From NCBI GenBank assembly GCA_023664385.1, contig JAMPFU010000029.1, forward strand, positions 1 through 40,556: a stretch of DNA of 40,556 nt, written 5' to 3'. Numbering within the stretch: position 1 is the stretch's first letter; each line of letters begins with the position of its first letter. Below the pieces are notes generated by a model. It made no database searches, was not told the DNA's origin, and saw only the letters and a list, made by a program, of their open reading frames with translations. Source of the DNA: Clostridium sp. GTDB lineage: Bacteria > Bacillota > Clostridia > Lachnospirales > Lachnospiraceae. The position numbers and the translations under genes were made by a program. Positions 1-40,556 of the stretch are shown here, in pieces.

Positions 1-2
1 CA

Positions 3-568
3 TTGACAGATAGTACTTTTAATCTGACAGAAAGAGAAAAAAGATTTTTAGAAAAATCATGGGCAAGAACCTTAGCAGAGAAAGTTTTTCCTGCTATTGA
101 TGAAACTATCTTTTCTCCATTGTATAGTGATAAGGCTTCCCTCCCTAATACACTGGTCAATGTAATTGTTGGTGCCTTGATTTTAAAGGAAGCTCTTGGT
201 GATACGGACGATGAATTAGCCGAAGCTCTTATGTTTGACATCCGTTACCAGTATGCCCTTCACACAACAAGTTTTGAAGAACAGCCTCTCAGCGACCGTA
301 CATTAAGCAGATTCCGAGCAAGGGTGTTAGCCTACGAAACAGAGCATGATGTTGACCTGATTCATGAATGCATTGTAAAAATGGCAAAAGAAATTGCCAA
401 ATTTATGAATATATCTCCAAATATGCAGCGAATGGACAGCATGATGATTGCAGCTAACATCAAAAATCTTTCTTTATTAGAATTGTTTTATACCTGTGTT
501 GCTAACCTTGCTAAAATCATGGAACAGCGTGATGTTTCTATTCCGAATGAGCAACACCATTACATCGA
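3..568 (+). pseudogene. IS1182-like transposase, N-terminal fragment
   Basis: The reading frame opens at or before the window edge (a TTG at 3 is the first visible start) and encodes about 188 residues resembling the N-terminal DUF772-type region of IS1182-family transposases: a helical segment rich in LSDRTLSRFR-type residues, then a short linker containing QRMDSMMIAANIK. The fragment stops resembling a transposase after about position 568, where the DNA becomes essC sequence in another frame. The catalytic DDE core with its later acidic residues is absent, so it cannot be active. No terminal repeat is visible at the right side of the fragment, which suggests recombination or deletion inside an element rather than a clean insertion. 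Confidence 0.75.
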
Positions 569-1996
569 AAGACAAATCTTATACAGACAATTATTAGAGG
601 TCTTGCAGAACAGTATTCGCCAAAGGAAGTCAATATGTATATTTTAGACTTTGCTTCTATGATTCTTAGAAATTTTGAGGATTTGAATCATGTTGGTGGT
701 GTAGTCACTTCTTCTGATGAGGAGCGTTTGAAGGGCTTTTTAAAACTGATGCAGGCAACTATTCAGATAAGAAAGAAGTATTTTGCACAGTTGGGTCTCA
801 GCTCATATAGTGCGTATAGAGAGTCTGGACAGACAGAATTGCCACAGATTGTCATTTTCCTTGATAATTGGGTTGCGTTCAGAGGATATTTCCCGGATTA
901 CGAGGATATAATTGTCAACATCAGTAGAGAGAGCATTTCGGTAGGTATTACATTGATAGTAACTGCAGCTCAGGCTAGTGGCGCGGGATTTAAATTGTTA
1001 TCAAACTTCTCAAAGCGTACTGCTCTTTATTGTAACGATTCTAGTGATTATGGCGTGGTATTTGAGGCTTGTAGAAGGAAGATTAATGACATCGCAGGTC
1101 GAGGAATTGTGGAGGCAAATAAGACCTATTACGAGATTCAGTATTATCTTGCGTTTGCAGCGGATAAGGAATTCGAGAAGATTAAGCTTATGAAGGAATT
1201 TATTCAGCAGATTCATGACAAGTATGGAGATGAATATGTAGCTGGAATTCCTGAGATTCCACAGAATGTAACGGATGCTTATATGACAAAACAGTATGGT
1301 GGAATGTACTTGCCATATGAAGTTCCGGTGGGTATGGAATTCAATACCATTGATAAGAGAACCATTCGATTGGATCAGGTATTTATGCAATCCTTTGTTG
1401 GTGCTAAGAATCAGGCAAAACACAAATATATTGAGTTTATGCTTGATAAGCTTTTGAGCAACAATGCAACTGCACCGGTAGAATTGTATGTAATTGATGA
1501 GCTGGAGAATGAATACAAGGAATATGAAGATGTAGCAACCGCTTATACAACCACAATCCCAGGCGTTGCTGAGATTATGACTCAGGTGGTTGAGAAGTTA
1601 AAAGAGCGTTATGAAAAATCTAAGACAGGTCAGTTGAATTTGGATACAGAACCATTGCAGTTAATTGTGGTTAATTCTACAAGCATGATGAAGTTAATTG
1701 GTACAGATAAAGCGACGGTAGAATTGTATAAGATGATTAGCACGATGCTTAAGGACATGAAGGTTTGTTTCTTGCTCACGGATGTTGAGAATGCGATGAT
1801 TGCCTTTTCAGCTGGTGATTTATTGAAACAAATTAGAGATACAAAACGGGTGATTGTTTTTGAGGACATTAAGAATATTAAAGTAGTTGATGTTCCTATG
1901 GGTATTGCTAGAGATTTCAAGAAAGCACTGGAACCAAATGATGCGTATATGTTCAACGGTGATAAACTTGAGAAGATTCGAGTGATTGAACAGTAA
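569..1996 (+). pseudogene. essC: EssC C-terminal fragment (ATPase domains D2-D3), 5' truncated
   Basis: EssC/YukB is the membrane FtsK/SpoIIIE-type motor of the Firmicutes type VII secretion system. Reading the frame upstream of the first ATG (635) gives KTNLIQTIIRGLAEQYSPKE, the end of a Walker A motif followed by the usual helix, so essC sequence starts at about 569. The next ~200 residues fit ATPase domain 2 (YILDFASM, then a Walker B-like IVIFLDNW). A second unit follows with a degenerate P-loop (GAKNQAKHK) and ELYVIDELEN, like domain 3. Full EssC is about 1,450-1,500 residues; FHA domains, membrane segments, domain 1 and half of this P-loop are missing. The ATG at 635 has no good ribosome binding site, so I call a pseudogene; a short C-terminal product is possible but unsupported. 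Confidence 0.85.
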
Positions 1997-2020
1997 GATT
2001 GTATGAAAGGAGGAGTTGCC

Positions 2021-2221
2021 TTGAGCCCTAGTGTAAAAAGAATAATCGCATTTGCAATTATATTAATGGTTGTATTGATTGCAACGCTGATTACAATATT
2101 GGTATTGAAATCAAAGAATCCGGACGGATACAAACCAAAAGCATTAATTATATTATTGGTTGAGTTCGTGATTGTTCAGATTTTATACTATTTAATTTCG
2201 AAAGGTATTATAAAATTTTAA
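2021..2221 (+). CDS. Small two-helix membrane protein of the T7SS locus
   Basis: Encodes 66 residues with two hydrophobic stretches (about residues 6-26 and 41-60) separated by a short basic/polar loop with KSKNPDG, so a small hairpin membrane protein. I chose the TTG at 2021 because AAAGGAGG at 2006-2013 lies 7 bases upstream; the in-frame ATG at 2003 overlaps that site. The gene sits 24 bases after the essC remnant and 18 bases before the next gene, so it belongs to the same transcription unit. No named family is recognised. Small membrane proteins are common in LXG loci; a helper role in secretion is only inference. Confidence 0.6.
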   Translation: MSPSVKRIIAFAIILMVVLIATLITILVLKSKNPDGYKPKALIILLVEFVIVQILYYLISKGIIKF

Positions 2222-2239
2222 GAATATGGGGGTTAAGAA

Positions 2240-2701
2240 ATGGCAGAAACAATAACAGAAGATACTCGTACACAAGCAGAACAAGACAGTATCGCAAGTG
2301 ATGCACGAGCAAAAGAAGCAGAGGCAGATGCACATCAGGCTAAAGTCGATGATTTGAAGGAGAAATTGGCTAGATTGGACCAGGCATATACTGATGTAAA
2401 GGCTGTAAAGCAGAGTGTGAAGGATGAGAAGACATTTTACTTTGAAAAATGTATTTCTTATTACAATGATGGGAATTGCAAATGGGTAGGATCAACTTAT
2501 GATAAGGCTGAAACAGATATCAATGGTACAGCTATCACAGATGCCAAAACTTACATAGATGAATTAGATGATATCTTAGATGCAATTGGAAATTTGAGAA
2601 CCCAGTACGAGAATGACATTTTAGAGGAAACAACTATTTTGTCAGGATTGTTGCAGGCAATTAATAGTCTTTGGGATAAGTGGAAAAATTATTGGAATTA
2701 G
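2240..2701 (+). CDS. Coiled-coil WXG-like protein (DUF5082/Lap-type)
   Basis: A 153-residue, Glu/Asp/Lys-rich helical protein without signal peptide. The first ~60 residues are strongly coiled-coil-like. A turn at about residues 80-86 reads CKWVGSTYDKA, a W-x-G motif between two long helices, as in WXG100-superfamily secretion partners. Length and layout fit the DUF5082/YwqI-like proteins encoded immediately before LXG proteins, which in studied systems are LXG-associated helical proteins (Lap) that bind the LXG domain and guide it to EssC. A GGGGG-type site lies just upstream of the ATG. The 3' end is 11 bases before the LXG start, implying translational coupling. Family assignment is from motif and context only. 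Confidence 0.65.
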   Translation: MAETITEDTRTQAEQDSIASDARAKEAEADAHQAKVDDLKEKLARLDQAYTDVKAVKQSVKDEKTFYFEKCISYYNDGNCKWVGSTYDKAETDINGTAITDAKTYIDELDDILDAIGNLRTQYENDILEETTILSGLLQAINSLWDKWKNYWN

Positions 2702-2712
2702 GGGGGTTGCAT

Positions 2713-4038
2713 ATGAGAGTAGCATTTGTTGATTTGGTTAGTGCAGATAACTATGTAGTGCAGAAGAAGATTGAATGGGATGCTATGTTGGAAGATCTCG
2801 TAGCCAAGATTACTGCTTTTGTGAATTTGGAGTCTTTTCAAGGAGAAGCTGCAGATTGTGCAAAGGTTTATATGTATGAAATGCACAGTTATATTATCGC
2901 TCAGATGAAGATGTATATCAATGAGGTGATGTCAAAGTTTACTATATATGTAGGAGAATATTTAACACTAGATACTAGTGCAGTTGCTGTGTTGGATACA
3001 TTTACTTTAAACTTATGTGCTAATAACATGAGTATGTATAGTGGATTTATTGAGACAGACGAGTCTCAGTTGAGAGCTGTAGTAGCGAATATTTCGGATT
3101 TATATACAGCTCCTGCCACAAGTTATTCTACTGTTATGTCCGATTTTGACACTGTTGGCAATGATGCGTGTGTCCTTTCGAATACAATGGCTCTGTTTGA
3201 CGCTGATGAAGTTGCTGGTGCAGTTGAAACATTGGAGCAATATGACTTGGATATTTATAGAGTAATTGCCGAGGCCAGTGGTGGAAATGCCGTTGCACTT
3301 GGTTCATATCAGAGTGGGGATTTAGCTGGATTTGCATCTTATGCTGCTAGTTATGAGAATTTGCAGAGAAGTATTGTTGATATTTCGCTGGAGGCTGAAA
3401 GATTATCAGATGCATTCGAGGAAGTTGCTGGAGCAAATCAGGAATTGCAGGATATTAGAGCATTGGAGGAGAAAGAGAAAAACTCATTACTTCACTATGT
3501 TAAAGGTACAGGTTGCTTCATTACAGCAGTATCGGTTATTGTTCTAACAGATGGTGCAGCTACTCCGGTCGTGGTAGGTGGACTTATTCTTGCAGGTGGA
3601 TGTACAGCTTTTGGTGCATCGGAGTATTATGAGGCAACCAATGAGGTTATGAATGTAATTATGAATGATCCATCTGCAGTTGCGGTAAATCCTATTCGAG
3701 ATACAATCTTTTGTGGTGATCAGGAGGCATATGATCAGGCTATGAATATTACAACTACGGTTGCCAGCTTATATGGTGGTGGAGTAAAGGCGTATCAAAG
3801 TGCTGTTGAAAAGGGAATAGAAGAAGTTGGTGAATATGTATTTATTTCATCGGTAGAAAACTATGGTCAGAATCTGGCGAAGGAGGCGGTGTTCCAGGGC
3901 TCTGTGGATGCATTTGAACATATAACAGGTATTGAACTTGATGATACTACAGAAGAGATTATCAAAGGAATTATGAGTGATGCAGATGTTTTTGCTGATT
4001 CGGCGACTGGCGGATATTTGCCAACAATCTATAATTAA
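2713..4038 (+). CDS. LXG-domain type VII secretion substrate
   Basis: Encodes 441 residues from the ATG at 2713, preceded by a GGGGGG-type ribosome binding site at 2701-2706; an in-frame ATG at 2680 lies inside the previous gene. The N-terminal ~200 residues fit an LXG domain (PF04740), including SFQGEAADCAKVYMYEMHSY near residues 50-70 and long amphipathic helices. A hydrophobic, glycine-rich segment lies near residues 270-310 (GGLILAGGCTAFGASEYYEA). The last ~120 residues match no toxin domain I know; there is no obvious nuclease, deaminase, NADase or ADP-ribosyltransferase motif. LXG proteins are normally secreted antibacterial toxins, so this may be a toxin with an unknown or degenerate warhead, or a membrane-acting one. 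Confidence 0.8.
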   Translation: MRVAFVDLVSADNYVVQKKIEWDAMLEDLVAKITAFVNLESFQGEAADCAKVYMYEMHSYIIAQMKMYINEVMSKFTIYVGEYLTLDTSAVAVLDTFTLNLCANNMSMYSGFIETDESQLRAVVANISDLYTAPATSYSTVMSDFDTVGNDACVLSNTMALFDADEVAGAVETLEQYDLDIYRVIAEASGGNAVALGSYQSGDLAGFASYAASYENLQRSIVDISLEAERLSDAFEEVAGANQELQDIRALEEKEKNSLLHYVKGTGCFITAVSVIVLTDGAATPVVVGGLILAGGCTAFGASEYYEATNEVMNVIMNDPSAVAVNPIRDTIFCGDQEAYDQAMNITTTVASLYGGGVKAYQSAVEKGIEEVGEYVFISSVENYGQNLAKEAVFQGSVDAFEHITGIELDDTTEEIIKGIMSDADVFADSATGGYLPTIYN

Positions 4039-4058
4039 TTAGTGAGGTGAAAATAAGT

Positions 4059-4400
4059 ATGGAAATTAAAATAAACAAAGCAGAATTTGATGCTGTTATG
4101 AGAGCCTTAAATACAAGTATTGCACAGTTCACAGATGATGGAAATGCAATTATGGGTGAGATGATAACTATTTGGGCTTCTGGCGAAACAGATGCTCCGG
4201 CGTTTAATCAGTATTTGCATCGATTGATTGGTGCAAATAGCTTGTTGACCAATTATTATCATACATTACTTGTAAGTAACAGTGCTGCAATTCAAAAAAT
4301 TGCAGATGATTACTTAGAGTTGGATGATACATCGGCTAATCAAGTGACTGATACCATTATTCCGAATTTGATTTATTCAGTTGGTGGTACTGATTACTAA
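4059..4400 (+). CDS. Small helical LXG-associated (Lap/WXG100-like) protein
   Basis: Encodes 113 residues from the ATG at 4059, with GAGGTG at 4044-4049 as ribosome binding site; the GTG at 4047 lies in that site. It is predicted all-helical with a helix-turn-helix layout and a turn reading IWASGETDAP around residues 45-55, comparable to the WXG turn. Size, position just after the LXG gene and lack of a signal peptide fit the second type of LXG-associated helical protein (DUF3130/TIGR04197-like), which pairs with the LXG domain to form the export complex. Family assignment is by pattern only. Confidence 0.55.
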   Translation: MEIKINKAEFDAVMRALNTSIAQFTDDGNAIMGEMITIWASGETDAPAFNQYLHRLIGANSLLTNYYHTLLVSNSAAIQKIADDYLELDDTSANQVTDTIIPNLIYSVGGTDY

Positions 4401-4448
4401 TAAATGTTATCTATTCAAGAAATAATTGACTAAGAAAGGTGGCTTATA

Positions 4449-4889
4449 ATGTTTATGGAAAAGTTGGATTTTTTGCCATTGGGTTCCCTGGTGGTTGCTA
4501 AGGGTGGGGCTCGCAGAAAGATGATCGTTATTGCTAGAGGCTTAGCGCTTAAGCTTGATGGTGTTCTTAAGTTCTTTGACTATGGCGGTTGTTTTTACCC
4601 GGATGGAATGTTTGGAACAAGAATTTTGTACTTCAATCGCGAGGATATTGAAGAGGTTCTTCATGAAGGATACTCGGATGAAGATGATAAAAGGCAGATT
4701 GATGAGATTAATAAGTGGCTGGCTGAGCATAATATGGAGAGGGGTTCCGTAGCAGAGGCAAAGGAAAAAGCTCATGAAGAATTTGGAAAAGCAGCGGAGA
4801 GAGCGAGAGAGCAGGCTGCATCTGTTAAGAATTTCTTGAAGATGCCTGAAAATCAGACAGACTCATCAAATGAGGATAAAAAAGGATAA
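4449..4889 (+). CDS. DUF4176 family protein of T7SS loci
   Basis: A 146-residue soluble protein. The N-terminal half (FLPLGSLVVAKGGARRKMIV..., then YGGCFYPDGMFG and FNREDIEEVLHEGY) fits the DUF4176 family, a beta-rich domain regularly found beside LXG and WXG genes. The C-terminal ~60 residues are highly charged, Ala/Glu/Lys-rich and helical (KEKAHEEFGKAAERAREQAA), probably a coiled coil. The start follows AAAGGTGG with good spacing; an alternative ATG lies two codons later. It is the last gene before the terminator at 4902. Its biochemical role in type VII secretion is not established. Confidence 0.75.
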   Translation: MFMEKLDFLPLGSLVVAKGGARRKMIVIARGLALKLDGVLKFFDYGGCFYPDGMFGTRILYFNREDIEEVLHEGYSDEDDKRQIDEINKWLAEHNMERGSVAEAKEKAHEEFGKAAERAREQAASVKNFLKMPENQTDSSNEDKKG

Positions 4890-4894
4890 CGTTC

Positions 4895-4924
4895 AAAAAA
4901 TAGCCCCAATTTGGGCTGTTTTTT
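4895..4924. terminator. Bidirectional rho-independent terminator
   Basis: A stem AGCCC-caattt-GGGCT (4902-4916) is flanked by an A-run on the left and a T-run on the right. It can therefore end transcription of the T7SS genes on the plus strand and of the convergent membrane protein gene on the minus strand. Confidence 0.85.
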
Positions 4925-5543
4925 ATCCTCTAATTACTGTTATAGGATCATCATTATAAGTGATTATCCACCATGGCTCTCCTTTTAGTATATAATCAAA
5001 AACAACATCAGGAATATCCATTTGAATAACAACAGGTTCTTGGCTGTTAATATATGTGCCAAGCTTAACAGTATATAGTGCAGGACCTGTGTTTGCATGT
5101 GGACGATAGAACTTCACTTTATATTCAAGTATAATTCCTGTCTGCTTTTTGAAGTTTGAGTTCTGCTTGAAAATGCAGTCTCTTTTCATAGTTATTGCAA
5201 TACACAGGAAACTTAACAAAAACAGAACACCAAAGAAGATTATATAACCGAGAAGTTTTGTATCGTTGTTCTTTGCATTATAGATAACTCCGAGAATTGC
5301 GAAAATATCAATAGCAAACACCATCCCCATAATCTGCGCGGAGGTATTAATGGTGGTTTTGATTTTTTTGATATCGGTATCTGTTACATCACAGATAGAG
5401 ATGTTTGGTTTGAATTCTTGCAATTCTGTGGTATATTGCTCGATTTTTAGAGTTTTGCGTTTCGGCATTTTTTTGTGACATAAAGCAACAAGTATTAGTG
5501 GGATAAAAAAAACTAATAAAAAGATGATATTTGTTAAATCCAT
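4923..5543 (-). CDS. Membrane protein of unknown function, convergent to the T7SS genes
   Basis: Encodes 206 residues from an ATG whose complement ends at 5543, 6 bases after AAGGAGTG; the GTG nine bases further upstream overlaps that site. There is one N-terminal hydrophobic segment (about residues 4-24) and two more around residues 70-90 and 98-118, then a C-terminal soluble part with FYRPHANTGPALYTVKLGTY and PWWIITYNDDP, probably beta-rich. No family is recognised. It is convergent to the LXG genes with only the shared terminator between them. It could be an immunity protein for the LXG product, but immunity genes usually lie on the same strand, so this is weak. Confidence 0.6.
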   Translation of the reverse strand: MDLTNIIFLLVFFIPLILVALCHKKMPKRKTLKIEQYTTELQEFKPNISICDVTDTDIKKIKTTINTSAQIMGMVFAIDIFAILGVIYNAKNNDTKLLGYIIFFGVLFLLSFLCIAITMKRDCIFKQNSNFKKQTGIILEYKVKFYRPHANTGPALYTVKLGTYINSQEPVVIQMDIPDVVFDYILKGEPWWIITYNDDPITVIRG

Positions 5544-5561
5544 AAATGTCACTCCTTATTT

Positions 5562-5569
5562 GATATAAA
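5562..5569 (+). repeat. 8-bp flanking direct repeat, left
   Basis: GATATAAA occurs immediately left of the element ending at 5570 and again at 6915-6922 immediately right of it. This fits a target-site duplication. Confidence 0.6.
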
Positions 5570-5672
5570 TAGCCATGAGCAAAACTCTAAATATCTAGTA
5601 TTTATGCAGGTTTGCGGAACATGGCATACCTCTTTATCACTCCCAGAACCTTTCGTTCTGTATTTATAGTAA

Positions 5673-5734
5673 CAATCAGCTCCTAATGGTATAATTAAGT
5701 CACCAAAACCAATTCGCCTGAAAGGAGCTGATTG
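5673..5734 (+). repeat. 11-bp inverted repeat around the transposase ribosome binding site
   Basis: CAATCAGCTCC (5673-5683) and GGAGCTGATTG (5724-5734) are perfect complements separated by 40 bases. The right arm contains the AAAGGAG ribosome binding site of the transposase, so an RNA hairpin from read-through transcription would hide that site. Such an arrangement is known in several insertion sequences as protection against activation by outside promoters; its use here is inferred. Confidence 0.55.
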
Positions 5735-6773
5735 CTATCTACCGTCAAGAAATCATCCAAGACATTCGTCTTTTTACCTCACAGCCTGCCGCCAGATTTT
5801 ATGATTCCTTATTCCTAAACCTCGATTTATCTTTCGTTCAGGAATACCCACCATAATGGTCGGAAAGGCTTTTCCAGCCATGCCATGATATGTGCCTTTA
5901 TTGTCATGAAATGTGAAGGCTTCTCTATGGTTACTGACCTTGTCGATTACTTGAACAATAACCTTCTCATTGCACACTACTGTGGTTTTGACATTTCTAA
6001 GTATCTTCCTTCTTATTGGACATTTGACCGCTTCCAATCAGGCAGACGAGAAGAAGTATGAATTCTATTGGGGTTACAAAAATCATGTCCTTGTGGACTG
6101 TATTTTCGGACTTCCCATTTATGAAATAACTACAACCGCCGAAACTGCTGATTCCACCGTTGCCCTTGACATTCTTTCTGATACACACCGTTTCCTTTCC
6201 GTTGCGGAATGTACCTTTCTTGCGGACAAGGGCTATGATGTGAAAAGCATCTATAATCAAATAAAACAGCTTTATAACGGTGAATGTATCATTCCCTTAA
6301 ACAAACGAAATACAAAAAACACGCAGCTTCTTCCTGCCAGCGTCCCAGTCTGTGCGGCAGGGCTTTCCATGAACCGTGACGGAAAATCCCATGACAGAAA
6401 CCGGACGCGTCAAAAGTTCTGCTGCCCCTATAAACTTGCTGGAATCTGTTCGATTAACCATCCTAAATTCAACAACGGAAAAAAGCACCGCGGTTGTACC
6501 AAACACATCATGCTTCCTGATGACTTAAGGCTTTCCATTGACAGGGACCGTAATTATTTCAAAAATACATACTCCTTAAGGACCGAATGTGAACGTTACA
6601 ATTCCCGCTTCAAAAGTACAGGACAGGAACGAATGTGGGTACGAAACAAGCCATCCGTTACAAACCTTAATACCATCGCACATATCAGCCTATTAGCAGT
6701 AGCCGTTGCTGCCATCTCTATGCCATGCAGCCAGTCTTACCGCAAACTGAAAACTATCAAAAGAACCGCTTGA
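5729..6773 (+). pseudogene. IS1182-like transposase, frameshifted and internally deleted
   Basis: Three segments in different frames reconstruct one transposase. The first, from about 5729, reads YRQEIIQDIRLFTSQPAARF. After a one-base shift near 5852 the frame continues HNGRKGFSSHAMICAFIVMK and DYLNNNLLIAHYCGFDISKY. From about 6030 a third frame gives ASNQADEKKYEFYWGYKNHV, LADKGYDV and the C-terminal RTECERYNSRFKSTGQER. Between the YWTFDRF and ASNQADEKK parts, the stretch that normally holds the first catalytic aspartate (GLDSTP-type motif) is missing. The gene therefore cannot encode an active enzyme. The longest open piece, 5970-6773, is not a separate gene. Confidence 0.85.
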
Positions 6774-6914
6774 GTACATGTAACTGAATAATTACTGTTT
6801 TTCGTAGGTTTTGGACTTACGTTAGCTTTGCTATGCCTAAAAACAAGTTTTTTCTAATCTAAAAGCTTACTGCCATACCCTGCTTAATAATTTAATGCGT
6901 TTTGCTCATCCCTA

Positions 6915-6922
6915 GATATAAA
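6915..6922 (+). repeat. 8-bp flanking direct repeat, right
   Basis: This is the second copy of GATATAAA, directly after the right terminal inverted repeat of the IS1182-like element. From here to 7042 the sequence is AT-rich and holds no gene. Confidence 0.6.
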
Positions 6923-6999
6923 ATATAGTGAAAAACACATAGAAATTTACAGCGGTAATAATATATTATATAAAATTATACGGTAAAATATTATTACAT

Positions 7000-7041
7000 A
7001 CAAGTAAAAAAAACAAGATTTTTTATGTGTTTTTTACTTGT
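7000..7041. repeat. 12-bp inverted repeat in AT-rich spacer
   Basis: ACAAGTAAAAAA (7000-7011) pairs with TTTTTTACTTGT (7030-7041). It lies at the left border of the IS1634-type remnant. It may be an old terminator or part of an element end, but nothing decides between these. Confidence 0.45.
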
Positions 7042-7042
7042 C

Positions 7043-7720
7043 GAGTATAAATTCAAAGATCCCGGGACGGGAAAAGAGAAAAAATTTAAAATCACAGAAA
7101 AGTGGATTGTCCCTTACGATCCGAAGCTGGCAAAAAACAGGTCCATGAGATCAAGAAAGAAGAGGAAAAAAAGCCAGACTTCTAAAGGCATCCCGGGCTA
7201 AAATGTCAGAGCATGGCGATTCTGCAAAGTATATAATTTTTACTGTGGCAGATAAAAAAGGAAATGAGACTGGCGATAAAATGAAGGGCACTATAATCAA
7301 AAATCTCTTAAGCTTGTCGGATATAACATGCTGGTGACGTTAGAGATTTCTATGAGTGATAAGGATATTTATGATGCTTACCACAGCCTTTGGAGAATGG
7401 AAGAATCATTCTGTATCATGAAATCACAGTTGGATGCAGGGCCTGTCTGCTTACAGAAAAAGGATACTATAACAGGACATTTCCTCATTTGTTATCCGGC
7501 GGTATTACTCACCAGTTTATTGCAGTTCAAGATATTAAAGAACAACTATTGTTCTAAGGATTTATTTGAATTTGTTCATTATTTTAGGGTTGCAAAAATA
7601 TCAAACAGAAAATATATAAATCTTTCAAGAGGTACCACATTCATAAAAGAATTTTCAGTTTTTTGTAACCTTCCATTGACATCATATTTTTTGAGTGAAG
7701 GAGAAATTGAAAAATGCTAA
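7043..7720 (+). pseudogene. IS1634-type transposase remnant (C-terminal part)
   Basis: In one frame 7043-7140 reads EYKFKDPGTGKEKKFKITEK then WIVPYDPKLAK. A second frame from about 7197 reads RAKMSEHGDSAKYIIF and ADKKGNETGDK. The open stretch 7328-7720 reads MLVTLEISMSDKDIYDAYHS, LWRMEESFCIMKSQLDAGPV, then ITGHFLICYPAVLL. These are the conserved C-terminal pieces of IS1634-family transposases, in which the glutamate of WRMEESF is the last catalytic acidic residue. The N-terminal half and first two catalytic aspartates are missing, and at least two frame changes are present, so it is a dead remnant. Confidence 0.8.
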
Positions 7721-7748
7721 GCCATATGTTTTAATCTTTGGCTTAGCA
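7715..7748 (+). repeat. 9-bp hairpin overlapping the end of the IS1634 remnant
   Basis: TGCTAAGCC (7715-7723) and GGCTTAGCA (7740-7748) are perfect complements around the stop codon of the transposase remnant. It is probably the element's terminator or end structure; there is no strong T-run after it. Confidence 0.5.
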
Positions 7749-7852
7749 CCATGTTTTAATGTTTAATTCTGAAAGTCAGGTTGTATAACAGAAAGACAAA
7801 AAGTGAAAGAGAATAATTATTTTTTTATAATAGCCGATAATAAGATTATACA

Positions 7853-7865
7853 GTTGGTAATATTA
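7853..7865 (+). repeat. 13-bp direct repeat, left flank of IS30-like element
   Basis: GTTGGTAATATTA is found here and again at 9430-9442, exactly flanking the IS30-like element. It contains the palindrome TAATATTA. This is longer than the 2-3 bp duplication usual for IS30 elements. Confidence 0.65.
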
Positions 7866-7880
7866 GCTCGATTGCAAACC

Positions 7881-7980
7881 GACTTTCCCGTTTTGTAATC
7901 GAAATTCACATTTTGAAAACAACCTTCAAATTTTGTACCTGAAATTCCACTTTTGTATCAGCTTTCCCATTTTTTTCTCC
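7881..7980 (+). repeat. Five-unit array with exact 20-bp period at the IS end
   Basis: Five units start at 7881, 7901, 7921, 7941 and 7961. Each has the form GAAATTCCCA then TTTTGTAACC, with TTTTGTA or a close variant at 7891, 7911, 7931, 7951 and 7971. There are no spacers, so it is not a CRISPR array. Unit one overlaps the tip of the terminal inverted repeat, so the array is most easily read as repeated transposase-binding sites. Confidence 0.8.
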
Positions 7981-8053
7981 CATTTTATGTTATAATAACC
8001 TCATAACAGGGTAAAAATGCGCACAAAACCGGGCACCACTTTTGTCTTAAAAA

Positions 8054-8072
8054 TTTTGTACCACAAAATTCA
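8054..8072. repeat. Perfect 8-3-8 palindrome
   Basis: AATTTTGT-acc-ACAAAATT. Each arm contains the TTTTGT core of the nearby 20-bp repeats, so it may be a pair of inverted binding sites. It lies just after the stop codon of the IS30-like transposase and could also act as a weak terminator. Confidence 0.6.
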
Positions 8073-8122
8073 CGCCTGACATGCTCCTTATTTTCAGCCG
8101 ACGGTCTGCATTTTTTATCTGG

Positions 8123-9380
8123 TTACTTTTTCAAAAGTTCCGGCGTGAGGTTGATGTCTTTGGCGGCAACCTCGTGGCATCCAAGCCTCTCCGCCAGGTC
8201 TTCCCCGTAATAGAAGCAGAATGCTTCATACGGGCTTTTTCCGTTCAGTTTCCTCCTGCACCAGGTTGTCAAAGCTCTTTCCTTTCGGCACCACCCTACG
8301 GATAAATTCGTGGTTTACTTCTATCTCCGCTTTCTGGTACAGCGCACTGGGGTTGCAGTAATAAATCCTCGTCCTTTGAAATCCCTTTCCGTCCGGTCCG
8401 TTCTCGATACATTTTGGGTTGGAAAACTCGCTCCCGTTGTCCGTCAGTATCACCGGGAACAACCTCCGGAAATCCTGTCCACCCAGCCGGTGGTACAATT
8501 CATCATAAATGTCCATCACCGACTTTGATGTGTTCGCTTCCCGCAGGAATCCCAGTATCAGTGACACGTTCACAAAGTAGACCGTCAGGAGAACCTTCCC
8601 GCCCTTACTCCCGATCACGGAATCCATCTGTACCACTGCCGTGTCCGGATGTTTTTCCATATACACCTCATAGTCATGGTAGTTCCTTCCCACGCGGCAT
8701 CCCCTGTCCACTTTCAGCTCCGGCTTCTTATACCCTCGGGCGGTACTTCACCTTCCTTGGCAGATCGATGTTGCGTATGTCAAACAGGCAGGCATTCACA
8801 TAATTGTACAGTGTCTTTTCACTGCACATCAGCTCGTCCTTATGGTTTAAATAGATCTGGTGGATAGACTGTCCCTGCTTCACAAGCGGCGCCAGTATCT
8901 CATTAAGCCTTGCAATCTCTCCCTCCGTGGACAGTATCCCACTTTTGGATTCCGATATCTTTGCAGTTGCCTTTCTCTGAGCTTCCAAAGCATTGTAGAT
9001 GGTCTTTGTAAGGGTGCATTTCTTTACTTCACTGCACCGTTGCACACATACGGTGGCTTAAAACGGTGGGTGATACCTCCTCCTCGAATTGTTCACAGTA
9101 GTGGTTGCAGAGGGCTTCACACTGCTTACAGACTGTGACCGTTGGATGCTTACAGTCATTTGTCCCGCATACCTTCTTCCTTTTGCAGGTCTTTCTGTAC
9201 TTGCAGGTATTATGCGGATAAACACTGTAGCCTGTGTCCTGCTCCATGGAGTAATTCCTTACCTCTTGGTGATAGTTGTCCTGTCCCTTGAAAGCTTCTC
9301 TCCGATTTGGGTGAATGTCATATGCTCCTTCAGCCCGTTCTGTATCTCCAGCCGGTCCTCATGGTTAAAAATTTTGCCAT
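8123..9380 (-). pseudogene. IS30-family transposase, multiple frameshifts
   Basis: Reading leftwards from the ATG complementary to 9378-9380: an N-terminal part with FNHEDRLEIQNGLKEHMTFT and IGEKLSRDRTTITK (helix-turn-helix), then a cysteine-rich stretch NTCKYRKTCKRKKVCG, then GQSIHQIYLNHKDELMCSEK, then the integrase core with VVQMDSVIGSKGGKVLL (first Asp), FPVILTDNGSEFSNP (second Asp) and KAEIEVNHEFIRRVVPKG (the Glu region). The final part, in yet another frame, reads NGKSPYEAFCFYYGEDLAER and ends at 8123. At least four frame changes are needed (near 9365, 9265, 9035, 8720 and 8240), so it is dead. The plus-strand open frames across it are shadows. Confidence 0.85.
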
Positions 9381-9429
9381 GATATTTCTCCTTTCCCCTT
9401 CTGACGGGAATCTCAGTTTACTATTCAGG

Positions 9430-9442
9430 GTTGGTAATATTA
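9430..9442 (+). repeat. 13-bp direct repeat, right flank of IS30-like element
   Basis: This is the second copy of GTTGGTAATATTA. It lies 43 bases upstream of the -35 box of the ribosomal protein operon. Confidence 0.65.
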
Positions 9443-9485
9443 TGATATTATTATGAAAAATCAGGTAATTGTTATAAAATAAGGC

Positions 9486-9514
9486 TTGATATTTTAAAAT
9501 CCATATGATATTAT
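9486..9514 (+). promoter_or_regulatory. Promoter of rpsF-ssb-rpsR
   Basis: TTGATA (9486-9491), a 17-base spacer, and TATTAT (9509-9514) form a near-consensus housekeeping promoter, leaving a leader of about 150 bases before rpsF. Confidence 0.75.
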
Positions 9515-9551
9515 CTAACTCTGTGATATATTTTACTTCATAGAAAGCCAT

Positions 9552-9646
9552 GCTTCCTATGAAGCCGGTTTAACAAAACCGTAAAAGGTTCAAACATAAG
9601 TCAAGGACTTGTGTTTAATTCCTTGCTTCGGACGCAGCTCCGAAGC
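9552..9646 (+). promoter_or_regulatory. Structured rpsF leader, possible S6:S18 autoregulatory element
   Basis: Three hairpins follow the promoter: GCTTC-ctat-GAAGC (9552-9565), CGGTTT-aaca-AAACCG (9566-9581) and GCTTCGG-acgcagct-CCGAAGC (9625-9646). The last is nested in CAAGGA (9602-9607)/TCCTTG (9620-9625), which competes with its base. Many bacteria control this operon through an S6:S18-binding leader; the position fits, but I could not confirm the consensus fold. Confidence 0.45.
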
Positions 9647-9673
9647 CATTAGACCATAAGGAGGTGCAATGAC

Positions 9674-9964
9674 ATGAACAAGTATGAATTAGCGTTGGTT
9701 GTTAGTGCAAAGATTGAAGACGATGCCAGAACAGCAGTTGTTGATAAGGCTAAGGCGATTATCGAGAAGGCTGGTGGTACAATTACTAACGTTGATGAGT
9801 GGGGCAAGAAAAGACTCGCTTACGAGATTCAGAAGATGAAAGAGGGTTATTACTATTTTATAGCCTTTGATGGTAGTCCTGAAAGCCCGGCTCAGGTTGA
9901 GGCCAATGTTCGTATCATGGAATCTGTTCTCAGATATCTTTGTGTCAGACAGGACGCAGAGTAG
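9674..9964 (+). CDS. rpsF: 30S ribosomal protein S6
   Basis: A 96-residue protein with the S6 layout: MNKYELALVVSAKIEDDART (strand then helix), GGTITNVDEWGKKRLAYEIQ and KEGYYYFIAFDG, ending in the usual acidic helix region. S6 binds 16S rRNA as a heterodimer with S18 in the platform of the small subunit. The start follows AAGGAGG with good spacing. It is the first gene of rpsF-ssb-rpsR, a gene order conserved across Firmicutes; ssb follows 18 bases later. Confidence 0.97.
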   Translation: MNKYELALVVSAKIEDDARTAVVDKAKAIIEKAGGTITNVDEWGKKRLAYEIQKMKEGYYYFIAFDGSPESPAQVEANVRIMESVLRYLCVRQDAE

Positions 9965-9982
9965 GATAAGGAGGAATTCCAA

Positions 9983-10426
9983 ATGAACAAAGTTATTTTA
10001 ATGGGTCGTTTAACAAGAGATCCTGAGGTTAGATATTCACAGGCGGCAGAGCCTTTAGCTATAGCAAGATATACCCTTGCAGTTGACAGACGCGGAAGAA
10101 GGGATGCAAACGGCAGTGACCAGACGGCAGATTTTATTCCGTGTGTTGCTTTTGGACGTGCAGGAGAGTTTGCAGAAAAATATTTCAGACAGGGAATTAA
10201 GATAGTAATCTCAGGAAGAATTCAGACGGGAAGCTATACCAATAAAGACGGAGTAAAGGTTTATACAACAGAGGTTATTGTTGATGAACAGGAGTTTGCG
10301 GAAAGTAAGAGTGCCAGCGAATCAAACAGTGTGCCTCAGGCTGAAAGACCTGCCCCTTCAAGCGCAAGCGCCGATGGATTCATGAGTATTCCAGAGGGAA
10401 TAGAAAACGACTTACCGTTTAAGTAG
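9983..10426 (+). CDS. ssb: Single-stranded DNA-binding protein
   Basis: A 147-residue SSB. Residues 1-105 form the OB fold (MNKVILMGRLTRDPEVRYSQ, YTLAVDR, DFIPCVAFGRAGEFAEKYFR, GIKIVISGRIQTGSYTNKDG). A low-complexity Ser/Ala/Pro linker follows, then the C-terminal tip ENDLPFK, which normally docks replication and repair proteins. The tip has a lysine after the usual terminal phenylalanine, which is unusual because the free Phe carboxylate matters for partner binding in studied SSBs. Its place between rpsF and rpsR and the AAGGAGG site upstream support the call. Confidence 0.97.
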   Translation: MNKVILMGRLTRDPEVRYSQAAEPLAIARYTLAVDRRGRRDANGSDQTADFIPCVAFGRAGEFAEKYFRQGIKIVISGRIQTGSYTNKDGVKVYTTEVIVDEQEFAESKSASESNSVPQAERPAPSSASADGFMSIPEGIENDLPFK

Positions 10427-10536
10427 AATATGTATTGACTTTTCGAAGAAAAGTGAATATGTAGACCGAGTCCATCGCTGAAGGTGATTTAAGATGGCGA
10501 GGGTTCATTAGTAAATACAAAATGGAGGTAAGAAAA

Positions 10537-10809
10537 ATGGCTTACAATAAGACAGAAAAAAGCGAACACGCAGATGCTCCTATGAAAAGAAGACCAATTC
10601 GCAGGAGAAAAAAGGTCTGCGTATTCTGTGCAGAGAAAAATTCTGTTATTGACTATAAAGACGTAAATAAGCTTAAGAGATATATCTCTGAGAGAGGTAA
10701 AATTCTTCCTAGAAGAATTACCGGAAACTGTGCAAAGCATCAGAGGGCTTTAACAGTTGCCATTAAGAGAGCAAGACACATAAGCTTAATGCCATATGTA
10801 GTTGATTAA
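10537..10809 (+). CDS. rpsR: 30S ribosomal protein S18
   Basis: A 90-residue basic protein with S18 hallmarks: [40 protein letters not shown] and [20 protein letters not shown]. It partners S6 on the small subunit platform. I start at the ATG at 10537 because the in-frame ATG at 10522 is followed at once by GGAGG, which serves as the ribosome binding site. The CxxC near residue 26 and later Cys/His suggest the zinc-binding type. It is the last gene of the operon. Confidence 0.97.
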
Positions 10810-10822
10810 TTAAGAGCAATGG

Positions 10823-10854
10823 AGCTCCGACCGTAGGACGGTTGGAGCTTTTTC
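10823..10854 (+). terminator. Terminator of rpsF-ssb-rpsR
   Basis: AGCTCCGACCGT (10823-10834), loop AGG, ACGGTTGGAGCT (10838-10849) form a 12-bp stem with one G-T pair, followed by TTTTC. Confidence 0.92.
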
Positions 10855-10862
10855 ATTTCTTT

Positions 10863-11395
10863 AAGAGGTTACCGCAGTAAGGATTTAAGGCACATAGTTG
10901 TTTGCCCATGACAAGCCCTCTTTTATTTTGTATTTTTATAACCTGTGCTATCTAAGCATATTAAGATATTTTGCCTGTTCTATTATGGCTTGTGGGGCAC
11001 TCCCTTGAACTCGTACACAGCCATGCAGCCAACGGTATGTGTATTTTGAATTTGTCAACAAGACCGTTTAGAATACCCACATTTGATAATTTGCGATGAA
11101 ACATGCTGCGAGGCGTTGTCTGAGCGAAGCGAGTTTCGTTTAAGCAGCATGTAATCAAACATCGCAAATTTCAAATGTGAGGTATTCTTACGGTCTTAAA
11201 AGGTTGCAATTCAAAATACACATACCGTTTGGCTGCATAAGGCTGTGTCCTCAGACAGCAGTCCGTGCCCCACATAATAGAAAAGACAAAATATCAATAT
11301 GCTAAAGATAGCCGGTAACCATAAAAATACAAAATATAAGAGGCTTGTCTGTGTAATTTTATGTATGCCTTAAATCCTTACTGCGACAGCCCCTT
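10863..11395. repeat. ~530-bp long inverted repeat (MITE-like or giant hairpin)
   Basis: The entire stretch is one imperfect palindrome with arms of about 250-260 bases and its centre near 11129. The outer tips CGCAGTAAGGATTTAAGGCA (10873-10892) and its complement (11366-11385) match over 20 of 20 bases. Further paired blocks include GCAGCCAACGGTATGTGTAT with its partner near 11216-11236, GTGGGGCAC with its partner near 11267-11275, and ACATGCTGC (11101-11109) with GCAGCATGT (11143-11151). It contains no convincing gene. It lies between the rpsR terminator and dapF. It could be a miniature inverted-repeat element or two inverted copies of a short repeat. Confidence 0.85.
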
Positions 11396-11559
11396 CGAAC
11401 TATGATGTCAAAGACAATGGCATAAAAGGTGAGAGCCATGCTGCTCCTTCCTGCAAAAAAGTGTGGTATATCACACGAGTTGGTGGTATTATGTTATAGA
11501 AATTTGAGTTATCGTTGCACGGTATGTGCTGTGGTATTTAATTTATAAGGGGAAAACGT

Positions 11560-12525
11560 ATGAAATTTACGAAAATGGAAGGTCTTGGCAATGACTATGT
11601 GTATGTAAACTGCTTTCAGGAGAACGTGGAAAATCCAAGTGCGCTTGCGAAAAAAATAAGCGACAGGCATTTTGGAATCGGCTCAGATGGGCTGATACTT
11701 ATAAAGCCGTCAGAGACAGCAGATTTTATGATGGAGATGTACAATGCAGACGGCTCGCAGTCGGAAATGTGCGGAAATGGTATCAGATGCGTTGGAAAAT
11801 ATGTGTACGATTATGGGCTTACGGATAAAACAAGCATAACAGTTGAGACGTTAGCCGGGATAAAATATCTTGACCTGAAGATACAGTATGAGGATGGGAT
11901 AAATGATAGTCAAGATTCAGGTAATATAAAAAAGGATAATGGCAGTAATAAAAAACGCGGCAGGGTAAAGCTGGTAACCGTAAATATGGGAGCTCCTATT
12001 CTTGCACCACAGGATATTCCTGTAAGTGTGGATGAAATTTTGAAAAATTGTACTGCAGTAAATGAATTTCCGGAAAAAATCATAGAAGCAGATATTAAGG
12101 AGACAGGCATGATAAGGGACTGCCCTGTAAGAATAGCAGGGAAGAAGTGGAATATAACCTGTGTTTCTATGGGTAATCCCCACTGCGTTACATTTATAAA
12201 TGATACGGATTCATTTCCACTAGAGGAAATCGGACCTCAATTTGAGACAAATCCGATATTTCCCAACAGGGTAAATGCAGAATTCGTCCAAATCGTAAAT
12301 AGAAAATATGCAAAGATGCGTGTTTGGGAGCGGGGAAGCGGTGAAACCCTCGCCTGCGGAACAGGAACCTGTGCCTCAGTTGTTGCGGCAATCCTGAACG
12401 GACTTACGGAGGATGAAGTTACCGTAAAGCTTTTAGGGGGAGACCTTATCATAAAATGGGACCGGGAAAGCAACAAGGTTTATATGACAGGACCTGCAAG
12501 GGTTGTGTTTGATGGCGAGATATAG
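11560..12525 (+). CDS. dapF: Diaminopimelate epimerase
   Basis: Converts LL-diaminopimelate to meso-diaminopimelate, the precursor of lysine and of the peptidoglycan cross-link residue, by a two-base cysteine mechanism. The protein is 321 residues against about 275-280 for most DapF. Both active-site cysteines are present: Cys71 in NADGSQSEMCGNGIRC and Cys266 in GSGETLACGTGTCASVV. The extra length includes a polar, low-complexity insertion at about residues 110-135 (Asp/Asn/Ser/Lys-rich). The ATG follows AAGGGGAAAACGT. dapL lies 121 bases downstream, so the two form the end of the aminotransferase-type lysine pathway. Confidence 0.97.
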   Translation: MKFTKMEGLGNDYVYVNCFQENVENPSALAKKISDRHFGIGSDGLILIKPSETADFMMEMYNADGSQSEMCGNGIRCVGKYVYDYGLTDKTSITVETLAGIKYLDLKIQYEDGINDSQDSGNIKKDNGSNKKRGRVKLVTVNMGAPILAPQDIPVSVDEILKNCTAVNEFPEKIIEADIKETGMIRDCPVRIAGKKWNITCVSMGNPHCVTFINDTDSFPLEEIGPQFETNPIFPNRVNAEFVQIVNRKYAKMRVWERGSGETLACGTGTCASVVAAILNGLTEDEVTVKLLGGDLIIKWDRESNKVYMTGPARVVFDGEI

Positions 12526-12543
12526 CGTCAGCCTATGAGTTCT

Positions 12544-12562
12544 CGATTTACGAAGTAAATCG
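12544..12562 (+). repeat. 8-bp hairpin between dapF and dapL
   Basis: CGATTTAC-gaa-GTAAATCG is a perfect stem in the 121-base dapF-dapL gap. No T-run follows, so it is more likely an RNA processing or stability element than a terminator. Confidence 0.45.
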
Positions 12563-12646
12563 GAGTATATGCTGAAAGTAAATTTGAGTTTTATAGGAAA
12601 CTGCTAAGTAATGGGCGGATGTTCAAAGATTATGGAGGAATAAAAA

Positions 12647-13864
12647 ATGTTTAAAGTAAATGACAACTATTTAAAATTACCGGGAAGCTACTTATTTTCT
12701 ACAATAGGAAAAAAGGTAAGAGAATTTCAGGCGGCAAATCCTGACAAGGAGATAATAAGGCTTGGAATAGGAGACGTGACTCAGCCCCTTGCGCCTGCCA
12801 TTATTGAGAGGCTTCACAGTGCAGTTGACGAGATGGGGGTGAAGGAAACCTTTAAGGGCTATGCACCTGACCTTGGCTATGAATTTTTAAGAAGTGCAAT
12901 ATCAAAAAATGATTACAAGGCGAGAGGCGTGGACATTGCCATAGACGAAATATTTATCAGTGACGGAGCAAAATGTGATTCGGGAAACATACAGGAAATA
13001 TTTGCACTTGACAACAAAATAGCCGTATGTGACCCTGTATACCCTGTGTATGTGGACTCAAACGTCATGGCTGGAAGAACGGGAGAATATGACAGTGAAA
13101 CAGGACTTTGGAGCAATGTAATATACATGCCGTGTAAGGAGGAAAACGGCTTTGCCCCTGAGCTTCCAAACGACACGCCTGACATCATATATCTCTGTTT
13201 CCCAAACAATCCTACGGGAGCAACAATTAAAAAGGAGCAGCTTCAGATGTGGGTTGATTATGCAAACAGGGTCGGTGCAGTAATTATATATGACGCTGCA
13301 TATGAGGCATACATAAGCGAGGAGGACGTACCGCATACGATATATGAATGTGACGGTGCAAAGACCTGTGCCATAGAGCTTAGGAGCTTTTCTAAAAATG
13401 CAGGCTTTACAGGAACAAGGCTTGGCTTTACGGTAGTGCCGCATGCACTTAAGGCGACAGACGGTACGGCACTAAATCCACTTTGGGCGAGACGTCATGG
13501 AACAAAATACAACGGCGCACCGTACATTGTACAGCAGGCAGGCGACGCAGTATATTCTGAGGAAGGAAAAAGACAGACTGCCGAACAGATAGCGTACTAC
13601 ATGAAAAATGCAAAATACATATATAGCGGGCTTAAGGATGCGGGATATTCCGTGTCAGGCGGAGTGAATGCACCATATATATGGCTGAAAACGCCTGATA
13701 ATATGACATCATGGGAGTTTTTCGATTATCTTCTTGAGAAGGCAAATGTTGTGGGAACGCCTGGCTCTGGCTTTGGACCAAGCGGCGAGGGATATTTCAG
13801 GCTGACAGCATTTGGAACCTATGAGAATACGGTAAAGGCGATTGAGAGGATAAAGGGGATATAG
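12647..13864 (+). CDS. dapL: LL-diaminopimelate aminotransferase
   Basis: A PLP-dependent class I/II aminotransferase that makes LL-diaminopimelate from tetrahydrodipicolinate and glutamate in one step, bypassing the succinyl or acetyl branches. The 405-residue length is typical. The N-terminus [20 protein letters not shown] and the motif [12 protein letters not shown] are DapL-like; FPNNPTGA (about 185-192) and [14 protein letters not shown] with the PLP lysine at about residue 250 give the fold type I active site. GGAGG precedes the ATG. Paired with dapF it completes the route to meso-diaminopimelate. Confidence 0.96.
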
Positions 13865-13887
13865 AAAAGGTGTGCGTGTTTTTGCAG

Positions 13888-13916
13888 TTGACTAATTTTT
13901 TATATTGTGATAGTTT
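13888..13916 (+). promoter_or_regulatory. Probable promoter of the alarmone synthetase unit
   Basis: TTGACT (13888-13893), a 17-base spacer and TAGTTT (13911-13916), about 50 bases before the start codon. Confidence 0.5.
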
Positions 13917-13966
13917 TAGACCATATATAATTAAATAATAAAATATATAGCGAAGGATTATGCGGG

Positions 13967-14932
13967 ATGGGAAGTAGTGCAGATTGGAATTCGTATTGGG
14001 ATAAATTGATACGTCAAAAAAAGTTACAACAAAAAATACATGATTTGGATGAAGTTGATAAATTTGAAAATCGCCATGTAACTACAAAAGAAATATGTGA
14101 ACGCATATTTTGGGATTATAATGATTGGGAAAAGGACTGTAAAAAAATAAGAGATAATTTGATTTTAGAAATAGGTGAATTATCAGGGGTACATTTGCAC
14201 ACAGGCAGAATAAAAACGATGGATAGCCTTATTGTTAAAGTTATTACGAAAAGACATGAGTGGCTGGGAAATAATAGCAGTAAATATGCAAATTTAAGTG
14301 TCGATAATTATAAAGAGATAATAACTGATATAGTGGGTGTTCGACTTATTTTAAGTTATCGTGGAGATTGGATTGATATCCATAATGAAATAATAAAACG
14401 ATTTCCATATCTTCCCAATATAGATTATAAGCAGCTTGATGGCTTGGTATCTTTGGATCATAATAGGGTTATTTCAGAATGTCCCAAGGTATATCATGCA
14501 CAGAATGATGATATAGAGGAATATCGTAAACAGGGATTGATTACAAAACAGCATCCCATGAATTACAGAAGCATTCATTATACAATCAATTATGATAAAT
14601 CATACGTGGAATTACAGCTTAGAACCATTTTTGACGAAGCGTGGAGCGATTGCGATCATCGGTATGTATACAAAAAAGAAGATAATAAAAATCACGAGGT
14701 ATTGCTAAAGCTTTCGGGCATATTATCTGATCTCACGAATATATCTAGTGATATAGGAGATGAAATAAGGCGTATATATTATGATAATAAAAAAGAAGAA
14801 GGGTATATTGATTTTAAAAGGGTAAACCATGATGTTGATGATGTGTTGGACAGATTGGAGAGCGTACATAATGATTTAAAAAAATTTAAAGAGCATTTTT
14901 ACATTAAGGATGAAAACAAAGGAGGGAATTGA
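13967..14932 (+). CDS. RelA/SpoT-domain nucleotide pyrophosphokinase (small alarmone synthetase or toxSAS type)
   Basis: A 321-residue soluble protein with a RelA/SpoT synthetase domain at about residues 75-240 and no hydrolase, TGS or ACT domain. Visible motifs are RIKTMDSLIVKV (81-92, the RxKxxxSxxxK pattern), DIVGVRLI with Asp121, NYRSIHY (199-205, the G-loop), ELQLRT with Glu215, and EAWSDCDHRYVYK (224-236). All key synthetase residues seem present, so it should transfer pyrophosphate to a nucleotide or another substrate. The C-terminal ~80 residues are helical and charged. It leads a tight three-gene unit, as in toxSAS toxin-antitoxin or phage-defence loci, but housekeeping alarmone synthesis is also possible. 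Confidence 0.85.
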   Translation: MGSSADWNSYWDKLIRQKKLQQKIHDLDEVDKFENRHVTTKEICERIFWDYNDWEKDCKKIRDNLILEIGELSGVHLHTGRIKTMDSLIVKVITKRHEWLGNNSSKYANLSVDNYKEIITDIVGVRLILSYRGDWIDIHNEIIKRFPYLPNIDYKQLDGLVSLDHNRVISECPKVYHAQNDDIEEYRKQGLITKQHPMNYRSIHYTINYDKSYVELQLRTIFDEAWSDCDHRYVYKKEDNKNHEVLLKLSGILSDLTNISSDIGDEIRRIYYDNKKEEGYIDFKRVNHDVDDVLDRLESVHNDLKKFKEHFYIKDENKGGN

Positions 14933-14933
14933 G

Positions 14934-15128
14934 ATGACATATGGTGAAATGTTACAACAAAAATTATTGGATGGCACATTTAAGAAAAATTACAGAACAA
15001 ATCACGGTGATAAGTTTGTTGACGGTCAAGATGAGCTAAGGTTATATCAATTCAATATGTATATTAGTTCCTGTCCTTGTTATCTTATGGATATGCGTAT
15101 TAAAAGGAGGGCGTATTGTGGAGACTGA
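14934..15128 (+). CDS. Small unknown protein in the alarmone synthetase unit
   Basis: Encodes 64 residues starting one base after the upstream stop, with AAAGGAGGG just before the ATG at 14934. It is polar and contains an SCPCY cluster near residue 46. Its 3' end overlaps the next gene by 11 bases and contains that gene's ribosome binding site, so the three genes are translationally coupled. No family is recognised. Its size and position would suit an antitoxin or accessory subunit, but nothing in the sequence proves this. Confidence 0.6.
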   Translation: MTYGEMLQQKLLDGTFKKNYRTNHGDKFVDGQDELRLYQFNMYISSCPCYLMDMRIKRRAYCGD

Positions 15129-15663
15129 TAAGGAAAAAAAAATAGATTATCGTGAATTGGTTGAAAAATCTAATGGCGAAATACCTCCAATATACGATTG
15201 GATATATCAAATGATGAATATTTTTATAAAAAGTTTTAAACATGAAAACAGAGTTATTATTTCTCGTGATATATTAGATCATGTGGTAGTTGATTATTTT
15301 GTCGACATTGATAGATTGAAAGAATTTTCCAATATAGAACAGATACACCACTCTAAAATATTTGCATATTTAGCCTTTTGGATTTTAAGACATAAACCAT
15401 TACAGGTAATAGTTGAATGTGATGCGCCGGAAGCTTCGTTTGTGAATGAAGAGTTTGTTTGCTATATGTTAAGAAGCTATTTTTTTGCAGATGGCGAAGT
15501 ACATTCAATCGTTGATGAGAAAAGGGAGGATGTTGATAATTTTGTAGATAATATGTTATACTATTTTCAGTATAGAGACTATAGTGCTAAGAGTATTGAA
15601 ATTATGATATTGGCTTTTAAAGCGGGATGTGGATATCAATATTCTATCGACCATCATCATTAG
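15118..15663 (+). CDS. Unknown protein, third gene of the alarmone synthetase unit
   Basis: Encodes 181 residues from a GTG at 15118 preceded by AAAAGGAGGG. It is acidic and appears mostly helical (YDWIYQMMNIFIKSFKHENR, IFAYLAFWILRHKPLQVIVE, EDVDNFVDNMLYYFQYRDYS) and ends in DHHH. No signal peptide or clear membrane span and no family recognised. Co-translation with the synthetase suggests a partner, for example an antitoxin, sensor or target adaptor. That role is inference from arrangement only. Confidence 0.65.
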   Translation: METDKEKKIDYRELVEKSNGEIPPIYDWIYQMMNIFIKSFKHENRVIISRDILDHVVVDYFVDIDRLKEFSNIEQIHHSKIFAYLAFWILRHKPLQVIVECDAPEASFVNEEFVCYMLRSYFFADGEVHSIVDEKREDVDNFVDNMLYYFQYRDYSAKSIEIMILAFKAGCGYQYSIDHHH

Positions 15664-15666
15664 GTT

Positions 15667-15709
15667 AAAATCTCAAGCTGCTGTCTTTCGTGTAGTTTGA
15701 GATTTTTTT
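15667..15709 (+). terminator. Terminator of the alarmone synthetase unit
   Basis: AAAATCTCAAGCT (15667-15679) pairs with AGTTTGAGATTTT (15694-15706), one G-T pair included, followed by a T-run. Confidence 0.9.
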
Positions 15710-15769
15710 ATACAACTAAAAATAATTGTTAAAAAAGTGTTAAATAAATTAAAAAAATATTAATTTTTG

Positions 15770-15798
15770 TTGCATTAAAATTAAATATGTGCTACAAT
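15770..15798 (+). promoter_or_regulatory. Promoter of the first papain-fold protein
   Basis: TTGCAT (15770-15775), 17 bases, TACAAT (15793-15798), within an AT-rich upstream stretch that could act as an UP element. Confidence 0.75.
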
Positions 15799-15866
15799 CC
15801 CATTTTGTGTGCATGAAAAAGTAAGAAGAACAATTGAAAAGCACATGAAAGATGAGGAGAATTAGC

Positions 15867-16508
15867 ATGTTTAGAAGATTAAGAAAGCAAACATATATGA
15901 CACTTTTGGGAATTACGATGCTTGGCGGAGTATTATCGGCAGGAAAAGAAGCAAGGGCAGAGGAAAATTTACAAGCTGATAGTACGCTGAATGAAGTGAC
16001 GGTAGAGGTGACTGGCATCACGTATAACATATCAGGAGAGGGACCTTATGCAGTTGGCTGTGCATTTGAGGTGCGTGGCGAGGAGTTGGATTTGTCGGGC
16101 TTTTCCACCATATCATCGGAGGAGGCATACGAGAGAATGACTGCCATGGAGGCTAGCTACCCTACAGGTACTTCATGGACAAATGGTAATTCATATGCGT
16201 GGAGCTGTGGATGGTCAGCGGCAGGGTGTATGGGCTTTGCACATATGATAAGTGACGCTGCATTTGGCAACGCTTCCTTTCGGACAATTGAAAATGACGG
16301 CAGCGGAAACATGTATGATAAAATTAAGGTTGGGGACATTGTAAGAACGGATTACAACAGCCATTCCGTAATCGTCCTTGAAAAAAACAGTGACTACATA
16401 GTTGTTGCCGAGGGAAATTGGGGCGGTCAGGTTTTATGGGGAAGAACCATATCAAAGGATAAGATAAACAGTGATTGCGCTTATATTGAGACGAGGTATG
16501 GGGAGTAA
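15867..16508 (+). CDS. Secreted papain-fold (NlpC/P60- or CHAP-like) cysteine hydrolase
   Basis: Encodes 213 residues from the ATG at 15867, chosen because GATGAGGAG sits 7 bases before it; an in-frame ATG at 15852 lies in that site. It has an N-terminal signal peptide (basic start, hydrophobic LLGITMLGGVLSAG, likely cut after ARA near residue 31). Residues 82-213 form a compact domain with a plausible Cys-His-Asn triad: Cys121 in SAAGCMGFAHMISDAAFGN, His166 in NSHSVIVLE and Asn184 in VVAEGNWGGQV. This order is that of papain-like peptidoglycan peptidases and amidases. It lacks the C-terminal module found on its paralogue next door. Substrate unknown; cell-wall peptide cleavage is the best guess. 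Confidence 0.7.
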   Translation: MFRRLRKQTYMTLLGITMLGGVLSAGKEARAEENLQADSTLNEVTVEVTGITYNISGEGPYAVGCAFEVRGEELDLSGFSTISSEEAYERMTAMEASYPTGTSWTNGNSYAWSCGWSAAGCMGFAHMISDAAFGNASFRTIENDGSGNMYDKIKVGDIVRTDYNSHSVIVLEKNSDYIVVAEGNWGGQVLWGRTISKDKINSDCAYIETRYGE

Positions 16509-16552
16509 GCAGGACATATATTTATGGGCTCCGAATGACAGAATGTTACATA

Positions 16553-16581
16553 TTGCATTATAAATAAAATTATGTTAAATT
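16553..16581 (+). promoter_or_regulatory. Probable promoter of the surface-glycan operon
   Basis: TTGCAT (16553-16558), 17 bases, TAAATT (16576-16581). The -35 box is the same as that upstream of the paralogue at 15867. No strong terminator is seen between this point and 27591, so it may drive the whole glycan block. Confidence 0.55.
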
Positions 16582-16648
16582 ACTACATGGAAACAGTTTA
16601 TGTGATAAATATAAATCCGATTTACAAATGCAAAAAAGGAGAAGTGCC

Positions 16649-18163
16649 ATGCGAAAAAAGTTATTTGCAACTATAATAACTTGTGTTTTTTTATTTAGTT
16701 CATTAGGTGACGGTTCTGTCAGTGCAATGGAACTGATGACGGACACGGATGCTACAATAGATCTGATGACAGAGACTGATGCGGCTGCAATTGATGATGA
16801 TTTTACGGGCGAAACAGACGGTTGCGTTGAAAGTGATATAGATGAGGTATTGGAAGACGAACTTAATGTTTATGCAAGTTATTCTACAATATCATCAGAT
16901 GAGGCATACGACAGAATGATTGCCATAATGCCACAATATCCTACAGGAATGACTTGGACGAATGCTAATTCCTATAAGTGGAATTGCGGATGGTCAGCGG
17001 CAGGCTGCATGGGATTTGCGCACTTGGTAAGTGATGCGGCTTTTGGAAATGCAGGATTTCGCACATTATATAAAAGTGATATTAGTGGTGATTGGTTTGA
17101 CGCTATAAGGGTTGGTGATGTTCTTAGGGTGCCATATGATGAACATTCGGTTACTGTGCTGCAGATATATGATGATTATGTAGTTGTTGCAGAGGGAAAT
17201 GCCAGCGGAAAGGTTAGATGGGGCAGGACAATCTCAAAGGATACTATTAATAGTGAATGTTCATATATTGAAACGAGATATGCGGCAGATGCCCAAACAA
17301 TAACGATTAGCCCAGAGACGGGATACCGTCCGTGGATGGCGGATGTTGGACCAAGGTGTTTTGACATGGAAATTGGTGATACGTACAAATTTTCAGCAAC
17401 GATAACACCGAAAAATAGTAATGCAACTATTCAGTGGACATCCAGTAATCCGGATGTGGCAGAGGTTTCCCAAGACGGAACGATAACTGGAAAGTATGTA
17501 GGAAAAACAGTCATAACAGCGACATACATAGAAGCAGGTGTGTCTTCTTCTTATGAGGTTAATGTTATGCTGCCATACTCTGTTCCAACTGGAATTTTTC
17601 TTCTGAAAAATGATCATACGGGATATATAGCAGGCATTACCACCACGAATGTATCACCAAAATTTGAAGTGGAATACAGTTGGTATGCCAAGAGGGAATA
17701 TGAGGAAAATGAGGAGTGTATATCTGATTGGACGTACGATAATGAATGGCTGAATTGGACGCCTGAGAAATATGGAAATTATACCTTGATTGGAAAAACG
17801 AGGGTAGATGGTGACGATGAAACCATAGAGGAAGTAAGAACAGATATAAGCTACAGCCCTTACATTAAAGGAAAATGTCAGATGCCTTATACGGGAGAGG
17901 GTGGAGGATACCTTATTGGCTTTGAAACGTATGATAATCCTGGTCAAAAATACAGATACGAGGTTTTAATTCTTGATTGTACATTGCTGGCGGAGGGAAA
18001 GGATGCATGGATATATACGACTACACAATGCGGTGTGGAAGAAGGAAATGCATTTTGGACAATATGGCAGCCTAAGTATGGCTACTATTGGACACTTTTC
18101 AGATTGTTTGATGAAGACGGCAATTTAATAGATGAGCAATGCTATGGTTTTCAAAACATATAA
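16649..18163 (+). CDS. Secreted papain-fold hydrolase with Ig-like domain and shared C-terminal module
   Basis: Encodes 504 residues; the ATG at 16649 follows AAAAAAGGAG. Order: signal peptide (1-26, VSA-ME); an acidic Thr/Asp/Glu segment (MTDTDAT, MTETDAA; 27-75); a papain-fold domain (about 78-212) with Cys120, His166 and Asn184, close to the protein at 15867; a bacterial Ig-like Big_2 domain (about 216-306, WTSSNPDVAEVSQDGTITGK); and the shared C-terminal module (about 310-504). The module reads NEWLNWTPEKYGNYTLIGK in its first half and KGKCQMPYTGEGGGYLIG, LDCTLLAEGKDAWIYTT and WQPKYGYYWTLFRLFD in its second, ending in CYGFQNI. The wzm gene starts 22 bases later, so it is probably co-transcribed with the glycan exporter. 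Confidence 0.8.
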   Translation: MRKKLFATIITCVFLFSSLGDGSVSAMELMTDTDATIDLMTETDAAAIDDDFTGETDGCVESDIDEVLEDELNVYASYSTISSDEAYDRMIAIMPQYPTGMTWTNANSYKWNCGWSAAGCMGFAHLVSDAAFGNAGFRTLYKSDISGDWFDAIRVGDVLRVPYDEHSVTVLQIYDDYVVVAEGNASGKVRWGRTISKDTINSECSYIETRYAADAQTITISPETGYRPWMADVGPRCFDMEIGDTYKFSATITPKNSNATIQWTSSNPDVAEVSQDGTITGKYVGKTVITATYIEAGVSSSYEVNVMLPYSVPTGIFLLKNDHTGYIAGITTTNVSPKFEVEYSWYAKREYEENEECISDWTYDNEWLNWTPEKYGNYTLIGKTRVDGDDETIEEVRTDISYSPYIKGKCQMPYTGEGGGYLIGFETYDNPGQKYRYEVLILDCTLLAEGKDAWIYTTTQCGVEEGNAFWTIWQPKYGYYWTLFRLFDEDGNLIDEQCYGFQNI

Positions 18164-18185
18164 GTAGAAAGTGAGTATTTTTTAA

Positions 18186-19013
18186 ATGAGCAAGAAAAAA
18201 ACTCTGCTTAATATGGAGGTTATAAAGGATACAGGTAAAAATCTGATTTATGATAGAAAACTGATACTGAATTTGGCTAAAAATGATTTTAAAACAAAAT
18301 ATGCAGGGTCATATTTTGGGATATTTTGGGCATTTGTGCAGCCGATTATATTGATGCTTGTATACTGGTTTGCACTTGACATCGGACTAAGATCCGGGGA
18401 TATGCTTGATTATCCGTTTGTGCTGTGGTTGATGTGTGGACTTGTACCTTGGTTTTTCTTTGCAGACGCATTTGGTTCAGGAGCCAATGCTCTTACAGAA
18501 TATAGCTATCTCGTAAAAAAAGTTGTATTTAAAATTGATATTCTGCCAATAGTAAAGGTAACATCTTCAATATTTGTGCATTTGATATTTGTCGTGCTTA
18601 CTATAATACTGCATGCGTTCTATGGCTTCTATCCTGATTTATATACATTTCAGGTGCTATATTATATTATATGCATGTTTGCGCTTTTAATTGCACTTGC
18701 ATATATTACAAGCTCCATTATAATCTTCTTTAAGGATTTGAATCAGGTCATATCTATCATATTGCAGGTTGGAATATGGGCTACGCCTATTATGTGGAAT
18801 GCGGTAAATATATCTCCTAAATTAAATACTGTGATGAAGATTAATCCGATATATTACATTGTAAATGGATTTAGAGACACTTTTTTAGACAAAATTTGGT
18901 TTTGGGAAAGACCGAGGTGGACGATCGGCTATTGGATTGGAGTTTTTATTTTGTATGTAGTGGGAAGAAATATATTTAAAAGATTACAGGTTCATTTTGC
19001 AGATGTTTTATAA
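18186..19013 (+). CDS. wzm: ABC-2 type polysaccharide exporter permease
   Basis: A 275-residue integral membrane protein with six hydrophobic segments, including WAFVQPIILMLVYWFALDIG, WLMCGLVPWFFFADAF, FVVLTIILHAFYGF and ILQVGIWATPIMW. The N-terminal cytoplasmic stretch LAKNDFKTKYAGSYFGIFWA is the typical start of Wzm/TagG permeases, which move completed undecaprenyl-linked O-antigen-like glycans or teichoic acids across the membrane. Its ATPase partner is encoded two genes downstream (19889). The start ATG has a weak AAAGTGAG site. Confidence 0.92.
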   Translation: MSKKKTLLNMEVIKDTGKNLIYDRKLILNLAKNDFKTKYAGSYFGIFWAFVQPIILMLVYWFALDIGLRSGDMLDYPFVLWLMCGLVPWFFFADAFGSGANALTEYSYLVKKVVFKIDILPIVKVTSSIFVHLIFVVLTIILHAFYGFYPDLYTFQVLYYIICMFALLIALAYITSSIIIFFKDLNQVISIILQVGIWATPIMWNAVNISPKLNTVMKINPIYYIVNGFRDTFLDKIWFWERPRWTIGYWIGVFILYVVGRNIFKRLQVHFADVL

Positions 19014-19033
19014 ATAATGAAAGGAAATTGATA

Positions 19034-19864
19034 ATGAATATTTTAGTGACTGGAGCAAATGGATATATTGGAAGACATGTTGTGGAAACTTTATTGGATA
19101 TGGGACATCAGGTTAGTGTATCAGATATATGTTATGACGATGTGGACAAAAGGGCGATAAAATATGATGTTGAGCTTTTTGGAGGAGATGTGGACATATA
19201 TCAAAAGTTTGGCTGTCCGGATGTGTGCATACATTTGGCATGGAGAAACGGATTTGTCCACAATGATTTAAGTCACATAAATGATTTGCCCAAGCACTAT
19301 GAATTTATAAAAAATATGATAGATGGCGGATTACAGCATATCGTAGTTATGAGCACAATGCATGAGGTCGGATATTGGGAAGGCGCCATTGATGAAAATA
19401 CGCCATGTAATCCAAGCTCTCTTTATGCTGTGGCTAAAAATACCTTGAGGCAGCTTACATTTCTTCTTGCCAAAGAAAAGGATATATGCTGTCAGTGGAT
19501 AAGGGGATATTATATTATAGGCGATGATCTGAAAAATAATTCAATTTTCTCTAAGCTTGTTCTTGCGGAAAAAGATGGGAAAAAAGAATTTCCGTTTACA
19601 ACAGGCAAAAATAAATATGATTTTATAAGCGTAAATGAGCTTGCACAGCAGATTGCCGCAGTATCTTTGCAAACTGAGATTGATGGGATTATAAATTGCT
19701 GTTCGGGCGTACCTATATCGCTTGCCGATAAAGTTGAAGGATTTATAAAGGATAATAATTTTAACATAAAGTTAAAATATGGTGTGTTTCCTGATAGGGC
19801 ATATGATTCGCCTGCTGTATGGGGAGATGCAGAAAAGATAAAAAAAATCATGTTACAGAAATGA
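19034..19864 (+). CDS. NAD-dependent epimerase/dehydratase (extended SDR)
   Basis: Encodes 276 residues from the ATG at 19034 (AAAGGA upstream; an in-frame TTG at 19028 is less likely). The N-terminal dinucleotide-binding motif is MNILVTGANGYIGRHV. The catalytic pair is Tyr and Lys in SSLYAVAKNTLRQ, after VVMSTMHEVGYWEG. This is the architecture of nucleotide-sugar epimerases, dehydratases and 4-reductases such as those making deoxysugars, so it probably makes or finishes a sugar nucleotide for the exported glycan. The exact reaction cannot be read from the sequence. It sits between the two ABC exporter genes. Confidence 0.85.
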   Translation: MNILVTGANGYIGRHVVETLLDMGHQVSVSDICYDDVDKRAIKYDVELFGGDVDIYQKFGCPDVCIHLAWRNGFVHNDLSHINDLPKHYEFIKNMIDGGLQHIVVMSTMHEVGYWEGAIDENTPCNPSSLYAVAKNTLRQLTFLLAKEKDICCQWIRGYYIIGDDLKNNSIFSKLVLAEKDGKKEFPFTTGKNKYDFISVNELAQQIAAVSLQTEIDGIINCCSGVPISLADKVEGFIKDNNFNIKLKYGVFPDRAYDSPAVWGDAEKIKKIMLQK

Positions 19865-19888
19865 ACCGTGAAAACTGGGGGATAAAAC

Positions 19889-21169
19889 ATGAGTGATATA
19901 GCTATAAGTGTTGACAAAGTAAGTAAGCTATACAAGCTATACGACAAGCCTTCCGACAGATTAAAGGAGACGTTGGGATTCACAAAAGAAAAAAAATACA
20001 GAGAGCATTTTGCACTTTCTGATGTAAGCTTTCATGTTAAGAAAGGTCAAACAGTAGGAATAATAGGTACGAACGGGTCGGGGAAATCGACTGTTTTGAA
20101 AATTATTACCGGAGTACTCAATCCGACATCAGGGAAAGTGGATATATCAGGAAGAATATCTGCTTTGTTAGAACTGGGAGCAGGATTCAATATGGAGTAT
20201 ACCGGAATAGAAAACATATATCTTAACGGTACAATGATGGGCTATTCAAAAGAAGAAGTGGATGAAAAGCTACAGACAATTTTGGATTTTGCTGATATAG
20301 GTGATTTTGTAAAGCAACCGGTAAAAACATATTCAAGTGGTATGTTTGTTCGGCTTGCTTTTGCTGTGGCAATTAACATTGATCCTGAGATTCTTATAGT
20401 TGATGAAGCACTGTCCGTGGGAGATGTATTTTTTCAGGCGAAATGCTATCATAAGTTTACCGAATTCAAAAATGCGGGGAAAACCATATTGTTTGTAAGT
20501 CATGACCTTGGAAGCATTGCAAAATATTGTGACAAGGTCATATTACTTAACAAGGGAATAAAGATGGCTGAGGGTGATCCTAAAGAGGTAATAGATTTGT
20601 ATAAGCAGGTACTGGTTAGCAATGCTGAAAACCGGGACTTGGATGAAACAGGCACTGCAATCAACGAAGAACAGCAGCTGACTGAGGATGGAGCGGTATG
20701 GAAGGAAAGTCTGATGCAAAATCCGAATGCACTTGAGTATGGGAACAAATATGCACAAATTATTGATTTTGCAATTATAGATGATAAGGGGAGAATAACA
20801 AACAACATTCAAAAAAATACAGAATTTAAAATAAGAATGAAGGTTAAATTTAATCGCGATATTGAAGAACCCATTTTTGCATTTACAATAAAAGATTTGC
20901 AGGGAACAGACGTTACAGGCACCAATACAATGTATGAGCTTTTGAATTTCGGCTTGGTTAAACGTGACGAGGTAAAGGTCATAGAGTTTTCACAAAACAT
21001 GAATTTGCAGGGAAAAAATTACCTTTTATCTTTTGGATGCGTGGGCTATGAAAATAATGATTTTGTCGTATATAACAGACTGTATGATGTGTGTAATATT
21101 AATGTCATTTCTGATAAAAATACTGTGGGTTTTTATGATATGAATTCATCGGTAAAGGTTCTTTGTTAA
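19889..21169 (+). CDS. wzt: ABC exporter ATPase with C-terminal glycan-recognition-type extension
   Basis: Encodes 426 residues. The ATPase part (1-245) has GIIGTNGSGKST (Walker A, 57-68), YSSGM (signature, 148-152), ILIVDEA (Walker B, 168-174) and the H-loop His205 in FVSHDLGSIAKYCD, all of the Wzt/TagH subclass. A ~150-residue beta-rich extension (about 275-426; FAFTIKDLQGTDVTGTNTMY, GKNYLLSFGCVGYEN) matches the Wzt C-terminal domain, which in O-antigen systems binds the capped end of the glycan before export. The methyltransferase next door could make that cap. With wzm at 18186 it forms the exporter. Confidence 0.93.
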   Translation: MSDIAISVDKVSKLYKLYDKPSDRLKETLGFTKEKKYREHFALSDVSFHVKKGQTVGIIGTNGSGKSTVLKIITGVLNPTSGKVDISGRISALLELGAGFNMEYTGIENIYLNGTMMGYSKEEVDEKLQTILDFADIGDFVKQPVKTYSSGMFVRLAFAVAINIDPEILIVDEALSVGDVFFQAKCYHKFTEFKNAGKTILFVSHDLGSIAKYCDKVILLNKGIKMAEGDPKEVIDLYKQVLVSNAENRDLDETGTAINEEQQLTEDGAVWKESLMQNPNALEYGNKYAQIIDFAIIDDKGRITNNIQKNTEFKIRMKVKFNRDIEEPIFAFTIKDLQGTDVTGTNTMYELLNFGLVKRDEVKVIEFSQNMNLQGKNYLLSFGCVGYENNDFVVYNRLYDVCNINVISDKNTVGFYDMNSSVKVLC

Positions 21170-21187
21170 TATGTGGAGGAATTTGGT

Positions 21188-22111
21188 TTGAAAAACAATA
21201 CTGAATATGTAGGCAAAGTGATGCTTGATTATGGGTTCTACGGAGGAACAGACCTATATGTTGATGGCTCTGAAGAGGAGCTTTTAGATATAGTAAAACA
21301 GTATGACAATAATGAATATAATAGGGTTATTGCTGAGAAAAAAAAGTGGCCCATATTATATCATTTATCAAATTTGCGGGGGAATATAGTTGACTGTATT
21401 CCTTTTACGAAAAATGATAAAGTTTTGGAAATTGGTGCAGGCTGTGGTGCGATTACGGGTACTATTGCAAAAAAGGCAGGAAAAGTTGACTGTATCGAGT
21501 TATCGAGGATAAGAAGCCTTATAAATGCAGAAAGAAATAAGCACATGGACAATATTGTCATAACAGTGGGGAATTTTCAGGACATTGAAAGAAAAATTAC
21601 GGAAAAATATGATTATATAACATTGATAGGTGTGTTGGAATACGCAGGTAAATATATAGCTTCAGACAATCCGTATGAAGATTTCATACTAATGCTTAAA
21701 AATCATCTCAATGAGAATGGTAAAATCGTTTTAGCCATTGAGAATAAATATGGACTTAAATATTGGGCAGGCTGCCGGGAAGATCATTTGGGTACTTTTT
21801 TTTCAGGGATAGAAGGATATGTTGATATTGATGATGTAAGGACATTTTCTAAAAACGAACTGCAAAAAATCTTTATTGACTGTGGGTTCAATGACGTTAT
21901 GTTTTATTATCCTTATCCTGATTATAAATTTCCGGTAACAATATATTCTGACAGTTATCTGCCTAAAATAGGAGGCTTATCAAATAATATGAATAATTTT
22001 GACAGTGACAGAATGATGCTGTTTGATGAGATGAAAGTATATGATAACCTGATTGCTGACGGAATGTTTGATTTTTTTTCAAATTCCTTTATGGTAATCG
22101 CAGGTCCTTAG
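21188..22111 (+). CDS. SAM-dependent methyltransferase
   Basis: Encodes 307 residues from a TTG at 21188, placed 7 bases after GGAGGA (21175-21180); the GTG at 21173 overlaps that site. Class I methyltransferase motifs are visible: VLEIGAGCGAITGTIAKKAG (SAM-binding loop), KVDCIELSRIR (acidic residue binding the ribose) and YDYITLIGVLEYAG. In Wzm/Wzt systems such enzymes often cap the non-reducing end of the glycan, which both stops growth and marks it for export. The acceptor here is unknown; capping is inferred from the neighbouring Wzt with a C-terminal extension. Confidence 0.8.
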   Translation: MKNNTEYVGKVMLDYGFYGGTDLYVDGSEEELLDIVKQYDNNEYNRVIAEKKKWPILYHLSNLRGNIVDCIPFTKNDKVLEIGAGCGAITGTIAKKAGKVDCIELSRIRSLINAERNKHMDNIVITVGNFQDIERKITEKYDYITLIGVLEYAGKYIASDNPYEDFILMLKNHLNENGKIVLAIENKYGLKYWAGCREDHLGTFFSGIEGYVDIDDVRTFSKNELQKIFIDCGFNDVMFYYPYPDYKFPVTIYSDSYLPKIGGLSNNMNNFDSDRMMLFDEMKVYDNLIADGMFDFFSNSFMVIAGP

Positions 22112-22147
22112 CATAAGATGCCGTGACATCCGAATAAGAGGTGCAAT

Positions 22148-23524
22148 ATGCAAAAAATTATTTTTACAAAATATTCTAATGACAGAAACCCTGATTATAA
22201 TATAAAAACGAGCATAATGGAAGATGGGAAAGGAAACAGATATGTTTATAAGACTGGTGTCTCCGATGGTGGAAAAAAGCATATCAGGAACATGTATGAA
22301 AATTCACGTAAGCTTCAGGAAGTGTTTTCTGACTCAATATTTGAAATAAATAAAAGCGAAATGAAGGATGACAACCTTTTGCTGGAGTATGTGTATGGTG
22401 AAACGCTGGAAGAAACATTAGATAGATATCTTGCGTCAAAGAATTACGACGCATTTACTGCTCTGATAAAAAAATATGCATATGAGATGAGAAAAAATGC
22501 TGTGAACAAATTTGTTCCATGTGAGGAATATTACAAGGTGTTTGGTAAGACTGCGGTTGATACGGCAAATTGTGGGGCAATGCTGCCTTGCGATATTGAT
22601 CTGATTTTTCCTAATATTATTGATGCTGACGGAAAATGGACGATTCTTGATTACGAATGGGTATTTAACTTCACCATTCCCGTTGATTTTGTGTTGTTCA
22701 GGGCAATTTATTATTATGATTTTCCGTGTAGGGCAAAATTGCTGGATGGTATTAATCTTTGGAAATTGTTGGAAATTGATGAGAAACTATATGATGTTTA
22801 TAAAGCTATGGATGATGAATTCCAAAAATATGTTTTTAATGGAAATATACCCTTGTGGGAGCTTTATAGTAAATTCGGCAAGAAAGTCCATTTTAGAGGG
22901 GGACTGCCGATGGAAAATGTGAAATATAAAATAGAATGTATTAGATTTTATGAGGACCATTATGTATCAGAATATATTGATATATTTCCTGATGAGAACG
23001 GAAAGGTAGCGGTTTATATAGATGTGGATAAAAATATCCAAACGCTTGCAGTAGATCCTGCAAGCTGCAGTTGCATTGTACATGTTGATAAGGCCTTGGG
23101 GATTGCAGATGATGAATATGAAATATTATATGGCAATAACGGAGAATCGACAGACAATAAAACAATATACTTTAACCATGACGATCCGAGGTTTTTGTTT
23201 GATGATTTTCATTCAAACATAAAACAGATATATTTTGAATTTCATATAAATTATATTGATAATGAAAGTAGCGACCATATATGTAAAATGATTGATGATT
23301 TTAATGCTATAAGATACAGTAATTTAACGAAAGATTCATTGATTGCGGAACAGTCAGAAAATATGAAAATACTTCGACAGGAACTTGCGGAGCAGTCACA
23401 AAAAATTGTAGAACAGTCAGAAAACGTGAAGGCACTCCAACAGGAACTTGAAAATATAAAAAATTCAACAAGTTGGAAAATAACTGAACCTATGAGGAAT
23501 ATAACAAAAAAAATAAGGAGATAG
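22148..23524 (+). CDS. Kinase-fold-like glycan cluster protein with C-terminal coiled coil
   Basis: Encodes 458 residues, no signal peptide. The N-terminal half resembles the kinase-like domains seen in large methyltransferase/glycosyltransferase proteins of surface-glycan clusters: a beta-rich start with KGNRYVYKTGVSDGGKKHI (a possible phosphate-binding lysine), then DIDLIFPNII and TILDYEWVFNFTIPVDFVLF, which look like divergent catalytic-loop and DFG-type motifs. A beta-rich middle part follows. The end is a coiled coil (about 400-440, repeats of EQSEN and LQQEL) with SWKITEPMRNITKKIRR, a tail common on glycosyltransferases. The function is unknown; a scaffold or chain-length partner is possible. 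The next gene starts 2 bases after the stop. Confidence 0.6.
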   Translation: MQKIIFTKYSNDRNPDYNIKTSIMEDGKGNRYVYKTGVSDGGKKHIRNMYENSRKLQEVFSDSIFEINKSEMKDDNLLLEYVYGETLEETLDRYLASKNYDAFTALIKKYAYEMRKNAVNKFVPCEEYYKVFGKTAVDTANCGAMLPCDIDLIFPNIIDADGKWTILDYEWVFNFTIPVDFVLFRAIYYYDFPCRAKLLDGINLWKLLEIDEKLYDVYKAMDDEFQKYVFNGNIPLWELYSKFGKKVHFRGGLPMENVKYKIECIRFYEDHYVSEYIDIFPDENGKVAVYIDVDKNIQTLAVDPASCSCIVHVDKALGIADDEYEILYGNNGESTDNKTIYFNHDDPRFLFDDFHSNIKQIYFEFHINYIDNESSDHICKMIDDFNAIRYSNLTKDSLIAEQSENMKILRQELAEQSQKIVEQSENVKALQQELENIKNSTSWKITEPMRNITKKIRR

Positions 23525-23526
23525 TT

Positions 23527-25425
23527 ATGGTTTTAGGCAATGATTCAAGCAGGCTGCTTATATATTTTTTCTATGATAAAAATGGAATAGTGGATGATTA
23601 TATCCCGTATGTCCTGACAGATATGCAAAAGAATGTGTCGGATATATTTGTGGTGTGTAATGGAGCGCTTGTGGATGAGGGAAAAGCAAAATTTCAAAGG
23701 TTCACGGATGATATTTTAGTGCGTGAAAATAAAGGCTTTGATGTGTGGGCTTATAAGGAGGCCATGGAAAAGCTTGGATGGGAGAAACTTGGGAATTATG
23801 ATGAAGTTATACTGATGAATTACACAATTGCGGGACCTGTATATCCTTTTGCGGATATGTTTCATTCAATGAATGGTAAGGATCTTGATTTTTGGGGAAT
23901 TACACAATTTTACAGAACAGAGGATGATCCCTTTGGGACAATGCCCGACGGATTTATACCTGACCATATACAGTCCCATTTTATAGCGGTGAGAAAAAAT
24001 ATGTTGAATTCAGAGGCGTTTCATAATTATTGGGATGAAATGCCTATGATTACAGGATATCTTGATTCTGTGACACGGCATGAAGCGAGATTTACAAAAT
24101 ATTTTGAAGAAGCTGGATTTAAGTGGGAAGTATATGTTGATGCGGAGGATTACAGGGATTTATCCCATCAGCCTGTAATAGGAATGGCAACAAAAGTTTT
24201 GGAAGAAAAAAAATGTCCGATATTTAAAAGACGTTCTTTTATGCAGGATTATAATGTTGTGCTTAATGAGTCATGCGGTCAGGAAGCAATGTTGCTCTAT
24301 AAGTATTTAGAGGAAAAAACTGATTATAATGTGGATTTGATTATGGACAATCTTCTGCGTGTTGAAAATCTTGCTGATTTGAAAAAAAATTTTCAGTGGA
24401 ATTATGTCCTTTCCAGTAAAATTAGTGAGAATCCGAATGCTGCGGCGGAGAAAAAAATAGCGTTGGTAATGCATATTTATTTTGAAGAGTTGATTGACGA
24501 ATGTGCTTTATATGCATCAGCAATGCCTGATTCGGCTGATCTATATATCACCACAGATACGGAAAACAAAAAACAAAAAATTGAAGAAAAATTTTCAAAA
24601 TTAAAGTGTAACATGCTTAATATTACCGTTGTTCCGAATAAGGGGAGAGATGTTGCACCTTTTTTGGTAGGATTTAGAAAATATTTGGGACAGTATGATT
24701 ATGTGTGCCATGTTCATGATAAAAAGGCAGGGCAGACAAAACCTGGTACAATAGGCACGTCGTTTGCATATAAATGTTTTGAAAATGTCCTTGCTTCAAA
24801 GAAATATGTAGAGAATATTTTATCAACATTTGAACAAAACAAAAAATTGGGAATGCTTGTACCCCCACCTCCAAATCACGGAGATTATTATATAACATTA
24901 GGGCTTGAGTGGGGGAATAATTACGAAAATACGGTTAAGCTTGCCAAGGAACTTGGAATAAATGTATCTATGTCTCCGGAAAAGGAACCGATAGCAGGTT
25001 TGGGTTCATATTTTTGGGTAAGGAGTGAGGCTCTCAAACCGATATTTGACAAGGCATGGAGCTATGAGGATTTTCCTTCGGAACCGGTTGATGATGACGG
25101 AACCATCATGCATGCGATAGAGAGAATATATCCATTTGCAGTCCAAAGTATGGGATTTTATTCAGGCTGGGTTCTATCTGATATAGGGGCGGCATTGGAA
25201 ATTACTAACTTAAATCATATGTTAAAGGAGCTTAACAATATTATATTTTTTAAAGGACAGGATGCAGGTACGTATCATGAAACACGCATGAACCTATCAA
25301 GAGCTTACGATGTAGTAAATGGTGTGAGGCAGGGTGTATACATTCCTGCTAACAGAAAATTAGGTTTTTTACCTGATTCAATCAGAACCCCCATGGCTAA
25401 AGTATGGCATAAGGTGAAAAAATGA
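23527..25425 (+). CDS. RgpF-like rhamnan synthesis protein, two domains
   Basis: Encodes 632 residues. The second half (about 310-560) has clear RgpF-family (PF05045) features: KKIALVMHIYFEELIDECAL, VVPNKGRDVAPFLVGFRKYL, YDYVCHVHDKKAG and GSYFWVRSEALKPIFD. The first half (about 5-240) is related: a DDILVRENKGFDVWAYKEAM, VILMNYTIAGPVYPFADMFH and HFIAVRKNMLNSEAF set repeats the same order, so the protein is a tandem of two such domains. RgpF acts in the synthesis of rhamnose-containing cell-wall polysaccharides in streptococci. Here it likely builds or decorates the exported glycan in the cytoplasm. Confidence 0.85.
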   Translation: MVLGNDSSRLLIYFFYDKNGIVDDYIPYVLTDMQKNVSDIFVVCNGALVDEGKAKFQRFTDDILVRENKGFDVWAYKEAMEKLGWEKLGNYDEVILMNYTIAGPVYPFADMFHSMNGKDLDFWGITQFYRTEDDPFGTMPDGFIPDHIQSHFIAVRKNMLNSEAFHNYWDEMPMITGYLDSVTRHEARFTKYFEEAGFKWEVYVDAEDYRDLSHQPVIGMATKVLEEKKCPIFKRRSFMQDYNVVLNESCGQEAMLLYKYLEEKTDYNVDLIMDNLLRVENLADLKKNFQWNYVLSSKISENPNAAAEKKIALVMHIYFEELIDECALYASAMPDSADLYITTDTENKKQKIEEKFSKLKCNMLNITVVPNKGRDVAPFLVGFRKYLGQYDYVCHVHDKKAGQTKPGTIGTSFAYKCFENVLASKKYVENILSTFEQNKKLGMLVPPPPNHGDYYITLGLEWGNNYENTVKLAKELGINVSMSPEKEPIAGLGSYFWVRSEALKPIFDKAWSYEDFPSEPVDDDGTIMHAIERIYPFAVQSMGFYSGWVLSDIGAALEITNLNHMLKELNNIIFFKGQDAGTYHETRMNLSRAYDVVNGVRQGVYIPANRKLGFLPDSIRTPMAKVWHKVKK

Positions 25426-25494
25426 TTTACTGTCATTGGCTGGATGAGGTAAGACTATAGGGGCGGTAATGCATAACGCGAAAGAAGGGATTAT

Positions 25495-27591
25495 ATGAAA
25501 AATAAACATTGGCTGAAAACGTCAATATTGCTTTTAATGGCTATAATGCTGAGCCTTTGCTGTATTCGATATCCTGTTATAGCTTTAGCGGAACAAAATA
25601 GTGATGTTCCGTTTGAAGAAAAAAATGGCTGTGAGGAATTTGAATGTATAGAAATATCTGCTGAAGAAGCATATCTGTTTTCAGAAAAATTCGATGTTCA
25701 GGAACAGGCGCTTTATGTAGCAGGACGAAATTGGAGTATATATGGAAATGATTATTGCAGGGAAAGATTGACGGCTGAGGAAAAGGAATTTTATGATGAC
25801 ATTGACAGTGTATGCAGAAAATACATAAATACAGATGTTGATGCTGAATATAATGAGAGCTTTCAAAATTATTATATTGAAAGTGTTTCGTACAATGGGC
25901 TTGAATATGAGAGGGCAAAGGATATAGCATTTTTATATGCATATCAAAATCCACAATATTATTTTCTGTCTTCAGGATTGATTTATAACCCGACTCGGAA
26001 AATAATATGGCTGAGATGTTATGATGCCTTTGCAGACGGCGAGGCAAGAAAAAGGGTAACAGAGGCATTTTTCGATAAAATTGACGCATGGACGATGGAG
26101 ATAAGTGCAGAAGCAAATGACTATGATAAAGAAAAAAAGGCATATGACATTGTATGCCAAAATGTAGTTTACAAAGCAGGAGAATATGACCAATCGGCAT
26201 ACAGTGCTGTGATGCAGGGAGAGTCTGTCTGTGCTGGTTACACAAAAATGTTTGGAATAATTATGAATGCTTCGGGTATTGATACTGTAGGAATAACAGG
26301 CTCTGGGCATGCATGGAATAAGGTTCATTTATATGGTAAGTGGTATAATGTTGATTCTACATGGGATGATTTAGGGAACATAAGTGGTAATAATTATTTT
26401 AACAAATCTGATGCCAATATACGAACAGGACATGTGCCTTTCAGTATATATGATGGACTTGCGCCTCTTGCATATGAGGATTATACAGTGAAGCCGGAAA
26501 AGATTGTGCCTGTAACGGGAGTTGCAATTGATAAGAGCGCATGCAATCTTATTATGGGTAACAATGAAACATTAAATCTGACTGTCCAGGTAAGTCCTGC
26601 GGATGCAACAGACAAAACCACGTGGTGGCAGTCATCCGATACCAATGTAGCTTCTGTGAATCAGGATGGAGTTGTTACTGCAGTGGGACCAGGGGAGACA
26701 AATATAATGGTTATAACTACGGATGGATTGTATGTAGCGATTTGTAGGATTAATGTATATGCGGTATATGATATTCCACAGGCTCCCACGGAAAAAAGTA
26801 AATCCGATACAAGCATAACACTTAATGAAATTGCCGGATGTCTGTATTCTCTTGACGGAATAAACTGGCAAAGCAGTACTACATTTAATAACCTTAAACC
26901 TAATACAGCGTATAACTTTTATGCAAAGAGGGCAGGCGCAGGCTTTTATATGGAAAGTGATAAAAGCAGCGGAACGTCCATTTGGACAAAAGCAGTAGAT
27001 TCAGAGGTGACCTCAAGCGGCTTGTATGTTGCTGAGCATAACAACAGACATATTTTGGTCGGCATGGTTACGACAACTACAAATCCTGCGGATTTAGAAT
27101 ACAGGTGGCTTGCATACCGTACGGATACAGAGGAGTGGAGCGAAATACGAGACTGGGTAGCAAATGATGAGTGGCTTGACTGGACACCTGATTTGTCGGG
27201 ACAATATATACTATTAGGACAGGCAAGAGTAATAGGAAATGAGGACAGTATTGCCGAAGCCGACATAGGAATAGAACATCATAAACAGATAAAGGGTAAA
27301 TGTCAGATGCCATATATCGGTGAGGGAGGAGGATATCTTATCGGTGTTGAATCCTTTGACAATCCAAATCAGGCGTATCAATATGAGATGCTGATATTAG
27401 ATTGTACGCTGCTTGCTCAGAATAAGCCTGCATGGATATATACAACCGGTAAAACAAAAGTGAACGAAGGAAATGCACTTTGGACAATTTGGCAGCCAAA
27501 ATATGGATATTATTGGACCCTTTTCAGGATTTATGATGAAAATGGGACAATGATTGATGAGGAGTGTTATGGTTTTGTGAATGCATATTAA
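25495..27591 (+). CDS. Secreted transglutaminase-like protein with shared C-terminal module
   Basis: Encodes 698 residues. Signal peptide at 1-32 (LLLMAIMLSLCC, VIALAE). A transglutaminase/protease-like domain at about 205-300 has the Cys-His-Asp triad: Cys246 in GESVCAGYTKMFG, His272 in GSGHAWNKVHLYGKWYNVD and Asp287 in VDSTWDD. A Big_2 Ig-like domain follows (about 342-425, VTGVAIDKSACNLIMGNNET, SSDTNVASVNQDG), then an Fn3-like stretch with CLYSLDGINWQSSTTF (about 435-495), and the shared C-terminal module (about 503-698) ending CYGFVNAY. Such domains cross-link or cleave peptides; the target here is unknown. It is the last gene of the glycan block, 69 bases after the RgpF-like gene. Confidence 0.85.
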   Translation: MKNKHWLKTSILLLMAIMLSLCCIRYPVIALAEQNSDVPFEEKNGCEEFECIEISAEEAYLFSEKFDVQEQALYVAGRNWSIYGNDYCRERLTAEEKEFYDDIDSVCRKYINTDVDAEYNESFQNYYIESVSYNGLEYERAKDIAFLYAYQNPQYYFLSSGLIYNPTRKIIWLRCYDAFADGEARKRVTEAFFDKIDAWTMEISAEANDYDKEKKAYDIVCQNVVYKAGEYDQSAYSAVMQGESVCAGYTKMFGIIMNASGIDTVGITGSGHAWNKVHLYGKWYNVDSTWDDLGNISGNNYFNKSDANIRTGHVPFSIYDGLAPLAYEDYTVKPEKIVPVTGVAIDKSACNLIMGNNETLNLTVQVSPADATDKTTWWQSSDTNVASVNQDGVVTAVGPGETNIMVITTDGLYVAICRINVYAVYDIPQAPTEKSKSDTSITLNEIAGCLYSLDGINWQSSTTFNNLKPNTAYNFYAKRAGAGFYMESDKSSGTSIWTKAVDSEVTSSGLYVAEHNNRHILVGMVTTTTNPADLEYRWLAYRTDTEEWSEIRDWVANDEWLDWTPDLSGQYILLGQARVIGNEDSIAEADIGIEHHKQIKGKCQMPYIGEGGGYLIGVESFDNPNQAYQYEMLILDCTLLAQNKPAWIYTTGKTKVNEGNALWTIWQPKYGYYWTLFRIYDENGTMIDEECYGFVNAY

Positions 27592-27700
27592 GACTATTAA
27601 GTAAATTTTACCATTGAAGGTAAGTTTATTGTGATAAAAGGTCAGTTGTGATAAAATTTAATTTATAAAATAGACACAAGAAAAGAGAGGTGCTTTTATT

Positions 27701-30700
27701 TTGAAAAAAATAAAAAGAATAATTGCGTTAATACTGAGTGTTTCCATCTTCCTTTCAAACGGTTGGATTGAAAGCTTAGCAGCAGAAAGAGTACATAAGG
27801 AATATAATAATGAATTCTATGAGGATACGGCTACAGAAACTGATGCACAATGTGCTACGGAAAGCGATGGAGCGCTTGATAGTGAAAATAGTATTCTTTT
27901 AAACTATCTTGTTGTAGACAAACCAAGCATTACTACAACTGATACCCAAAATATTCTCGTAGGCTTGGGAGATGGGAATGTTGTTTTTGATAATGCAGTA
28001 CTTTACTATAAGAATGAGGAAAGTGGTACGGAGTACAGCAGTTATGCAAAAAGCGTTGACAGTGAGTCGGCACTTTTTGAGATATTAATTGATAAAAGCT
28101 ATACATCAGGTAAATATATTATTACGGCTGTTGAGTACATGGCAGGAGAAACATCACATACTATATATTTATGTGATGCAGGCATTCGTGCATCATTTGG
28201 TGTTGACGACATTATAGAAACAGAAGCAGATGCTTATGTAGAAGATGTTGTAGATGAAATGATTTCAGATGCAGTAATTGTCAGTGATGACGGAGTTGTT
28301 ACTGCGCAGGAAATGGAAAATGCAGTTTTGGCAGCATCTGACGGTGCAGTAATGGCAAAAAATAAAAATGAAATTGTTATAGTATTGGATCCCGGACACG
28401 GAACACCTAACGGAGATCCTGGCGCTACATATGAATGGAACGGTGTTACATATATTGAGAGAGACCTTAATCTGAAAATTGCCGAATATTGCAAGGAAGA
28501 ACTTGAAAAATACAATGGCGTTAAGGTTTATATGACAAGAACTACAAATAATAATGGACTTACCTTGAGTGCACCTGAGGGGGAAGTTGCAGGTCCGCTT
28601 GTCAAGTTTGCTGCTGATTTGGATGCTGATATATTTGTGAGTATACATAACAATTCCGCAACTGCTGCAACTGCAAATGGTTCTGAGGTTTATTATCCTA
28701 ATGCCAACTACAATCCGGAAATGAGCAAGAATGCTAAGGAATTAAGCAATAAAATTTTGAGTAAGCTGTCAGAGTGTGGACTCACGAATAGAGGGGCTAA
28801 AATCAGAGATGATTCAGGAAATGTTCAATATTATCCGGATGGGTCATTGGGTGATTATTACGGAGTAATAAGACAGTCCAAATTGTGTGGTTTCCCGGGG
28901 ATAATAATAGAGCATGCCTTTGTGACAAATCAGTCTGATGCAGAAAACTTTTTGGGATCAGATGACAAATTAAAAAAACTTGGACAGGCAGACGCAGCGG
29001 CTCTTATAGAATATTTTGGACTTACACAGGACTCGGAATATAAAGAGGATGCAGCAACATTAACAGTTGCACAGAATAATCCTGACGGCTCCTATACGGT
29101 TGTTGTTTCAGGAGTAAATGCAGCAGGTAAAGTAGAGGTTCAGGTTACAAATAAAAGGACCGGACAGATAAAAGATTATGGGACAATCGGACAAGGCGGT
29201 AATTGGTACGCAAGGTTCGACATAAATGACTTTGAAGCCTTTGGTTCATATTTATTTGAGGCGTACGTTGTAAGGGAAAACGGAACAAGGTACAAGGTAG
29301 GAGAAACTGAAATTGAAGCAGCCTGTGCTAATAAAAGTGAAATTACAATAAAAAATGCCGACAGTTCAAATGGAACTTTTGATGTTATTATATCGGATAT
29401 AGAAAGTCCGAATGGAATTTCTAAGGTTCAGCTTTTGGCATGGTCAGACAGTGATATGGGCAATCAATATCTTTATGATGCAAAAAAACAGGCAGACGGT
29501 ACTTACTCGGTTCAGGTGAATTTAAAAAATCATAAAAATCATTATGGAAGCTACACTATTCAGGCATTTGTTACGGATACAAAGGGAATAAGGGTAAACA
29601 CGGCTGCAAAATATCAGGATATAGTTCAGCCGGCATCGAAGGTGTCTGCATTTGATCCAGGTGACCAGAATACCTATATACTTATTGCGGAAAATATACC
29701 GTCAGGCTATGATGTGAAAAATGTTAAATTTGGAGTGTGGCATCAGGGATTAAGCGATTTAAAATGGTATGAGGGAAGCTTGGACTCATATGGCAGATGG
29801 CTGGCACTTATGCCGATATCTGACTATGGTAAAAGCGGAAGCTATTATACGGATGCGTATGTGACCTTGTCAGACGGACAATTTATTAAAATTGGCAGTA
29901 GTTCATTTGAGGTAAGTGCACCGACCGCCACAACCATATATGTTACCAACGAAAACAGGAGTGGTGGAACATTTGATATTATTGTTTCAGGAATAAATAC
30001 GGCATCGGGTGTTTCAAGCGTCAGAATACCTGTATGGTCTGAGCAGGACTTGAGCGATTTATATTGGTATAATGCAGAAAGACAAAGCGATGGAACCTAT
30101 GTTGCGCATGCAAATATTAAAAATCATAAATACAATTATGGTGTCTATGCAATGCAGGCGTACATAAAGGCAAATAATGGTGTTGAGGTGGTTGCAGTAA
30201 GTAAATGCCATGATTTTGCCAAACCAACGCCAAAGGTTTCAACATTTCAGTGTGATAATGAGTTTAATTACATACTTATTGCGGAGGACATTCCAAAAGG
30301 AGATTTAGTTACCAGTGTTAGATTTGGAGTATGGAATCAGGGCTTAAGTGATTTAAAATGGTATCAGGCAGGTAAAGATGAATTTGGCAGATGGCTGGCA
30401 GTGGTTGGTGTATCCGAATATGCCAAAAGTGGCACCTATTACGGAGATGCATATATGACCTTAAAGGATGGCAGTACAGTGAAATTAGGCGGTACGTCAT
30501 TTAATGTCAGTTCACCTACTGTAAATAAAATGTATGTTGACAATGCGGATAATATCGGGGGAACCTTTGACATAAAAATAGAGGGAGTAAATTGTATTCC
30601 TGGTATAGAAAGTATAAGGGTGCCTGTTTGGTCAGCGGTTGATTTAAAAGATATTCATTGGTATGATGCAAAAAAGGAAAGCGACGGAAATTATGTAGTG

Positions 30701-31357
30701 CATGTGGATATAAGCAATCACAAAAATAATTATGCTACATATGCAATGCAGGTGTACATAAAAGCAAAGAACGGTGTGGAAAATATTGCAGCCAGTCAGT
30801 GTTACACCTTTAAACAGCCGGAGGAAAAGCTTTATAAAATTATGGGAAGTAATGGAACTTCACTTGAACAGATGGTAAGATATTATAATAGCTATGCAAC
30901 ATATCCGGCGTTCTACGCTACTACGGACGCTCCGACTATACAAGATTTCTGTAAAATATATATAGAGGAATGTAATGCTGAGGGTGTAAAGGCTGAGGTC
31001 GCTTTTTGCCAGGCAATGAAAGAAACCGGTTTCTTGAGATTTGGAGGAGTGGTTGACATTTCACAATTAAATTTTGCAGGAATAGGAGCAACAGATGATG
31101 GGGGTACACCGGCAACATTTACATCTGTCCGCGAGGGCGTAAGAGCACAGGTTCAGCATCTCAAAGCCTATGCTTCTGATGAACCGCTTGTAAATGCGTG
31201 TGTAGATCCTAGATTTGTGCTTGTTACCAGAGAAACGGCACAATATGTAGAGTGGCTTGGTATTCAGGAAAATCCATACGGAAAAGGTTGGGCTTCGGCG
31301 AAGGAATATGGATATTCCTTGAGGAAAGGCTATATTGAGGTATTGTTAAGTAAATAA
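27701..31357 (+). CDS. Two-headed secreted peptidoglycan hydrolase: amidase, six GBS_Bsp-like repeats, glucosaminidase
   Basis: Encodes 1,218 residues from a TTG at 27701 with GAGAGGTG upstream. Signal peptide, then an acidic linker (ATETDAQCATESDG). An N-acetylmuramoyl-L-alanine amidase domain (Amidase_3, about 224-447) shows VLDPGHG, ERDLNLKIA, SIHNN and IIIEHAFVTN with the zinc-binding and catalytic His and Glu residues. Six ~95-residue GBS_Bsp-like repeats follow (about 453-1043). The C-terminus (about 1050-1218) is a glucosaminidase domain: EGVKAEVAFCQAMKETGFLR, NFAGIGATDDG and SVREGVRAQVQHLKAYA. It could cleave both the stem peptide and the glycan strand. It lacks the shared C-terminal module of its neighbours. 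Confidence 0.92.
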   Translation: MKKIKRIIALILSVSIFLSNGWIESLAAERVHKEYNNEFYEDTATETDAQCATESDGALDSENSILLNYLVVDKPSITTTDTQNILVGLGDGNVVFDNAVLYYKNEESGTEYSSYAKSVDSESALFEILIDKSYTSGKYIITAVEYMAGETSHTIYLCDAGIRASFGVDDIIETEADAYVEDVVDEMISDAVIVSDDGVVTAQEMENAVLAASDGAVMAKNKNEIVIVLDPGHGTPNGDPGATYEWNGVTYIERDLNLKIAEYCKEELEKYNGVKVYMTRTTNNNGLTLSAPEGEVAGPLVKFAADLDADIFVSIHNNSATAATANGSEVYYPNANYNPEMSKNAKELSNKILSKLSECGLTNRGAKIRDDSGNVQYYPDGSLGDYYGVIRQSKLCGFPGIIIEHAFVTNQSDAENFLGSDDKLKKLGQADAAALIEYFGLTQDSEYKEDAATLTVAQNNPDGSYTVVVSGVNAAGKVEVQVTNKRTGQIKDYGTIGQGGNWYARFDINDFEAFGSYLFEAYVVRENGTRYKVGETEIEAACANKSEITIKNADSSNGTFDVIISDIESPNGISKVQLLAWSDSDMGNQYLYDAKKQADGTYSVQVNLKNHKNHYGSYTIQAFVTDTKGIRVNTAAKYQDIVQPASKVSAFDPGDQNTYILIAENIPSGYDVKNVKFGVWHQGLSDLKWYEGSLDSYGRWLALMPISDYGKSGSYYTDAYVTLSDGQFIKIGSSSFEVSAPTATTIYVTNENRSGGTFDIIVSGINTASGVSSVRIPVWSEQDLSDLYWYNAERQSDGTYVAHANIKNHKYNYGVYAMQAYIKANNGVEVVAVSKCHDFAKPTPKVSTFQCDNEFNYILIAEDIPKGDLVTSVRFGVWNQGLSDLKWYQAGKDEFGRWLAVVGVSEYAKSGTYYGDAYMTLKDGSTVKLGGTSFNVSSPTVNKMYVDNADNIGGTFDIKIEGVNCIPGIESIRVPVWSAVDLKDIHWYDAKKESDGNYVVHVDISNHKNNYATYAMQVYIKAKNGVENIAASQCYTFKQPEEKLYKIMGSNGTSLEQMVRYYNSYATYPAFYATTDAPTIQDFCKIYIEECNAEGVKAEVAFCQAMKETGFLRFGGVVDISQLNFAGIGATDDGGTPATFTSVREGVRAQVQHLKAYASDEPLVNACVDPRFVLVTRETAQYVEWLGIQENPYGKGWASAKEYGYSLRKGYIEVLLSK

Positions 31358-31377
31358 TTTAATCAGGGAGGGGTTAT

Positions 31378-33393
31378 ATGAAAAGAAAAATAGCAGTATG
31401 TCTTACAGCAATTATGATGCTTATGTCAATTAATGTTTATGAAGCTAAGGCGGCTGATATAGAGGCCAATTATGCTAAATTGCTACAGTATTCATTATAT
31501 TTTTATGATGCGAATATGTGTGGCGATGGTGTGGATGAGCACAGCATGCTGTCATGGAGAGGGGATTGCCATACGTTTGACAAAACTACATATACTAGAA
31601 GTGACGGAAGTACTGTGACGGTTGATTTGGCAGGCGGCTTTCATGATGCAGGAGACCATGTGAAATTTGGACTGCCTGAAGCGTATGCTGCATTTGTACT
31701 TGGAATGAGCTATGATACAAATAGGGAAGCATATGAGTATGCAGGACAGGTTGGACATCTTCAGACCATTACAACATATTTTGCAGATTACTTTGTGAAC
31801 TGTACTGTGCTGAGTAGTGATGGAAGTTATGTCGAGGCATTTTGCTGTCAGGTGGGACAAGGCGGCGGAGGATATGACCATGGCTATTGGGGGGCACCTG
31901 AAAACCAGATAAACGCAAATAGACCGATTTATTTTACAAGTGCGTCAGCGCCTTCTACGGATATTGTTTGTTTAAGTGCAGCGGCTTTGGTTATACAGTA
32001 TAAGAATTTTGGCGGAGAACAGTATCTTGACACTGCAAAAAAACTCTTTGATTATGCAAAAAGAAACAACAAGGCAGTTAATACAACTGCGAATGGATTT
32101 TATAATTCCACAGGCTGGGAAGATGATTATTGTTTGGCTGCTATTTTACTTTATCAGGTAACGTCAGATTCACAGTATCTTTCTGAATTTAATAATTACG
32201 CAGGAAGCAATAATGCTCAGAAGCCTTATTGGCCTTTGGGCTGGGATAATGTGGGACCGGCTGTTGCATATTATAATGGAAATTCAAATGCACTTTCAAC
32301 ACTGATGAATCAGTATAGTGGAAGAACGAATAGCGATGGCTTTTGTTGTATTGATAGTTGGGGTTCGGCAAGATATAACACATCTATGCAGTATACAGGA
32401 CTTTTGTATGACAGCATGACAGGAACAAATACAAATCTTACGTGGGCAGAAAATCAGATGAAATATCTGCTTGGAAATAACCCGAGAAATCAGTGTTACG
32501 TTGTAGGATATAATCAATACAGTGCAAAATATCCGCATCACAGGGCAGCTTCAGGATATACAGGCGGACCTCAAGGGACCAACACACAGGCAAATGTTTT
32601 GCTTGGTGCATTGGTAGGAGGACCGAAGCAGGGTGGGGAGTATACTGATTCGGCAAATGATTATCAATGTAATGAGGTTGCAATAGACTATAATGCAACG
32701 CTTGTTGCCGCAACTGCCGCACTTTATTACAGACATATAGGCGAATCGGATCAATATATTGATACAAATTATTATGTTGATGGTACAAGTGGCGGAGGAA
32801 CAGGTACGACACCTATTATTTCCCGGGGAATTTATGTTGCTGAAAATTCTCCGACGAGAATTTTAGCAGGTATGACTACAAAATACACGGATAAGTCAGG
32901 TCTGGAATACAGGTGGGTTGCCTGTAAACAGGAGGATGAAAAATGGTTTGAGGTATCAGGATGGATACAGGGGAATGAATGGCTTGACTGGTCGCCGGAT
33001 ACATACGGCAATATAATTCTTGTATGTCAGGTTAGGAAGGTTGGAGACGAGACATCAACAGTGGAGTCCGGTGTTGGAATACAGCATCACATTATCAAGG
33101 GAATATGCCAAATGCCGTATACAGGCGAGGGTGGCGGTTATCTTATTGGTGTGGAAACTTATAATAATCCAAACCAGTCATTTAGGTATGAATTGCTCAT
33201 ATTAGACTGTACTTTACTTGCTGAAGGTAAGGATGCATGGATATGGTCTACCGGACAGCATACTGTACCAGAGGCGGCTTTTTGGGCAGTATGGCAGCCA
33301 AAATATGGATATTATTGGACGCTTTTCAGAATATATGATGAAAAGGGAAATCTTATTGACGAGGAATGTTACGGATTTGTGAATGCATATTAA
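31378..33393 (+). CDS. Secreted GH9 endoglucanase with shared C-terminal module
   Basis: Encodes 671 residues; strong AGGGAGGGG site before the ATG. Signal peptide 1-26. A glycoside hydrolase family 9 catalytic domain (about 28-455) has DLAGGFHDAGDHVKFGLP with catalytic aspartates near 90 and 93, the substrate-binding FVYGYNQYSAKYPHH-like region (VVGYNQYSAKYPHHRAASGY) and the acid Glu433 in CNEVAIDYNATL. A Gly/Thr linker leads to the shared C-terminal module (about 478-671) instead of a known cellulose-binding module or dockerin. It should cut beta-1,4-glucan, either plant cellulose or a beta-glucan at the cell surface. Confidence 0.93.
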   Translation: MKRKIAVCLTAIMMLMSINVYEAKAADIEANYAKLLQYSLYFYDANMCGDGVDEHSMLSWRGDCHTFDKTTYTRSDGSTVTVDLAGGFHDAGDHVKFGLPEAYAAFVLGMSYDTNREAYEYAGQVGHLQTITTYFADYFVNCTVLSSDGSYVEAFCCQVGQGGGGYDHGYWGAPENQINANRPIYFTSASAPSTDIVCLSAAALVIQYKNFGGEQYLDTAKKLFDYAKRNNKAVNTTANGFYNSTGWEDDYCLAAILLYQVTSDSQYLSEFNNYAGSNNAQKPYWPLGWDNVGPAVAYYNGNSNALSTLMNQYSGRTNSDGFCCIDSWGSARYNTSMQYTGLLYDSMTGTNTNLTWAENQMKYLLGNNPRNQCYVVGYNQYSAKYPHHRAASGYTGGPQGTNTQANVLLGALVGGPKQGGEYTDSANDYQCNEVAIDYNATLVAATAALYYRHIGESDQYIDTNYYVDGTSGGGTGTTPIISRGIYVAENSPTRILAGMTTKYTDKSGLEYRWVACKQEDEKWFEVSGWIQGNEWLDWSPDTYGNIILVCQVRKVGDETSTVESGVGIQHHIIKGICQMPYTGEGGGYLIGVETYNNPNQSFRYELLILDCTLLAEGKDAWIWSTGQHTVPEAAFWAVWQPKYGYYWTLFRIYDEKGNLIDEECYGFVNAY

Positions 33394-33407
33394 GATAGCA
33401 TAAAAAT

Positions 33408-33457
33408 AAAAGCCTTTTGAATGGACAAAAATATTTTGTTGTTCAAAAGGCTTTTTA
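33408..33457 (+). terminator. Terminator after the GH9 gene (copy 1 of a duplicated cassette)
   Basis: AAAAGCCTTTTGAA (33408-33421) pairs with TTCAAAAGGCTTTT (33442-33455), with an inner AT-rich stem and a T-run. An almost identical structure follows the next gene at 36246-36303. Confidence 0.9.
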
Positions 33458-33486
33458 TTTACAGAAAAAGCAAAAAAAGTTATAAT
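33458..33486 (+). promoter_or_regulatory. Promoter of the 900-residue surface protein (cassette copy 1)
   Basis: TTTACA (33458-33463), 17 bases, TATAAT (33481-33486), starting directly in the tail of the terminator. The same layout recurs at 36303-36331. Confidence 0.8.
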
Positions 33487-33528
33487 ATTGGTATTGGTTT
33501 TATAAAATGCAGGATGGGGGTAAAAAAT

Positions 33529-36231
33529 ATGAAAAGAATAATATCAATGATTGTGATTGCAACAATGATTCTTGGACTTGCACCATGCAGTGTAAGAGCT
33601 GAGGAAACTACAGAGGAACAGATGCTGGCTGAAACCGAAGCTGTGGCTACAAATACAGATACATATATCATTGATGCAGTTGATGTAAATGCGGACACAG
33701 ATGATGAAGAAGTTATATACGATGACGTTTGGAAAGATGAAATTACGGCTGTATATGAAGGGGACTTAGATGGAGAAATTCCGGCAGGATATTATGCTGA
33801 ATTTGAAGAAGAATTAACGGAAAATAATGAGCTTTTGGAAGATGAACTGACAGTCGGGGCATCAGGGGAAAACAATATTGTTCATGTGGAGAATTATACT
33901 TATGAGATAATCCCACTTCTGCCTCCGTATAATGACTATTTCTATGTTAAAACGGACAATCCTGATCCGAGATATGTCAGATTTGTAGATAAGGAAAGTG
34001 TTTATTATACGGCGGAAGATTATGACAGAAAGTATGGTCCTTGTGCAATAAGACCTTCCGGGGTACGTTTTTCAGATGTTGTATATGAAGACTATGAAAC
34101 CGGCAGGGTAAAGGGTGGTTATATATTTGTAAGACATCATGGATATAATATGGACGGAGGCAGCCTTGTACTGCAGCAGGGGGACAGACCATATTACCGC
34201 AAACAGATATCATCCAATAGTTATTCTGAGACTGTTCCCATATATACAGATACTAAGATTACGGTAAACTGTCCGCCAGTAAAATCATCAATACAGTATT
34301 TAATTGATACTTATACATCTCCAACTGCTGATTTGTTTACTAATTTAGATAGTGTGCAAGGTGCTTTAAATAGTCTGTCATTATACCCAAAGGGTGTGTT
34401 GGATACTTCGAAACCGAATGAATCCAGACCATATCCGTTGCTTGCCGTTTCACCGTATTATGAGCTTGGCTTGAATGCACATTATGATATGTATGAAACC
34501 GGCGATTCTTTGCTGGCATTGGCTGTTCATCCATATGTTCTCCATTCCCTGACATTTCCGGGAACGATGGGGGCTGTTGCCGAGACACTTGAACCGGACT
34601 GTACAGTTGATTCGGGCTCTGTACATTATATGGTAACAGTTGAGTATAATGGTGAAAAACATAGTTATGGAGGAGCGGGCAGTGGTTCAACAGCCGATAT
34701 ATACAGTAGCTGTGTAGAAAAATTATACAAATTTGACGGTTCTGCTGATGATTTTGCCTACAATGCATCGATAGAAAAAATAAGTGAAAAATATTTTGAA
34801 TATCAGACAGCTACAAGTACGGCTATGTCAAAATACATTTCCCAAATTAAGGGTGATGAATTTGATGCCAAAACAAATGGTGGAACATGGCTTCGTGTTG
34901 GGGCTGAGGGATCTTCTATATATGGAAGGACTTATGCTTATGTAACCTCCTATGGACCTGATTGTGGCAGCTTCAGCATTGAAAATACATGGGTGGATGG
35001 AAGATATGTAAGTATATATAACTGTTATACAGATGCATTTGAATTTGGTGACACATATGAATATGGAAAGGACGGAATAATAGACACATCCAAAAGCAAC
35101 ATACTTATAAGGAATATGACGTTTGTGGACAATTCGGGAGCAACAGTTACAAGGGATGTTTACTATAGATATGACAGTGATACGGATACTTGGCGGGCTC
35201 CGAATTCTTATGTAGGACGTAATTGGTATTATTCGAATATGGTGTTGCCGGATTCTATGATTCTGACACGTGATGAAGTCAATCAGATGGTTGCCAGTGG
35301 TGAAATTGGCGGAAAAGTTGACATGCATCCGGCAAGTGGTTTGATTTATGATGGAACGGCTGAACCGGGGACACCGTTTCAGTTAAGTGTCAATTGTCAA
35401 CGGTCATTGCACAAGTTTGCTGAAGAAAAAAATCCATCGAAAAAATTTCTTTATTCTGAGGCAACATGTACGGAACCTGCAAAATATCGGAAAGTATGCA
35501 GTGAGTGCGGAGTATCTACAAACGAATATTATACATACGGAACGGCAAAGGGACATGAAAGTAAACGCACCTTTGTTGGAAGTCAATATTGGGAGGAACG
35601 ATGCAGTGTTTGTAATAAATTGCTTTCTGAGGGAACAATGCAGTTGCCGACAGCAAATGGTGTATATGTAACAAAGATGGACAGAACAGGTATTACGGCA
35701 GGACTTGTAACTCTTGAAAATGATAAATCGCAGTATGAGTATAGCTGGTATGCGTGCAAGGGCTCAACAGGGGATTGGTTTGAGATACAGGGCTGGAAAG
35801 AAGGCTATGAGTGGATTAACTGGACGCCTAAAGAATACGGAGATTATATTATTGTTGGCAAGGTAAGAATAAAGGGTGATGACAGCACAGTTGATACCGG
35901 CTACATAAACATAAGCTACCATCCGCAAATAAAAGGGAAATGCCAAATGCCATACACTGGTGAAGGCGGCGGCTATCTTATAGGTGTGGAGAGCTATGAA
36001 AATCCAAACCAGTCGTATCAATATGAAATGCTTGTGCTTGATTGTACTTTGCTTGCTGAGGGTAAAGATGCATGGATATATACAACAGGAAAATGCCCTG
36101 TTGCAAGCGGAAACGCATTGTGGACGGTATGGCAGCCAAAATATGGATATTATTGGACCTTATTCCGCATTTATGATAAAGATGGAAACCTGTTAGATGA
36201 GGAATGTTATGGGTTTGTGAATGCGTATTAA
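33529..36231 (+). CDS. Large secreted protein of unknown function with shared C-terminal module
   Basis: Encodes 900 residues from the ATG at 33529 (GGATGGGGGT just upstream); the frame stays open back to 33421 through the terminator and promoter, which is not coding. Signal peptide 1-25, then an acidic Thr/Glu/Asp-rich stretch (EETTEEQMLAETEAVATNTD). The centre (about 110-640) is beta-rich and matches no family I recognise. A cysteine-rich stretch (about 640-705) has CTEPAKYRKVCSECG and ERCSVCNK, a zinc-ribbon-like pattern. The shared C-terminal module fills about 707-900 and ends CYGFVNAY. It is monocistronic, bounded by its own promoter and terminator. Adhesin or structural surface protein is a guess. 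Confidence 0.75.
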   Translation: MKRIISMIVIATMILGLAPCSVRAEETTEEQMLAETEAVATNTDTYIIDAVDVNADTDDEEVIYDDVWKDEITAVYEGDLDGEIPAGYYAEFEEELTENNELLEDELTVGASGENNIVHVENYTYEIIPLLPPYNDYFYVKTDNPDPRYVRFVDKESVYYTAEDYDRKYGPCAIRPSGVRFSDVVYEDYETGRVKGGYIFVRHHGYNMDGGSLVLQQGDRPYYRKQISSNSYSETVPIYTDTKITVNCPPVKSSIQYLIDTYTSPTADLFTNLDSVQGALNSLSLYPKGVLDTSKPNESRPYPLLAVSPYYELGLNAHYDMYETGDSLLALAVHPYVLHSLTFPGTMGAVAETLEPDCTVDSGSVHYMVTVEYNGEKHSYGGAGSGSTADIYSSCVEKLYKFDGSADDFAYNASIEKISEKYFEYQTATSTAMSKYISQIKGDEFDAKTNGGTWLRVGAEGSSIYGRTYAYVTSYGPDCGSFSIENTWVDGRYVSIYNCYTDAFEFGDTYEYGKDGIIDTSKSNILIRNMTFVDNSGATVTRDVYYRYDSDTDTWRAPNSYVGRNWYYSNMVLPDSMILTRDEVNQMVASGEIGGKVDMHPASGLIYDGTAEPGTPFQLSVNCQRSLHKFAEEKNPSKKFLYSEATCTEPAKYRKVCSECGVSTNEYYTYGTAKGHESKRTFVGSQYWEERCSVCNKLLSEGTMQLPTANGVYVTKMDRTGITAGLVTLENDKSQYEYSWYACKGSTGDWFEIQGWKEGYEWINWTPKEYGDYIIVGKVRIKGDDSTVDTGYINISYHPQIKGKCQMPYTGEGGGYLIGVESYENPNQSYQYEMLVLDCTLLAEGKDAWIYTTGKCPVASGNALWTVWQPKYGYYWTLFRIYDKDGNLLDEECYGFVNAY

Positions 36232-36245
36232 GTTAGTATAAAAAG

Positions 36246-36303
36246 AAAAGCCTTTTGAATGGACAAAAAATATTTTGTTGTTGTTGTTCGAAAGGCTTTT
36301 TGT
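36246..36303 (+). terminator. Terminator (copy 2 of the duplicated cassette)
   Basis: AAAAGCCTTTTGAA (36246-36259) pairs with TTCGAAAGGCTTTT (36287-36300), with one wobble pair and an expanded GTT repeat (GTTGTTGTTGTT) in the loop compared with copy 1. Confidence 0.88.
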
Positions 36304-36331
36304 TTACAGAAAACGTAAAAAAAGATATAAT
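36303..36331 (+). promoter_or_regulatory. Promoter of the acyltransferase-CAP genes (cassette copy 2)
   Basis: TTTACA (36303-36308), 17 bases, TATAAT (36326-36331), same layout as copy 1. Confidence 0.8.
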
Positions 36332-36367
36332 ATATATTAGTTTTATAAAATACGATAAGGTGGAAAT

Positions 36368-37375
36368 ATGAAAAGAGAGAGACTTTTTTATTTAGATTTT
36401 ATAAGGGCTATTGCTACGGTAGCAATTGTACTTACACATTACAATGCATTGTTTTTTTATAATGTGTACCCGCAGGCACCTGAAAAGGTAGTGATTACGG
36501 CAAGGGTAGCCAACATCTATATAGGAGATTTTGGAGTTTCTCTTTTTTTAATTATTTCAGGAGCATCCTTAATGTATGTTTATGAGGAAAAATGTGAGCT
36601 TAAAAAATTTTATAAAAAAAGATTTTTAAATATTTTTCCGATGTTTTGGCTGGCATATGGTATCTGTTTCCTGTATAATTTTTATACGGCAGGAATTCCG
36701 GCGGGGATTCCGAAGAAAAATATTATTTTTTCAATATTGGGAATTGATATGTGGCTTATGAATTTTTCTGTGCCTACGTTCGCAATTGTGGCAGAATGGT
36801 TTTTAGGGCTAATTATTATCATATATGTTGTGTTTCCGATACTCAGGCGGCTTGTAAATGAGCATCCTGTAGTATTGGGTATTGTTATAGCTGTAATGTA
36901 TGTCCTGTCCATATGGAAAGTAAGTTCAACGGTTGTGCTTTTTGCAAGACTTCCGGAATTTTTGTTTGGAATGTACTTTGTTAAATATATTAAAAAGATT
37001 AATTGGAAATGGATCATTCCATCGCTTGCAATCATTGGGCTTAATACGGTAATCGCACCAGGGTTTAATAGCATTGTGCAGACTACGTATATAGGGACAT
37101 GCTCTTTTATTGTTTTGGTATGGATTTCATATTTTGTAAAATGGACATGGATAAAAAATGTATGCAGAAAAATAGGTAAGTATTCTTATGCATGTTTTAT
37201 CATTCATCACTATGTTATTTACAAGATTGCTGCAAAAGTTAATCTGAATGATATAACGGTGACACAAAGCTACCTGCTGTTTATGTGGGTATGTGTTGTT
37301 GTGTCTGCTGCAACATGGCTTTTGTACCATTGCCATGATAAAATTATGAAAATGCTTACGGAACGTGAAAATTAA
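36368..37375 (+). CDS. Acyltransferase-3 family membrane protein
   Basis: A 335-residue polytopic membrane protein with about ten hydrophobic segments. The N-terminal YLDFIRAIATVAIVLTHYNA, with the catalytic-type histidine, and FGVSLFLIISGASLMYVYEE followed by FYKKRFLNIFPMFWLA are hallmarks of acyltransferase 3 (PF01757), whose members O-acetylate or otherwise acylate peptidoglycan and exported glycans (OatA, OafA, WecH types). There is no C-terminal SGNH domain, so another protein would have to finish an OatA-type reaction. Its place in the surface region suggests it acylates the wall or the exported glycan. The CAP gene starts 47 bases downstream. Confidence 0.88.
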   Translation: MKRERLFYLDFIRAIATVAIVLTHYNALFFYNVYPQAPEKVVITARVANIYIGDFGVSLFLIISGASLMYVYEEKCELKKFYKKRFLNIFPMFWLAYGICFLYNFYTAGIPAGIPKKNIIFSILGIDMWLMNFSVPTFAIVAEWFLGLIIIIYVVFPILRRLVNEHPVVLGIVIAVMYVLSIWKVSSTVVLFARLPEFLFGMYFVKYIKKINWKWIIPSLAIIGLNTVIAPGFNSIVQTTYIGTCSFIVLVWISYFVKWTWIKNVCRKIGKYSYACFIIHHYVIYKIAAKVNLNDITVTQSYLLFMWVCVVVSAATWLLYHCHDKIMKMLTEREN

Positions 37376-37422
37376 TTAATATATAATTTATTTGCAAAAA
37401 ATATAGGAAGGAGTGGTATTGG

Positions 37423-38718
37423 ATGAGAAAAAATTTAAAAAAGAGGGTATGTGCGCTTACTGTAGGGGCAATGCTTGGATTTGGACTTTTTAATCCGGTT
37501 TTCCTGAAACCTGGAGTAAGGGCTGCAGGACAGGACAGTACGGAAACCGAAGAATGGGAGGTTACGACTACTAAGAGTGAGACTTCCACTGAGCAAAATA
37601 TCGGTGAGGCAGCAGATAGGGAACATGAAGAAAATCCAGAGCTCTTTGTTGATGAAACAGAGCTTGCAGGCGTAGGAACACAGGCTGTATCGGGGACAAA
37701 GGATTATGCACAGGCGTATGAGGTGCTTGGAATTGTAAATCAAAGAAGAGCAGAGGAAGGTCTGTCTCCGCTTGTGATGGACAGAAGGTTGACAGAGGCA
37801 GCCATGACAAGGGCGGCAGAAATTGTTGTTAGCTTCAGCCATACGAGACCATGTGGTTTAGATTGCTTTTCTGTTTCACAGAGTGCATATGGTGAAAATA
37901 TAGCATATGGCTATCAATCTTCGGCTGCTGTTATGAACGCATGGATGAATTCAACAGGACATAGAAATAATATTATGAAACCCGGATATGAATCAGTCGG
38001 AATAGGATGCTTTTATCACAATGGAGTATATTACTGGGTACAGCTTTTTGGCTATGATGCTATTGAGACATCTGGTATTCCTGAAAATAAAAATGTCACA
38101 ATAGACGTTGTTGTTGATGCAGCAAACTATGAGCTTAAAGCGAATGACATAATTGTTATGGAAAGCGACCCGAGATATGGTTTTATCATGTTTTTGCAGA
38201 CAAATGCCGTTGATACGGAAAGTATGGAATATAGTTGGTATGCAAGCAATAATAATGGGGAAACTTGGATGACGCTCTCCGATTGGGAAAAGGGCGCAGA
38301 TGGTATTATAGCTATCCCTTCCCAATATGGGGATTATGTAATTGTTGGAAAAGCAAGAAAAGCTGGTGATAATTCTACAGTAGTGCAGTATGCAACAACC
38401 TATGGTTATCATCCTGCCATAAAAGGAATTTGTCAGATGCCATATACCGGTGAAGGTGGAGGCTACCTGATAGGAATTGAAAGCTACGACAATCCTAATC
38501 ATGCTTACCGCTATGAAATGCTTATTCTTGACTGTACCCTTCTTGCACAGGGAAAGGATGCATGGATCTATACGACAGGACAATGTTATGCTCCGGACAC
38601 GTGTCTTTGGACAATTTGGCAGCCGCTATATGGATATTATTGGACATTGTTCCGCATATATGACGAAAATGGTAAATTAATTGACGAGCAGTGCTTCGGC
38701 TTTGAAAATATATGCTGA
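37423..38718 (+). CDS. Secreted CAP-domain protein with shared C-terminal module
   Basis: Encodes 431 residues; GGAAGGAG before the ATG. N-terminal signal peptide (residues 1-28, ending VRAAG), then an acidic linker. A classical CAP/SCP domain (PF00188, about 100-210) has VLGIVNQRRAEEGLSPLVMD, FSHTRP, YGENIAYGYQSSAAVMNAWM and STGHRNNIMKPGYESVGIGC with the conserved histidines. The shared C-terminal module fills about 235-431 and ends in CFGFENIC, the only complete copy with an extra terminal cysteine. CAP proteins bind lipids or glycans or act in wall biology; the specific role is unknown. Confidence 0.9.
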   Translation: MRKNLKKRVCALTVGAMLGFGLFNPVFLKPGVRAAGQDSTETEEWEVTTTKSETSTEQNIGEAADREHEENPELFVDETELAGVGTQAVSGTKDYAQAYEVLGIVNQRRAEEGLSPLVMDRRLTEAAMTRAAEIVVSFSHTRPCGLDCFSVSQSAYGENIAYGYQSSAAVMNAWMNSTGHRNNIMKPGYESVGIGCFYHNGVYYWVQLFGYDAIETSGIPENKNVTIDVVVDAANYELKANDIIVMESDPRYGFIMFLQTNAVDTESMEYSWYASNNNGETWMTLSDWEKGADGIIAIPSQYGDYVIVGKARKAGDNSTVVQYATTYGYHPAIKGICQMPYTGEGGGYLIGIESYDNPNHAYRYEMLILDCTLLAQGKDAWIYTTGQCYAPDTCLWTIWQPLYGYYWTLFRIYDENGKLIDEQCFGFENIC

Positions 38719-38744
38719 CGATTCTATAAGAGGGGGAAGGCGAT

Positions 38745-40556
38745 ATGAGAACAAGGTTTATTTCAATGGGGCTGACAATTGTTATGTCAATAGGTATATT
38801 TGGTATGAATGTCAATGCAGAAGAAATGACTGTATTGGAGCAGACACCTACTGATGCTTATGAGGAGGAGTTTGAAGACTGTGAGGCAGATGTAATTGTT
38901 TATGATTTGAATCAGATGGATACGTTCAAAAACAGAACGCTTGAACAAATTGCAGATAAGTATTGGGAGGCTCAAAATGCCGGTTCTTCATATGTAAGTA
39001 ATGAGAGTGCAACATACTATAAGGTTAAACCTTCGTTTGAAGCCCCATATGAGCCGGGGGTTCTGCATGAGGATACTCTTGCGGTAATGACTGGAATGAC
39101 AAATTTTTATCGCTGGCTTGTTGGGGTCAAACCAGTTACATCGTATAACGATGCAGAGCTTCAGGCAGGTGCATTTGTGAGGAATTTCAGCCCCGGACAT
39201 ACGGTGGATAATTCCCAAAAACCTGCTGATATGTCAGATGAGCTATGGAATATGGGGGCTGACGCCTCTCATAGCATTTTGGCTTATGGGACTACACCGT
39301 ATGGAGCAATTTACGCATGGATGAATGAAGGTTATTCTTTAAGGAAAAAAGAATGGGATTGGGGTTGGAACTCAATCGCTCATAGAACTGCAATTATATC
39401 GGAGCGGCATTCGAAAATTGGCTTTGGTTATTCCGACGGTGTTAGTATAGGTTGTGTGTTAGCTGCAAAAAATGATAACTCTTATGAGGGATTTGCGGCA
39501 TACCCATGTCCGGGGGCTATGCCTAATGATTTGATACGACCGAGTACGGCTGCATGGAGTTTTGAGTATGGCAGTTCTAATGTTTCTGTTTCTGATGAAA
39601 GTAAAGTAGAGATTAGAATTACTAATTTGGATACAGGAAAGACATGGATAAGAAATAAGTATACAGAACCGCTTGATGCAGATAATGACATGCAATTTTA
39701 TTCGGGGTATATGTGTTTTGTGCAACCCGATGATTACAATAAGGAAAACAATCGATATGAGAGCTCATATGAGGTTGTTATTTCAGGAATGAAGGATTGG
39801 ACTACCGGCAAGGAAGCACAAATTAAGTATCGTGTGGATTTTATGGATGTAAAAGTGTATGGCGCATCGGAGGTTACTGGTATGGCCATGCCTTACAGCA
39901 GCTATATAATAAACGATGAAAGTGCGCTCGGTCAGGAGCACACATTGAAAAAGCTGCAGACTACACTTCCTAAGGAGGTTGTTTTTGAAGTTGAAAATGG
40001 CTGTACATATAAGGTCCCTGTTAGTGGTGAATGGGTATTGGATGAAGCAAATCAATGTTGGACAAATAGTGTAGATGAGTCGAGCCTGCCAAACAGAATT
40101 ACAGATCCAAATGGTGTCCTAAAAAAAATATCATTTAATTATACATTCTCAATCCACCCAACTTGGTTGGGCATTGCAGATAGGAATCCGTATGTGGGGA
40201 CATCAGGAACGATGACTGCAAGTTTATTCCGAGATGCAAATCATAGCAAAATATTTCAAATAAAGCAGAATGAATACGGACAGCATAATGCAATAGAACG
40301 TTGTGATTCGGATACGTACGCAGATTTAAAGAAAGAGACAGGATATGGTGGCATTACGCATTACTATACGTTTAAATCATTTGAAAAAAGTGATACCGGA
40401 GAATATGTAGGTGTTTTTTATAATGATAAGGTAAAGAATGGTGCTGCGTATGTTCCCTTTGGCACAATTAATTTAAATGTAACTGTAGAAGGTGCATCGC
40501 CGAATGCGACGGGTATATACACCGCAAAAAGCGACTACACGGGAGAAACGCTCGGA
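38745..40556 (+). CDS. Secreted divergent CAP-like protein, cut by window end
   Basis: Open from the ATG at 38745 (AGGGGGAAGG upstream) to the last base, 604 codons without stop. Signal peptide 1-25 (ending VNA-EE), acidic linker, then a divergent CAP-like domain (about 60-265): TNFYRWLVGVKPVTSYNDAE, ASHSILAYGTTPYGAIYAWM, then IAHRTAIISERHSKIGFGYS, which keeps the paired-histidine pattern. A beta-rich middle follows. The last visible residues, NATGIYTAKSDYTGETLG, match the opening of the shared C-terminal module in neighbours (NGVYVTKMDRTGITAG), so the module very likely continues past the window. It is 26 bases after the CAP gene and probably co-transcribed. Confidence 0.8.
   Translation, partial: MRTRFISMGLTIVMSIGIFGMNVNAEEMTVLEQTPTDAYEEEFEDCEADVIVYDLNQMDTFKNRTLEQIADKYWEAQNAGSSYVSNESATYYKVKPSFEAPYEPGVLHEDTLAVMTGMTNFYRWLVGVKPVTSYNDAELQAGAFVRNFSPGHTVDNSQKPADMSDELWNMGADASHSILAYGTTPYGAIYAWMNEGYSLRKKEWDWGWNSIAHRTAIISERHSKIGFGYSDGVSIGCVLAAKNDNSYEGFAAYPCPGAMPNDLIRPSTAAWSFEYGSSNVSVSDESKVEIRITNLDTGKTWIRNKYTEPLDADNDMQFYSGYMCFVQPDDYNKENNRYESSYEVVISGMKDWTTGKEAQIKYRVDFMDVKVYGASEVTGMAMPYSSYIINDESALGQEHTLKKLQTTLPKEVVFEVENGCTYKVPVSGEWVLDEANQCWTNSVDESSLPNRITDPNGVLKKISFNYTFSIHPTWLGIADRNPYVGTSGTMTASLFRDANHSKIFQIKQNEYGQHNAIERCDSDTYADLKKETGYGGITHYYTFKSFEKSDTGEYVGVFYNDKVKNGAAYVPFGTINLNVTVEGASPNATGIYTAKSDYTGETLG

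Follow-up and report, generated by a model that had tools for sequence, protein, structure and literature searches.

Why should secreted proteins with unrelated N-terminal parts all end in the same sequence? The window analyzed here, the whole 40,556-base contig C21 in the 3.17-Mb, 80-contig genome of a gut-type Lachnospiraceae bacterium, encodes five proteins that are closed by a module of ~193 residues and a sixth that enters the module at the contig end (Table 1). This was how the locus had originally been described, and we located five complete C-terminal copies together with the motifs named at that time, including the single Thr-to-Ile change (in the 25495 protein) and C-YGF or C-FGF. 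The papain fold assigned to the N terminus of the 16649 protein was not recovered: Pfam gives no papain family there. The sixth protein, whose CAP domain scores 28.1 bits in Pfam, ends in ...ATGIYTAKSDYTGETLG, ~17 residues into the module as read by eye. A profile search matched the last 32 module positions at the very end of contig C33 of the same genome; the two contigs may flank a single break. Contig C45 carries one further complete copy. When the five window copies and the C45 copy were aligned, the other rows were 54-59% identical to the first. The window copies score E values of 5.9e-102 to 1.0e-105 against a profile that includes them, whereas the full-length copies of congeners, which lie outside the profile, reach E values of 6e-64 to 1.6e-105; partial matches are weaker.

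Table 1. Module copies and polysaccharide-locus genes in the 40,556-base window
Feature	Position	Second half	Strand	Carrier and evidence
Module copy 1	17585..18160	17861-18160	+	C terminus of 16649 protein; alignment, profile
ABC-2 type exporter permease	18186..19013		+	PF01061
NAD-dependent epimerase/dehydratase	19028..19864		+	PF01370
ABC transporter ATPase with Wzt C-terminal domain	19889..21169		+	PF00005, PF14524
Methyltransferase	21173..22111		+	PF08242
Polysaccharide-locus protein without known family	22148..23524		+	Order kept in congeners
RgpF, rhamnan synthesis protein F family	23527..25425		+	PF05045, E 9.2e-201; co-occurrence
Module copy 2	27010..27588	27283-27588	+	C terminus of 25495 transglutaminase-like protein; alignment, profile, Pfam
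Amidase plus glucosaminidase, six GBS_Bsp-like repeats, without module	27701..31357		+	Pfam
Module copy 3	32818..33390	33091-33390	+	C terminus of 31378 GH9 protein; alignment, profile, Pfam
Module copy 4	35650..36228	35926-36228	+	C terminus of 33529 protein, cargo without family; alignment, profile, predicted structure
Module copy 5	38137..38715	38416-38715	+	C terminus of 37423 CAP protein; alignment, profile, Pfam
Sixth module, start only	40506..40556		+	38745 CAP-like protein, cut at contig end; read by eye

Most of the conservation of the module sits in its second half. Over the ten pairs of window copies, this half is 77% identical in amino acids, and 98 of its 265 fourfold sites agree; the corresponding values for the first half are 34% and 43 of 126. 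Silent sites of the window copies are thus near saturation, and their divergence rules out gene conversion as the source of the conserved second half. We conclude that the second half is under strong purifying selection.

The module is predicted to form two tandem FN3-like domains (pLDDT 95.7), a beta sandwich that places it among fibronectin type III-like folds. The nearest folds found are FN3 pairs, and its invariant positions are rich in Trp and Tyr. The PDB matches listed include no FN3-type wall anchor. The two halves have a W-P-YG-Y stretch and their kind of fold in common. Profile comparison did not demonstrate homology between them (hhalign probability 4.8%), and the pattern of common Cys residues was too weak to claim a disulfide pairing.

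Does the module belong to a named family? It had been thought to belong to none, and this stands for the second half, CQMPYTGEGGGYLIG; the first half shows weak resemblances. Pfam, NCBIfam and PDB sequence searches with the second half returned chance-level matches only: none of 57 second halves matched Y_Y_Y (PF07495), and the four Pfam families listed were at chance level (best E 0.012). PDB sequence searches with the module gave two chance-level matches each (best E 0.068 and 0.12), and comparison of the window proteins and modules with Pfam, NCBIfam and PHROGs again left the second half without a named family. The first half, judged from its sequence, appears to be a weak relative of the Y_Y_Y or triple-tyrosine repeats. 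PF07495 was matched by 18 of 52 whole modules at E<=1 (best 1e-5) and by 6 of 10 first halves alone, with a best score of 21.8 bits and all under the 26.6-bit gathering score; NF010681 was matched by 30 of the 52 at E<=0.1 (best 6.8e-6). Pfam at E<=1 listed no CWB1, CWB2, SLH, LysM, ChW or SH3 domain in the five complete window carriers and the 52 modules, and PF07538 (ChW) had no match across the whole window genome. Hence, the profile searches put the module in no characterized binding or anchoring family tested by Pfam, and the stated absence of SLH and CWB2 was borne out. In the open-licence literature, we found the core motif in no paper and no paper that joins the Y_Y_Y domain, the cell wall and Lachnospiraceae; a search there for the triple tyrosine motif and the cell surface gave nothing related (one unrelated virus paper).

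We then asked where the module sits in the proteins that carry it. The window and the fetched loci contain 94 distinct ORFs that match the module profile (containment removed, close orthologues kept apart). The second half is present in 86 of these. A locus or contig end truncates 11 of the 86, and the other 75 are the uncut carriers. The module is C-terminal in 68 of the 75. C-terminal domains serve as sorting tags in type 9 secretion, and this placement, like the extreme conservation of one half, would suit a tag recognized by specialized machinery for export or covalent attachment. However, the module is N-terminal or internal in the other seven (L050, L066, L072, L095, L055, L054 and L092; the N-terminal side of L092 may be incomplete because it starts near a contig end). 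In L050, it precedes a cargo that shares 38% identity over 527 columns (E 2e-91) with that of the 33529 protein of the window, in which the module follows the cargo. These exceptions disfavor a terminal sorting tag, and we regard a dedicated sorting role as improbable. No LPXTG signature had been noticed in the window proteins; a relaxed pattern for such a motif found it in the last 60 residues of none of the 75.

A signal-peptide-like N terminus was found in 66 of the 75 uncut carriers, compared to 39% of 544 other ORFs scored with the same simple heuristic, many of which are spurious; a first version of the heuristic gave 64 of 75. Six of the nine misses are fragments, contain Ns or lack a start region, and the remaining three (L093, L055 and L059) look signal-peptide-like by eye. 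The carriers are therefore not mostly unsecreted, and the idea of surface display stands.

Perhaps the module is an ordinary carbohydrate-binding module that tethers enzymes to extracellular glycans of plants or the host? The FN3-like fold and the many invariant Trp and Tyr residues are compatible with this, as is the GH9 domain found in 9 of 85 scanned carriers. The remaining cargo speaks against it. The scan covered 67 plus 18 carriers, with close orthologues counted apart and L097 left out because of Ns, and at E<=1e-3 Pfam also identified CAP (9), Transglut_core (7), LRR_5 (7), YkuD (3), NLPC_P60 (3) and DUF5722 (3). Thus, the cargo kinds include L,D-transpeptidase, NlpC/P60, CAP and leucine-rich-repeat proteins, which act on or sit at the cell's own surface. 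Nor would binding to foreign glycans give any reason for the link to RgpF described below, and we consider it unlikely. Endolysins often use wall-binding modules. A tblastn search with one module (E<=0.01) found no phage or plasmid protein that carries it, and a search of viral contigs with two peptide patterns only found no relative.

What, then, might the module bind at the cell's own surface? In the window, module genes flank a cluster that runs from an ABC permease, which we take to be RgpC/Wzm-like, through an epimerase, a Wzt_C ATPase, a methyltransferase and a protein without known family to RgpF. The same order adjoins module genes in four congeners (G003, G025, G015 and G029; in G015, the methyltransferase and the protein without known family read as one ORF). 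From the RgpF family name only, the polymer of this locus probably contains rhamnose. The open-licence literature held no paper joining RgpF, rhamnan and Lachnospiraceae and none joining the GBS Bsp-like repeat and rhamnose. The amidase encoded inside the locus bears no module, an observation that counts against an anchor.

To relate the module to this locus, we compared their distributions. The module has a match in 12 of 37 genomes of the genus, with up to 27 matches in one genome. RgpF is present in 10 of the 37 (G000, G001, G003, G007, G010, G015, G020, G024, G025 and G029), and all ten are among the 12 (Fisher 1.9e-7, kinship ignored). The two others have one module ORF each and no RgpF: in G030 (97% complete), the ORF is a broken remnant that follows an LRR ORF in another reading frame, and G033 is an incomplete bin (71% complete). 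Kinship was addressed with an rpoB tree that covers 26 of the 37 genomes; 11 with no or partial rpoB were dropped, among them 4 of the 12 module genomes (G001, G010, G024 and G033). On this tree, the module is not clustered and needs 7 changes, and RgpF needs 6. Among seven independent pairs of genomes that differ in the module, RgpF differs in the same way in six, in the opposite way in none and not at all in one (sign test, p 0.031, with one gene and the fewest pairs able to reach 0.05). With the roles exchanged, there are 6 pairs (p 0.031-0.0625).

In wider samples, the full module was found in 2 of 397 genomes of the family (G000 and G165; up to 8 candidates were scored in each genome), and the second half was found in 1 of 391 genomes of the class, the window's own (up to 12 candidates were scored in each genome). 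Matches in twelve more family genomes were weaker; most of them concern the first half, and they often form tandem arrays. In G193, L103 and L114 represent diverged forms with two domains. RgpF occurs in 47 of the 397 family genomes, often without the module: it is present in 8 of 14 genomes with a module match at E<=1e-3 versus 39 of 383 without one. With a module-like match at E<1e-6, a cut chosen after the data were seen, it is present in 8 of 8. In G062, G113 and G306, genes of first-half-like repeats lie ~4 to 25 kb from RgpF on one contig.

Since module and polysaccharide gene come and go together among relatives, the module probably grips the cell's own wall polysaccharide. Two other explanations had to be weighed. 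FN3 pairs are commonly protein-binding units, and the module might instead bind a different protein at the surface, such as a scaffold or an S-layer protein, in the manner of cohesin and dockerin. Yet the gene found to track it is a polysaccharide gene, and we give this possibility little weight. Alternatively, RgpF and module genes could ride one mobile locus, so that their co-occurrence would carry no functional message. Both traits change several times on the tree. The ten RgpF genomes together contain 75 counted copies with the second half, of which 32 are no more than 25 kb away from RgpF, perhaps more across contig breaks. However, 1 copy lies farther away on the RgpF contig and 42 lie on other contigs; because contigs are broken, these 43 of 75 are an upper limit for unlinked copies. 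Matched by position, copies at G025:C5, G007:C11 and G007:C13 sit deep inside long contigs, and in G001, 18 of 19 counted copies are on contigs other than that of RgpF. All of these would need to be gained and lost along with the locus, and mere hitchhiking is hence doubtful.

The GH9 protein allowed us to follow one cargo between genomes with and without RgpF. Of the 37 members of the genus, 21 encode a close GH9 (66% identity or more); more distant GH9-like sequences (25-38%), which occur in these genomes and in others, were set aside. The close GH9 carries the module in nine genomes, all of them RgpF positive, and every RgpF-positive genome with a close GH9 (9/9) has a module-bearing one; G007 also encodes a second GH9, which lacks the module. 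In RgpF-negative genomes with a readable GH9 tail, the tail is another one in 10 of 10. It consists of YGMKEGR repeats in G004 and G019, is fn3-like in G021 and G036, and lies in an ORF with ChW repeats in G005, G008 and G016 by Pfam and in G002, G011 and G014 by a rough pattern. Some of these alternative tails are cut by the locus end, and those of G035 and G032 are unreadable. In G019, the GH9 locus contains Wzt-like (67%), permease-like (58%) and methyltransferase-like (51%) genes with no RgpF match, and its amidase also has YGMKEGR repeats. Because GH9 is the sole Pfam domain of the G019 protein, its YGMKEGR repeat has no family name there. G004 likewise has YGMKEGR tails on GH9 and amidase; the 31 kb fetched contain no Wzt match. 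Surroundings of GH9 were fetched for eight genomes with ChW, fn3-like or unreadable tails (G002, G005, G008, G011, G014, G021, G035 and G036); there, GH9 has other genes as neighbors and no such locus, with ATPase matches of 25-30% only. Mutual exclusion of module and ChW was also considered and was not significant: of the 12 module genomes, 3 are ChW rich, with at least 18 matches each (Fisher p 0.31), and tree pairs were uninformative.

Taken together, these data suggest that the module is probably a non-covalent surface anchor whose second domain binds the wall polysaccharide of the neighboring RgpC/D/F-type locus, in the manner of CWB2 with PSII or of CBM37. That the module binds at all, that the polymer of the locus is its ligand and what the chemistry of this polymer is are points that we infer. 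The locus would make and export the polysaccharide; secreted proteins would carry the module as two tandem FN3-like domains, the second of which would bind this polymer; and the bound module would keep diverse enzymes and adhesins on the cell. Of the two roles originally proposed, sorting or anchoring, the second gains strong, if indirect, support from the secretion signals, the surface cargo, the GH9 tail exchange and the linkage and co-occurrence with RgpF; terminal sorting is disfavored by the seven carriers with the module elsewhere. More tentatively, wall polysaccharide type and protein anchor may switch as a matched set in this genus, with resident enzymes such as GH9 being re-tailed. 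Each polymer locus would then bring its own lectin-like tail: an RgpF-type polymer would go with the FN3 pair and another ABC-exported polymer with YGMKEGR repeats, with ChW in others.

If the module is such an anchor, a family with an FN3-like fold would join the few non-covalent domains that bind the wall, its likely ligand locus would be named, and there would be a system in which polymer and anchor can be seen to change together between close species. The module would also allow the surface proteome of these Lachnospiraceae to be predicted and offers a display tag.

How does the module compare with known systems? Its first half is weakly related to Y_Y_Y (PF07495) and NF010681, a relationship that its second half does not have. 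ChW repeats (PF07538) are described in a 2018 review as predicted clostridial surface anchors with ligand unknown (PMC5817068); they likewise occur on the GH9 ORF of some congeners but form another sequence family. CBM37 of Ruminococcus albus is reported to attach enzymes to the cell's own wall carbohydrate, and in that account it is found in no other sequenced genome and the orthologues of its enzymes in a sister species carry dockerins (PMC4081043). Like CBM37 as described there, the module is lineage restricted, present in many copies and borne by enzymes whose sister-species orthologues have another attachment module; unlike it in that description, the module is linked to a wall-polymer locus, and the two are likened by description, not by sequence (PMC4081043). 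In Clostridioides difficile, CWB2 is described as binding PSII, and wall-protein genes adjoin the proposed polymer locus (PMC4973711). CWB2 is a repeat of ~90 residues that occurs mostly in threes, according to the same 2018 review (PMC5817068), whereas the module is one FN3-like pair with no CWB2 match by Pfam. The proposed arrangement is nevertheless like that reported for CWB2 and PSII: a common non-covalent anchor on many unrelated secreted proteins, with genes beside a polymer locus (PMC4973711).

The window's own contig (C21) and another contig of the same genome (C33) each end within the module: C21 breaks off in a module start and C33 in a module end (see table). Further along C33 lie genes for glycosyltransferases, a DegT aminotransferase, a pyruvyl transferase and a flippase-like protein, and the window locus may therefore continue on that contig. 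Within the polysaccharide locus itself, the window also encodes an amidase and glucosaminidase protein carrying six GBS_Bsp-like repeats, possibly a second kind of wall-targeting repeat adjoining the module.

Immediately upstream of the 16649 protein, which bears the first module copy at its C-terminus, is a secreted protein that lacks the module. It is homologous, at 50% identity, to its downstream neighbour's N-terminal part. That part had been predicted to be a papain-fold hydrolase, a reading that the Pfam scan did not bear out: neither protein gave a papain match.

C33 encodes a protein (L009) with an internal domain resembling the first half only; the full module is absent. By eye it resembles a DUF5722 protein (L101), and similar ORFs are present in G020, G003 and G029. 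Two proteins of another genus (L103 and L114, G193) have a diverged two-domain form, L103 reading ITGRCALP where the module has IKGICQMP; G193 also has RgpF, of the rhamnan synthesis protein F family. In RgpF-less G030, the sole module ORF (L022) follows a leucine-rich-repeat-like ORF in a different reading frame and looks like a decayed gene.

Coordinates of the features discussed
Feature	Location	Coordinates
Module start at contig end	Window (C21)	40506-40556
Module end at contig end	C33	163995-164090
Amidase and glucosaminidase with repeats	Window	27701-31357
Secreted protein without module	Window	15852-16508
First-half-like domain protein	C33, L009	17594-19906
GH9 with repeat tail, G019	L122	514-2967
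Carrier of repeat tail, G004/G019	L195	13774-19725
Carrier of repeat tail, G004/G019	L196	1-2148
Carrier of repeat tail, G004/G019	L198	3958-7209

The GH9 and amidase proteins of G004 and G019 share a tail of 'NPDVKNAFG...HFINYGMKEGRQA' repeats that is distinct from the module. A scan of one GH9 protein bearing this tail found no Pfam match to it. We consider the tail a second candidate anchor family, whose counterpart may be a different ABC-exported polymer.
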